A stretch of DNA of 64,000 bases from NCBI RefSeq assembly GCF_018446385.1, contig NC_055991.1, positions 118,463,794-118,527,793 on the forward strand, written 5' to 3'. Position numbers and translations under genes: made by a program. The notes beneath the pieces are model-generated. The model saw only the letters and a list, made by a program, of their open reading frames with translations. It made no database searches and had not been told where the DNA came from. How positions within the stretch are numbered: position 1 is the first letter of the stretch; each line of letters begins with the position of its first letter. This document shows positions 1-64,000 of this stretch, in pieces. Source of the DNA: Zingiber officinale. Taxonomy: Eukaryota > Streptophyta > Magnoliopsida > Zingiberales > Zingiberaceae.

Positions 1-440
1 CCACCGGATCACTTATAATGCAGATTTTAATTAAGCTTGTAGTGCAGATTTCTTAGAGTTTAAAATGCAGATTCCTTTAGAGCAGATTTCTTTAGAGCTT
101 GTAGTGCAGATTTCTTAAGAGCTTATGGTGCAGATTTCTTTAAAGTTTATAGTGCAGATTTTTGGTGGAACTTGTAGTGCAGATTTTTGGTGGAATTTAT
201 AGTGCAGATTTTTGGTGGAACTTACAGTGCAATTTTTAAAGAAAAAGATTATAATGCAGTTTGGTTAAGTATTATAGTGCAGAATTTATGTTTGCATAGT
301 ATGTAGAAATAGTGTAGCATAGAATGCAGAATCTTGATTAGTATAATATGCAGAATTTTGATTAGCATAGTATGCATATTTTTGTTTATGCATTTCAAAG
401 TTAGAATTTGTTTAAACATTTTAGTTTTTAAAGAAGAATT
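1..440. repeat. degenerate ~30-bp tandem repeats
   Basis: About ten imperfect copies of a roughly 30-bp unit containing AGTGCAGATTT, with variants such as TTTTTGGTGGAACTT between them. The array runs from the window edge into the gypsy LTR remnant and is probably a minisatellite in its upstream part. No coding frame spans it. Confidence 0.6.
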
Positions 441-1594
441 CTTTTATTAGAGGTATTAACAAGTATAAGAAAGATAAAAAAGAAAGAAAGAAAAAGGTCA
501 AGGCCTTAAGTAGATCCCAAAGTCAAGACTTTAGGGATTTTGGCACACAAGGTGCTCGTTAAAATGCCAAGGCATTTAAAGAAGAAGTAATTAAGATAAA
601 TCAGCTTATAAATCAGTATTTTACTTTTATCAGTGGCACTGTGCTGGACTCTTAGTTGTCCTTGGGTTGGGCTCCCATAGTCGTCCCTAGGTTTAGATAA
701 CCTAGTAGTAACGGTACGACCGACGGTCGACAACCCGAGGGTCGCCAAATGGGCCGCCAAATGGGTCGCCAAATGGGTCGGGTCGTTATAATAGTAAACC
801 CTACTAGATTCGGGATTAGCTACCTTGGGTCTAGTTAGGGATGCGCGCATAGCAAATACAGTTGACGCGCCCAAGAAGAAAGTTGATTATTATTTTGAAG
901 TATTATAAGTATAAGTTTTTGAACAAGTAAAATAAGTTTCACATAAGTATAAAAGTATTAAAGAAGAAGTTTTTAAACAAGTGAAATAAAAGAATAAGTT
1001 TAGAACAAATGAAATAAGTTTCATTTTATTTTAAAAGCAGCAAGTTGAGTTTTCTTTTATGCTAGCATGTCATTTAGATTAGCTTACTGTTCTTTGCTAT
1101 TTTCTGAGCATGAGTAGCTTTACATGTTTAGCATTTCAGCCTGTTTGATTCCTTTATTATTAGATGAGCATGAGTAGTCTTCAGTAAGTAATCAGTTAGA
1201 TCATGTTATAGATATATGTACATGCATATCGAGATTTTGTGAGTTAGATAGCGCTTACTAAGCAATTTTGCTTATAGTTGCATTTCCTCTTACTGCAGAT
1301 AAAGGAAAGGAAAAGTTATAGCAAAGGAAGGCGACAAGGAGGTGCGGATGGATGTGTGATGCCTGGACTATAGAAGCCTTGGGACCTAGCATAAGAATTT
1401 ATTAAGATTGTCATTTATTAAGAATGTATTAGATGAGTCATTTAGTCTTTCGCTGCTAGTTAATTGTATGTTTTGAGTTCTCCGAGAGTTTTAGGAATTA
1501 CTATCAACATGTGAACAAGGATAGTTAAGTAAAGTTAGTAGTCCAATAGCGCTCCACCCTCACAGTCCAATAGCGAGGAGGGTGGGGTGTTACA
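1..1594 (+). mobile_element. Ty3/gypsy LTR remnant
   Basis: Positions 620-880 match the LTRs of the complete gypsy element at 51780-51960 and 58960-59120. Shared blocks include the 'ggttgggctccca' and 'tagggatgcgcgcatagcaa' stretches. The remnant ends in TTACA at 1594 after a GGAGGGTGGGG block, comparable with the TTACA end of the complete LTR. It is a diverged relative in plus orientation. Only the LTR is visible, and its left end is outside the window, so it may be a solo LTR or the 3' LTR of an element to the left. It interrupts the left end of the copia gag region that starts at 1595. Confidence 0.7.
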
Positions 1595-1946
1595 TTTCTA
1601 CTAGCTCCCCCTGGATCATAGCCTCGATATGGTCTATCGAGGTAATGTATTTGATCCTTGGGGATCCAATATTGACCAAGTCCAGCTTGATTGATCATGT
1701 TGGACTTGGGTACCCATGCTTGGACTGATTTACTATTTGGTCTGTTTACTAAGGATAGATAAGATCTATATTTTTTTTGGTTTTATATCCTAGCCCAATT
1801 TTATTGTAAACGGCTCTTTGTGTCCCAAGAATTAGGTCAAGGTTCTTGGAGCCTAAAGAAAACCGTTCTAACGTTTTCTCCAAATCCTTAACCTAAGTTT
1901 TCAGACTAGAATTTTCTTCCTCAAGTTTTTGGACTTGAGTTGAACT

Positions 1947-3241
1947 TCAAGTCTGAACTGGGTCAGGCAAGGTTTTGGAGTTAGTCATTTCTTTAAGGAC
2001 TGCTACTTCCTTTAGAAGTGACTTGACCCTAATATTCGATTTTCCTAATTTACGTAATAAATAATTAACTAAATTATCTAGTCGAGAAATACTTATAGCG
2101 GGGTCTGGCCCTTCGGAAACGGATACAGATCCGTGGCTTCTTTTCGATTCTGCTTTCGACTCGCTTTCGTTCTCGGACACATCGATCTGGTCCCGGGCCA
2201 TCAGTGCGAGGAGACTCGTCTGATCGAGTTCGTCGTCGGTATCTTCTGAGGATGATTCGTCCCATGTCGCTTTGAGGGCCTTCTTCCTTCGCATCTTTGC
2301 GTCCTTCTGATTAGGGCAGTTGGCCTTGATGTGCCCCTTCTGGTTGCACCTGTAGCAGATCATCTCGAACTTAACTTTTGAATTGGGTTGAATCTCTTGG
2401 ATTGTACTGCCTTCTTTAGGTCTCTTTTGTTGAAGCCCTTCTTCTTCTTGTAGAGCTTCTTCACGAGGTTTACAAGCTCGGTTGTCAGTTCATCGTCTTC
2501 ATTGTCTGAGTCGGGTTCTTCTTCCGACTCGTGTTCAGTTCTTCGTCGTGATCTAGGTTCGCGAGTTCTGCTGGTACCTGCAAGCAAAGCTACACCTTTC
2601 TCGATTGGTTGTGCATTAGTCTGCTCATGTAGTTCAAACTCAGAAAATAATTCATCTAATTTTATACAAGATAAATCTTTGGAGACTTTGTAGGCATCTA
2701 CCATTGATGCCCACAATATACTCCTTGGAAAAGCATTAAGAGCATACCTGACAATATCCCTATTTTTGACTTTTTGCCCGATTCCGTGGAGAGAGCTGAG
2801 GATGTCTTGAATATGTGCGTGGAGTGAACTTGTCGTCTCACCTTCCTGCATCTTTAGATTATATAGTTTATTAAACAATAAGTCACGTTTACTTACTTTG
2901 GTGTCTGAGGTGCCCTCGTGCAATTCTATCAATTTCTCCCACAGCTCCTTTGCGGTTGAAAACGGGCCAACTCTGTTGAGCTCCTCTTTGGTCAGGCCAC
3001 ATTGTAGGGTGCAGGTCGCTCTTGCATCGGCTTCCACCTTTTTCATTAGGGATGGTTCCCAATTTTCGCAGGGTGTAGGCTTGCCGTCTTCGTTGGTTGG
3101 TAGTTGCAATCCAGTCTTGACGATCATCCGCGTCTCGAACTGGATTTTGAGAAAAGTTTCCATCCATCCCTTCCAGTACCCGAAATCATCTTCGGTGAAG
3201 AGCGGGGGACGAACGGTGCTGAAACCCTCTTGTTGGGCCAT
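1947..3241 (-). pseudogene. copia gag, frameshifted (copy 1)
   Basis: Capsid/nucleocapsid protein of a copia-type retrotransposon, forming virus-like particles around element RNA. The ATG is at 3241 (N-terminus MAQQEGFSTVRPPLF). The capsid domain follows, with motifs such as CTLQCGLTKEELNRVGPF and LHEGTSDTKVSKRDLL. The first frame stops at 2360. A second frame from about 2363 carries an intact CX2CX4HX4C zinc knuckle (CYRCNQKGHIKANC) and an acidic Ser-rich tail, so one frameshift lies near 2360-2400. The degenerate tail towards 1600 could encode a coiled coil. There is no pol downstream. It pairs with the gag at 5411-6730, which has different lesions. Confidence 0.8.
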
Positions 3242-3483
3242 TGATAGTATGCAAAAACAACAAAAAGAAGAAGAAATGTCCCAAGACTAGGTCTTGGATT
3301 AGCAATGCGGGAAATAAAGTTAAGACTACGAGCTTGAGAGGTGTTGCGCCAACTTCGAGCAAAAATCGATTCGTAAAAAGAATTAGAATGTAGCTATTGA
3401 GCTAGATTCTAATTGACTCCGTAAAATTGAAAACACCACGAAAAATTGCATGATTGGTGGTTGCACCAGATCAACGCGACCCT

Positions 3484-3497
3484 GATCTGATACCAAT
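3484..3497 (-). other. primer-binding site
   Basis: On the minus strand it reads ATTGGTATCAGATC, next to the LTR edge. It is complementary to the 3' end of plant initiator methionine tRNA, the usual copia primer. Confidence 0.8.
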
Positions 3498-3620
3498 TGT
3501 TGGATCGAAAGCGTTAGGGGGTGAATAGCGCTCGTGGCTTTCACTTTTCGTTTCGGAAATCTTACGAGTAATGCAGCGAAAATAAATAAAAGACAGACAC
3601 ACAAAAGACTCCAAGATTTA

Positions 3621-3655
3621 CTTGGTTCGAAGCCTGTGACGACTCCTACTCCAAG
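3621..3655 (-). other. predicted LTR RNA stem-loop
   Basis: Sense strand: outer arms CTTGG and CCAAG enclose an inner GGAG/CTTC stem (one G-U pair), followed by TAAATC. It occupies the same place as the stem-loops of the other copia LTRs in this window. Confidence 0.45.
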
Positions 3656-3885
3656 ACCCGCGATCGTTGATCACTTTCGGTGGGAAACAACTATAAGTTC
3701 GTAAATCTTTACAAACAGGTGAGTACAAATATAAGCTTGAAAGAAAAGTTATACCGACAAACTACAAAAGATGAAAGTGATTGCCGATTGTCGGAGCAGC
3801 AGAGTGTAGTCAAAGGTTTCGGAGCAGCACACCAGATCACAAGTTCTTCTGTTCAAGTTGATTTTAAGCTGCACCCCGAGGCTCC

Positions 3886-3895
3886 CTTTTATAGC
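3886..3895 (-). promoter_or_regulatory. LTR TATA box
   Basis: CTATAAAAGGG on the minus strand, about 60 bp downstream (in sense) of the palindrome cluster and about 390 bp before the LTR 3' end. Confidence 0.55.
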
Positions 3896-3949
3896 TCTGC
3901 AAAAACTGATCCAGATCCCCAAGGCTCGGGATCAAGTTTAACCTGAGGC

Positions 3950-4265
3950 GGATCGGTCGACCGATCACCGGTTCGGTCGACCAATCAGATGACCTCGACC
4001 TCATTTGATCCGCTCGCTCCACTTCGATCCGATCAACTTTTATCCGAGGTTCGGTCGACCGATAACCAGGTTCGGTCGACCGAACAGCTGCTCTGACTCA
4101 GTCCACCCGACATGATCTAGTCGACGTCCATCCTAGGTTCAGTCAATCGATCCCTAGGTCTGGTCGACCGATCCCCTGGTCGAGCCCGGTCCAACCTCCG
4201 GAAATCTGATCTGCTAGCTTGGGAGTTCAGTCGACCGATCCCAAGGTTCGGTCGACCGATCCCAG
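3950..4265. repeat. palindrome cluster, core TCGGTCGACCGA
   Basis: About seven copies of GGTTCGGTCGACCGATC and close variants, spaced 20-60 bp apart with unrelated spacers. Each word is its own reverse complement at the core. The cluster lies in U3 directly upstream of the TATA box. Confidence 0.8.
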
Positions 4266-5410
4266 TCAGTCCTAACCCTGCATGAAAATATTAGTTTCCT
4301 GCAAAACAGAGTTCGAACACAAAAGATAATAGAAATAAATTTGACAGTCTCCAAACCGTCCGGGTCTGACTTCGGATTTCCAACCGAAAAACTCTAGGTC
4401 GACCCGACGCCTACTGTTCCCTCTGCGGGGAGCGCGTCCTCACCTACTCCTCTCAGGAGAGTTACATGATGCCAGCTCAATCCTCCAGATCGACTGGACT
4501 TTTGCTCGGTGCTCGATGCTTCCGGACTTTCTGCAGGACTTCCGCTTCCCGGCTCGTCCAGTCTTCCACCTGGTTCGCAACACTAGGACTTTCCACCTAG
4601 GGTTACCACCCCCTAGGACTTTTGCCTGAAGCCCTCGACCCGCCAAGACTTTCCGCATAGGGTTACCGCCCCCTATGACCTAGGGTTACCCCCCCTAGAG
4701 TTTTCCCCTTGCCTAACCGCAGCTAGGACTTTCCTGAAACACTCAATCATACACATTAGATAACAATTAAACTTAACTTTGAATCCCTTTGCCATTATCA
4801 AAACTTGAGTTCGATCGTCGGATGCTTCCCGCACCAACAACTTCCAGGCTGTGGGAGGCACTAGGCCTTCTTGGGTATGGGATCATCCACCACTTCTAGA
4901 CAAAGCCTTTCAAAGAAATTAGATATTTAATTTTCCTTTTGAAATCCTTAGGTCTAACTGATCAAGTGTAAATTACGCCTAGGTCCTTATTTATCCTAGT
5001 CTAAGCATGCATAATTAAAAGAGCAGTAAATCAAGTATCAAGCAAATATATCTATTGATAAAAATGATCTTTCTATTGGCTCCCCCTGGATCATAGCCTC
5101 GATAGGGTCTATCAAGGTAATGGATTTGATCCTTGAGGATTAAATATTGACCCAGTCCAACTTGATTAACCAAGTTCAACTTGGGGACCCATGCTTGGAC
5201 TAATTATCTATTAGTTCTATTTATAATTGATAAATAAGACTTGTATTTGCGTTTAGTCTTAAATCCAAGTCCGGACCGGTTGTAAACAGCTCGCTATTTT
5301 CCAAGAATCAGATCAAGATTCTTGGAACCCAGAGTAAACCGTTCCAACGTGTCCTTTAGTTCCTTGACTTGATTTTTCAGGCTAGAATTCTCTTCTTCAA
5401 GCTTTTGGAC

Positions 5411-6730
5411 TTAAGTTAAGGTTCTAGTCTGAATGGGATCAGTCAAGGAGCTAGGGTCAGTCACTTCTTTAAGGGTTGTTACCTCCTTTTGAAATGATTT
5501 GACCCGGATATTTGATTTAGTTATCTTACGCATTAAATAATTAATTAGATTGTAAAGTTTATCTATTTGACAAGTACTTACAGCGGGTTTAGGCCCTTCA
5601 AAAACGGATACAGATCCGTGGGTTCGGTCGAACTCAACTTTTGATTCGCTCTCGGTTTCTGATTCATCAACTTGTTCCCAGGCTGTCAGTGCAAGAAAGC
5701 TCGTCTGCTCGAGCTCTTCATCAGAATCTTCTGACAATGATTCATCCCAAGTTGCTTGTAGTGCTTTCTTTTTCCTTTGCTTCTTTGCTTCCTTTTGGTT
5801 TGGCCAGTTGGCTTTTACGTGTCCCTTTTAGTTGCATCCATAGCAGGTTACTTCGAACTTGACTCTTGGACTGGCTTGCACCGTCTTGGACTGAATCACC
5901 TTTTTAATGTCCTTCTTTGTGAATCCCTTCTTCTTTTTGTAGAGCTTGCATACTAGGTTGACGAATTCAGCTGATATCTCGTCGTCGTCATCTTCTAAGT
6001 CTGGTTCTTCTTCTAATTCTGGTTCAATTTTATGCTTTGTTTTTGCTTCACGGGTTCTGCTTGTACTTGCAATCAAGGCAATACCCTTCTCGGCTGAGCG
6101 TGCATTAGTCTGTTCATGTAATTCAAATTCGAAAAAAAGTTTGTCTAACTTAATTAAAGAAAGATCCTTGGATACCTTGTAAACATCTACCATAGATGCC
6201 CACAAGGTATTCCTTGGAAAAGCATTTAACGCATACCTGATTATGTCGCGGTTCTCCACCTTCTGTCTGATGTCGTGGAGGTTGTTGAGGAGGTCTTGTA
6301 TACAATCATGAAGTTGGCTCGCTGACTCACCTTCCTGCATTTTCATGTTATACAATTTATTCAAAAGCAAATCACGTTTGCTTACCTTTGTATCAGAAGT
6401 GCCCTCGTGTAGTCCGATCAGTTTTTCACACATCTCTTTTGCGCTTAAGAACAGGTCGACTCGGTTTAACTCTTCCTTTGTCAGTCCACATTGAAGAGTG
6501 CATGTTGCTTTGGCATTGGCTTCGACCTTCTTTATTGTGCTTGCATCCCAGTTCTCGCATGAAACTAGTTTTCCCATGCCGTCGAGTGGGAGTGTAATTC
6601 CAGTTTTGATGATCATCCACATCTCGAATTGGATTTGAAGATACGACTCTATTCGGCCCTTCCAGTAGTCGAAATCTTCATCGGTAAAGAGCAGAGGTCG
6701 AGTTGTGCTATATCCTTCTTGATGGGCCAT
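5411..6730 (-). pseudogene. copia gag with stop in zinc knuckle (copy 2)
   Basis: Same gag family as 1947-3241. The start chosen is the ATG at 6730 (MAHQEGYSTTRPLLF), which aligns with the other copy; the frame is open a little further upstream. Capsid motifs include CTLQCGLTKEELNRVDLF and LHEGTSDTKVSKRDLL. A UAG at 5828-5830 falls inside the knuckle, directly after CYGCN. Beyond it the same frame continues to 5411 with an acidic Ser-rich tail. The last knuckle cysteine has also become Trp (KANWPN). Two independent hits on the RNA-binding knuckle suggest long decay. Confidence 0.8.
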
Positions 6731-6988
6731 TAAAGTAGAAAAATAACTTGCAACAAAGAACCAAGGAAACATGCTCCAAGACTTGGTCTTGGATTAGTAG
6801 TGCGGGATAAAGAAAAACAAAGACGTGAACTCAAGTGATGTTGCACCAACTTCGAGTGGAAAAAACTCGATTGTGATAAGACCAGATCGGAAGACAACAA
6901 TTTTACCGATTTCGATCGACTCCGAAAAATTAAAAATTACCACAAAAAATTGCTTGAATGGTGGTTTCACCAATTCAAAGCGACCCCG

Positions 6989-7001
6989 CCCTGATACCAA
7001 T
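6989..7001 (-). other. primer-binding site
   Basis: Minus strand ATTGGTATCAGGG, next to the LTR edge at 7002; initiator-Met tRNA type. Confidence 0.75.
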
Positions 7002-7125
7002 TGTTGGATCGAAAGCGCTAGAGGGGGTGAATAGCGCTCGTGGCTTTCACTTACGTTTTGAAAGACTATGAGTAAAATGTAGCAAAAAATTAAATGACAA
7101 TTGAAAACACGGACACCAAGATTTA

Positions 7126-7159
7126 CTTGGTTCGGAGCCTATGGTAACTCTTACTCCAA
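7126..7159 (-). other. predicted LTR RNA stem-loop
   Basis: Sense strand: TTGG/CCAA outer arms and an inner GAG/CTC stem, followed by TAAATC. Confidence 0.4.
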
Positions 7160-7387
7160 AGCCCACGCTCATTGAGCGTTTACTTTGGGCAATCACTATA
7201 AGCTCAGAAACTTACAACTTGAAATACAAATTAAAGCAGTAATGAAATTATACCAACAACAGAAAATACAGAATTTAAAGCTTAGGTCATCGGTGTCTTG
7301 TCACAGCTTTGTCGGATCGTCCTTTGAGCGGCACACGGAATAATGGTTGCATGTTTGTTGTTGTTCTTAGCTGCTGCTCGAGATCTG

Positions 7388-7396
7388 CTTATAAAG
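7388..7396 (-). promoter_or_regulatory. LTR TATA box
   Basis: Sense CTTTATAAG, directly downstream of the GGCGCC cluster. Confidence 0.5.
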
Positions 7397-7398
7397 CC

Positions 7399-7640
7399 TG
7401 TAGAGGGTGCCTCCAACACCATGGAGGGCGCCCTCAACCCCGCCAAAAACGCCGTGTCGATAAGCCTTGACTCCTTCATGACTTATCAGCCTGAGGGCGC
7501 CTCCAACCGCATGGAGGGCGCCCTCGTGCTAGTGTGCAAGACGCCCTCAAGCTCCATGAGGGCGCCCTCGCGCCTTACTGCGAGGTTGTTTCTCCAGGTC
7601 ACCCGAGGCACCTCCAAGCTCCATGGAGGGTGCCTCGGGT
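7399..7640. repeat. palindrome cluster, core GGAGGGCGCCCTC
   Basis: About six words of the GAGGGCGCCCTC type or close variants (for example near 7424, 7513 and 7560), plus a CATGG-centred dyad near 7622. It holds the same U3 position as the TCGGTCGACCGA cluster in the neighbouring LTR. Confidence 0.75.
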
Positions 7641-8278
7641 ACTGTTCATCCGAGGCAAACACATCCAATTCACTTCCTGCAAAATATGTTAGTCCAAGAA
7701 ACTAACCATACCCTGCAAAACAAAGCTAGCACAATATAAACATGATAAATAACATATTTGACAGTCTTCGAACTATCCGATTCTGACTTTAGATTTCTGT
7801 CCGGAAACCCTAGGCCGAATCGACCCCTACTGTTCCCTCATCGAGAAACACGTCCTCACTTACTCCACTCAGGAGAGTATACATGTTGCCGGACCGGTCC
7901 TCCAGACTGACTGGACTTTTGCTCAGCGCCCGAGACTCCAAGACTTTCTGCTGGGCGTTCGCTCCATAACCCGTCCAGTCTTCCACCTGGTTCATGACAC
8001 CAGGACTTTCCACCTAAGGTTACCAACCCCCTAGGACTTTTGCCCGAAGCCCTCGACCCATTAAGAATTTCTGCCTAGGGTTATCACCCCTACGACCTAG
8101 GGTTACCACCCCCTAGGGGTTTCCACCTGCCTAACTGCAGCTAGGACTTTTGCCTAAGTACCCTTAGGACTTTCTTACAAACTCATTCAACCACGTTAGA
8201 CCATAAATGACCTTAATTTTGAATCCTTTGCCATTATCAAAACTTAGATTCGATTGTCGGATGCTTCCCGCACCAACA

Positions 8279-8903
8279 GCTATGGAAGAAAAATCTGTTA
8301 AGATTTTTCATAATAAAATTCTATTATGATTTTATATAATAGAATTCTATTATGATTTTTCATAACAGAATTCTGTTGCGATTTTTCATAACAAAATTTT
8401 ATTATGATTTTATCGGGTCTGGGGTTTATGCATTATTTATAGGGATCATTATAAACCTATTGTACAACAACAATCACAAGAATAATTAGATGTGATTCTC
8501 TTATATAGAAAGAATTCTAATAAAGCTTCAGTCATTTTTGTAGAGTATGCACGTCGCCGAACTACAGTAACTCTTCTTCTTTCTCTTCTTCTTCTCTTTT
8601 CTCGTGTTTGCTCTCCTTTTGTGAGTCTTTGTCTTGTTACTCCACACAATCTCTTTTCTCTCTTCGTTTTCTTCTGCACATTAGAGGCTGAGAGGTGTTG
8701 CCCCTCTTTATGCAACAATTGCTTTGTGGAGTAGGCACATCGCCGAACAATGGTAACTCTTCTTCTTTCTTTTCTTCTTCTCCTTTCTCGTGTTTGCTCT
8801 CCTTTTGTGCGTCTTTGTCTTGTTGCTCCACACGATCTCTTTTCTCTATTCCTCTTCTTCTACATGTTAGAGGTTGAGAGGTGTTGCCCCTCTTTGTGCA
8901 ACA
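8279..8903 (+). mobile_element. element H 5' LTR, 5'-truncated
   Basis: Matches the 3' LTR at 43261-43733 and, inverted, the LTR fragment at 49914-50162. It begins inside the LTR at the 'tatggaagaaaaatctg' block because the preceding insertion ends at 8278, and ends at ...GCAACA (8903). It contains EcoRI-type palindromes (8285-8405), a TATA-like TTATTTATAGG near 8433 and an internal ~186-bp duplication. Confidence 0.75.
8285..8405. repeat. palindrome cluster, core ACAGAATTCTGT
   Basis: Three to four degenerate ~27-bp units alternating AGAATTCTGTTA-like words with GATTTTTCATAA. It is upstream of the TATA-like TTATTTATAGG. The same array occurs at 43316-43440 and inverted at 49985-50105. Confidence 0.7.
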
Positions 8904-8910
8904 ATTGGTT
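8539..8910 (+). repeat. 186-bp direct duplication across LTR end
   Basis: 8539-8724 and 8725-8910 are near-identical tandem copies of the LTR 3' part. The first copy carries its own LTR terminus (GCAACA ending at 8717) followed by ATTGCTTT, which resembles the start of the PBS. The second ends at the functional LTR/PBS junction (8903/8904). Confidence 0.8.
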
Positions 8911-8917
8911 TCAGAGC
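8904..8917 (+). other. primer-binding site of element H
   Basis: ATTGGTTTCAGAGC: initiator-Met type with one substitution (usual form ATTGGTATCAGAGC). Confidence 0.75.
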
Positions 8918-8943
8918 TACAGGTTTTGGAGGATTTCTTCAAC

Positions 8944-9140
8944 ATGTCGGGGATGATTTCTGCGAAGTTTGATATGGTGAAGTTTGACGGAACCAAAAAC
9001 TTCGGATTATGGCAAAGAAGAGTCAAGAACTTGTTAGTGCAATAAGGCATAGTGAAGGCGCTAGGAGAAAGGAAATCGGAAAGCATGGAGAGATCAGATT
9101 GGGATGAGCTTCAGGCAAAAGCAGTAGCAACAATTAGACT
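8944..9140 (+). pseudogene. element H gag N-terminal fragment
   Basis: The ATG at 8944 opens MSGMISAKFDMVKFDGTKNF, followed by a GLWQRRVKNLL block. It is the N-terminus of a copia gag close to that of element I (minus strand, 63909 downward). An in-frame TAA interrupts it after about 33 codons. Homology ends at about 9140, where DNA of element E-A begins on the opposite strand. The remaining gag, protease, integrase and most of RT of H are absent. Its next recognisable piece is at 38102. Confidence 0.7.
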
Positions 9141-9438
9141 TTTTTTTAGGCCTATAATTAAAATCCTTCGAGTTATTGCCTAATTTATCTACCTTCCTAG
9201 CCTTAGGGATGGTAGTCTTAGCATGATAGGCCACATGATTTCCGTTAACACTATCATGCCTCCTATTTTTATGGTAAATAGTATTAAAATGATATAAATT
9301 AGAACTAGCATGCTTTTTACCATGATTTAAAGGAATTGGCTCAATAAATGATACCTTGGGGTTTACCTAAGAAACTTCCCCTTAACTTGTGCTTCCTCCT
9401 TTAGGCTTGATCGATTTCTTCCCCTTTGGACATTGGAT

Positions 9439-10358
9439 CTAGTAATGTCTTTTTTGGTTGCAAGAAAAGCACACAATGTGCTCCTTGCTCTTCTTTATTG
9501 TGGGGGTGGTCTCCTTGGGCTTCTCCTTGCCTTTTAGTGCCACTTGACCCTTCTTCTTGGCCAATTTAGGGCACTTACTCTTGTAGTGCTCATGTTCCCT
9601 ACACTCAAAGTATATAATATGATTTTTATTATTTAACATTGAAATAGTTATACCTTCTTTCCTTGTAGGGGTGGCACCATCTTCTTCTTCTTCACTTGAT
9701 CCGGAGGTGGAGGCTTCTTCTCGCTCCAGAGTCAATGAATGATGCTCCCCTTCAATCCTAGAGGTGGAGGCCTCTTCATCTTCATCCTCTTACACATTGA
9801 ACAAAGAGTATGCTCCCTCTTTGCTCTTTTGGTTGTACTCCTTTGAGGATGAAGTTTCTTGGACTTCTTCTTCGAAAGTTGAGCATCTCTCAACTTCGGA
9901 GTCCTCTTCCTTTTGATCCAATGAGTCATCCTCTTTGGATTCTTCTTGGTTTGGTACAGTGGAGGGGACCTCATGGAGTTTAGCCAATTTGCTCCATAGC
10001 TCCTTGGCATCTTGGCGTCTTTAAATTCTCCAATTTACTTTAAAATATTACTCGACAATATGTTGACCAACACTTTGGTCACTTTGTCGTTGGCCTCGCT
10101 TCTTTGAATTTGCTCCTTGCTCCATTTGCTCTTCTTAAGAGTTTTGCCTTTTGAATTCTTTGGAGCTTCAAAGCCTTTCATCAGAGCAAACCATTGCTCC
10201 ATCTCCATCATGAAGAAGTTTTCAATTCTTGATTTCCAAGAATCGAAGCTTGTCAAAATGTATTGTGGAGGCACCCTTGTGTCGAATCCAAGTCTATCTT
10301 GGAATTCGATTTGACGTTGAGCTCTTGATGAAGTCTTCAACTTGTTCGCTTGCTTCAA
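9439..10358 (-). pseudogene. gag of E-A, multiply frameshifted
   Basis: Three minus-strand frames together resemble the gag of E. 10358-10035 carries the capsid start (SFDSWKSRIENFFMMEMEQW). 10010-9732 is a Glu/Ser-rich linker. 9735-9439 carries two zinc knuckles, one as YFECREHEHYKSKCP (first Cys lost) and one as CFSCNQKRHY with GH changed to RH and the last Cys missing. Frameshifts separate the blocks. Element-specific RNA binding was its ancestral role, and it cannot encode an intact gag now. Confidence 0.75.
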
Positions 10359-10417
10359 CTTCTTCTCCCTCTAGTTCGTTGCCCCTTCTGGTGATGATTC
10401 TAGTGAAGAGTGACCTT

Positions 10418-10431
10418 GCTCTGATACCACT
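10418..10431 (-). other. primer-binding site of E-A
   Basis: Minus strand AGTGGTATCAGAGC, next to the LTR edge at 10432. Confidence 0.8.
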
Positions 10432-10750
10432 TGTTAGGGTCGATTTGTAGCTAGAGGGGAGTGAATAGCTCATCGCGCTTCGTTGTCTTGCTTCGTGATG
10501 ATGATATGCAGCGGAATGAATCACGAAACACACTTACAACGCTCACAAATAGATTTACTTGGTATCCACCTCAAGATAAGGTGATTAATCCAAGGATCCA
10601 CACACACGACGCTCTCCACTAAGAAAAAACTCCTCGGTAACTACCGAAGGTGGAGAAACCTTGTACAAGACTCACACGAAAAAATATACAAGAAGAACGA
10701 AATACAAGCTAATATAATAGCAAATCTTACAAGATTTACAATGAAGAAAC
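10432..10750 (-). mobile_element. E-A 5' LTR, segment 1 of 4
   Basis: Begins TGTTAGGGTCG at 10432 and matches the first 300 bp of the E LTRs (30505 and 36152). It is interrupted at 10750 by E-B. The LTR resumes at 16652, 30207 and 37553 and ends at 38101. The four segments total about 1330 bp, against 1396-1415 bp for intact family LTRs. Confidence 0.8.
10558..10594 (-). other. predicted LTR RNA stem-loop
   Basis: Outer CTTGG/CCAAG and inner CACCT/AGGTG arms; same fold as in LTRs D and E. Confidence 0.5.
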
Positions 10751-10907
10751 TATAAAGGATCGGTGGCCGACTAGAAGGGGGTTGGATAGCTAGGTCACCC
10801 CCAAATCGCGTTTCTTCTCCTACAAGTTAGTGCGCAAGCAGAAATACAACTAACTAATGAAAATAATAAAGAAAAAATACCAAATCGCTAACAAGCTCTA
10901 TGTAACG

Positions 10908-10936
10908 TGGTTCGGAGATTGTTTGCTCCTACTCCA
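10908..10936 (-). other. predicted LTR RNA stem-loop
   Basis: Sense TGG...CCA outer arms and inner GGAG/CTCC; the copy in LTR-B is at 14684-14712. Confidence 0.4.
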
Positions 10937-11217
10937 TGACATGTCCTTGAGGTGGACGAACCCTTGATCCTTCGGTGGACCAATCCACGACAATCTCCGG
11001 CTAGAGCTTTCTCCTTCTCAGTGGAGCAAACCTCTCACAAAGGATCTCTTCCTCTTTACAATGATGAAGTTTAGGTTTTGAGAGGAAGAGAGTAGACATA
11101 GAAGCTTTGGACAATTGCTAAGGAGTTATTCAGCAAGCATGAGTAACCTCCTTCAAGTTCCAAAGTTTCCTATAAATAATAAGAGAGAGTTGATCATCAT
11201 ATAAACTCATCTCGGCA

Positions 11218-11475
11218 CCAGTCGACTGGTAAAATCATCAGTCGACTGGTGCTACCGTTGGAGGTAGCCAACGGCTACTTCGTAGCACCAACGGTTGGCC
11301 AACTGTCATTTACCAGTCGACTACTAGTTTTAGCAGTTGACTGGTCGCTGTAAACTGAGCAAACAGAATGCTTCTGTTCGTTGCTAGTCGACTGCTAAAA
11401 CATGCAGTTGACTGGTGCAATCGACTGCTAAAACATGCAGTCGACTGGTGCAGTTGACTGCTAAAAGTTGCAACA
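11218..11475. repeat. palindrome cluster, core CCAGTCGACTGG
   Basis: Six or more words of the type ACCAGTCGACTGGT or GCAGTCGACTGG, several with a CpG-to-TpG change (AGTTGACTGG). In sense it lies upstream of a TATA-like TTATTTATAGG near 11170. Confidence 0.75.
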
Positions 11476-11878
11476 GACTGGACTACACCTTGTTACACAC
11501 TCACACTCATCCTCTCCGGAGTCGCCCTTGAAGTCCTCTTCCTCGGCCTTTGTCCCTTAGATGCACCCGAGCTCGCGGCTCCTCTCCGTGCCATCCTTCA
11601 CATTGCCTTGAAGTCCGCTTCCCTCGGCTCCACTCCGTTGCTCCTCGTCCGGCGGTCCCTCGGATGTTTTCCACACCATCCTTCACCGACTCAAGGATCT
11701 GAGTCCTAGGATGAGCTTCCCAAGCTTAGCTGCACCAAGCTCCTCATGTGTGTTTCACCAAGTCCTGCAAGACTCAAACACACATATCAAACACCTATGA
11801 AAGTCTAACTTAAACTCTTTGACACACACATCAAAATCATGATCGTACCGATCAGCACTTAGGTCGATTGCACCAACA

Positions 11879-13040
11879 ATCTCTCCCTTTTTGATGTGTG
11901 ACAATATGTTTAAGTTAGCACAAATAATAACATTGAAAATTAAAAGCAATATGTAAACATAAAGGATAATACATAAGCTCCCCCTTAACACCTTAACATT
12001 TTTCTTCAACCTTAATTTTCAAGTTTTGCACACAATTAGGTTTCTAACTTAAACCTTCCCATTTCTCCCCCTTTGACACCATCAAAAGTTGTACCAAATA
12101 TAAACCCATACCAAGGTATCAATGTGGACTTAAAAATGCTCAAAATCAGCTCTTGAAGGTGCTGGAAAAGAGCTACTAGTCGACTGCTACCTGTCGCAGT
12201 CGACTGGCACAAACCAATTCGAATTTTCAACATTCAGAAGCCAACTTCAAAAATGCATAAAAAATTCTAGAAAAATCATAAAATTTTGAAAACATATTTC
12301 TTTTAAGGGGCTCTATCTAGGAAAAATATGTTTTCATAAAAATTCATCATATTTTTGAAGTTTTGATAAAAACTCAAATACCTTGAAAATCACTCAAGTT
12401 TGTATCAAATTAAACCCTAGTTTTGAATTCATATGTTTCAAAACAACTATTCACTATAAATAAAACATAGAATTGTTTTCAAAACATTTGAAATGTCCAA
12501 CTATGATCTATGGGCAAGATGTCCATTAATTAAACATTTGCTTTCCCCATAGTTGGCCTATGATCACTAAGAATCGATACATTTCATAACTCATCAAAAT
12601 GTCATAAGCATAAGTGAATTATTTGTACCATCCTATCAACTCACATCTATGGTTAGAAAATAATTCAAGTCATTGTGAGATAAAGGTAACATCTACTTAG
12701 CCCTTTTTATCATGAATTTCTATCAAGGCTAAGTTCTCCCCCTTAAAGTCTCAAGTCAACCAAAAAGAAAATTGGAATTATGATTTCCATGGTTGACTTG
12801 ACGTAAAATCCTCTAACCCTTGAGGATTGACTTTGACACCCAATAGAGGTTCTTTATAATTGGGTTGATCAAGTATTCCTTGGGGATCCATTTTCTATCT
12901 ATGGTCTTAGTTTTTGATTGCCCCTAGCAAGTAGACAATGATAAGTCTTTTCATTGTTGGGTTCATTATATCCTAACCTATTTTTCTTAAAGCTTTCCCT
13001 TTGTCTCCCAATAATCATATTTAGGATTTTAGAGCCAATT
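11879..13040 (-). other. E-B non-coding 3' internal region
   Basis: AT-rich with no credible frame. It holds the PPT at its left end and a short palindrome pair at 12176-12212. The rest is degenerate noncoding DNA. Confidence 0.6.
12176..12212. repeat. internal copy of E-B palindrome words
   Basis: TAGTCGACTGC and CAGTCGACTGG, the same core as in E-B's own LTRs, about 300 bp inside the 3' LTR. Confidence 0.7.
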
Positions 13041-14463
13041 TCAAATATTTTTAAGGGCATTGGTAAGGTATTCTACCTTTTCCCTTAATTTCTTATTTTC
13101 CTCTTCTAAACATGAATCATTTGAACTTGTAGAAGAAGTATGCATATCATTGTCCTTAGAACACACGGATTCTAATTTTTCATTAAGCATGCAAATGTCA
13201 TTTTTTAAGGTTTTATTTTTCCTTTTTTCCTTAAACAAATCCTTATTTGTACTTTTAATAATCTTAATTAAAACATGAGGAGGAAGATTGTATACCTCAA
13301 TTACCGAGACGTTCGAATCCGAAGCTTGCCCTCCCCCTTCGCTTGAGCTCCCTTCTTCACTTTCACTTGAGCTCATTCCTTCTTCTTGTTCGGATGAGGT
13401 GGAGGCTACATCATCAATTCCCATTAGAGCAAAATGGGACACATGGTGCTCTTCTTCCTCCGATGAAGATGGATCATCCCATGTCGCCTTTAGATTTTTG
13501 ACTTTCTTCCCCTTTTCTTTTGTCTTTTTCTCCTCCTCCTTTTTTCCTTCCTTCTTCTTCAGAGAGGAAAATCATCTCTTATATATCCTTCTCCTTGACA
13601 ATTATAGAAAATGATCTTCCTTGTCCTACTTTTGTTTCTTGAACTTTTCCTAGCATGAGATTTGTTAGATAAAAATTTTTTAAATGCTCTTATCATTTTT
13701 CTTACCATATACGCCTCTTGGTCGCTATCCATTAAGGCACTTGATTCTTCGGAGTCAAAGGATGGTGGGGATGAAGACTTCTTCTTCTTACCCTTTCCCT
13801 TGTTTGCCACAAGGGCTACTCATCTTGATCTATTGGCTTCTCCATCTAATCCTTCAACTCTTGTTTCGTGAAGTTCCATTGTTGAGAAGAATTCATCTAG
13901 AGAGCTCTTCTCTAGATCCTTTGAAATGTAGAATGAATCTACAATGGAGCTCCATGTCAAGGTTCTTGGGAAGGCATTGATGGCTTTCATCAAGATATCT
14001 CGGTTTGAAGGCTTCTCACCTACACTTGTTAGTACATTCAAAATTTCTTTAATCCTAACATGAAGTATTGATACCTTTTCTCCTTTTTTGAGTTTGATAT
14101 TGTTGAGTTGAGTTCGGAGATCCCATCTTGCTAGTTTTGCTTCCAATGTCCCTTCATGAAGCTCCACTTGCTTTTCCCATAACTCCTTGGTGCTTGAGTA
14201 GGTTCCAACCCTTATTACTTCTTGTTGGGGAAGGACATTTAGTAGATGATGTATGACTTTAGAATTCGCTAAATGTTCTTCCCTTTGCTTCTTTCTCCAC
14301 CTTTTTTCTCAAGTATTTTATTGTCCTGATCCCTAGGCACTTCGAAACAATTTTTCATGATTAGCATAATGTCAAAATCAGTCTCGAAAAATACATTCAT
14401 TCTCTTCTTCCACCAAGAGAAGTCTCCTTCGAATTTGGGTGGATGAATGTTTGAGCCGGTCAT
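13041..14463 (-). pseudogene. E-B gag, multiply frameshifted
   Basis: The N-terminus from the ATG at 14463 reads MTGSNIHPPKFEGDFSWWKK, close to the gag at 39663. The capsid block at 14167-13820 contains LHEGTLEAKLARWDL and SNRDILMKAINAFPR. A third block (13810-13559) carries a knuckle that has lost two cysteines and the histidine (FYNCQGEGYIRDDFP). 13442-13041 is an acidic Ser/Glu-rich coiled-coil-like tail. At least two frameshifts separate the blocks. Confidence 0.75.
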
Positions 14464-14511
14464 TTTGATAAAGTACTCTTCTCGGCGATTAGTCCGTTGA
14501 AGGGTGTCCTT

Positions 14512-14525
14512 GCTCTGATACCACT
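14512..14525 (-). other. primer-binding site of E-B
   Basis: Minus strand AGTGGTATCAGAGC, next to LTR-B. Confidence 0.8.
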
Positions 14526-14683
14526 TGTAAATGATCGGTGGTCGGCTAGAAGGGGGGTTGGATAGCTAGGTCACCCCCAAATCGCGTTTCTTCTCCTACA
14601 AGTTAGTGCGCAAGTGGAAATACAACTAACTAATGAAAACAATAAAGAAAGAATACCAAATCACTAACAAGCTCGATGTAACG

Positions 14684-14712
14684 TGGTCCGGAGATTTCTT
14701 GCTCCTACTCCA
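14684..14712 (-). other. predicted LTR RNA stem-loop
   Basis: LTR-B copy of the GGAG/CTCC stem within TGG/CCA arms; the outer arm carries one substitution. Confidence 0.35.
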
Positions 14713-14992
14713 TGATGCGTCCTTGAGGTGGACGAACCCTTGATCCTTCGGTGGATCAATCCCCGGCAATCTTCGGCTAGAGCTTTCAACTTCTCGGTGG
14801 AGCAAACCTGCCACAAAGGATCTCTTCCTCTTTACAATGATGAAGTTTAGGTTTTGGGAGGAAGAGAGTATACTAGGAAGCTTTGGACAATTGCTAAGGA
14901 GTTATTCAGCAAGCATGAGTAACCTCCTTCAAGCCCCAAAGCTTCCTATAAATAAGAGGAGAGAGTTGATCATCATATCAACTCATCTCGGT

Positions 14993-15225
14993 ACCAGTCG
15001 ACTGGCAAAACCATCAGTCGACTGATGCTACTGTTGGAGGTAGCCAACGGCTACTTCGTAGTACCAACAGTTGGTCAACGGTCATTTACCAGTCGACTGC
15101 TAGTTTTAGCAGTCGATTGGTCGCTACCGACTAAACGAACAGAATGCTTCTGTTCGCTGCCAGTCGACTGCTAAAACATGTTGTCGACTGGTGCAGTTGA
15201 CTGCTAAAAGTTGTAACCGACTGGA
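14993..15225. repeat. palindrome cluster, core CCAGTCGACTGG
   Basis: Counterpart of 11218-11475 with the same core and similar spacing; some words are point-mutated. Confidence 0.75.
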
Positions 15226-15770
15226 CTGCACCTTGTTACACACTCACACTCATCCTCTCCGGAGTCGCCCTTGAAGTCCTCTTCCTCGGCCTTCGTCCCT
15301 CAGATGCACCCGAGCCCGCGACTCCACTCCATATACTATCCTTCACGTTGCCTTGAAGTCCACTTCCCTCGGCTCTACTCCATTGCTCCTCGTCCGATGG
15401 TCCCTCGGATGTCTTCCACACCATCCTTCACCGACTCAAGGATCCGAGCCCTAGGATGAGCTTCCCAAGCTTAGCTGCACCAAGCTCCTCATGTGTTTCA
15501 CCAAGTCCTGCAAGACTCAAACACACATATCAAATACCTATGAAAGACTAACTTAAACTCTTTGACACACACGTCAAAACCATGATTGTACCGATCAAAA
15601 CTTAGGTTGATTGTGTAGGACCGTTGCGGTCGGCTAGAAGGGGGTTGTTGGATAGTCCTGTAAAATAAAAAATAAAACAACCCTTCTCGAACTCTTTAAG
15701 CTAACACTTGCATAAATAAAGTAGAGTGGATAAATAAAAAGCATTAAAAAGATGAGATACAAAAGGTTTA

Positions 15771-15803
15771 CTTGGTTACAACCGATGTGGTTGTTAATCC
15801 AAG
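15771..15803 (-). other. predicted LTR RNA stem-loop
   Basis: Outer CTTGG/CCAAG and inner ACAACC/GGTTGT arms with a 5-nt loop. Confidence 0.5.
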
Positions 15804-15950
15804 GAAGATTAAGCTCACTTAAAAACTCCTTCTAGCGGAGAAGCCTCGTACAGCGTTTGAAGTGCAGAAAACAGAAGCTCAACTCTAGACTAAAGCTTAC
15901 AAGCGTTGGAATTACAATTCAGAGTTCGTTGAAAAGCTTCTGGACCAAGG

Positions 15951-15962
15951 CTATATTTATAG
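15951..15962 (-). promoter_or_regulatory. LTR TATA box
   Basis: Sense GGCTATAAATATAGCC, directly downstream of the GGGCGCCCGG cluster. Confidence 0.6.
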
Positions 15963-15973
15963 CCTTGGTCGGA

Positions 15974-16130
15974 GTGCCTGGAAGGGTTCCGGGCGCCCTG
16001 GGGGGATAAAACTTTATCCCCCAACGTTCAGAACGCATTAGACGCGTTCTGGTCAAAATTCAAGTTCTGGGCGCCCGGAAGGGTTCCGGGCGCCCCGGGC
16101 TGCTCAGGGCGCCCCGGACTGGTCCGGGCA
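15974..16130. repeat. palindrome cluster, core GGGCGCCCGG
   Basis: Four to five GGGCGCCC words with CCGGAA flanks; the matching arrays are at 39099-39255 and 42235-42405. Confidence 0.75.
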
Positions 16131-16651
16131 CCCCAGACCCTAAGTCAACTCCGGTTGACTTCTTTCGCCTCGGTCTGGGTCTTCAACTCCGGTTCCGCTC
16201 GCTTGGGTGATCTCTGCCATCCGGAATAGGGCTCACCCGAACCCAACTTCCGGTCTTCTCGAGTGGGCTTCCCTCCGGCTTCTCGTCCCTCAGAATTGCC
16301 GCGTGTTTCCTTCTCATCCGCCGGCGTACTCATTCGCAGTCTTCGTCCCTCGGACACACCGTGTGTCGTCCTTCTCGCTAGCTGCGTCTCTTGCTCCCCG
16401 AGCAATCTTCCGCTCCGACTTTCATCCCTCGGAACCACCACACGCTTCCTTCTCGTTCGCCGGTGTACTCTTCCGCAGCACCTCGTCCCTCGGACTGTCG
16501 TCCTTCTCACTAGCTGCGTCTTCCACTCGAGTACCTGTGCTCCAAAGCTCCTGTACACTTAGACAAAAGGTTAAAATACACAGGACCTAACTTAACTTGT
16601 TGATCACACCAAAACAACCTTGGGGTTCCAACAGATTGCACCAACAGAAAC

Positions 16652-16817
16652 CCTAGCTTGCTCTTCTTCTAGCTTGAATACAACTCTTGACTTTCTTGAA
16701 AGTGAAACAATACTCCTCGCTAAGCCTCCAAGATCTGGTGTGTGTGTGTGAGCTCGGTGGAGAAGAATGCGTGAAGATTGGGAGAAGAGTTGTGAAAAAG
16801 AAGGCTTGCCACAGATG
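16652..16817 (-). mobile_element. E-A 5' LTR, segment 2 of 4
   Basis: Continues segment 1 ('ccctagcttgctcttcttct' onward) after the second GAAAC. It matches LTR-D near 30826-30960. It stops where J's LTR fragment starts, and E-A's own palindrome cluster is not visible. Confidence 0.7.
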
Positions 16818-17205
16818 TCTGAGATGGTTCTAAGTTGGATCTGCGCCTAAGTTCCCTTCCCGGGAACGCGTCCTCATAGTTACTCTCCTCCAATGACTTA
16901 CCTTCACTTACCCGCCAGACGTCTGGTCAGCCCGTTGACCCATTTGAACTTTGTGCCAACTATCCGGTCAGCTCGTCGACCTACCTGGACTTCGTGCTAG
17001 ACGTCCGATCAATCCTTCGACCCGTCTAGACTTCTTGCCAGCTATTCGATTAGCCCATCGACCTAGCTGGGTTTCGTGCCAGCTATCCGGTCGGTCCGTC
17101 GACCTAGCTGGGTTTAGAGTGTTTAGAACACAAATGAAACTAACTTAACCTGCTTTGTCATTCATCAAAACTTGAGTTAAATCGTTAGTGCTAACCGCAC
17201 CAACA
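16818..17205 (-). mobile_element. J 3' LTR, truncated
   Basis: Matches 29771-30206, including the ~41-bp 'atccggtcagcccgtcgacc' repeats. The TATA, R and cluster portion is missing. Confidence 0.8.
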
Positions 17206-17222
17206 ATCTCCCCCTTTTTTAT

Positions 17223-18480
17223 GTAATGACAACCTGATTAAGTTAGTGAAAAATATGCAATTTAACATAATCAATTTGATTTTTAAGTTAGCCTTTATTT
17301 TAAATTAGGTAGTTTTATTTTTTAACTAACTTAACCACCTAACCCTCCCCCTCTGACATTCATCAAAAATAAACATAGAACAAATGATAATTTAACATGC
17401 AAGGAAGTCTACAAATGTAAATCAGATTGACTTGGGGGAGTTTAAACTAGAATATTTTATTTAAACCGTAGTTTTTAGTTGTCTAAAAAATTTACAAATC
17501 TAACCTAATTTTTGAAATAGGCTTTGCAAACATAATTTTCAAATATAGCATTTTTACAAAAGGGAGATTATGAAGGCTAAGTCCAATTTTCACATCAAGT
17601 TTTCAAAACTAAATAAGATTTTATTTTTCAAGACTCAGTTTATAAAATCCAACTTTTAAAACCAACTTTTGAAACTAAGTAAAATCTGTTTTCAAACCTA
17701 AGTTTGTAACCTCCAAGTTTCAAAATAAATTTTCAAAAATATGTTTTCAAAAGTCAATTTTTTAAAGCTAAGTAGAATATAATTTTCAAAACGAAGTATG
17801 AAAAATCTAAGTTACAAAATCGAGTAAAGTTTATTTTTCAAAATTAAGCTTGAAAAGTTTAAAGTTCGAAACTAAACTAATTTTCAAACCTAAGTTTAAA
17901 ACAATCCAACTAAGGAAATTTAAATTTCAAAACTAAGTTTGAAAAATCCAAATTAAAACAACTTAGGTTGTGTTAAAAAAATTTTAAAAAGAGATATTTT
18001 TCAAAATAAGTATAAAAATAATTAATCCTCCCCTTGAACCTGACATTACAACAATTGTCTAACCAATTAGCTACTTACTGACTATTAGAGGATAGCAGCT
18101 TTCACTTGGTTAGTCAGGTTAAGTCTAATTGCAATCAATTAGTGTTTAACTAAACTGAATAACTTAACCTGATTAATGTTTGTTTGGTATTTAACGCTCA
18201 TACTTATGTCGATGCACTGAAATAAGCATCTTAAGTCCAGGCAATTTGCTTATGCATCTCACCCCTTTCTATATTCGGCAATCACAAATAAGGGAATCCT
18301 AGGGTGTTGGTGAGATGCTCAAGTACTAGCCCTAAGGGAACATGCTTTCTAAGGAATTGTTCTAGTCTAAGGCTAAAACTGATTTTAAATTCTAGAAATG
18401 GAAGATTTTTTTAAAAAATAAAGTTTTTATCCTAGAATTTTAAAACAACCATTTTTGAAAATAGTTTTTGTAATTTGAGG
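17223..18480 (-). other. J non-coding 3' region
   Basis: AT-rich low-complexity DNA with recurring 'ttcaaaactaagttt' words. No credible gene. Confidence 0.6.
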
Positions 18481-18507
18481 GTCCTAGTCTATTAAACACA
18501 TTCCTAA

Positions 18508-20040
18508 TTATCTACGTAGATTGCTAAATTCACTTTTAGGGAGGGGTTTGGTAAATATGTCAGCTAAATTAGATTTGGACTCAATGTACTTGAGTTCAAT
18601 ATCTCCTTTAGTGACATGATCCCTGATAAAGTGGTGCATAATTTCAATGTGTTTGGTTCTTGAATGATGCACAAGATTTTTTGTTAAATTAATTGAGCTA
18701 ATATTATCAATTAACACTTTTACATTTGTAAGGTTTAAGTTAAAATCTTTTAAGGTGTGCATTATCCATAATAGTTATGCAACACATTCTCCTATAACTA
18801 CATACTCTGACTTAGTTGTAGGATAGAGCAACACAATGTTATTTTCTACTAAACCAGCTGACAAGTGATGGACCTAATAGTTGGCATCCACCACTTATAC
18901 TTTTGCGGTCTAATTTACACCCGGAGTAATTTGAGTCAGAATACCCTATTAATTCAAAATTATTAGTTCTAAGATATCAAATTCCTACATTTGAAGTTCC
19001 TTTAAGGTATCTAAAGATTCTTTTGACTTGAGTCAAATGAGATTCTTTAGCACATGTTTGGTATCTAGCACACATACTAACTGCAAATAAAATATCGAGT
19101 CGACTTGCAGTTAAATATAGTAGGCTACCTATGGCACTCCTATAGTATTTTAAGTCAATTGGTTTTCTATTAGGATCGTCGTCAAGGATTGTGTTAACTG
19201 CCATAGGTGTTTTTATTTCTTTAGTATTTTTCATCCCAAATTTTTTAAGTAATTCTTTAATATATTTTTGTTGATAAATATAATTTTCCTCATTTTTTTG
19301 TTTGATTTATAATCCTAAAAAGTAAGTTATTTTTCCTACTAAACTCATTTCAAATTCTTGTTCCATTAGATTTGTAAATTCTTCTAAAAATTTTGAGTTG
19401 GTTGAATCAAAAATTATATCATCTACATATATTTGGGCTATAAAAATATCCTCTTTTATTAATTTAACAAATAGGGTTGGGTCAATTTGACCTTGGTTGA
19501 ACCCTTTGGATATTAGGTAAGAGGTTAATCTTTCATACCATGCCCTGGGTGCTTGTTTAAGTCCGTATAAGGCTTTCTTTAATTTAAAGACATAGTCAAG
19601 GTGTTCTAGACTTTCAAACTCAGGTGGTTGTCCTACATAGACTTCTTCTTTTATCAGTCCATTTAGAAAGGCTGATTTAATATCCATTTGATACAGTCTG
19701 AATCCTTTATGGGATGCATAACTGAGCAACATTCTAATGGACTCTAATCTAGATACTGGGGCATAAATTTCATCATAGTCAAGTCCTTCTACTTGACTAA
19801 ACCCCTTAGCAACTAACCTAGCTTTATTTCTAGTAATTTCCCCAGTTTCACTTAATTTATTTCTAAATACCCATTTTGTTTCTATTATCTTTTTATTTTT
19901 TGGTGGTGGCACTAAGTCCCAAACTTCATTCCTTTCAAATTGAGCCAGTTCCTCTTGCATAGCAATGACCCAGTCTGGATCAAGTAAAGATTCAGCTACG
20001 GTCTTAGGTTCAATTTGTGAGATCAAAGAAATTTGGCTCA
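18508..20040 (-). pseudogene. J pol: reverse transcriptase and RNase H
   Basis: Copies element RNA into DNA. Sense order: RT N-terminus from about 20026 ([20 protein letters not shown]), the [19 protein letters not shown] and [20 protein letters not shown] blocks, catalytic YVDDIIF near 19420, then KITYFLGL. A stop near 19307 breaks the frame. 19234-18977 carries the YRSAIGSLLYLTASRLDI block. RNase H is damaged around 18763-18976 but continues at 18762-18508 with ISSINLTKNLVHHSRTKHIE and ADIFTKPLP. The RT active site is intact, while several frame breaks rule out a full product. Confidence 0.9.
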
Positions 20041-20573
20041 GGTTTCTAAAGGATGACCTAGTCTGGACCCTTAGGTCTGGATCACCAATTATTTGGTCAA
20101 TTGGATGATTTAGGTTGACTCTTATGGTTCTAGGCTGTTGATTCTCTTGAGGTTCTTCTTCCTCTTCGTGATTGGTTTCTTCTTGATTACTATTGCCTTG
20201 AGTAAACTCAATTGGTTGAAGTTGAGTTTGTTCTAGGTTTTGTTTGGATTCCTCAAATTTTATATTGATGGTTTCTTCAATTCTTAATGTAACCTTATTA
20301 TAGATTATGTAACCCTTACTATTTAGTAAATATCCTACAAAAATTCTATTTTCTATTTTAGAAGTAAATTTTCCTAAGTGTTCTCTTGTATTTAGTATGA
20401 AGGCAGGACACCCAAATATTTTAAAGTATTTTATATTGGGTTGTTTATTATAATATATTTCGAAAAAGGTTTTGTTATGTGTTTTATTTAGTGTTGTTCT
20501 ATTTTGTACATAGCAGGCTTTGCTACAGCTTCTGCCTAAAAGTACTTAGGTAGATTATATTCATTTAGCATCG
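20030..20573 (-). pseudogene. J integrase C-terminal part
   Basis: Minus-strand translation gives a copia integrase C-terminus: [15 protein letters not shown], then [20 protein letters not shown] and an acidic linker towards RT. The hAT insertion at 20582 separates it from the catalytic core (25179 onward). Confidence 0.8.
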
Positions 20574-21870
20574 TTCTAGAGTAGGGGTGCAAACGAGCCG
20601 AATCGAACCGAATAATGTAAAAATATTAATATTCGAATTCGAACTCGAAATATATATATAATGTTCGAATTCGATTCGAAGCTCGAAAATACTAATAACT
20701 TTAGCTCGAATTCGATTCGAAATAGGATTCGAGCTCGAATTCGATTCGAATTATTCGAATATTAATTCGAGCATAATCGAACTTTTAACTAGAAATGTCT
20801 TAAGTTTGAGTTCGATTCGAATTATTCGAATCTAAATTTTGTCATATTCAAACTAAAATTATGTGCAATACAATAAAAATAAAACCACATAACAAATACA
20901 CAACAGTTTCATAACATGAACAAAATACAAATACAAAACAGAATAAAAGCTACACAACACATAACATATACAAAATAAAAATAAAGTCTAAACAAGTAAA
21001 CAACATATAACATATACACTTATACTGACAACAATTTCATAACATGAACAAAATACAAATACAAAACAGAATAAAAGCTACACAACACATAACATATACA
21101 AAATAAAAATAAAGTCTAAATAAGTAAACAACATATAACATATACACTTATACACAATAAAATTACAAAACAGAATGAGATTAGTCTTTAAAGTAGAATA
21201 ATGGCCACAATGAGATAATCATGATACACATCAAATCCAAATTCTCAAGTCCCACTCCAGAAGCTCATAACATAGACAAAATAGAAGTTCAACTCAACAC
21301 ATACAAAGTTGAGTTAAAATGAGATTAATGGCCAAAAAACAACTAATTACGAAGCCTCCTCTTGATGCATCCCAAACTCCCAAATCCAGACTCCAGAAGA
21401 TCTCCATTTCCACTACATTCCAAAGCTACACATTCATGCTTCTATTCCAAAGCTCTTCATCCTTTTGTCATTCCAGAAGCTCTCCATTCCTCTTACTGCA
21501 TCCAAAGTTCACCTGCCATTGCATTTTCATGTTACACAAAACAATACAAAGACTTTAGAAAATAAAAAAAAAGCTTTATACTTCCACGATTCCAGGCTTC
21601 CATCTTTTCAATATGTGCAGAATTCAAAAATAAAATATATAAATGATTAAATAAGTTAGCAAACTCAAAATATAAAATGCTAAAAATTAAATCTATACCT
21701 CAATCCGTGACATAACCATTCAACTTCTAATTATCAACTTTATTTATAGGTAAATCAATTGTCAAATGTTGTTTTTCAACCTACAATAATAAAGATAAAA
21801 TGTATCATTTATTTTTAAATTTATTTTCTGATTAGAAGCAAAAAAAAAACATAAACAAAATATTTTAACA

Positions 21871-23926
21871 TCATACCTTAGACTTTTTAGTCACTCCATG
21901 TCGCTTTCGACACCAATCTCCACCGCACATCAACATTTCTACTGTTGTAGGAGCTAAAGAAGCACGATACTTGTCAATAACACGACCTCCAGCACTAAAA
22001 GTTGCCTCTGAAGCTACTGTAGAAATGGGTATTGCTAATATATCTCTAGCCAAAGTTGACAACACTGGAAATTTGTATGTATTGAGCTTCCACCAACCAA
22101 GAGCATCGAATGCATCATTTGGATTATGCCTATGACACCCTTCCTCTAGATACACATCCAACTCAGATTTTTCAGGTTGTACCATTTCAATTTCTTTTAA
22201 ATAAGAAGAGAATTCAGTCCATCCAGAAGAAAACGTAGTATGTTCTCTATTACTTTGAATTACAGTGTTGCTATCTTGAGATTCAGAGTTGCTTTTTGAT
22301 CCTTGAAGCTTTTCAATAGCAGTATCTGAATATTCCTTATAAATTGCATACAAAAGCCTTTGGACCTCTTTAATATTACTTTCTGCTTCAAATGAGTTAT
22401 AAAGTTTAGGAAAAGTGAATTCAAGTACTCGCATTTTGCATCTTGGATCCAAAACTGAACCAACAACCATTAATAAATTGCATTCACCCCAATATTTATC
22501 AAACTTTTCCTTCATTTTTTGCACCATTTTTCTAATAAACTCTTCTTCATCACAAGATTTCTCATCCAAGATTACTTTTACTCGATAGACTTCATTTAGA
22601 AAAAGATTGGCAGTAGGATATTCACTTCCAGAAATAATTTTGGTTGCTTCATAGAATACTTTCAAAATTGAAAATACTTTATGCAATTTCTCCCAATCAT
22701 CTTCTGTTGGACAATGAATATAGCTAGGTTCTCGATCTTTAAATCTTGAAAAAACTTCTTTAAAAGCAATTGCTGTTCTCAACATCTCATAAGTTGAATT
22801 CCATCTTGTCTTACAATCATCAACCAATTTTCTTTCTTGTAACTTCAATTGTTTCACAATTTCAGCAAATTGAATGAGTCTAGCATCTGTTCTTCTAATG
22901 AAATCTACACTCTGACGAATTACATGAACAATATCCTTAATTTCATTGAGGCCATCCTGAGCTATAAGATTTAAAATATGTGCACAACATCGAACATGGA
23001 ATAATTTCCCCCCACAAATCAGATTTGTATTAATTTTCAAGAAATCTTGCTTCATATATTTAATTGCAGCATCATTAGCACTTGCATTATCAACGGAAAC
23101 AGTATATATCTTATTTTCAATTTCCCATGCCCTTGCACACTTTAGAAGGGTATCTGAAATTTGAGGACCACCACGAGGAGGAGGAATATGAAAAAAATTA
23201 AGAACGCGTTTATTCAATTTCCATGAAGAGTCAATCCAATGACCAGTGATAACCATATACTCTATTTTTTGATTTTTTGACTTCCATAAATCTGTCGTGA
23301 GGCTGATCTTTGTTACATTTTTCAACAAACCATGTAATTTTTTTTTTCTCAACTTCATATATTGCAAAACAACTCTTTTTTGCTGTTGTTCGTGATATAC
23401 GGGTCCACTCAGGCATTCCACGTCTACAAAACATATTAAAACCTTCTTCTTCTAATAATGTAAATGGATGTTCATGCATTAGGATCCATGTGGCAGCTGC
23501 TTCTTTCATTCGTTCCATACAAAATTTCCCATCAACTAATAAAGGTGACATAGTTGTTTCAACACTTTCGAAGCCTAACAATAGTTGTTGTTGTTTGAGT
23601 TTATCTTCAAGTTTCTTTTTAGACTCCAAGTGTTTAGCACAGTGATCCAAGTGTCGTTTTAAGTGTGTTGTAGTACCTGACTTCATTTTTGCAAGGAATA
23701 GATTACAATGTTTACACTTGTACTTATCACCTTTTGGATCCTCAACCTCAATCATGTCTGACCATACTAGAGACCTTTTTTGTTTCTTTGACTTGTGAAG
23801 CAAATTACCATCCTCAATCAAATTATTAGTTACACTATCCCCTTTATCTATGATTTGTTCTGGGATTTCATTTGAATCTAATGAAGCTTGAATAGCTGAA
23901 TTTGCTGCTGGAGCAGAATCAACCAT
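21871..23926 (-). pseudogene. hAT (Ac-type) transposase, one frameshift
   Basis: Cut-and-paste transposase. The ATG at 23926 opens a frame with a BED zinc finger (KYKCKHCNLFLAKMKSGTTTHL, then HLDHC), about residues 50-100. A second frame from about 23360 down to 21871 gives the RNase H-like catalytic domain with SLTTDLWKSKNQK, TVDNASANDAAIKY and DCKTRWNSTYEML. The C-terminal hAT dimerisation domain reads LGWWKLNTYKFPVLSTLARD, then SEATFSAGGRVIDKYR. The frames switch at a run of ten A (sense) near 23338-23347, so a one-base slip there is enough to explain the break. Otherwise it looks full length, roughly 680 residues. Confidence 0.92.
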
Positions 23927-24385
23927 CTTCTTTGAAAATCAAAAGAGAAAGTATAACTAAAAAATATTAATAATGAAATAAATTATTCAAAGTATCCTAA
24001 ATCCTAATCAACATATCTTCAAGAATAAAGCATAAATTACACAAATAACTTGCATGGAAATATTACTGTATTTAAATATGAAAAATTGTAACTCTAAAGT
24101 TATCAAAATCAACAATTATTGCATTAAAAATCAATATTTAACTATTGTTTCTTCAAGAAAAACAAACAAACCGAAAGACTGTTTCTTCAAGAAAAAAAAA
24201 CAAACAGAAAGATTAAGAAAAAAAAAGAAAATAATTCCTTTCAAAAAATGATAAAAAAAAAAAATAACTATGAAAAGGGTTGAATCCATTATGTACTTCA
24301 AAGAAAAATAGAGATTGAGGGAAAAAAAGACATACATCTTAGGTTTTTCCAAGCAAAAGTACACTGGGTGAAGAGAGCTTCCGTG

Positions 24386-24640
24386 TGGCCTTTGGCAAAA
24401 GCAGTGAGAGCAAAAAAGGTTGTGCTTGATCTTCCGACAGAGGGGGAGGCAGCAGAGCTACCAGGAGTTCTCGACGCCGGTAACGTAGAAGAGGCAGTAG
24501 GCACGAGCAGTGAGAGTAAGAGAAGTTGCGCTTGATCTTCTAGCAGAGGGGAAGGGGAGGCAGTAGAGCCATCAGAATCTCTCGAGTCTCGACTCTCGAC
24601 GTCGATAACGCAGAAGAAGCAGTCCCCCAGCGCCTTCTCC
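24386..24640 (-). repeat. ~115-bp imperfect duplication, hAT 5' region
   Basis: The block 'gcgcttgatcttc...agagggg...aggcagtag' occurs twice (about 24420-24505 and 24528-24625). GC-rich against an AT-rich element, upstream of the transposase; likely leader or promoter DNA. Confidence 0.5.
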
Positions 24641-25178
24641 TTCTCCAACACCAGCACCTTCTCCTTCTCCAACACCAACTCTAGATCCTAAGCACTTGAA
24701 GCACAATCGCTGGACAAGAACCCTAGCTACCTTCCGCCGCCAGTCTTCACACTTGTTTTGTGGAAAAGATTAGGGTTCGCCGGTTTGTAAAAGGATTAGG
24801 TAGGTTATAAACTTATAATATAAATATGAACTATTATCCGTTAACCCATAATCCATTAACCCGCAATTTGTTAACCCATTAAGCATGATTGCAGAATCGT
24901 TACTCATCAGTCATCAGGTTCAAAGTTTTAAAACCATTACAAATTTACAATACATTTATTGAATAACATATTAGAAAATAATAAAATTATACAAAAGCTC
25001 GCGAGCGGCTCGCGAATATTCGAACAAAATGTTATAGATTCGAATTCGGCTCGAAACCTTATCGAACATGTTCGAGTTCGGCTCGAATTCGATAAATTCG
25101 AATACGAATCAAATATATTTCGAGCCGGCTCGAAAAGCTCGCGAGCCGGCTCGATTCGTTTGCAGCCCTATTCTAGAG

Positions 25179-25650
25179 GCTTCAAGTAGAGTTCTATTTT
25201 TCCTTTCTACAATTCCATTCTGTTGGGAAGTTTTAGGACATGAAAATTCGTGATGATATCTGTTTTCAAGACAAAATTTATTAAAGTTATGATTTTTAAA
25301 TTCTCCCCCATTGTCACTTCTAATTCTTTTAATTTTAAGGTCTTTTTCATTTTCAACTTGTTTGCAAAAGTTTGTAAAGATTTCAAATGTTTCATCTTTA
25401 TTTTTTAAAAATTTTACCCAAGTGAATCTAGAATAATTGTCTATTATTACTAGACAATATAAAGTTCCATTTATTGATTTGACCCCATGTGAGTCAAATA
25501 AGTTTAAATGTAGAAGTTCTAGTATTGAGTTGGTTTGAGTTTGATTAGTTGGTTTGTGAGTAGATTTTGTTGTTTACCTTATTAATAGGCATTACATATT
25601 GTTGAGCCTAAATTAGGTAATTTTGGTAATCCTCTAACTAATCCATTTAA
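25179..25650 (-). pseudogene. J integrase core and GAG-pre-integrase part
   Basis: Sense translation shows RIRSDNGGEFKNHNFNKFC with the second catalytic Asp and QQNGIVERKNRTLLEASR with the catalytic Glu, ending at the hAT insertion. Upstream of the core, RGLPKLPNLGSTICNAY matches the zinc-binding GAG-pre-integrase region. Stops interrupt the frame. Confidence 0.8.
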
Positions 25651-25773
25651 TTTACTTATATTTCTAAAATTAGTGTGTGACATTCTTCTATGCCATAACC
25701 AAGTTTCTTCTTTTTGTGTTAAATAACACTTAATTGAAGAAGTGGTTAAGTTAATTGCATAGATGTTATCTTT

Positions 25774-26073
25774 TCAAAATCCTTTTAGACTTATCATAGG
25801 GTTATCTAGGTGCTTGATTAGACATTCTGGAGACAAAAATCTAACCTTATATCTAGTGTCACACAATTGACTGATACTAAGGAGATTATACTTGAAATTT
25901 TCAACAAGTAAAATATTTGTAATAATGAAGTCAATTTTGAGCTCAATGTTACCTATACCAATTACCTTGAGTTTGTCATTGTTACCAAAGGCAATTGTTC
26001 CTAAACTTTTGTAGGTGAGTTGAGTGAATTTGGTATGATCTCCAGTCAAATGTTTAAAGCAACCACTGTCCAA
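25774..26073 (-). pseudogene. J aspartic protease region
   Basis: MDSGCFKHLTGDHTKF contains the copia protease active-site DSG. It is followed by VENFKYNLLSISQLCD, the usual link towards the integrase zinc finger. The enzyme would cut the polyprotein into gag, IN and RT. Confidence 0.82.
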
Positions 26074-26159
26074 GATCCACTTGATTTCCTATAATAAGTA
26101 GGGTTGAGGGTTAGTCTATGTTTTTAAGTTCAATCTTACTTACGTAAGAATAATAGTAA

Positions 26160-26620
26160 AATAGTTATCATTTATTGTATTATTTTTATTATTATTAATT
26201 TTTTAAAATAATTTTTAAAAAGATTTTTAAAATGATTTTTAAATAATTTTTAAAAAGGACTTTTAAAATAATTTGTTTAAAAGAGTTTTTAAAATATTTT
26301 TTTAAATGATTTTTAAATAATCTTTTAAAAAGGATTTTTCAAACTGATTTTTAAATCATTTTTAAAAGAATTTTTAAAAAGATTTTTAAAATGATAATTT
26401 TTCAAAAAGGGGTTTTAAAATGATTAAATTTTAAAAAAGATTTTTAAAATGATTTAAATAATTTTTAAAATCATAATTTTTCAAAAAGGGGTTTTTAAAT
26501 CATTTTTAAATAATTTTTAAAAAGGGTTTTTAAAATAATTTTTAAAAGGATAATTTTTTTAGAAAGGGTTTTTAAAATGATTAAATTTTTAAAAGGATTT
26601 AAGTTTTAATATAATTTAAT
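26160..26620. repeat. low-complexity TTTTTAAAATGATTTT array
   Basis: Irregular runs of 'ttttaaaatgatttttaaataat' words between J's protease and gag. A slippage-expanded AT repeat; no coding content. Confidence 0.8.
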
Positions 26621-27703
26621 TTAATTTCTTAGTCATCTCACCCGATCTATGTTTTCAATCAGGGAATCCTATAATTTTGTAAGATGAGTTAGGTTCAGTT
26701 TTAGGGTTTGGTTTAACTTTGTATTAGATTCAAGTTTAGCTTTGGGCTCAACAAATAGGCATTCTTCGTATAAACTTATGGGCTATGGTGTGTCACTTGG
26801 ACATCATTAAAGTAACCATGCCTTCGAGGTTTTCCAAATAGTCCTATTCACTGAACTTAGTACAAAACCTTGGTCTAACTAGTTAGGATCCGTAAAGGGT
26901 AGCTTCGGTTAGTTCCACTTAGCCAAATGCACCAAGTCGAAGTCATATCTTCCTAGACATGCATAGACTAAGATTCCCCAACGTACTATCATTCAAAACT
27001 TCACCAGTACCGTTGGTCAAGTTAAACTATTTTCCCTTTGCACTAGTCTTAATTACCCTACTAGGCAAATTGGTTTTGGTTACCCTGTCGGGTAGGTTAA
27101 TTTTGGAGGTGTCGGCTATTCTGGAGCCTCCCCCTGCATTATTGGCCTTTATTATTTTTAAGTTTTTTTTCTTGGTTTATGTCTGTTACTTTTATAATTA
27201 AATTTAACTTGGTGATATTCTGATTTTTCATAAGCTCTAACATTTTTTGATTTTAATTTAGTTGATCTAGTTTTATGTTTTAGATTTGGTTTATCAGATT
27301 TTATATAGTATATTTTATTTTTAGGTATGTAATATTGGTTGATTCCTACTTGCATGTTAAGCACACTTTTGGAACCCACGTTTTATTTTGTTGTTTATGT
27401 TGAGTTATTAGTAATTTAAATGTTTTATTTGAACTTGACTTGTAATCAAGTCCGGTTTTATTGTAGATTGCTTTTTAATTGTTTAAAATAAGATCTAAAT
27501 TTTTTGATCTTGTTGTAAATTTTCTAGAAGATCTTTTAATGTATTAATTTCTAATTTTAGTTTTGAATTTTCCTCCTCAAGTGTTAAGTCTTGAGTTGGA
27601 TTAGTATTTGTGATTTGTTCCTTGAGGTTTTGATTTTCCTCAATGAGCAATTCATTTTTTTTTTCTATTGTAACTAATTTGTTATTTAAACAAGCAATAA
27701 TTT

Positions 27704-28833
27704 TTAAAAAAAAATATTCAAGTTAGAATATACCTCTTCGGGACCTTCGGAAACGAGTGCAAACTCGTGGCTTGATAAGGGTTCGGACCCATCTTCTGAT
27801 TCGTCCTCTGATTCTGCTTCGCGGGCCATCAGCGCGAGGTGATTCTGGTGCTTCTGATCTTCAGCTTCCGATTCTTCTGAGGAAGAGTCGCCCCACGTTG
27901 CTTTGAGAGCCTTCTTCTTGGTTGTCTTCGTCTTGTCGCTCTTCACTCTTGGGCACTCGTTCTTATAGTGGCCCTTCTTGTTACACCCGAAGCACGTTAC
28001 GTTTCTTGGTTCGGTCGGGGAGTTGATCTTCTACAAGTCCTTTTTGTTGAAGCTCTTCTTCCTCCTGGTGAACATTTTCCTTACCAGGTTCACCAGGTAC
28101 TCTTCGTCTTCAAAATCCTGGTCAGACTCATCTCCAGACTCAGGCTTGTTTTTCGTCCTTTCCTTGGAGGAACCTACAAACAAGGCAACACCTTTCTTGG
28201 TTCTGGCGTTAGTCTGTTCGTGTAATTCTAATTCGCAAAATAATTCATCGAGTTTTAATTTGGATATTTTTTTGAAATTTTGTAGACATCCACGATAGAT
28301 GCCCACAAAGTATTATGCGGAAAAGCATTTAACGCGTACCTGATTAGATCGCGATTCTTTATTTGGTGGCCTATCGCGTGGAGTCCGTTGAGGATGTCTT
28401 TGATCCTCGCATGTAGTTGACTCGCCGTTTCTCCTTCCTGCATTTTAATGTTAAATAACTTCTTTAAAAAGAGATCACACTTTGTTACCTTGGCGTCGCT
28501 TGTTCCTTCGTGTAGTTCAATCAGTTTATCCCACAATTCTTTTGTGTTTTGGTGCGGTCCTACCCGGTTTAATTCTTCCTTCGTCAAGTCGCATTGTAGT
28601 GTATTGAGGGCCTTGAAATCTGTAGAGGACTTCTTCATCATGTCTGGAGTCCACTGTTCCGAGTCCAGTGGATTTTCGGAGTTGTCGACTGGTTCCTTGT
28701 ATCCTCTGGTGACGTTGAACCATTGGTCGAAATCTACTTTTAGATAAACCTCCATCCGCTTCTTTCAGTACAGAAAATCGCCCCCGTTGAATAGGAGAGG
28801 GCGTACTGTGCTGAAGCCTTCAATTTGAGACAT
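27704..28833 (-). pseudogene. J gag
   Basis: The ATG at 28833 starts MSQIEGFSTVRPLLFNGGDF. An in-frame UGA at 28767-28765 replaces a residue that is Trp in the related gags. The capsid block (28755 downward) has TLQCDLTKEELNRVGPHQ and LHEGTSDAKVTKCDLF. After a frame change at about 28255 comes FCELELHEQTNARTKKG, then a knuckle near 28000-27950 (CFGCNKKGHYKNEC, all four ligands present) and an acidic tail ending at 27704. It is the same gag superfamily as 1947-3241. Confidence 0.82.
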
Positions 28834-29091
28834 GATTATCCTGCACACAAATAAACAAATAGACAAAAAAAAGTCCCAAGACTTGGTCTTGGATTAGTAG
28901 TGCGGTATTTAAGAAAAAAATATCTAAAACTGAATTGGTGTTGCACCAATTCAGGTTAATTACGACGATAAAATTTTCAAAAAGGTAACAATACCGGTTT
29001 GGAATATAACAAAAAACTAAAAATCGAAAAAAATGAAAAAGGTTTCACCCCCTTGTCTGATTGGTGGTTGCACCAAATCAAAGTGGTACCT

Positions 29092-29105
29092 ACTCTGATA
29101 CCACT
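29092..29105 (-). other. primer-binding site of J
   Basis: Minus strand AGTGGTATCAGAGT, next to the LTR edge at 29106. Confidence 0.8.
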
Positions 29106-29220
29106 TATTGGATCATGAATTCGATAGAGGGGGGAGAGGGGGTGAATATCTATTTAAAAAATTAATGAGAGTACGCGGTAGAATAAAAATCAACAACAAT
29201 GCTAACACAAGTATTTTTTA

Positions 29221-29255
29221 CTTGGTTCGGAGCCTTTGGTGACTCCTACTCCAAG
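29221..29255 (-). other. predicted LTR RNA stem-loop
   Basis: CTTGG/CCAAG outer and GGAG/CTCC inner arms, then TAAA. Confidence 0.5.
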
Positions 29256-29472
29256 GCTCGCACTCGTTGAGTGCTTTCGTTAGGAAATTCACTAGCAATT
29301 CGAAACGTTGATTACAAAAGTAAGGTACAGAAATGCTAGTAAAAATAATACCGACAATAACTTGAAGAAAGAAAACAAAACACTTGTCGGAGAGCCTTCG
29401 CAACGTCGCAGGAGCACAGCAGAGCAATCGATGGGAGATTTTGTCGTTGTTTTTTGCTCCAGCCTTCACCCT

Positions 29473-29483
29473 CCTTATATAGG
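29473..29483 (-). promoter_or_regulatory. J LTR TATA box
   Basis: Sense CCTATATAAGG. Confidence 0.6.
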
Positions 29484-29486
29484 ACG

Positions 29487-29612
29487 TTCGGAGCGCCTTG
29501 AATGTGACATAGCCGAGCCAACCAGGGTGCTCCACGTGGTGAAGCTCGTTCGAGGATAAAGTTTGCCTCCGAGCGCTCGAATCCGTTCTAGGCGCCCGAA
29601 CCCTTGTTTTCC
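29487..29612. repeat. weak palindrome cluster, GGCGCC/GAGCGCTC
   Basis: GAGCGCC, GAGCGCTCGAA and AGGCGCCCGAA words upstream of the TATA box; sparser than in the other LTRs. Confidence 0.5.
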
Positions 29613-29829
29613 GGCAGCTTCCTCCCTGCAAGAAAATGTTAGTCCGAGGCAATTATATATCCTGCAAAACAGAGTATTAGCACAATTTATGATCAAATAA
29701 AATATTAATTAGATTCCGTCTCATTGAGACCGGAATCTAGTCGAGATCTCAACTTAAAGTTCCGAGATGGTTCTAAGTTGGATCGGCGCCTAAGTTCCCT
29801 TCCCGGGAGCGTGTCCTCACAGTCACTCT

Positions 29830-30110
29830 CCTCCAGTGACTTACCTTCACTTACCCGCCAGACGTCCGGTCAGCCCATCGACCTGTCTGAACTTTGTGCC
29901 AGGTATCCGGTCAGCCCGTCGACCTAGTTGGACTTTGTGCCAAACATCCGGTCAGTTCTTCGACCCATCTAGACTTCTTGCCAACTATCCGATCGGCCCA
30001 TCAACCTAGCTGGGCTTCGTGTCAGCTATCCGATCGGCCCATTGACCTAGCTGGGCTTTGTGCCAGACATCCGGTCAGCCCGTCGACCTGTCTGGACTTC
30101 TCCTGCACAC
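29830..30110. repeat. ~41-bp minisatellite in J LTR U3
   Basis: About six copies of a unit of the form TGCCA-N5-CCGGTCAGCCCGTCGACC-N8-GGACTT. It is repeated in the 3' LTR fragment at 16910-17110. Confidence 0.8.
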
Positions 30111-30206
30111 TTGGTTAGAGTGTTTAGAACACAAATGAAACTAACTTAACCTGCTTTGTCATTCATCAAAACTTGAGTTAGACCGTTAGTGTTAACCACA
30201 CCAACA

Positions 30207-30504
30207 AAGACTTCTTCGTAAAGTGTATGGTCAACCCTTTAACCCACTTAGAATTTTCTCCTCATGTCAAGTGTCCAGTTAATCTTGACCCATTTGGACT
30301 TACCGTCTCGTGCCAAGTGTCCAGTCCTCCATGACCCACTTGGACTTCCACCATACGTCCGATCACCCTTGACCCATCTGGATTTCCTCATGCCAAATAT
30401 TCGGTCAATCTTTTAACCTATTTGGACTTCCCAACACCAAGTGTCCGATCAACCTTGGCCTACCTGGATCTCCATGTGTCTAACTTCACTCACTAGGTCT
30501 TTCT
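30207..30504 (-). mobile_element. E-A 5' LTR, segment 3 of 4
   Basis: 'cagtgtccagt...gacccacttggactt' minisatellite text like that in LTR-D (31360-31580). It lies between J and E and ends with the TTTCT that is duplicated at 37548-37552. Confidence 0.65.
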
Positions 30505-30638
30505 TGTTAGGACCAAAAGTAGCTAGAGGGGGGGTGAATAGCTCGTCGCGTGCTCGTCGCTCGGCGTGGCTTGTTTCTTCAAGGATATGCAGCGGAAAAT
30601 AACAGAAACAAACACACAACGCTAACAAGGTTGGTTTA

Positions 30639-30674
30639 CTTGGTATCCACCTCACAAGAGGTGACTAATCCAAG
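30639..30674 (-). other. predicted LTR RNA stem-loop
   Basis: CTTGG/CCAAG outer and a perfect CACCTC/GAGGTG inner stem with a 4-nt loop; identical at 36269-36304. Confidence 0.55.
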
Positions 30675-30989
30675 GATCCACACCACGCACGCACCCTCCA
30701 CTATGAAAACACTCCTTTTCGGTAACTACCGAGGGCGGAGAATCCCTACAAGACTCTCAGTACAAGAAGAAAGGAAAGGGAAACTAAATACAAGCGCAAA
30801 GCTTACAATGAGTACAGAAAACCCTAACCCTAGCTTCTCTTCTTGCCTTTGATCCGCCTCTTGACTTAGAAAGCTTCCAAGATCCTTCAAGAGCGATCTG
30901 ATCTTTGAGAGCGTAGAGAAGTTGGCGAAAGATCCGAGTGAATCGAGAAGAGATACCGCATCGACGCCGCAGCTTTTAAATCGACGCTA

Positions 30990-31250
30990 GCGGTGGAACC
31001 CGATCGATTCAAATGTTCCCAATCGATCGGGAGGCTTTGGATCGATTCACGGATCGATCCAGCGCCCCTGCTAGCCGCTGATCGATCCACGGATCGATCC
31101 AGCGCTTATCGCGCGGCAGCCGCGTCCCGATCCACCGATCGATTGGGATATCTCGATCGATCCACGGATCGATCCGGAGGCTTCTTCAGAAACCTCGATC
31201 GATCCACCGATCGATCAGCCTGGATCGATCCCCTGATCGATCCAGCACTT
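30990..31250. repeat. palindrome cluster, core GGATCGATCC
   Basis: More than ten GATCGATC words, many paired as GGATCGATC-N(3-6)-GATCGATCC. CpG-rich. Sense TATA is weak here (ATTTAAAAG near 30970). Confidence 0.85.
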
Positions 31251-31589
31251 GGTTTTTGCCCAAAACCAAGTTCCAAGACTCCCAAACCAACATCCAGTCA
31301 TCCTTGACCTGTTGGTACATCATGCCTAGCATCTGATCACTCCCTTGACCTGCCAGGACTTCCCACCAAGTGTCCAGTCAATTCCTTTGACCCACTTGAA
31401 CTTTTCTCGTCATGCCAAGTATCTGGTCACTCCCTTGACCTACTTGGACTTTCCTATTCAGATGTCTGGTCAATCCCTTTGACCTATCTGTATTTCCTCG
31501 TGCCAAGTATCCAGTCAATCCTTTGACCTACTTGGACTTCCCAACACCAGATGTCCGATCATCCTTGATCCATCTGAATTTTCCCTTGC

Positions 31590-31790
31590 CTGGCTTCACT
31601 CACCAGGACTTTCACCTAGTTTCACTCACTAGGGTTTTCCATCTGCCTAGCTTCACTCACTAGGACTTTCCATCTGCCTAGCTTCACTCACTAGGACTTT
31701 CACCTTGCTTCACTCACCAGGACTTTCACCTAGTTTCACTCACCAGGATTTCCTTCTGCCTAGCTTCACTCACTAGGACTTCCCAGTCAA
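31590..31790. repeat. ~32-bp CACTAGGACTTT minisatellite
   Basis: Six or more copies of 'gcctagcttcactcactagg' plus ACTTTCCATCT variants; also at 37220-37420 and 37560-37850 in sister LTRs. Confidence 0.8.
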
Positions 31791-31935
31791 GTATCCGGTC
31801 ACTCCCTTGACCTACTTGACTCTTCTTCAATCAATATCTTATTGTCAAACATCTAAACCCAAACCAAGACTCAGCTTGGTTAACCAGGTCAACCTTGACC
31901 TGAGTGATATTGCACCAACAATCTCCCCCTTTTTG

Positions 31936-34280
31936 ATGTTTGACAATACCACAATAACACTTACAATCCCACATGTAAGTTAGGCTAATCCTATAGCCTC
32001 CTTCTTCATGCCACTGGATAATGAACACATAAGTTAAGCTTTTCATTCTCCCCCTAAGAGGGCAAACTCCCTCTAGGTAATGAAAACCTAACTTACTTCC
32101 TTTCATTCTCCCCCTATTGGCACACATCAACCCCCTACTATTAAAACACATCAACCCGTCTTTGGACACACATCAACCTATGCTCCAATTTTGGGCACAC
32201 TTCAACAACTCAATTTGTTGAAGACTCTCCCCCTGAAGAGTTGCTCATCGTGATCACAACTTCACTCATTGTGATCAACCCAATAATGAAGGTCCCATAC
32301 CCTTCATTCTTCCTTAACCTCTCCCTTCAATGTTGACAAATACCCAACCTTGAGCATTTTCAACCACTTGAGTTGCCACTTGAAATGATGAGGATATTCA
32401 CTCCCCATTTCTTCCCATTTCAAGTTTAAATGCTCAAACTTGAGCAAGTTCACAACAGAAGGTTAACCACCTTCCAAGGTTCATGAAAAATAATTTTCAT
32501 GTCTTTAAAGAGTCCCTCCCCCTAAAGACATGGTGGTAACTTTTGTCATTGCACCAACAATGACTTGGAATCCCTAAACCATTAGGAAAACCAATTTTAG
32601 AAGTTTTGAGGTTCAAATATTCAAAATTTGAAACAAACCTCAATCTAAACTTCAACTTAGCCTTCCTTAACCAATCCATCCTTGTTTTCACATGAAAACA
32701 CCCTTTTTATGTATACAAATGTATTTTAGGGGTTTGGAATGGTCACATAGACTAAACATGGTTCAAAGATACTGAAATCAGCCTTCCCAGCCAAAATCAG
32801 CAACTTGGATCGATTGGAGTTGGGTTCCAATCGATTGAACCTGTCTGAATCGATCCACTGATCGATTCAGGCCTTGTGGATCGATCGGCTGATCGATCCA
32901 GCGAGCTACTGCCTTCTGAATCGATCCACGGATCGATTCAGGCACTCCAATCGATCCATGGATCGATCGGAGTTCTGATAGTTGCTGAAATTCCATTTCA
33001 GTCAACTTCAGAAACCCCTATAAAATTCTACAAAAATCCAAAAATCATGAAATTTCGTGTAGACATTATATAGGGCATACTTAATCATGGAAAAATAGTT
33101 TTCTATGAAAATACTTCATATTTTCAAAGATTGACACAAACTTGAAAACTTGCAAAAACTTAAGTGTTTTCTTCAAGTTTGTGTCTAACTATTCAATGGT
33201 GATTACTATCAAAAGATAGCCTTCACCAAAGTTTTCCAAAAATATTTTAAAAACATTTTCAAAACCAATATCCCATCATGTTCCTTGGGCATAATGCACA
33301 TGACTTGTACATTAGCTTTCCCAATGATGGGAAAACACATAACTATGTGTTTTGATGAACTTAAAAACTCAAATGAATGCACTAAATCAACATCTTGAGC
33401 TTTGTTCATCATCCTAACATCTCACTTGTATCTAATGTGCACTAAAGCACATACAAGTCACCTTATAGTCTTTGTGAGATGTAGATTTTGGTTTTGCCCT
33501 AATCTAGGGATCATGCATATCTATCTAGGCATTTCAAAGATATTAGACATCCACCTAGGATGTCACTTGTTAATAAGTGTTGTTAAATGCCATTTATCCT
33601 TAATTACAAGGAATTAAACTAATGCATGATAATGTTATGGCATACATCAAAATAAAATAACTTTCAAAAGAAAGATTCCTATAACTACATGATGTATGAA
33701 TGTCATGACATGGTATTTTTGGATTTTGCATAATAAAACATGAATGCAAAAATAGACATGATGTCATGGCATATGATAGGCAAACAATCATGGCAAGATT
33801 TAGCCTAAATAAAATATACCTAGATTAACTATCTAAGTATCCTTGAAATCTTAGCTAAACTTACAACTAAAACCTAGATTGCCCTAAAGTGCTTCATGAA
33901 AATGCCAAAGCCTAAATTGGCATTTCTACTTCCCTTGATTAATTTATGCCAATTGAAATTAAGCATATTCCTCAAATGTTGGCATATTTCATTTTTCCAC
34001 AAGAGTAGCACAGTTAAATTTAGGGCCGGATTGCCTTAAATTTCCTAAGAGCATACCAAAATCCCAACTTGGTAGTTCTTATGAATTTCCCAATATGTGC
34101 CATTTAAGATTAAAATCAATTCTTCCACCATTAGGCACATTTTACTCTTTCAAGGAGTAAATAATAATTTCATTTCATTTTCAAAGGTTAACAAAAACCT
34201 TGAAAATGCTCCTTGAGTGTCAATTTCCTCAAAGTTGGGTTAACTACCCTTCTAATCGGAGTTGACACTCTCTAACCCAT
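31936..34280 (-). other. E non-coding 3' internal region
   Basis: 2.3 kb, AT-rich, no credible coding frame. Contains an internal palindrome cluster at 32806-32975. No pol motif seen. Confidence 0.65.
32806..32975. repeat. internal ATCGAT palindrome cluster of E
   Basis: About nine ATCGAT words, several as GGATCGATC-N4-GATCGATCC, outside the LTR but with the same core as LTR-D. Confidence 0.8.
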
Positions 34281-36076
34281 CTATGGGGTAGAGAAGATGC
34301 TCCTAGGAACCCAACACCTATTGGTGCTCCTTGGATGCTCTAGGTATTCACTAGGGATAACTTCCCTAGATACCTTCCTAGTGACCTTGTTTGGCTTCTT
34401 GGAGGCCTTGGTCACACTTTCTAGGTCAACTCTAGGGATAGTCTCCCTTGTGACCTTGTTTGTGACTTTCTTAGACTTCTTAGAAGCCTTAGTCACATTT
34501 ATTGCAAAAATACTCTTAGGGATGACTTCCCTAGTATTTTTGGCTTGACCACTAGACCTAGGGTTTGTTCCATAAGTATATGGAACTCTATGGTAAGAGG
34601 GCACATCCTTCTTAGCCTTCGGTTTGTATCCCAACCCTCTATGGCCATTGGATGGCTTTTGTACCCCTAAACCTAGGTTATGCTCTTTTTGCCCTAATAG
34701 GATATTTTCCATCCTTTTTAGGGTCTTTTCCATTTTATCAAGTCTTGACCTCAAGACTTGATTTTCCATCACTAAGTCCTTAGTTTTTGTTTTTCCATTA
34801 AGTTCATGAGCATTTTTGTTTCTAGGCTTGTAGCTACAATCCTTAGAGTTCTTGCCTAGACTTTTACCTACATTCCTAGCCTTAGGTGTAGTAGTTTTGG
34901 CATGTAGGGCCACATGCTTTTCCTTAAAGCCCTCATGCTTCCTATTCTTATGGTAAATCGCATTAAAATGATAAAAATTAGAACTATCATGCTTTTTACC
35001 ATAATGTAAAGGAGTAGGCTCAATAAATGTTACCTTCTTCTTTACCTTGGAGGCTCCCCCTTGACTAGTGCCTCCTTGAGCCTTGACCATCTTCTTCCCC
35101 TTGAGGCATTGACTCCGGTAATGCCCCTTTTGATTGCAAGAGAAGCATATGATATGCTCCTTGCTCTTCTTTGTTCCGGGAATGGTCTCCTCGGGCTTCT
35201 CCTTGCCCTTTTGCGCCACTTGACCCTTCTTCTTGGCCAAGTTGGGACACTTGCTCTTGTAGTGCCCACTTTCCCTACACTCAAAACATATTATATGATT
35301 TTTATTTTTAATTGAAACATTTATACCTTCTTGTGTAGGGATGGCACTTGCTCCTCCATTTGCTATTTCTTGAATTTCGGAGGTGGCACCATCTTCTTCT
35401 TCTTCACTTGACCCGGATGTAGAAGCTTCTCCTTCTTCTTGATCCGGCGTCACCAAGGATTGCTCCCCCTCAATCCTAGAGGTGGAGGCTTCATCATCTT
35501 GAACATGAAACAAGGAGTATGCTCCCTCCTTGTTCCCTTCGTTGCATTCCCTTGAGGATGAAGCTTCTTGGATTTCCTCTTCTTCGGAGGTTGAGCATCT
35601 CTCAACCTCGGAGTCCTCCTCTTGGTCTTGCTCCAAAGAGTCACCCTCTCTGGATTCTTCATGATCTTGTACAGTGGAGGGGATCTCTTCATTAAGCTTG
35701 GCCAATTTGCTCCATAGCTCCTTTGCATCTTCAAACTCTCCAATTTTGCAAAGGATGGTGCTTGGCAATAAATTGACCAAAAGCTTGGTCACTTTGTCAT
35801 TTGCCTCGCACCTTTGGACTTGCTCCGGCTCCATTTGCTTTTCTTTAGAACTTTGCCCTTTGAATTTCTTGGAGCCTTGAAGCCTTCCATTAGAGCAAAC
35901 CATTGCTCTATCTCCATCATAAGAAAATTTTCGATTCTTGATTTCCAAGAATCGAAACTCGTAGAAGTGTATGGTGGAGCCACCCTTGTGTCAAATCCAA
36001 GCCCATCTTGGAATTGCATCTTGAAGTTGAGCTTGATAAAGTCTTGAACTTGAAGAATTTGCTCCAACTTCTTCAC
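34281..36076 (-). pseudogene. E gag, one frameshift, two zinc knuckles
   Basis: The capsid N-terminus is in one frame (36076 to about 35850, with SFDSWKSRIENFLMMEIEQW). The long frame 35948-34281 continues it after a frameshift near 35820-35860. The long frame has an acidic Ser/Glu linker, two intact CX2CX4HX4C knuckles (CFECRESGHYKSKC and CFSCNQKGHYRSQC), a basic region, a predicted coiled coil (LVMENQVLRSRLDKMEKTLK) and Lys/Thr repeats of the KASKKxKKVT type. It ends with NRCWVPRS, the motif that in related gags marks the border to pol; pol is absent. Confidence 0.88.
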
Positions 36077-36137
36077 CCTCTAGCTTTTCTTGTTATGCTT
36101 GACCCTTCCTACGATGATTCCGGTGAAGAGCGGTCTT

Positions 36138-36151
36138 GCTCTGATACCACT
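36138..36151 (-). other. primer-binding site of E
   Basis: Minus strand AGTGGTATCAGAGC. Confidence 0.85.
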
Positions 36152-36268
36152 TGTTAGGACCAAAAGTAGCTAGAGGGGGTGAATAGCTCGTCACGTTCGT
36201 TGCTTGTTTCTTCAAGGATATGCAGTGGAAAAAAACAAAAAACACACAACGCTAACAAGGTTGGTTTA

Positions 36269-36304
36269 CTTGGTATCCACCTCACAAGAGGTGACTAATC
36301 CAAG
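36269..36304 (-). other. predicted LTR RNA stem-loop
   Basis: As in LTR-D: CTTGG/CCAAG and CACCTC/GAGGTG. Confidence 0.55.
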
Positions 36305-36627
36305 GATCCACACCATGCACGCACCCGCCACTATGAAAACACTCCTTTTCGGTAACTACCGAGGGCGGAGAAGCCCTACAAGACTCTCAGTACAAGAAGA
36401 AAGGAAAGGGAAACTAAATACAAGCGCAAAGCTTACAATGAGTACAGAAAACCCTAACCCTAGCTTCTCTTCTTGCCTTTGATCCGCCTCTTGACTTGGA
36501 AAGCTTCCAAGATCCTTCAAGAATCAAGCGATCTGATCTTTGAGAGCGCCAGAGAAGTTGGCGAAAGATCCGAGTGAATCGAGAAGAGATACCAATCAAT
36601 TCTGCAGCTCTTTATTAAATCGCAAAA

Positions 36628-36880
36628 ATGTCTTAATCGATTATCCCAATCGATTCCCTCTCTTGTGACGAAAACACTACCTAATCAATGGCTGAATCGA
36701 TTGGGTCAATTGATTTAACCATGTTTTTCGTGAATTCCTATTCACGAATCTCCTAGCCCTAATTGATTGGGCTCGACTCAATCGATTGACAAATTGATTC
36801 AGGCTCTTTTTGTATTCTCGCAAGGACCTCCTAATTGATTACCTAATCGATTAGCTTAGGGTCAATTGATTGCCCTGACT
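36628..36880. repeat. palindrome cluster, core AATCGATT
   Basis: About eleven AATCGATT or AATTGATT words with AT-rich spacers; same position as the GGATCGATCC cluster of LTR-D. Confidence 0.8.
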
Positions 36881-37552
36881 TGTTTAATCCAAGTCTAGAG
36901 TTCCTTTGCTCAATCTCTAATCCACCGCCACCTGTTGGGACTTCTCCGTCAAGTGTCCGTTCAATCCTTTGACCCACTTGAACTTTTCTCATTGTGCCAA
37001 GTGTTCGGTCCTCCATGACCAACTTGGATTTCCAAACACTAAATGTCTGGTCAACCTTTGACCCACCGGACTTTTCTTCTCATGCCAAGTATCCGGTCTA
37101 TCTTTGACCCACCGGACTTTTCTTCTCGTGCCAAGTGTCAGTCCTCTATGACTCACTTAAACTTCCAAACACTAGGTGTCCGATCTACCTTTGACCCACC
37201 TAGATTTTCCAATGTCTGACTTCACTCACTAGGATTTTCCCACTAGATTTCACTCACTAGGGTTTTCCATCCGCCAGCTTCACTCACTAGGACTTTCCAT
37301 CTGCCTAGCTTCACTCACTAGGACTTTCACCTGGCTTCACTCACCAGGACTTTCACCTAGTTTCACTCACCAGGATTTCCTTCTGCCTAGCTTCACTCAC
37401 TAGGACTTCCCAGTCAAGTATCCGGTCACTCCCTTGACCTACTTGACTCTTCTTCAATCAATATCTTATTGTCAAACATCTAAACCCAAACCAAGACTCA
37501 GCTTGGTTAACCAGGTCAACCTTGACCTGAGGGATATTGCACCAACATTTCT

Positions 37553-38101
37553 TTCTACCAAACTTCACTCACTAGGGCTTTCCATCTGTCTGACTTCACT
37601 CATCAAGACTTTCCATCTGCCTGGCTTCACTCATCAGGACTTTCATCTAGCTTTACTCACTAGAATTTTTCCACTGCCCGGCTTCACTCACCGGGATTTT
37701 CACCTACCTAGCTTCACTTACTAGGTCTTTCACCTGACTTCACTCACTAGGATTTTCCAACTGCCTAGCTTCACTCACTAGGTCTTTCACCTGGCTTCAC
37801 TCACCAGGATTTCCCAACTGCCTAGCTTCACTCACCAGGACTTTCACCTGCCTAACCTCCAATTAGGACTTTCTCAGTCAAGTATCCGGTCAACCCTTTG
37901 ACCTACTTGACTCTTCACATCTAACTAGTCAGTCCTTGACCAGAGGGGAATTGTATCAACAATCTCCCCAATCGAACGATTACATCTGTAATCTTTATAT
38001 AGTATTGTCAAACATCGAAACTCAAATATCAAGACTCAAGTTTGAGCCAACTCAAGCTTAGTCAACCAGGTCAACCTTGACCTAGGGATATTGTACCAAC
38101 A
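37553..38101 (-). mobile_element. E-A 5' LTR, segment 4 of 4
   Basis: Resumes after the second TTTCT with CACTAGGACTTT minisatellite repeats and ends GGATATTGTACCAACA at 38101, matching the ends of LTR-D and LTR-E. H pol sequence follows at once. Confidence 0.8.
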
Positions 38102-38688
38102 TGAAGAGTCTTGAAGATGAAACACTTATTTTCTTACTACTATATGTAGATTATATGCTTATTGTTGTGAAGAAAATGAAAGAGGTTGATAAATTGAAGA
38201 GACTACTGAGCAAGGTATTTAACATGAAAATTTTAGAAGAGGCCAAGAAGATTCTTGGGATAGAGATTCACAGGGATAGAGCTGTAGAGAGATTATGGTT
38301 GTCTCAACGTAGCTTTGTGGAGAAGATGTTGGATAGGTTCAACATGAAGAATGCAAAGTCGGAGAGTACACCCCTAGCGCATCACTTCAAGTTATCTAGT
38401 ACACAGTGTCCAAAGACGGATGACGAGATCTAAGAGATGTCAAAGATTCCTTATAACAGTGTAGTTGGTTGCCTAATGTATGTCATGGTTTGTACGAGAT
38501 CAGATTTGGCGCAAGCAGTTAGTATGGTAAACAAGTTTCTCTCAAATCCTGGTCGACCACATTAGGATGCAGTGAAGTGGATTTTTAGGTACTTGAGAAA
38601 TACAACTGATTATAACATCATATTCAGTAGACAACCGGAAGATCCTTCAGTTGCTGGGTACGTAGATGTGGACTATGCAGGAGATTTA
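38102..38688 (+). pseudogene. element H pol fragment: RT end and RNase H start
   Basis: Copia RT: LIFLLLYVDYMLIVVKKMKE, where the catalytic YVDD is now YVDY, then FNMKILEEAKKILGIEI. A TAA at 38431 and a TAG near 38560 interrupt the same frame. YNSVVGCLMYVMVCTRSDLA and WIFRYLRNTTDYNI lead into RNase H (PSVAGYVDVDYAGD). The fragment ends at the TSD ATTTA of the next insertion and resumes at 42747. Confidence 0.85.
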
Positions 38689-39098
38689 TGTTGGAACCCC
38701 AAGGTTGTTTTGATGTGATCAACAAGTTAAGTTAGGTCCTGTCGTGTTGTTGACCTTGTGTCTAAGTGTGCAAGAGCTTAGAAGCACAAGGAGTCGAGCA
38801 AAAGACGCAGCTAGCGAGAAGGACGGTACGGGAGGGAGCCAACGGGCTCAGTGCATCTGAGGTATGTGGCGCTGCGGAAGAGTAAGCGGCCAAACGAGAA
38901 AGTGGCGCGCGGCGTTTCTGAGGGACGAGAAGCCGGAGCGGAAGGTTGCTCGAGAAGGTCGGAAGTTGGGTTCGGGTGAGCCCTATTCAGGATGGCCGAG
39001 ATCACCTAAGCGAGCGAAAGACCCGGATTGAGGCAAACGGAGCCGGAGCAGAAGACTCGAGCTGAAAAAGTCAACGAGGTTGACTTTTCCCACCTGAG

Positions 39099-39255
39099 GC
39101 GTCCGGAACAGTCCGGGGGTGCCCGGAACAGCCCAGGGCGCCCGGAACCATTTCGGGAGCCCGGAGTTGACTTTTTGACCAGGATTGCGTCAAACACGAT
39201 CCGTTACAAAGGGATAAAATTTTATCCCCTCGCAGGCGCCTGGAACCCTTCCAGC
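39099..39255. repeat. palindrome cluster, core GGGCGCCCGG
   Basis: GGGTGCCCGGAACAG, GGGCGCCCGGAACC and related words; it ends about 20 bp before the TATA box. Confidence 0.75.
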
Positions 39256-39270
39256 CGCCCCGACCAAGGC

Positions 39271-39279
39271 TATAAATAC
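39271..39279 (+). promoter_or_regulatory. LTR TATA box
   Basis: GGCTATAAATACAGCC, between the palindrome cluster and the leader. Confidence 0.65.
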
Positions 39280-39427
39280 AGCCTTAGTCCAGAAGCTTCA
39301 TATCATCTCAAGAATTGTAATTCCAACACTTGTGTGCTTCCTTTAGAGCTTAGCTTCTTTCTTTTTGCGCTTTCACTGCTGTAAGAGGCTTCTCCGCCTG
39401 AAGGAGATATTCTAGTGTGTTCCACTT

Positions 39428-39460
39428 CTTGGATTAACAACCTCCCCGATTGTAACCAAG
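39428..39460 (+). other. predicted LTR RNA stem-loop
   Basis: CTTGG/CCAAG outer and ACAACC/GATTGT inner arms (one mismatch), followed by TAAAC. Confidence 0.5.
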
Positions 39461-39603
39461 TAAACATCTTGTGCCTCTTTTTTCTATTTTGATTTATCGC
39501 TTTTCTATTTTATACAAGTGTTATTTTGAAAGCACGAGAAGGGTTTATTTTTATTTTTGCAAGCAATTCAACCCCCCTTCTAGCCGACCGTCGTGATCCA
39601 ATA

Positions 39604-39617
39604 AGTGATATCAGAGC
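39604..39617 (+). other. primer-binding site
   Basis: AGTGATATCAGAGC: initiator-Met type with one G-to-A change. Confidence 0.75.
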
Positions 39618-39662
39618 GAGAACGCTTCAGGAGAACTAACCGCCGAACGAAGCACCGAACTA

Positions 39663-40799
39663 ATGGTCGGATCAAGCATCTACCCGTCAAAATTCGAAGG
39701 GGAATTTGTTACTTGGAAAAAGCGAATGTAGGTATTTTTCAAAACCGATTTTGAATTACTTCTTATAATGAAATTTGGTTTTGTAGTACCAGAGGGCAAA
39801 GAAAAATATCAATGAATGAAAAAGGAACAGGGCGACTACGTGGTAAACGGTAAAGCGGAGTATCATCTCATGAACGTTCTTCCACCACAAGAAGCAAACC
39901 GAATCGGCAACTATGACTCCGCGAAGGAACTTTGGAAAAAGTTCCTTGAGTTACACGAAGGGACGCTCGAAGCCAAGCTCGCAAGACGGGATCTATTTCG
40001 CAACCAGCTCACCAACCCGTGACTTGGAGAAGACGAAACAACTGTGCATCTGCACTCGAGAGTCAAAGAACTTATCACCGAACTTTCGAATCTCGGAGAA
40101 AAGGTAAGTAACCGAGATTCACTCAGGTATGCATTAAATTCTTTTCCTAGAAATACGAAATGGACATCACTAGTAGATGTCTTTTATATTTCTAAAGATT
40201 TAGAAAAAATTACTTTAGAAGAATTATTCTCGACATTTGAAGTGCATAAATCAAGATGTGCAGGTACGAAGAAGCCCAAGCACAACGTCGCCTTCAAAGC
40301 ATCGAGAGACGAACCTGAGTCAGAGTCCTCTCTCGACAACGAGGAAATGGTTATGATGGTAAGGCGTTTCAAGAAACTTTGTAAATCTAAAAATACTAAC
40401 CATTCGCAGGGTAGAAAGAAAAGAACGATCCGCTGCTACCACTGCAACAAAGAAGGGCATGTCAAGGACAACTGCCCCAAATTGAGGAAAAATGACAAGG
40501 ACAAAGGTAAGAAACCTGTCCAAAAACTCAAGGCCCTAAAAGTGATGTGGGACGATACGTCGTCCGAATCGAAAGTCAAGGCCTTCTCCGGACTTACACT
40601 AATGGCAAGTCATCAAGACGACTGCGAGTCAAGCTCTTCCGAAATGAGCATCGAGAGCATCAATGAAGGGGGAGCTACGTCGGAAGATAGCAGTAGTTCA
40701 AGGGGAGACACGGACAACGAGATCGACAAGGTAAGTCAGGTACGATCTCTTCCTCCCGATAAACTATTTAAGTTTATTAAACTATTAACTAAGGATTAA
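39663..40799 (+). pseudogene. gag with three in-frame stops
   Basis: The ATG at 39663 opens a frame related to E-B gag (SIYPSKFEGEFVTWKKRM). The frame is continuous to 40799 apart from stops at 39729-39731 (TAG), 39813-39815 (TGA) and 40020-40022 (TGA). Capsid motifs: LHEGTLEAKLARRDLF and NRDSLRYALNSFPRNTKW. An intact knuckle CYHCNKEGHVKDNC lies near 40434, followed by a Ser/Glu-rich tail. All lesions are single-base nonsense changes without frameshifts. Confidence 0.85.
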
Positions 40800-41828
40800 T
40801 GTAAATTAGAAAAAAGAAATTTAAAATTTAAAAGTAATACTTGCTAAATCTTGCCCTTTAGAGGAGTTAGACAAATTAAAATTAGAAAATGATAATTTAA
40901 AAATATAAGTAAATAACTTGAAAAATTGTGCATACTCATCTAATATAAATGTTAGAAAATTTAATAATCTAAATTAGTACTTATACCACAAGGGACAAAT
41001 TAGGCATATCTCAAAAAAGTATGTCCCTAAGAAATTTTTAGTCAATCCAGTAGGTTGGAACCTATATTGGGTTCCAAAGTCCTGTTTAACTTGAACCATT
41101 AATTAGATTTAGAGCTTTCAACGAGAAAATTAGACATTAAAATTTCTTTATGAGGTTTTGTCTAAGAAAGTGATTGTTGCTCCAATAACCAAGAGGGTCT
41201 AGTACCTCGCCACTGCCTGGAAGCTAAAATATTGAAAGAAAATGTTTAATTAACTTTCTGATAAAGCATTTAGATTGAAATTTAAATAATGCCTTTAAAA
41301 ATAGTTTTTCGAAACATTTTTTTAATATTTCAAATTTTTTATATACTTAAAAAAAATTGCGTAAAATTGTCACTTAGAAAAATTCTCAAAAATTGCCTAA
41401 ATTAAAATTTCTTCTAAAATTGTAGCTTAAATTTTTTTTCTTAAAGTTTTTATGTAGAAAATTCTCAAAAATTTAAGTTAGAATTTTTTTTTCAAAAATA
41501 TTTCTTTTGCAAATTATATAACTTAGAATCTTGTTTAAACTTAGATTTTTTTATTTAGAAACCTTGTTGAAAATTATTACAAATTTTTAAGTAAAATCTT
41601 GGAAATTATTTTCAAAATCTTCTAAGTTTTAACCCTTAGATTTTTTTCTTGAACCCCATTTTTTATGTGATCAAATGGGGGGAAGGAAAAGTATAAGTCT
41701 AGGGGGAGGTAGACTAATTTTTTTCTAAAATTTTCTATCTTTTTGCACTCTATTGCAATATTAGATTTTTTTTATTATGTCTATTTACCCTAGCTTATCT
41801 TGGGTTGCTCACATAAAAAAGGGGGAGA
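40800..41828 (+). other. AT-rich post-gag region with PPT
   Basis: Degenerate coiled-coil-like remainder of gag up to 'ggttggaacctatattgggt' (GWNLYWVPKSC in translation, the gag end motif) at 41050-41090. Then AT-rich noncoding DNA to the PPT. No pol. Confidence 0.6.
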
Positions 41829-42234
41829 TGTTTGGAACCCCAAGGTTGTTTTAATGTGATCAACAAGTTAAGTTAGGTCTTGTCGTGTTTTTAACCTTGT
41901 GTCTAAGTGTGCAAGAGCTTAGGAGTACAGGGAGTTGAGCAAAAGAAACAGCTAGCGAGAAGGACGACACGGGAGGGAGCCGACGGGCTCAGTGCGTCTG
42001 AGGTACGAGGCACTGCGGAAGAGTACGCGGGCGGATGAGAAGGAGGCGCGTGGCGTTTCCGAGGGACGAGAAGCCGGAGCGGAAGGTTGCTCGAGAAGGC
42101 CGGAAGTTGGGTTCGGGTGAGCCCTATTTCGGATGGTCAAGATCACCCAAGCGAGCGGAAAACCTGGACTGAGGCGAACGGAGCCGGAGCAGAAGACCCA
42201 GGCTGAAAAAGTCAACGAGGTTGACTTTTCCCAC

Positions 42235-42405
42235 TCGGGGTGCCCGGAATAGTCTAGGGCGCCCGGAACAGCCCGGGGCGCCCAGAACCATTCCGAGCGC
42301 CCAGAGTTGACTTTTTGATCAGGATCGCATTAAACGCGATTCGTTGCGAAGGGATAAAATTTTATCCCCTCCCAGCCACCTGGAACTCTTCCAAGCGCCC
42401 TGACC
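42235..42405. repeat. palindrome cluster, core GGGCGCCCGG
   Basis: Counterpart of 39099-39255, more mutated. Confidence 0.7.
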
Positions 42406-42410
42406 AAGGC

Positions 42411-42420
42411 TATAAATATA
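42411..42420 (+). promoter_or_regulatory. LTR TATA box (3' LTR copy)
   Basis: GGCTATAAATATAGC. Confidence 0.55.
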
Positions 42421-42566
42421 GCTTTGGTCCAGAAGCTTCATATCATCTCAAGAATTGTAATTCCAACACTTGTGTGCTTCCTTTAGAGCTTAGCTTCTTT
42501 CTTTTTGCGTTTTCACTGCTGTAAGAGGCTTCTCCGCCTGAAGGAGATATTCTAGTGCGTGTCACT

Positions 42567-42599
42567 CCTTAGATTAACAACCTCCCAGTTGTAACTAAG
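42567..42599 (+). other. predicted LTR RNA stem-loop with paired change
   Basis: Outer arms CTTAG/CTAAG instead of CTTGG/CCAAG, both sides changed so that pairing is kept; inner ACAAC/GTTGT perfect. Confidence 0.5.
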
Positions 42600-42746
42600 A
42601 AAACATCTTGTGCTTCTTTTTCTATTTTAATTTATCGCTTTTCTATTTTATACAAGTGTTATTTTGAAAGTTCGAGAATAGTTGGTTTTTATTTTTGCAG
42701 GCTATTCAACCCCCCTTCTATCCAACCGCTGCGATCCAACAATTTA

Positions 42747-43199
42747 GATAACATGAGGTCTACTATAGGATATGTATTCACTGTGGCAGGAGGATCTATT
42801 TGTTGGAAATCTATGATACAATCTATTGTTGCATTCTTTACTACGGAGTCGGAGTACATGGCAGTAGTTAAAGCAGTGAAGGAAGCTTTAAGGCATACAG
42901 GGTTGGTCAGAGAACTAGGTGTTCAACAAGGTGGAGTCAAGTTGTTATGCGATAGTCAGAGTGTTATCTATCTAGGGAAGAATCAAGTGTATCATACGAG
43001 AACCAAGCACATTGATGTGAGGTTTCACAAGATCAGAGAGTTGATTGCTTCCGGAGAAATTCAATGTGAGAAGGTTCACACTGCAAATAATGTTGCAGAC
43101 ATGCTGACAAAGCCAGTGACCACAGAGAAGCTCAAGCATTGTTTGAACTTAATCCACATCTCTAGATGTGAGGAAGAAAGCCTAGGCTCAAAGATCTAG
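42747..43199 (+). pseudogene. element H RNase H fragment
   Basis: Continues the H pol frame after the second ATTTA: MRSTIGYVFTVAGGSICWKS, then FFTTESEYMAVVKAVKEAL, CDSQSVIYLGKNQVYHTRTK and ADMLTKPVTTEKLKHCLNL. This is the complete C-terminal part of copia RNase H, ending at a stop at 43199. It is near-identical in content to the minus-strand copy at 50253-50582, so H and I are one family. Confidence 0.88.
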
Positions 43200-43260
43200 G
43201 TGGAGTTTTATTCAAATATTTGTGTTCTTCGAAGGGATGAATATTCGCCAAGGTGGAGAT

Positions 43261-43733
43261 TATTAACGAATGAGTCATATTTGAATGAAGGTCAATGTGA
43301 TGGATGTTATGGAAGAAAAATCTGTTAAGATTTTTCGTAATAAAATGCTGTTACAATTTTATATAACAGAATTCTATTACGATTTTTCATAACATAATTC
43401 TGTTACGATTTTTCATTACAAAATTCTGTTATGATTTTACCAGGTCTGGGGTTTATGTATTATTTATAGGGATCATTGTAAATCTATTGTACAACAATAA
43501 TCACAAGAATCATTAAATGTAATTCTCTTGTATAGAGAGAATTCTAATAAAGCCTCGGTCGTTTTTGTGGAGTAGGCACGTCGTCAAACCACAGTAACTC
43601 TTCTTCTTCTCCTTTCTCGTGTTTGTTCTCATTTTGTACGTCTTTGTCTTGTTACTCTGCGCATTCTCTTTTTTCTCTTCCTCTTCTTCCGCATGTTAGA
43701 GATTGAGAACTGTTGTCACCTCTTTGCACAACA
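43261..43733 (+). mobile_element. element H 3' LTR
   Basis: Follows the PPT-like CAAGGTGGAGAT (43249-43260). Starts TATTAACG (TG mutated), ends GCACAACA at 43733. Carries the ACAGAATTCTGT cluster at 43316-43440 and TTATTTATAGG near 43460. Confidence 0.78.
43316..43440. repeat. palindrome cluster, core ACAGAATTCTGT
   Basis: Three to four units as at 8285-8405. Confidence 0.7.
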
Positions 43734-44749
43734 ACTCTCTTGATTCTTGTGAAATCTATTTTTTCTTTAATTCGCGCTTTGAAGTAAATAGGATCTAAAT
43801 ATTCTATCACTACACTACACTACATGACGGGGTTAAATTTTTCATCCGAAAAAAAAATAAAGGGAAATGGAATTTTAAAGGTTTATTACTCCAAATGAAT
43901 ATGATTGATAAAAAATGATAACACGGACGAAGAGAAGGAATCAGAGATATGAAGAAATTCACAAGGGCTTAACCGACCCTCCCTAAGACGGTCTTATATG
44001 ATTTAAAAGTGAGATAAATTATAAGAGGTTTCATCCAAGTTAAAATGGGGTATTATGTATTATGTAAATACTGAAGACTGACCCTGTGATCTATTACAAT
44101 AATACCATATGCACGTAATAATTGTACCCATCTTTGTGGTCCCCAAGGGCTTAACCGTGAGTTTGCAGTTGCAACTTAACGAGGGAATTCAATTTAGCCA
44201 CGAGTTTACGATGACAACTTGTGATCAATATTAATATATTGTTCGGAACGATGAACTAAAAATAATAATTAAAATTTGATTCTAAATTTAAAATCAGACC
44301 CAACAAAAATTCCACTCTTGTGTAATTTGTGTAATTATCCTTCAAGGTAAACAACCGTATTTGATCATTTCTATTGAGTTTATTCAAATTTATTTATTAA
44401 ATTAAATTATCAAACTCAAACCATGTTTGAATTTATTTTTTTTATATTGACATTATAATGCGGTAGAATGCTGATTAAATACATCAAACTGTAATTTTGT
44501 ATATTTGAATAAAAATAGGTAAATAAATTCATAGACATCTGCTTCCCCTGTTTCCAGCTCCTTCCCATATCCACTCCACCTCAGATGACCTCAATCGCTT
44601 CAAATCATCAAAATTATTAAAAAATATATTTCTTCAAGAATTATTATTTTCCAATATTATTATTCTTCTTAATTATCGTTTCAAATATTTAACATTTTTA
44701 TTCTTAAATCGAACGATTTTCTATTTTTTTCTAGGCGTTAACGTGACCT
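43734..44749. other. intergenic, AT-rich
   Basis: Non-repetitive AT-rich DNA between H and the WD40 gene. No gene, RNA or mobile-element signature recognised. Probably original host sequence including distal promoter. Confidence 0.6.
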
Positions 44750-44997
44750 TGTATTTAATACAAAGGGATGGTTTTTGAATGCCTAGTCACTTGAGGATCA
44801 TCTTGGCCGTTGGATTGTCTCTGCCAGCGAGATCCGACCGTCACAGGGCGAAGCAGGAGGGCCGAGAGCTTGCCCGAGGTGTTCTCGCGCCCTCCCATGG
44901 CGCCCGCCCTCCATGGACTTCCGCTCCCTTGTCTTATTGCTTCGCCTTTCTCTCCTCTCTTTCTCTCTCTCACTCTCTCGCTCTCCCTTCCACTTCC
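44750..44997 (+). promoter_or_regulatory. putative WD40 gene promoter and 5' UTR
   Basis: A TATA-like GTATTTAATAC lies at about 44751-44761. A CT-rich Y patch at 44945-44990 is typical of plant core promoters or 5' leaders. An upstream ATG at 44779 is in frame with the CDS without a stop, so an N-terminal extension cannot be excluded. Confidence 0.4.
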
Positions 44998-47900
44998 ATG
45001 GCAATGGCCTCGCCGGTGAAGCCTGAGAGCCACAGCCCAATCGAGGCGGAGGAGAAGGAAGAAGCGGCTAAGCATGAAACAGGGGAGGAAGGGGAGGAAG
45101 GAGAAGACGACGACGAAGAAGATGACGAATGCTTCTTCGAGTCGTTCGACCGCGTCCCCTCGAAGGTCTCCTTTTGTGTTGATCTCCCCTCCGACTCCGA
45201 CGACGACGAGTTCGACGACGTCCGCATGTCCTTCTCCTCGGCTGTCTGCCCTACCGGCGACTTGCGGTGCGCCACCTTCTCACGCGAGGAGTTCCTCGCC
45301 GAGAATCGAGACGACCACGACGTAGGAGGTGACCGGAAGAAACCCGCTGGTGGTGGCTTCGATTATGACGTGTGGATGGACGAGCAGATGCCGATCAAGG
45401 AGCGCCGCCGGCGCCTCCTCCAGGGTATCGGTTTAGCTAGCAACAAGAATTTGGCCGCAGCCACTCTGCGCCTCCGTGGCAGCATGCGGGGCAGCATGCG
45501 TGGCAGCATTCGGAAGCCCGCCGTAGATGCACCTGCCGCGCCGCTGCCTCCCTTGCCGCAGTCTCCTCAGGAAGCCACGCCACCGGCGCCCTCGCCTGCA
45601 CCGTGTTCTGCGACGGAACAACCAGCCCTGACGAGATGTAGGTCCGACACGGCGCTGGCAGCGGTTGAGCCACGGCCTACCCTGTTTCGCACTGCGTCCG
45701 CGCCTGCGGCGCTTTGCATCCTGCGGGACACAACCGAAGGGGAGGACGGCGGAGGAGGCACCGTCGCCGATGAGAACAAGAACATGGATGATGGAAAGGA
45801 GATTGCAGATGTGAGCAAGGACGAGGCCAAGGGACGATTGAATCTGCCGGTGAGTATGGAGGAGTTCGAGCGCTTCTTTGGCCACTCGCCGATCGTCAAG
45901 GAGCTCATGCGGCGGGTGAAGCTCGGCGGCGGCGAGAAGAACAGCAATAAGGCCGTCGCCGGAGGCAACAAGCCCCCAAAATCAGGGAAAGGGAAGAAAG
46001 GCGGCGGCTGGCTCAAGAACATCAAGTTCGTCGCCAGCACGGTCGGTCTCATCTCTGAAAAAGAGAAATGCGGCACCGCCTCGACCAAGTCTGCCTCCTC
46101 CGCCACCTCGGCCACCTTGGCCACCTCCACCGGCGAGAACCCCTCCTCTTCGGAGCTGATGAAGGTCGGAAAGTACGGCAAGTCAAACAAGGAGCTCACC
46201 GGTCTCTACATGAGCCAGGAGATCCAGGCGCACCAGGGCTCGATATGGACCATCAAATTCAGCTGGGACGGCCACTACCTCGCCAGCGCCGGCGAGGACA
46301 CAGTGGTGCAGGTCTGGCAGGTCCAGGAATGCGACATCTTCTCGTCGCCTCTCCGGCGGCAAGAATCCCGCAACCAACGCTCGTCCCCCGCGCTAGGCCG
46401 ACCACCATCGACGAAGAAGACCAAAAGGACCAAGAGCGCGAAGAGGACGCTCCCCGACTACATCGTCTTACCGGAGGTCATCTTCTCCCTCTCCGACAAG
46501 CCGTTCTGCTCCTTCGAAGGCCACAAAGAAGACGTCCTCGATCTCTGCTGGTCCAAATCTCAGGTCCATACACACAAACTCCCCAATCTTTTCATTCCAG
46601 TTCTCAATCCGCGTCAAGATCTCAGATCGCTCCTGCATTTCCAGCATTTGTTATCGTCGTCGATGGACAAATCAGTGAGATTATGGGACATCGAAACCAA
46701 AACCTGCCTCAAACTCTTCGCACACAACGATTACGGTAAGGCGACGAAACAAAACAGAGTTCTTGTTGATCGCCGGCTCCATTGATTACTGATAACACAG
46801 TTCATGGTGTGATGCAATCTGCACAGTGACATGCATCCAGTTCAATCCAGTTGATGACGGCTACTTCATCAGTGGGTCGCTTGATGCCAAGGTCAGGGTT
46901 TGGAGTGTGCCGGAGAGGCAGGTGGTGGACTGGACTGATCTCCATGAAATGGTCACTGCTGCCTGCTACACTCCTGACGGTCAGGTACAAGCCAAAAAAA
47001 ATTAATTTTTTTTCTTTTCATAAATTAACTTTTAGTTCTTCGTATTGAAGGGTGCTCTAATTGGATCACACAAAGGGAATTGCAAGATCTACAAGATCAC
47101 TGGTTGAACTATTCTCTATATTTTCTTATGCTTTTCATGCTGATCAAAATGATGTTGTTGACTTGTGTTCCTTGTTGTGTGGTAGATCGTAAGCTTTCTC
47201 AAGAAGGCCAGATTGAAATAAAGAACAAGAAGAAGAAGAAGCAGGCTCCAAAGATCACTGGTTTTCAGGTAGGTGTTCTTTCTAATGTTGAGTTTATATA
47301 TGTTCTTATAAATGATGAGTTTTATTTTTATTTCCCCTTTTTGTTTGAATTTTAACAGTTTGCTCCGGATAATCCATCTGAAGCGATGATTACTTCAGCT
47401 GATTCACAAGTTAGAGTGTTTGAAGACCAGAAGAGGATTCATAAATTTAGAGGTATAAACTTAGAACAGTCTACAAATTTGAATGTTATCATATTTTACT
47501 TGGGGCAAGCTGTGATATTTGGTGTTGTAGGGAGTATAGAACTTGTAGGCAAGTGTAGGGGCGAAATGAAAAATTAGCCTACGGTTAGATTTTGTTGTCG
47601 ACGGTTCGAATCTTGTTTTTGGCGGCTTGCAGGATTCCGGAACACGAGCAGCCAGATCTCGGCGTGGTACACGGTGGACGGCCGGTACGTGGTGTGCGCG
47701 AGCGAGGACTCGCACGTGTACGTGTGGAAGCGGGAGGCGGCGGCGGCGGCGGCGAAGGGCAAGAGCACGACGCGCTCCCACGAGCACTTCTTCTGCAAGG
47801 ACGTGTCGGTGGCGGTGCCGTGGCCGAGCGCCGGGAGCACCTGCGCTCCCCTGTCCCAGATGCCGTCGGCGGACGAGCAGCCGCCCCTGGCGGCCACCGA

Positions 47901-48276
47901 CTCGCAGAGGTTGACGGCGTCGTCGCTCGACCAGGACCCGTTCCCCAGCGGCCGGAGCTCCAGCTCGGTGCCGCCGATCCCGAAGAAGAGCCACTCGGAG
48001 CAGGAACTGTCGAGCTTGGACGAGGCCGGGCCGGGCGGCGCCGGCGGGTCGCTCTCGCCCTCGGCGGTCGACGGAGGCTCTACTTCGGCGCCGGAGGACA
48101 GTTCAGTGTCGACGCATCTCTCGGAATCCGTCGCCGCGTCGTCGGCTCCCTCGAAGGCCAAGGGATCGGCCGGCGGCGAGCAAACGAACGCGTGGGGGCT
48201 TGTGGTGGTGACAGCTGGACTGGGCGGTGAAATAAGAGTATTCCAGAATTTCGGCCTGCCGGTCCGCATCAAATAA
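44998..48276 (+). CDS. WD40 repeat protein, plant WDR44-like
   Basis: Only host gene seen. Model from splice sites and frame: exons 44998-46563, 46645-46735, 46827-46984, 47051-47102, 47186-47268, 47359-47452 and 47633-48276; all introns GT-AG; total 2688 nt, 895 residues, phases consistent. The ATG at 44998 ([12 protein letters not shown]) is preferred over 44779 because it follows the CT-rich leader. The N-terminal ~400 residues are acidic and disordered with an [16 protein letters not shown] motif and a [13 protein letters not shown] repeat. WD repeats follow from about residue 405: [37 protein letters not shown], then HNDY into [44 protein letters not shown] and [20 protein letters not shown]. 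The family forms beta-propeller scaffolds; plant members are poorly characterised, so no partner or pathway is claimed. Exons 1 and 7 are GC-rich. Confidence 0.92.
46564..46644 (+). other. intron 1, 81 bp, readable in frame
   Basis: Donor after CAG at 46563, acceptor TTCCAG at 46644. Its length is divisible by 3 and it has no in-frame stop. Splicing is preferred because SKSQ then joins [15 protein letters not shown], the normal WD-repeat core; retention would add 27 residues in a WD blade. Confidence 0.8.
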
Positions 48277-48570
48277 ATATAAATTCAATTTAAATATGAT
48301 TTGAATATCAAAAATAGAAAGAAAAAAACTGGCAGATTATTATTTTTTATTTAAAAAATGAACACTTCAAATATAATTCCATGCCATTTTGGAGTTTTAA
48401 ACTTTTAGATTAACAGTTGTGCTGAAGAAAACCAATGTAACAATATAATCTCATGTAAAAGTTTTGTTGCATAAATAGTTTCATGATTCTATATCTATTT
48501 TTAGTCTTATCCTTTAATTTTATTTTTTTATTTTTCTTGATTTAATTTAATTCATTTTTTATATATATCT
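48277..48570 (+). other. AT-rich 3' flank of WD40 gene
   Basis: Begins with AATAAA overlapping the stop codon (48272-48277) and further AT-rich text; the 3' UTR probably lies here. No other feature seen. Confidence 0.4.
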
Positions 48571-49913
48571 CCTTAATAATGACATGAAATTTAAGTGTAT
48601 TCTAGTTGGTCGGATTCTAACCATTTAGTATTGTCATTTTTTTAGATCAATTTTACGGGCTAGAATCTAGCCAGCTAAAAAATGAATTGTAATACATCTA
48701 TCTTAAATTGTAATTAATTATTAATATAAAGAGAGCTAATTTCACTTTAATACCTTTAATACCTTTAATAATGACCTTAAAACTATATTCTAACTGGTCA
48801 GATTCTAACTATTTAGCATTATCATTTTTTACGATTAATCTTATTGACCAGAAATTGGCCAGCTAGAAAATGGATTACAATGCATGTCATATTAAATTGT
48901 AATTAATTATTAATATAGAAAGAGATAATTTTACTTGAATACCCTTAATAATAGCTTTAAAAGTGTATTCTAACTGACCAGATTCTAGTCATTTAGTATT
49001 GTCCTTTTTTGACGGTAAATCTTGCTAGCCAAAATCTGGCTAGCTAGAAAATGGATTGCAATGCATGTCATCTTAAATTATAATTAATTGTTAATATAGA
49101 GATAGATAATTTTACTTGAATACCCTTAATAATGATTTTAAAAGTATATTCTAGCTGTCCAGATTCTAGCTAGGGGTGTAAATGAACCAAGCCGCTCGCG
49201 AGCTATTCGAAGCTCGATTCGATAAAAGCTCGTTTGAGCTCGTTTAATGAGGCTCGTTAAGATAAACAAACCAAGCTCAAGCTTCATAATATTCGGCTCG
49301 TTAGCTCGTGAACACGTTCGTTAAGCTCATTAAGCAACTTTTAAATAAAAAAATGATAGTTTTGATATTGAATTTATAGATTTTACACTCTACTTATGAA
49401 AAATATAGACAAATATATTAAATTTATTTATTAGAATAAAATTATAAATTTTAATAATATTATTATAATGTTATCTAAATATATAATTTAGTTTTTAATA
49501 AATATTTAAATTTATGATTTATATTTATTAAACTCGTTTAGGCTCGATAAAAGCTCGAATAAGCTCGTGAGCCATGAATATGTTCGTTAAATAAAGCTCG
49601 AGCTCGGCTCGATTATAAACGAGCCAAGCTCAAACATTCAAGAGTTCGGCTCGGCTCGGCTCGATTACACCTCTGATTCTAGCCATTTAGCATTGTCCTT
49701 TTTTACGGTAAATTTTGCTAGCCATAATCTGGCTAGCTAGAAAATAAATTGCAATACATGTCATCTTAAATTATAATTAATTATTAATATAGAGAGAGAT
49801 AATTTTACTTGAATACCCTTAATAATAACCTTAAAAATGCATTCTACCTGGCTAGATTCTAGTCATTTAGCATTATCCTTTTTTTTACAGTAAACCTTGT
49901 TGGACAGAATCTA
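48571..49913. repeat. tandem array of ~181-191-bp units
   Basis: Unit starts (CCTTAATAATGA-like) at 48571, 48762, 48943, 49124 and 49816. The fourth unit is split by a MITE. Each unit holds a hairpin of the form GGCTAG/CTAGCC, for example GCTAGCCAAAATCTGGCTAG near 49023. The array ends where element I's LTR fragment begins. Confidence 0.85.
49171..49675. mobile_element. non-autonomous hAT-type MITE
   Basis: 505 bp with 8-bp TSD ATTCTAGC (49163-49170 and 49676-49683). Ends TAGGGGTGTAAATGAACC and, inverted, CAGAGGTGTAATCGAGCC. Subterminal GCTCGCGAGC, GCTCGATTCGA and AAGCTCG words resemble those of the hAT at 20582-25170. No coding capacity. Confidence 0.9.
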
Positions 49914-50162
49914 ATGATTTTTGTGATTGTTGTTATATAGTTTACAATGATTCCTATAAATAGTGCATAAATCTTAAACCTGCTAAAATTGTAACAAAAT
50001 TTTGTTATGAAAAATCGCAACAAAATTTTATTATAAAAAACTGTAACAAAATTCTGTTATATAAAATCGTAACCGAATTTTATTATAAAAAATCTTAATA
50101 GATTTTTCTTCCATGTCATCCATCACATTAGCCTTTATCTAAATATCAATCATCTGTCAACA
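49914..50162 (-). mobile_element. element I 3' LTR, truncated
   Basis: Sense start TGTTGACAG at 50162, then GGAAGAAAAATCT and the ACAAAATTTTGTTA array. Truncated near 49914 at the tandem array, so R and U5 are missing. Confidence 0.75.
49985..50105. repeat. palindrome cluster, ACAGAATTCTGT type
   Basis: Inverted counterpart of 8285-8405, with more AAATTTT variants. Confidence 0.65.
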
Positions 50163-50252
50163 ATTTCCACCTTAACGAATATTCACACCTTCAAATAACA
50201 CAAATATCTGAACAAAACTCTACCTGGATCTTTGGGTCTGAGCTTCCTTCCT

Positions 50253-50892
50253 CTAGCATCTAGAGATATGGATCAAGTTCAAGCAATGCTTGAACTTCTC
50301 TGTGATCACTAGCTTTGTCAGCATGTCTGCAGCATTGTCTGCAGTGTGAACATTCTCAAGTTGAATTTCTCCGGAAGTAATCAACTCTCTGATCTTGTGA
50401 AATCTCACATCAATGTGCTTAGTTCTTGCATGATACACTTGATTCTTCGCCAAATAGATAACACTCTGACTATCGCATAATAACTTGACTTCACCTTGCT
50501 GAACGCCCAGTCCTCTGACCAACCGTGTAAGCCATAAAGCTTCCTTCACTGTTTCAGCTGCTGCCATGCACTCCAACTCCATATAGACAATGCAGCAATA
50601 GATTGTATCATAGATTTCCCTCCTACCGCAGTGAACACGTATCCTATAATAGACCTTTTGTCATCAAAATCTCCTACATAGTATGCATCTACGTACCCAG
50701 CAACTGAAGGATTTTCCAATTGTCTACTCAATATGATGTCATAATCAGTTGTATTTCTCAAGTATATGAAAATCCACTTGCACCCTATAACTTTCTCTTC
50801 TTCAGGAAGTTTCACTAGATCCCATGTTTGATTCTTATGCAATAACTCCATCTCCTCCACCATAGCATCCGCCCACTTGTCCTTCTTAGAAC
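50253..50892 (-). pseudogene. element I RT/RNase H with internal deletion
   Basis: Sense: KWADAMVEEMELLHKNQTWD, then VIGCKWIF joins IYLRNTTDYDI directly, so almost all of RT including the YVDD motif is deleted at about 50785. RNase H follows with small lesions: YVDAYYVGDFDDKRSIIGYV, a damaged GGKSMIQSIAALSI, then after a frame change VKEALWLTRLVRGLGVQQGE and CDSQSVIYLAKNQVYHARTK to the end. The gypsy insertion lies just upstream in sense (50901). Confidence 0.85.
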
Positions 50893-51019
50893 TATGTATC
50901 TGTAACGCCCGAAAATTCTCAAAATTATTTTAGAAATATTCTATAATTTTTCTGGAATTTTAGGATATTTTTACAGAATTTTTAAAGTAGCGGAAGTAGC
51001 AAAAATAAATAGAATCGTG

Positions 51020-51100
51020 AATAGCCTAAGCGGGAATTGAACCCGAGACCTATTGGATCCTACGACTTATGGTGAACTCTAGTAACCAGGAGAACCCAGC
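51020..51100 (-). other. tRNA-like block with B-box match
   Basis: On the minus strand it reads CTCGGGTTCAATTCCCGC, matching the Pol III B box GGTTCRANNCC inside a 4-bp T-arm-like stem, with TGGTTACTAGAG about 40-50 bp upstream. No matching acceptor stem was found, so it is not called a tRNA gene. It is duplicated at about 58195-58275. Confidence 0.35.
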
Positions 51101-51166
51101 AGGGCCGTGCTGAAAGGAAAGGGAAACAATTTTATTTAAGTTAGAGTTGGGTGAATTAATTCCTTA

Positions 51167-51176
51167 ATATAAATAG
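51167..51176 (+). promoter_or_regulatory. gypsy LTR TATA box
   Basis: ATATAAATAG about 265 bp into the LTR, implying a short U3 and a very long R/U5. Copy at 58341-58350. Confidence 0.5.
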
Positions 51177-52587
51177 GGAATTAAGTGAGGAGTTTTATTT
51201 TTTAACGTGACCTACCTCTTCTCCTCACCCTTACACGCCGCCCCCTTCTCCTCTTCTTTCTCTCGGCGCACCAAGCCCCAAGGGCTAGGGTTCCGTCCCA
51301 AAGGCTCCAAGAGCACCTTCCGGCGATAACTCCGGTACGAGGACGCTCTCCACCACGAGAGGGACACGTAGATGCAAGGAGATCGCCGAAGGGATTTCTC
51401 CACCGGAAAACTAGCGACTAGATCAGTAAGAAAACTAGCACAGGAGGTAAGAAACCCCTCACCTGCAGTATAAGTAGTTCTCGTGTGATTGCATGTTTTA
51501 GTTTAGTAGTATATGGATTTTTGGCACATAGGGTGAGCAATAGCGCACACCAAGTGCTCGATAGTAGGTGCAGCCATTTAAAATGCAACTTAGGCCTTGT
51601 AATAGCTCAGTAAATGCAATAGAAGCATTTTTATAGCATGTCCAGCTTTATTACAACTTTTATGGGACTACGGTCCAATGGGTGGGCTCCCACAGTCGCC
51701 TCTAGGTTCAGACAACCTAGCTCTAGGTTCAGATAACCTAGAAATAGCAAGATAAGAACAATTCAGCTATAACCAGTATTTTATTTTCAGCAGTGACACT
51801 GTACTGGACTAGATGTCCATTGGGTTGGGCTCCCACAGTCGTCCCTAGGTTTAGATAACCTAGTAAACCCTACTAAATTCGGGACTTGCAAACCCGGGTC
51901 TAGTTAGGGATGCGCGCATAGCAAGTACAGTTGTCGGGCCCAAACAGCAGCATGATTATGTATTTTCATCTATCTATGATAAATAGTTTTCAAAACTCAT
52001 AAATCAGTTGTGTATACAGTTTAATTTCAGTTCTAGCTCAGTTTTAGTGTAGCTCAGTTCATGCTTTAGCTTAGCTCTTTCTTATTGATACATGTGATAG
52101 TTCTATGATTAGTTTTGATTCTGTATTTTGTATGATAGTATGTCATGCCATGCTTTAACATGTTCAGCATAGATTTCAATAGCATGTTTTAAAAAGCATA
52201 CATTGCATCGTATGCATGTTTTGTGAGGTAGATGGTTTCTTACTAAGCTCTCAAGCTTACAGATACTCTTTTCCTTATACTGCAGATAAAGGTAAAGGAA
52301 AGATGGACTAGCGGAGGCTGGAGGACAATGCAACGAAGATGTGTGTGAAAAAGGAGTTTGGAATGAAGATCTCAGGGATTTAGCAAGTCTAACTATTAGA
52401 ACCTTGTTATTTTTAGTTTTCGCATTTTAGTTTGTTTAAAAATCATGAACTAGTGAAATATGCACCATGCCATGTTTAAAATGCTAGATAATTGATGGTA
52501 GAATGCATTTCAGTTAGTTTAAAGTTGGTATATGAGATTTCTGCTCGAACCAGGGCTGAAATCAGGTTCTGATATGAAATCAGAAAC

Positions 52588-52960
52588 CCCAATCGATCAG
52601 CCGATCGATTGGAGGCTTCTCAATCGATCCGTTGATCGATTGGGCAGCTTGTCCCGCGAACAGAATGCGTCTGGATCGATCGACCGATCGATCCAGCCGA
52701 GTTCCGTCGCGAACAGAAGGTTTGGGGATCGATCAGCCGATCGATCCGTGCTGAACCGCGTACAGCGCGTCGTTGAATCGATCATTGGGTCGATTGGACA
52801 TACTGGATCGATCAGCCGATCGATCCAGACACTAGTTCCCGCGTACAGTAGGATCCTGAATCGATCACTGGATCGATTGCCCGACCTGGATCGATCAGCC
52901 GATCGATCCAAATTAGTCTCCGTGCACAGTAGCATGCTGGATCGATCCGTGGATCGATCA
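52588..52960. repeat. palindrome cluster, core GGATCGATCC
   Basis: About fifteen ATCGAT-type words, many as GATCGATC-AGCC-GATCGATC dyads. Same words as in copia LTR-D and the E internal cluster. Confidence 0.85.
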
Positions 52961-53215
52961 GAGGCCTAGTACCAGCTGAAAACACTTTAGTTCAGCCCTA
53001 GATGACAGTAAAGACCTAGAACACCCCTTCTAGCATAGCCACAGCAATTCAAGGGGTAGTTTAAACATTAAGTTCTGATAGTATAGCGATTAACAGAAGC
53101 ATAATCATTAGTTCAGCAAAATTTTCATTAGATCAGCTTTCCGCACATGAATTAGTTAGCATATTGTGACGATCAGCCTCACAGTCTAGTTAGTAGGAGG
53201 CGGGTCGTTACAGAG

Positions 53216-53227
53216 TGGTATCAGAGC
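53216..53227 (+). other. gypsy primer-binding site
   Basis: TGGTATCAGAGC, initiator-Met tRNA type, 3 bp after the LTR. Confidence 0.9.
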
Positions 53228-53424
53228 AAAGTTCCATACTTTCTACAAACACATCAGCATTGAACCTGCAACTTCCAAGTAAGAATACCTCTCACTTTGT
53301 TATGATTATTGCTTTCATGTTTGTAGATAACTAAAGTATGCTTATCTGTGATAGTAACTAACATGATAGTATTAGCTATGTAAACATGATGCTTTAGTTA
53401 TGTATGTCCTTTGTTCCTTTAGAA

Positions 53425-54522
53425 ATGACACGAGGACGCCCAGCTAGAAGGACACCAGCTACTGAGCCCCAGCATGAGGCAGGCAGTTCAGTGCCTCCCC
53501 CAGACCTTACAGCAGTAGTGGCTCAGCTACAGAAGCAACTAGCAGAACAACAACAGGAGATAGCCACCTTAAAGGCTAATCAGCAGAATACTCCCACTGT
53601 CACCCCGAAACCAAATATAGCAACCCCAGTAGTTATAGAGGTTTCATCAGTCCAGCTTACAGCACCAGTATCCCCAGCAGCAGAGGCAAAGAGAGAAGCC
53701 TATCTGATCCAGTGGCAGAGAGTCAAGCCCGAGAACTTCTCAGGCACCAGTGAACCATGGGATGTTCAAGCCTGGTTCAAATCACTGGAGAGTACGATGG
53801 AGCTTCTGAACTGGCCAGAGCATGAAAAGGTAAAGTGCGCCTCCTTCTGCTTAACAAGAGATGCACGTATGTGGTGGGAGAGAATTAGAGTGAAACGCTC
53901 AGTGAACCAGATGACATGGGTTGACTTCGAGAAAGAATTCTTCGAGGAGTTCTTTCACATGCGGGTCACCAATCGTCACTACGACGAGTTCACTGAGTTT
54001 TGTCAGGGCAACCTATCAGTTGAGGAAGCCGTGAAGAAATTCAATAGACTGACTCGTCTATGCCCCGAACTAGTCAGCACAGAAAAAGAACGAGTCCGGT
54101 TGATACTCAAGATGCTGAGGCCGGAAATAACAATGAACGTGGCTAGCGGCGTTCATAGGCCGCAAACCACCGAAGAACTAGTCAGCAGTGCTCTGACCAC
54201 CGAGCACTACCAGAATAATATCAAGCAGCAGAAGCAAGTCCTCTCAGAGTCCAAAGGGCAAGGAGGCTCAGGTACTCAGAAACAACAGGGCCACAGGTCT
54301 AACTGGAAAGGGAACTCCAGCAACAAGCGCAAACCAGGGAGTTACCCAAAGGGAGGACCAGCCAACAAACAGCCTAGTTATCCCAAATGTGCTACTTGTG
54401 GGAAATTTCACCCAGGAGTTTGTCGCAAGGGCACACGAGGATGCTTTGAATGTGGACAAGAAGGGCATATGGCTAAGCAATGCCCGAACAAGACAAGTCT
54501 TCCTCAACCACAACCGATATAG
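53425..54522 (+). CDS. gypsy gag
   Basis: Structural protein of virus-like particles. The ATG at 53425 (MTRGRPARRTPATEP) is chosen as the conventional chromovirus gag start; an in-frame ATG at 53404 adds seven residues. A coiled coil (TAVVAQLQKQLAEQQQEIAT) precedes the capsid domain with FSGTSEPWDVQAWFKSLE, REAYLIQWQRVKPENF and FFHMRVTNRHYDEFTEFCQG. The C-terminus is basic with CATCGKFHPGVC and an intact knuckle CFECGQEGHMAKQC. The frame ends at UAG 54520-54522. The same frame stays open beyond it into protease, so in relatives with one polyprotein this stop would be internal. Confidence 0.9.
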   Translation: MTRGRPARRTPATEPQHEAGSSVPPPDLTAVVAQLQKQLAEQQQEIATLKANQQNTPTVTPKPNIATPVVIEVSSVQLTAPVSPAAEAKREAYLIQWQRVKPENFSGTSEPWDVQAWFKSLESTMELLNWPEHEKVKCASFCLTRDARMWWERIRVKRSVNQMTWVDFEKEFFEEFFHMRVTNRHYDEFTEFCQGNLSVEEAVKKFNRLTRLCPELVSTEKERVRLILKMLRPEITMNVASGVHRPQTTEELVSSALTTEHYQNNIKQQKQVLSESKGQGGSGTQKQQGHRSNWKGNSSNKRKPGSYPKGGPANKQPSYPKCATCGKFHPGVCRKGTRGCFECGQEGHMAKQCPNKTSLPQPQPI

Positions 54523-57500
54523 TACGGAGGTCAGCCAACACAGCTACATCAGATGCAGGCCGTTTTAGATGGTCCACACATCAGCCAGGGCAGACTAGAA
54601 GCCCCTCCAGCTATGACGAATGCAAGGATCTACTCCTTAACCAGAGAAGACATAGCGAATGCCTCGACAGTTGTTACAGGTCAGATTAGTATTTTACAGC
54701 AAAGTGCAACTGTCTTATTCGATACTGGGGCAACCCATTCTTATATATCCAGGGCATTCGCCAAAAAGTTAGCAGTACCCCGGAGAGGTATTCAGTGGTC
54801 AGTTTTTGATGACGCTACCTTCGGGAGAATTTATGGCGTCCACGCACTGGCTCTGGGCAGTGCTAGTCATTATAGCAGTCAGAGAACTCTTTTGTGATCT
54901 AATAGTGCTAGATATGACTGATTATGATGTCATCCTTGGGATGGACTTCCTGATCAGATACAGTGCCTCTATAGAGTGCCGTAAACAGAAAGTCGTATTC
55001 CAACCTGAAGCAGAAGTACAATTTGAGTACATCGGAGAACCAAAGAGAAAGGCCAAGAAGTTTCTCTCAGCTCTAAAAGCACAAAAATTAATGGATTCAG
55101 GATGTACGAGATTCTTAGCACATGTAGTCAATACCAGTCAGAACAAGGACCAACAGCTAGAAGGGGTCCGCGTTGTATGTGACTACCCAGCAGTCTTCCC
55201 TGAAGAGTTACCAGGCCTAGCACCAGACAGGGAGATTGAATTCGAGATAGAACTCATTCCCGGCACAAATCCTATCTCCAAAGCGCCTTACCGCATGACC
55301 CCAGCAGAACTGAAGGAACTTCAGGAGCAATTACAGGAGCTTCTTGACAAAGGTTTCATATGCCATAGTTACTCACCATGGGGAGCGCATGTATTGTTCG
55401 TAAAGAAGAAGGACGGGAGCATGCCCCTGTGCATAGATTACAGAGCACTGAACCAAGTCACAATCAAGAATAGGTATCCTCTTCCCAGAATAGACGACTT
55501 GTTCGATCAGCTAAAGGGAGCAGTAGTGTTCTCTAAGATAGACCTCAGATCAGGTTATCATCAGGTGAAAGTTAAAAAAGGGGATATACCCAAGACATCA
55601 TTCAGGACTAGATACGGACATTATGAGTTCGTAGTCATGCCCTTTGGCGTGACAAATGCTCCAGCTACTTTCATGGACCTCATGAACAGAGTATTCCAGG
55701 ACTACCTAGATAGATTTGTTATTGTGTTTATCGATGACATTCTTATCTATTCAGGAACTCAGGAAGAACACGCAGAGCACCTGAGAATAGTATTGCAGAC
55801 CCTTCAGCAGAACTAGTTGTACGTCGAGTTCACGAAATGTGAATTTTGGTTAGACCAGGTGTCCTTCCTGGGTCACATCATCTCAAAGGATGGTATCATG
55901 GTAGACCCCAGTAAGATAGAAGCTGTGAGTAACTGGAAAAGACCCAAGAACGCCAGTGAGATCAGAAGTTTTTTGGGACTAGCAGGTTATTACAGAAAGT
56001 TTGTAGAGGACTTCACCATAATAGCCTCCCCACTGACAGCTCTCACCAGGAAGAACAGAAAATTTCAGTGGACAAAGGACTGTGAGAACAGCTTCAGCGA
56101 GTTAAAGAGGAGATTGACCAGTGCTCCCATTTTGACTCTACCAGAAAACACAGACAGCTTTGATATTTATAGTGATGCCTCTAAGTTGGGACTAGGAGCA
56201 GTACTGATGCAAAATGGCAAGGTGATCGCCTATGCCTCCAGACAACTCAAGGAATATGAGAAGAATTACCCTACTCATGACCTCGAGCTTACAGCAGTCA
56301 TGTTCACTCTAAAAAATTGGAGACATTACTTGTATGGAGCTCAGTGTAGAGTATATACAGATCATCAGAGTTTGAAGTACTTCTTCACTCAGAAGGATCT
56401 AAATATGCGACAGCGCAGATGGCTAGAGCTGGTCAAAGACTACGACATAGACATCCTCTACCACCCAGGAAAAGCTAATAAGATAGCAGACGCACTTAGC
56501 AGAAAGTCCGATGCTACCTTACTATCCCTAGCAGCTATGTTACCGCCCCTACAGAAAGAGATCACAAATTTTGGTCTCGAACTCATAGTGGGACAGCTCT
56601 CTAATATGACATTAGCATCTACCCTGCTTGGTGACATCCAGACAGCTCAGGAACAGGATTCTGAAATTCAGAAAATCAAGCAAGGGTTAGCAGAATCGGA
56701 AAGTAGAGAATTCAGAGTGTCAGGTAGTGGGGTATTGTACTTCGGTGACAGACTCTGTGTTCCAGATCAGGAGGAATTAAAGAGGAAGATTTTAGACGAG
56801 GCTCACAGGACTCCCTACGCGATGCATCCTGGCTCCACCAAGATGTACCAGGACTTGAAGAAATGTTTTTGGTGGCTCGGGATGAAAAGAGACATCGCTA
56901 GATACGTTAGCACCTGTCTGACCTGCCAGAGGGTCAAGGAAGAACACCAGAAACCAGGAGGAGTTCTACAACCTATCCAGATCCCAGAATGGAAGTGGGA
57001 AGACATTTCTATGGATTTTATAGTGGGACTACCCAGAACCACGAATGGTTTTGATACCATCTGGGTAATAGTTGACAGGTTAACTAAATCAGCCCACTTC
57101 TTAGCCATCAGGATATCCTACTCCATGGAACAGTTAGCTCAGTTGTATCTCAAGGAGATCATTAGACTACATGGAGTCCCACGGACCATTATATCATATA
57201 GAGACAGTAGGTTCACCTCTCACTTCTGGGAGTGTGTACAGTCAGCATTGGGCACGAAGTTAAAATTCAGCACAGCCTTCCATCCTCAGACAGATGGTCA
57301 GACGGAGCGAGTAAATCAGGTACTCGAAGATATGCTCCGAGCATGTGCCCTAGACTTCAAGGGAAGTTGGTGCAAATATCTGAGTTTAGCAGAATTTGCA
57401 TACAACAATAACTATCATGCCACCATCGGCATGGCACCTTACGAGGCTCTCTACGGGCGGAGGTGTAGATCTTCAATCTGCTGGTATGAGAGTGGTGAAC

Positions 57501-58039
57501 AGAAAGAACTAGAACTTCAGACAGATCTAGTAGCAGATACCACAGCAGCTATACAGCAGATCCGCCAGAGGATAGAGACAGCTCAGAGCCGCTAGAAAAG
57601 CTATGCTGATACACGACGCAGACCCTTAGATTCAGTGTTCCTCAGAGTAGCTCCCATGAAAGGAGTAATGCGTTTTGGGAAGAAGGGCAAATTGAGTCCC
57701 AGATATGTGGGACCATACCTTATCACTAGAAGAGTTGGCAAGGTAGCATATGAGCTAGAGCTACTCCAGGAGATGTCAGTCATTCATAATATATTTCATG
57801 TCTCTATGCTGAAGAAGCATATTCCAGATGCCACCCAGGTGATTGAGCCCCAGTCGGTACCAGTCCGCGAAGACCTCAGCTATGATAGTCGGCCTATTCA
57901 GATAATAGACCGAGCAGTTAAGAAATTGCGGAACAAGGAGGTACCATTAGTAAAAGTCATATGGCGAGATCACACCACAGAAGATGCAACATGGGAGACA
58001 GAAGCTAGTATGAGACAGAAGTACCCAGAGTTATTCTAA
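54523..58039 (+). pseudogene. gypsy pol with frameshift and two UAG stops
   Basis: Protease follows gag in the same frame (active site DTGATHSYIS at 54721). A frameshift near 54800-54870 moves to the frame that runs to 58039 through UAG at 55814-55816 (late RT) and 57593-57595 (after integrase). RT has [20 protein letters not shown] and catalytic FIDD at 55727-55738. RNase [17 protein letters not shown] and [11 protein letters not shown]. Integrase: HHCC finger ending [14 protein letters not shown] core with [14 protein letters not shown], a SYRDSRF block and [12 protein letters not shown]. The C-terminus (VKVIWRDHTTEDATWETEAS) is a chromodomain. Three UAGs including gag's, but no UAA or UGA, interrupt it. 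Confidence 0.92.
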
Positions 58040-58074
58040 GTTCGAGGACGAACTTTTTATAAGGTATGGGGGAT

Positions 58075-60387
58075 TTTAACGCCCAAAAATTCTCAAAATT
58101 ATTTTAGAAATATTTTATGATTTTTCTGGAATTTTAGGATATTTTTACAGAATTTTTAGAGTAGCGGAAGTAGCAAAAATAAATAGAATCGTGAATAGCC
58201 TAAGCGGGAATTGAACCCGAGACCTATTGGATCCTACGACTTATGGTGAACTCTAGTAACCAGGAGAACCCAGCAGGGCCGTGCTGAAAGGAAAGGGAAA
58301 CAATTTTATTTAAGTTAGAGTTGGGTGAATTAATTCCTTAATATAAATAGGGAATTAAGTGAGGAGTTTTATTTTTTAACGTGACCTACCTCTTCTCCTC
58401 ACCCTTACACGCCGCCCCCTTCTCCTCTTCTTTCTCTCGGCGCACCAAGCCCCAAGGGCTAGGGTTCCGTCCCAAAGGCTCCAAGAGCACCTTTCGGCGA
58501 TAACTCCGGTACGAGGACGCTCTCCACCACGAGAGGGACACGTAGACGCAAGGAGATCGCCGAAGGGATTTTCTCCACCGGAAAACTAGCGACTAGATCA
58601 GTAAGAAAACTAGCACAGGAGGTAAGAAACCCCTCACCTGCAGTATAAGTAGTTCTCGTGTGATTGCATATTTTAGTTTAGTAGTATATGGATTTTTGGC
58701 ACATAGGGTGAGCAATAGCGCACACCAAGTGCTCGATAGTAGGTGCAGCCATTTAAAATGCAACTTAGGCCTTGTAATAGCTCAGTAAATGCAATAGAAG
58801 CATTTTTATAGCATGTCCAGCTTTATTACAACTTTTATGGGACTACGGTCCAATGGGTGGGCTCCCACAGTCGCCTCTAGGTTCAGACAACCTAGCTCTA
58901 GGTTCAGATAACCTAGAAATAGCAAGATAAGAACAATTCAGCTATAACCAGTATTTTATTTTCAGCAGTGACACTGTACTGGACTAGATGTCCATTGGGT
59001 TGGGCTCCCACAGTCGTCCCTAGGTTTAGATAACCTAGTAAACCCTACTAAATTCGGGACTTACAAACCCGGGTCTAGTTAGGGATGCGCGCATAGCAAG
59101 TACAGTTGCCGGGCTTAAACAGCAGCATGATTATGTATTTTCATCTATCTATGATAAATAGTTTTCAAAATTCATAAATCAGTTGTGTATACAGTTTAAT
59201 TTCAGTTCTAGCTCAGTTTTAGTGTAGCTCAGTTCATGCTTTAGCTTAGCTCTTTCTTATTGATACATGTGATAGTTCTATGATTAGTTTTGATTCTGTA
59301 TTTTGTATGATAGTATGTCATGCCATGCTTTAACATGTTCAACATAGATTTCAATAGCATGTTTTAAAAAGCATACATTGCATCGTATGCATGTTTTGTG
59401 AGGTAGATGGTTTCTTACTAATCTCTCAAGCTTACAGATACTCTTTTCCTTATACTGCAGATAAAGGTAAAGGAAAGATGGACTAGCGGAGGCTGGAGGA
59501 CAATACAACGAAGATGTGTGTGAAAAAGGAGTTTGGAATGAAGATCTCAGGGATTTAGCAAGTCTAACTATTAGAACCTTGTTATTTTTAGTTTTCGCAT
59601 TTCAGTTTGTTTAAAAATCATGAACTAGTGAAATATGCACCATGCCATGTTTAGAATGCTAGATAATTGATGGTAGAATGCATTTCAGTTAGTTTAGAGT
59701 TGGTATATGAGATTTCTGCTCGAACCAGGGCTGAAATCAGGTTCTGATATGAAATCAGAAACCCCGATCGATCAGCCGATCGATTGGAGGCTTCTCGATC
59801 GATCCGTTGATCGATTGGGCAGCTTATCCCGCGAATAGAATGCGTCTGGATCGATCGGCCGATCGATCCAGCCGAGTTCCGTCGCGAACAGAAGGTTTGG
59901 GGATCGATCAGCCGATCGATCCGAGCTGAACCGCGTACAGCGCGTCGTTGAATCGATCATTGGGTCGATTGGACATACTGGATCGATCAGCCGATCGATC
60001 CAGACGCTAGTTCCCGCGTACAGTAGGGTCCTGAATCGATCACTGTATCGATTGCCCGCCCTGGATCGATCAGCCGATCGATCCAAATTAGTCTCCGTGC
60101 ACAGTAGCACGCTGGATCGATCCGTGGATCGATCAGAGGCCTAGTACCAGCTGAAAACACTTTAGTTCAGCCCTAGATGACAGTAAAGACCTAGAACACC
60201 CCTTCTAGCATAGTCACAGCAATTCAAGGGGTAGTTTAAACATTAAGTTCAGATAGTATAGTGATTAACAGAAGCATAATCATTAGTTCAACAAAATTTT
60301 CATCAGATCAGCTTTCCGCACATGAATTAGTTAGCATATTGTGACGATCGGCCTCACAGTCTAATTAGTAGGAGGCGTGCCGTTACA
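58075..60387 (+). mobile_element. gypsy 3' LTR
   Basis: 2313 bp, aligned start TTTAACGCCC (TG mutated to TT) and end TTACA; follows the PPT. Confidence 0.92.
59763..60125. repeat. palindrome cluster, core GGATCGATCC
   Basis: 3' LTR copy of 52588-52960 with about a dozen point differences. Confidence 0.85.
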
Positions 60388-60392
60388 GTATC

Positions 60393-61337
60393 ACCTCCTG
60401 AAAAGATGTAGGGTCTCTGCTATTAGTGATAAGTGTATAAGATACCAAGTCTTCGAATCTGTATCTGGTGGGTGGTTTTATGACTCGTCACATTCTGCCA
60501 CCAGCTATAGTATGATGCTTCGTGTGCTCTAAGCTAGAATCATTAAAGTCATGAGTCTCTATCTCTACCTTTACAACATCTTTCTCCATGTTGCTATGTG
60601 GTGTTTTCTTTCCTTCTTCTTGAGTACACTGTAGCATAGTCTTTTCATCAAACACCATATCTTTGCTGATCATCACCTTGTTGTCTTAGTATCCCAAAGC
60701 TTGAAGCCTTTAACTCCTTTTTGATACTCCAGTAAAATGTACTGTTTTGACTTTGCATCCAGCTTTGATCTTTCCTCACTAGATATGTGCATATAGGCTG
60801 GACATCTAAAAATACGAAGATGAAAGTAATCTACTTGATTCTCTGTCTATATTTCCTCTGATACTTTTCTTCTAGTGCTGCCATTGGTGATCTATTAATG
60901 AGATAAGTATCATGTTAACTGATTCTGTCCAGAAATTCTTTGCTAGCCCTGCATTCAGCTTAAGACATCTTGTCTTTTTAATGATTGTCTTGTTCAATCT
61001 TTTCGCTACCTCATTCTGATGAGGTGTCTTGCGAATTGAGAAATGTCTCATTATTCCATGTTGCTCACAAAATTCTTGAAACTTTGAATATGTATACTCA
61101 GTCTCATTATCCAACCTAAGACATTTGATATTCCTTCCGGTGTGGTTCTCCACTTTAGTTTTTCACAATTTAAACTTTGTAAAAGTTTCTGATTTGTGAC
61201 GCATAAAGTATACCCAGACTTTCTGTGAGTAATCATTAGTAAAACTCACAAACTATAAGTTCCCTCAATGTAATAATACACTGGCTAGTCCCCAGAGATC
61301 CGTATGTATGTAATCCAGAATCCCCTCCATTTGTTTG
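60393..61337 (-). pseudogene. element I integrase part
   Basis: Sense translation: GRNIKCLRLDNETEYTYSKF with the second catalytic Asp (usual LRSDNG, here LRLDNE), FCEQHGIMRHFSIRKTPHQN, then NEVAKRLNKTIIKKTRCLK, where the usual ERMNRT box has lost its Glu (AKRLNKT). LNAGLAKNFWTESVNMILIS leads to the linker before RT. Several frame changes (for example near 61100). The integrase start is cut off by the solo LTR at 61338. Confidence 0.82.
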
Positions 61338-62481
61338 TGTTGGAACAATCTAGGTGCTCTAGGTTTTGATATTTAGACAAAGGTTTAAGTTAGGTTTATT
61401 GTCATATTTAATATGCATTATGAGTGTGCAGGATACATGTACAACAAGGAAAGTCCAAGTGTAATTTTGATAAAGGAGGAAAGTCCAAGGATGAGTCTTG
61501 GCGGTGTAAGTCCAAACATGTAGTCTTAGCAATGTAAGTCCAAGTGTGACTTGACAATGGATGAAGTCCCGGAGGTGAGGAGCCTCTTGGCAAAGGAAGA
61601 CCCGACAACAAGGACAAGACCGAAGGAAGCTCTAGAAGGCAAGACGTGAAGGGATGGGGAGACATCCAAGGGACGTGAGGCTGATAGAGAAGGCTAGAAG
61701 GCTAGGTTTAGTTTGGTTGGACGAGGACGAGTGCTGAGTGAATATACTCGGAGGTCAAATCCTAGGGTTAGGGTTTGACCAATTGACTGGGGTAGGACAC
61801 AAAATGTTTTTGTGCCCGACGGTTGAAAAAATAGTCGCTCCGCACTGTAGCAGTCAACAAGTAATGTAGCAGTCAAACGGATACTGTAACAGTCAACCGG
61901 TACTGTAGCAGTTACTATAACAGTCGACTAGTACACTGTAGTAGTCGACTGATGCACTGTAGTAGTCGACTGGGGCACAGTATCAGTCGATTGATAGTCG
62001 ACCGTTAGCTTGTAACGATTAAATTTTACTTAGGACCAGTCAACTTATGGTTGTACCAGCCGACTGGTGGCGGGAAAACACTTGGTGTTTTCCTCCCGAG
62101 TTCTATTTAATAGAGCTCGGGGTGCTTGGATAATGTTGACGAAATATACTTGGTTAAAGCCTATTAGAGTTTCCCAATCCCTCGTGTGATCAGTGTACTT
62201 ATATTCAAGTGTTTGTGGCGAGGTTTCTCCACCGACAAGGAGCTTGAGCTAGCTGGAGATTTTTCGGGGAGTCATTCATCGACAGATAGGGATCGTCCAC
62301 CTTACGGATAGCCGTGAAGTATGAGCTTTATCTCAGAACCACGTTAAATCTATGTGTTAGGTTTGCTTTTTCTTGTTAGTATTTATTTTTTTATTCCACT
62401 GTGTGTACTAACCATTGTAGGAAGTGACATTTTGAGTGAGACGCTATTCACCCTCCTCTAGTGGACGTCAAGGTCCCAACA
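61338..62481 (+). mobile_element. solo copia LTR in element I
   Basis: 1144 bp, TGTTGGAACA to TCCCAACA. Flanks GTTTG (61333-61337) and GTTTA (62482-62486) look like a TSD with one mismatch. It has an AGTCGACTGG cluster (61906-62080), a TATA-like CTATTTAATAG near 62103 and the LTR-end box CGCTATTCACCCTCCTCTAG at 62443-62462. Confidence 0.85.
61906..62080. repeat. palindrome cluster, core AGTCGACTGG
   Basis: About seven words AGTCGACTAG, AGTCGACTGG or AGTCGATTGA, some preceded by CTGTAGTAG spacers; upstream of the TATA-like box. Confidence 0.75.
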
Positions 62482-62631
62482 GTTTATTGTCGTCTTGAAT
62501 TATATTTTGCTCTATTTCCTAAGAACATAGAATTTGCAGAATTCAAGCTTGCACGTTTTGACACCTTTCAACAAATCTCTCTTATGAAGTTCTAGCATTC
62601 CATGTTCACCCATATGTCCTAGCCATATATA

Positions 62632-62990
62632 TCACAAAATAGTACTGTCTGATTCAAACTCCACCAAGGTGACTCCACTTACAACTGTAGTCCCTATCAA
62701 CTTGTAGATATTCCTTGCTTTCTTTTGTTTTTTCATTACTGCCAGAGCTCTCTTGTTGATCTTCATCACCCCACTCACTGATTTGTATTTGCAACCAATA
62801 TCATCCAGCGTGTCTAGTGAAATCAAATTCTTCTTTAAATCTGGTATGTGTCTGACATCACATAAAGTTCTGATCACACCATCAAACATCTTGATTCTGA
62901 CGTTCCATATGCTGATAACTTTGCATGATGTATCATTTCCCATTAACACTGGACCAGAATTCACTGTCCTATAAGTGTCAAACTAATCCT
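62632..62990 (-). pseudogene. element I protease-integrase linker region
   Basis: Sense: SGPVLMGNDTSCKVISIWNV, then FDGVIRTLCDVRHIPDLKKN and LISLDTLDDIGCKYKSVSGV, the conserved stretch downstream of the copia protease active site. The active site itself (expected near 62995-63045) is interrupted. Confidence 0.78.
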
Positions 62991-63045
62991 TGTTTGGAGT
63001 CATATGATATGAACATGTAGAGTCTAAAATCCATGCATTCATCAG

Positions 63046-63909
63046 CTACTCCGAACTCGACATAACTGATAGCATATCTCCATCACTACTCTTTGAATTT
63101 TTCTCTTTAACTATATTTATAGACTTTGCCGAACTACCTTTATTCTTTGCAATATATTTCTTTATCTCTGGACAATCTCTCTTGATAGGACATTTGCCTC
63201 CACATTTTCCACATTTATAACATGTTATCACCTTCTTCCTTCTTGACTTAGAACGAGTTTTGTTGTCGTTACTAGATCGATGTTGAGATTTGATCCTACC
63301 ACGCTTTTGGTTGCTATTTATCACAAATCCTTCTCCCTGAGAAACTTCATCACTTGTTTTCTTCTTTTTGTGAAAACCTAGCAACGTACCTGTGATCTCC
63401 TCCAATTTGAGAGTTTCCTTACCCCACATGAAAGTAGTGATCAAATTCTCGTACGTAGGAGATGAAGGTAGAGAATTCAACAACATCAGCGCCTTGTCTT
63501 TGTCTTCGATCTTCACATCAACCCGCTTCTGATCGCTCATAATNNNNNNNNNNNNNNNNNNNNNNNNNNNNNNNNNNNNNNNNNNNNNNNNNNNNNNNNN
63601 NNNNNNNNNNNNNNNNNNNNNNNNNNNNNNNNNNNNNNNNNNNNNNNNNNCTAGCTTTTGCCAAACTACCACCGGTGACTCCTCGTTCATGACATGGTGC
63701 ATCATATCATCTATAAGACAAAGCCTGATTGTTGCTACTGCCTTCGTCTGAAGTTCTTCCCAATCTGATCTCTTCATGCTTTTCGGTTTCCTTTCTCTTA
63801 GCACCTTTATCATGCCTTGTTACACCAACAAGTTCTTGACTCTCCTCTGTCATAATCCAAAGTTTTTGGTTCCATCAAACTTCACTATATTAAACTTCAC
63901 AGAAGTCAT
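63046..63909 (-). pseudogene. element I gag, with assembly gap
   Basis: The ATG at 63909 gives MTSVKFNIVKFDGTKNFGL. In-frame UGA and UAA follow within about 35 codons. The open part from 63813 has MKRSDWEELQTKAVATIRLC, then the gap (63544-63650), then VDVKIEDKDKALMLLNSLP and a basic tail. The zinc knuckle is abnormal: CYKCGKCGGKCPIKRDC has extra residues and no His in the usual position. Ends near a Ser-rich DMLSVMSSSE. Confidence 0.82.
63544..63650. other. assembly gap (107 N)
   Basis: Run of N inside the gag of element I; true length unknown. Confidence 0.99.
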
Positions 63910-63944
63910 CCCCGATATATTGAAGAAATATGTCAAAACCTGTA

Positions 63945-63958
63945 GCTCTGATACCAAT
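63945..63958 (-). other. primer-binding site of element I
   Basis: Minus strand ATTGGTATCAGAGC, next to the LTR edge at 63959. Confidence 0.82.
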
Positions 63959-64000
63959 TGCTGCACAAAGAAGGGGGTAACACCTCTCAACCTCATGGCT
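63959..64000 (-). mobile_element. element I 5' LTR, start only
   Basis: Sense end TTTGTGCAGCA with the 'gaggttgagaggtgttacccc' text known from 8870-8900; continues beyond the window. Confidence 0.75.

Follow-up and report, generated by a model that had tools for sequence, protein, structure and literature searches.

Tnt1 and Retrolyc1 of tobacco and tomato have U3 regulatory repeats that change fast between otherwise close subfamilies, as is also seen in ginger; these boxes are short and have been tied to inducers by experiment. Palindromic repeated motif (RM) boxes upstream of TATA are a hallmark of Sireviruses (Bousios et al. 2010, PMC2829016), and since this arrangement was published for them in 2010, TATA-adjacent arrays are not a discovery in ginger. 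The palindrome region of maize Sireviruses is described as variable, with strong predicted structure and a place in the LTR regulatory region (Bousios et al. 2016, as relayed in PMC5311732 and PMC10760457), and the ginger arrays resemble it. The window, a 64,000-nucleotide stretch of the Zingiber officinale genome, goes beyond the publications consulted in word sharing between copia and gypsy elements, a 24-bp dyad, array replacement amid conserved flanks and one insertion with two arrays (E4). Array blocks appear to have been swapped between ginger retrotransposons.

The array-bearing elements E1 to E6 and E9 are probably Sireviruses, as judged from non-coding marks. Among elements with a 3' internal end (E1, E2 and E9 have none), a terminal AGGGGGAG polypurine tract stands 10 bp before the 3' LTR in E4, E5 and L022 and 9 bp before it in E6, and is altered at one base in E3; copies of the tract number 4 in E3, 5 in E4 (all no more than 0.6 kb from the 3' LTR), 3 in E6 (one within the gag ORF) and 2 in E5 (near the 3' LTR). 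The junction of 5' LTR and primer-binding site (PBS), checked in all but the solo LTR E9, reads CA-ATTGG/AGTGG-TATCAGAGC exactly in E3 and E4 and with 1 to 2 changes in E1, E2, E5 and E6. A poly-C integrase signal (CTATTCACCCCC or close variants) lies ~20 bp before the LTR end, and a palindromic repeated motif lies upstream of a TATA-like box, in E1 to E6 and E9. Octamers with at most one change number at least 8 per array in E1, the E3 3' LTR and both E4 LTRs and 3 to 7 in E2, the E3 5' LTR, the E6 copies and E9 (E5 was left out of this count), to be compared with a published Sirevirus criterion of at least 8 RM copies per element. Sirevirus RM clusters are expected to be CpG islands; in ginger, CpG observed/expected ratios are 0.68 to 1.54 across the Sirevirus-type array zones, and a GC content exceeding 50% in a 200-bp span is reached only by E1, E2 and the E4 3' LTR. 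Among the scanned copia ORFs, reverse transcriptase (RT) was found in E5 only.

Like the published boxes (PMC2829016), the ginger arrays consist of 10- to 20-bp palindromic words in many copies, in the upper LTR half and upstream of TATA; the words are element-specific and tend to be CpG-rich, have extra copies in the linker, and adjoin multiple polypurine tracts, a short PBS and a poly-C signal. RMs published upstream of TATA include CGGTCGACCG of Vitis and ACAATCGATTGT of Tnd-1, which are close to the words of E1 and the E4 5' LTR, with cores common to both (PMC2829016). All RMs in that account except Tnd-1 have CGG-CCG symmetry, whereas ATCGAT, GTCGAC and GGCGCC cores dominate in ginger; its linker copies accompany an envelope gene, whereas none was seen in the ginger ORFs scanned. 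Maize Sireviruses have a most abundant word, CACCGGAC..GTCCGGTG, according to the reports cited (PMC5311732, PMC10760457), whereas ginger has several words within one family and two arrays within one insertion.

The E1 LTR (3498..4839, minus strand) has Sirevirus-type TGTTGG..CCAACA termini, a poly-C signal and the TATA sequence CTATAAAAG at ~3890, and its array (3940..4270, minus strand; fold z -5.5) consists of TCGGTCGACCGA, with six perfect GGTCGACC cores and a pair spacing of 20-21 bp. E2, of the same family (LTR 7002..8278, minus strand), has GAGGGCGCCCTC at 7399..7639 (minus strand; pair spacing 21 bp, fold z -7.8), and several palindrome words occur within this one family. On the minus strand as well, E3 has its 3' LTR at 10753..11878 (array 11214-11486, CCAGTCGACTGG) and its 5' LTR at 14526..15613 (array 14989-15229), the 3' LTR having one 33-bp unit more; an internal pair of the E3 word sits in the linker (12176..12207, minus strand). 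E6 (38689..42741, plus strand; ATTTA at both sides) has GGGCGCCC arrays at 39093-39263 and 42233-42403. The cluster at 15974 is that of an E6-family LTR copy, E6c (15614..16633, minus strand), nested in the E5 3' LTR, with GGGCGCCC at 19-bp spacing in its array (15969-16139). The E5 5' LTR (29106..30206, minus strand) has a weak array at 29482-29607 (GGCGCC/GAGCGCTC), with its end at CCTATATAAGG; this array was absent from the list in the preliminary description and is non-significant in a shuffle test of perfect palindromes. The solo LTR E9 (61338..62481, plus strand; flanks GTTTG/GTTTA) has a degenerate CAGTCGACTG array at 61837-62072, non-significant in the shuffle test, with TCTATTTAATAG after it.

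Published RMs were called Sirevirus-specific in the 2010 account (PMC2829016); in ginger, palindrome arrays occur in one Ty3/gypsy and one classic copia family as well. The copia family, E7, has classic Ty1/copia marks: a 473-bp LTR, an LTR end without CCCCC, and a variant polypurine tract (AAGGTGGAGAT / AAGGTGGAAAT) before the LTR, single as judged by eye. Its copy E7a (8281..8903, plus strand), a U3-truncated LTR without the poly-C signal, has a 26-bp tandem array of ACAGAATTCTGT-like palindromes followed by TATTTATAGG; the E7b LTR (43261..43733, plus strand) has its array at 43308-43445, and a third copy lies at ~49980-50110 (minus strand). The Ty3/gypsy element G (50901..60387, plus strand; GTATC at both sides) has the gypsy-type domain order Ty3_capsid, RVP_2, RVT_1, RT_RNaseH, Integrase_H2C2 and 2.3-kb LTRs at 50901-53212 and 58075-60387. 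Its GATCGATC arrays (52580-52970 and ~59755-60145) lie ~1.4 kb downstream of a TATA-like box at LTR position 268.

How solid are the arrays and their placement? The words first listed are present where they were placed, exactly or with 1 to 2 changes (61906-62080, 43316-43440 and some repeats elsewhere). Maximum palindrome density per 200-bp window, compared with 200 dinucleotide shuffles in 13 copia and 2 gypsy LTRs (E7a is truncated), is enriched in 11 of 15 LTRs (p<=0.05) and not in E5a5, E9, E7b and E6c; an LTR fragment of 572 bp, tested as a 16th row, gave p 0.025. Predicted RNA folding of the arrays has z of -2.6 to -9.2 in 14/14 zones, picked by eye and to that extent biased, compared to between -2.4 and +0.9 in 25/26 flanking segments of the same LTRs; the exception, the distal U3 of E9 (z -5.7), is more structured than the E9 array (-2.7). 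No Rfam family matches the arrays at gathering score, so a known RNA family was rejected as their identity. Outside the window, a sample of 24 stretches of 10 kb at even distances (240 kb in all) contains 20 clusters at 18 places, a cluster being one GC-containing palindromic octamer present at least 3 times in 300 bp, versus 0 in 20 shuffles. Palindromes yield 0.085 clusters per word and non-palindromes 0.016 (~5x). A chance origin of the arrays is ruled out by the shuffle tests of LTRs and genome sample. Six of eight poly-C-marked LTR ends in this sample are preceded on the sense strand by a cluster at a distance of 384-526 bp; seen from the clusters, 7 of 20 rows hold such a position and 13 are elsewhere. 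The statement that nearly every copia LTR has a cluster proved too wide, as only L001 among 8 other ginger copia RT loci has a strong one within 1.5 kb after RT, a reach that may miss some LTRs. Position was also said to be conserved, but neither the gypsy LTR nor the copies within the internal regions of E3 and E4 conform to this; a fixed single place adjoining TATA is contradicted by these gypsy and linker copies.

Arrays are replaced while their flanks are conserved. Among E1, E2, L022 and L009, the distal U3 is 78-87% identical (shuffled 54-57%) and TATA-R-U5 70-75% (shuffled 53-54%), yet the arrays are within ~1.5 SD of shuffled in 5/6 pairs although flanks match at 70-87%; the exception is E2-L022, which retain related words. 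E4 offers a second case within one insertion. Its 3' LTR (30505..31920, minus strand) has an array of ATCGATC-N4-GATCGAT units at 30991-31251, unlike the array of its 5' LTR (36152..37547, minus strand), AATCGATT/AATCAATT at 36623-36878, with the boundary near the TATA box; GATCGATC units also lie in its internal region (32800..32975, minus strand). The LTR pair is 96% identical from TATA onward, and the arrays only 59% against 53% shuffled. L023 matches the E4 3' LTR, with the array at 82%; it also matches E4 at 91.3% along 4699 bp that start just past the TATA of the 5' LTR, extend into the internal region and run out where the L023 stretch stops. One insertion accounts for both the 30990 and the 36628 cluster, one in each of its LTRs. 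Reading E4 as two elements was rejected because AGAAA stands on both sides and the flanks join into a single E4-family LTR, and an assembly gap is not the source of the mismatch, the sole N run in the window being 63544-63650. The proposal of a TATA-adjacent module whose word is replaced between relatives agrees with the near-background E1-family arrays amid conserved flanks and with an E4 LTR pair that differs up to the TATA box, but not with the GATCGATC unit, far from TATA in the gypsy LTR and present in internal regions; a pure promoter role therefore does not cover all cases.

Words were further said to differ by family, which does not hold: the GATCGATC unit is common to the copia E4 LTR and the gypsy G LTRs, the E1 family has several words, a GTCGAC core recurs in E1, E3 and E9, and a GGCGCC core in E2, E5, E6 and L022. 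One word per family is thus rejected, and the words form a small shared lexicon. The maize word also occurs in Helitrons, the only case of cross-superfamily word sharing that a literature search found (PMC10760457), whereas ginger sharing is with a gypsy family. Searching literature text for the words as letters gave no retroelement paper, by title or abstract start, among the 30 listed of 55 matching papers, and the GATCGATC unit had 0 matches in viral contigs, a scan that may leave out ginger's own genome. For the most part, this unit forms a 24-bp dyad around a 4-nt centre, with compensatory changes between the two arms. For ATCGATC/GATCGAT pairs at gaps 0-12, the gap is exactly 4 in 58/83; in 44 distinct units, outer position 1 is paired in 35 (shuffled 22.9) and outer position 2 in 31 (shuffled 19.1), both with p 0.0005, the floor of the test. 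In the outer flanks, symmetry between words is clearly better than symmetry within words in G5 and the E4 linker (30/39 versus 24/78); over all 13 sources the counts are 90/162 versus 141/324, and the E4 3' LTR (9/18 versus 21/36) and the E6 5' LTR (1/12 versus 7/24) speak against symmetry between words. Centres AGCC and CGTG keep a single orientation in E4 and G, and a GGTT centre is inverted, in element sense, between copia L025 and gypsy L024.

On balance, we favor the view that the arrays are Sirevirus RM boxes, forming the cis-regulatory U3 end that immediately precedes the LTR promoter, and that they are exchanged as a cassette. They would act as dyads bound by dimeric DNA-binding proteins of the host, which in turn would drive or gate transcription from the LTR; a single factor is unlikely, because there are many words across many families. 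Units would multiply inside an array, and whole arrays would be replaced between LTRs, perhaps via gene conversion or template switching, with the exchange breakpoint near the TATA box. Such exchange would change the word yet leave the array in place and self-complementary. Weak points are the E5 and E9 arrays, non-significant by perfect palindromes, and the 13/20 sampled clusters off poly-C ends. It is rather improbable that a mobile palindrome cassette passes between unrelated Ty1/copia and Ty3/gypsy retrotransposons, with selection on the self-complementarity of the 24-bp unit and not on the word.

Could the arrays instead serve host silencing? U3 transcripts, at the 3' end of genomic RNA, would fold into hairpins and be diced into small RNAs, and arrays would diverge fast because they would be small-RNA targets. 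Palindrome regions of maize Sireviruses have been reported to be hotspots of small RNAs and to have strong predicted structure (PMC5311732, PMC10760457), and ginger arrays fold better than shuffles in 14/14 zones; however, palindromy alone yields strong folding. Variant words have no overall strand asymmetry favoring G-U pairs (C>T plus CG>TG 28 versus G>A plus CG>CA 31), which led us to reject RNA-level selection via G-U bias, and their CpG part (4 versus 11) runs opposite to sense-strand G-U pairing. Silencing would account for host use of the arrays, not for elements retaining them, and we hold it unlikely. We likewise give a low probability to mutational upkeep without selection, in which inverted repeats are perfected and multiplied when reverse transcription or replication switches template from one arm to the other, which would make the arrays self-correcting quasi-palindromes. 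Compensatory changes and a 4-nt centre fit template-switch footprints, for which enriched 4-nt loops are reported (PMC8794818); the one-unit difference of the E3 LTR pair is also in line, and the inverted GGTT centre could be a loop-inversion footprint. Such switching, however, does not by itself explain why family after family has its array right before the LTR promoter, nor the one orientation of AGCC and CGTG centres, and the gypsy-shared units require exchange too.

A self-recognition code, in which self-complementary hairpins pair genomic RNAs of the same family for co-packaging and any such word serves, would suit self-complementarity retained while the word varies, and arrays lie in the expected RNA parts (U3, linker and gypsy LTR, going by element anatomy). 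Packaging in trans would be needed for E3, E4 and E6, since no pol domain was seen in them (20 ORFs scanned). It is nevertheless very unlikely, as the sense strand lacks G-U bias and one word common to copia and gypsy would give cross-pairing. Least credible is an origin in composition or in common tandem or satellite repeats, without relation to the promoter: the partly tandem E7 and E6 arrays (26- and 19-bp spacing) and the cluster rows away from poly-C ends point that way, but the absence of clusters from shuffles, the excess of palindromic over non-palindromic clustering and the placing at most poly-C LTR ends do not.

The ginger arrays touch the question of why Sireviruses retain such palindromes although these are said to attract silencing. 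Ginger offers natural swap experiments, namely, near relatives with different arrays, one two-array insertion and a gypsy family with a copia unit, and promoter, silencing and mutational explanations are therefore directly testable.

Nested LTR elements occupy much of the window. Copia elements with Sirevirus marks comprise E1 and E2 (minus strand, each with a 5′ LTR plus gag), E3 (minus strand, LTRs at 10753-11878 and 14526-15613), E4 (30505-37547, minus strand, exact target-site repeat AGAAA), E5 (minus strand, 5′ LTR at 29106-30206), E6 (38689-42741, plus strand, exact target-site repeat ATTTA), and the solo LTR E9 (61338-62481, plus strand, GTTTG/GTTTA matching at 4/5 bases). The gypsy element G (50901-60387, plus strand, exact repeat GTATC), three partial copies of the classic copia element E7, and a WD40 gene (44779-46785; 95% identity to Zingiber officinale WDR44-like) are also present. 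Across 30207-38110 and 10430-10752, an older E4-family LTR is apparently divided by nested E4, E5, and E3 insertions. The pol of E5 is broken between integrase and RT by a hAT transposon (20410-25360; transposase ORFs at 21874-23938), at both ends of which TCGAATTCGA / CGAGCCGGCTCG palindromes are abundant, making it a second kind of element with near-end palindromes. By eye, the gypsy LTR at 50901-53212 contains splice-like signals (AGGTAAG near 51446 and CTGCAG near 52280) as well as a short segment resembling a tRNA around 51030.

Several AGGGGGAG tracts, the junction CA-ATTGG/AGTGG-TATCAGAGC, and the poly-C signal are found wherever a Sirevirus-type element is complete enough, some with one or two changes. 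In E1 and E2 alike, the homology between their internal regions (window 1605 and 5080) ends ~10 bp past a AGGGGGAG tract that no LTR follows. According to Bousios et al. 2010 (PMC2829016), 13/21 Sireviruses have palindromic repeated motifs clustered upstream of the TATA box, and the words listed there include CGGTCGACCG (Vitis) and ACAATCGATTGT (Tnd-1), to be set beside TCGGTCGACCGA in the E1 array and AATCGATT in the array of the E4 5′ LTR. In maize, the palindrome region is described in later work as a small-RNA hotspot with high sequence variability (PMC5311732, PMC10760457). The core observation is known biology, reported in another plant.

Comparison with shuffled sequence largely bore out the arrays of the preliminary description. 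The palindrome density peak reached p ≤ 0.05 in 11/15 LTRs (200 shuffles each, floor 0.005), the exceptions being the E5 5′ LTR, E9, the E7 LTR at 43261-43733, and an E6-family LTR copy inside the E5 3′ LTR; a 572-bp fragment, the 16th row, gave p 0.025. Fold energy was lower than in shuffles in all 14 array zones, which were picked by eye (z -2.6 to -9.2), and the z value lay between -2.4 and +0.9 in 25/26 flanking segments of array-bearing LTRs. The remaining segment, the distal U3 of E9, folds more strongly (-5.7) than the E9 array itself (-2.7).

Outside the window, we sampled 24 blind-placed stretches of 10 kb (20 first, 4 later) from C1-C9 of the 3.09 Gb assembly. Clusters of a single GC-containing palindromic octamer appeared in 20 rows at 18 places, versus 0 in 20 shuffles, and clusters per word were 0.085 for palindromic and 0.016 for non-palindromic words. 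Of the poly-C LTR ends in the sample, 6/8 have a palindrome cluster 384 to 526 bp upstream on the sense strand. The claim that nearly every copia LTR has an array goes too far: at eight other copia RT loci, the 1.5 kb downstream held a strong cluster in just one case (L001). The two poly-C ends without a cluster are L009, an E1-family locus where by eye a weaker GTCCGG/CCGGAC stretch lies ahead of the TATA box, and L011, which has a gypsy LTR adjoining ~200 bp upstream of the poly-C signal. Away from any poly-C end lie 13 of the 20 rows in the 24 stretches: three in G-family gypsy LTRs (two in L024, one in L032), one in an internal region, and the rest in sequence only partly identified. Two elements of no assigned family carry an array near a TATA-like box on the minus strand, GGCCGGCC at L027 4469-4565 (47 bp off) and GGGCGCCC at L014 1993-2088 (10 bp off).

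Few words make up the array lexicon, and they are shared. Within the initial 200 kb of the sample, GATCGATC had the top z among palindromic octamers that are not AT only (40 versus 2.2 expected, in 6/20 stretches), and GGCCGGCC and CGGCGCCG had higher ratios with fewer copies. GATCGATC fills the copia LTRs of E4 and its relatives L023, L025, and L029, the E4 and L023 internal regions, and also the gypsy LTRs of G and its relatives L011, L024, and L032, the last a G-family LTR (78% over 2053 bp) with GATCGATC units at 2800-3200. Whole 11-mers are common to copia and gypsy units, centres AGCC and CGTG included, and three centre types are common to both on either strand. Within the E1 family several words are used: GGTCGACC in E1, GGGCGCCC in E2, AGGCGCCT in L022, and a GTCCGG/GGCGCC mix in L009. 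A core differing by family does not survive these observations, nor does a conserved position beside the TATA box, since the G array sits at LTR position 1680-2070 and the TATA-like box at 268. A spacer, CGAACAGAATGC, is common to E3 and G (window 11360, 15136, and 52657; a 17-bp match with one or two changes), inside arrays whose words differ.

To compare relatives, each LTR was split into three blocks, with cuts where the array begins and at the TATA box, and the blocks were aligned (15 pairs, 20 shuffles each). In the six E1-family pairs, identity was 78 to 87% in distal U3 (shuffled, 54 to 57) and 70 to 75% in TATA-R-U5 (shuffled, 53 to 54), whereas the array block was within ~1.5 SD of the shuffled value in five; in the sixth, E2-L022, it was 62 versus 53, with a GGCGCC core in common. 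L009 combines an array resembling that of E5 (68 versus 54 shuffled) with a distal U3 of the E1 type (84%, versus 62% with E5). Arrays are kept at 77 to 90% among E6 copies and between the E3 LTRs. Judged from these alignments, the divergence of E1-family arrays is most plausibly replacement, not drift. The two E3 arrays (11214-11486 and 14989-15229) differ by one 33-bp unit.

A single insertion, E4, carries two arrays. Its LTRs are 96% alike from the TATA box onward and 89% in distal U3 (82% with gaps counted), versus 59% in the array block (53% shuffled). The L023 array matches that of the E4 3′ LTR at 82%; L023 also matches E4 at 91.3% over 4699 bp from just past the 5′ LTR TATA box into the internal region, as far as the L023 stretch extends, and at 77.6% in distal 5′ U3. 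We read the mismatch as probable conversion of the 5′ U3 or inter-RNA transfer during reverse transcription, and the data fit either. A misassembly that left no gap may also account for it. E4 has an undamaged target-site repeat, its flanks once joined can be aligned to E4-family LTRs over the junction, and a search for an assembly gap at the E4 site found none.

In the window plus 200 kb, ATCGATC and GATCGAT (at most one change) form 83 pairs at gaps 0 to 12, 58 of them at gap 4. Beyond the two words, pairing between the opposite arms of the unit extends to outer positions 1 (35/44 distinct units versus 22.9 shuffled, p 0.0005), 2 (31/44 versus 19.1, p 0.0005), and 3 (25/44 versus 18.6, p 0.02), with no excess at position 4 (21/44, p 0.42), these p values being too small because duplication links the 44 units, among which are those of both G LTRs. 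Both G-C/A-T and G-C/C-G exchanges are seen across the arms. The first flank within single words pairs in 52/88, indicating that this unit is better conserved as a 24-bp dyad than as a 10-bp word. When all 13 sources are pooled, the inter-word advantage is modest (inter-word 90/162 versus intra-word 141/324), and the trend is opposite in the E4 3′ LTR (9/18 versus 21/36) and the E6 5′ LTR (1/12 versus 7/24).

What mechanism lies behind the arrays? The main published alternative to a promoter role is hairpin-fed silencing. Changes preserving G-U pairing on the sense strand showed no overall excess (28 versus 31), a weak test that lends no support to RNA-level selection. Even in the absence of selection, template switching can make and maintain hairpins of this kind, with an enrichment of 4-nt loops (PMC8794818). 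We favour arrays as dyad sites, because they precede the promoter in several families; dimeric host factors would bind them at the LTR promoter. The sharing with gypsy elements, the replacement of words between conserved flanks, and the insertion with two arrays, for which the accessible parts of the open-licence literature yielded no prior report, are extensions beyond the known observation.
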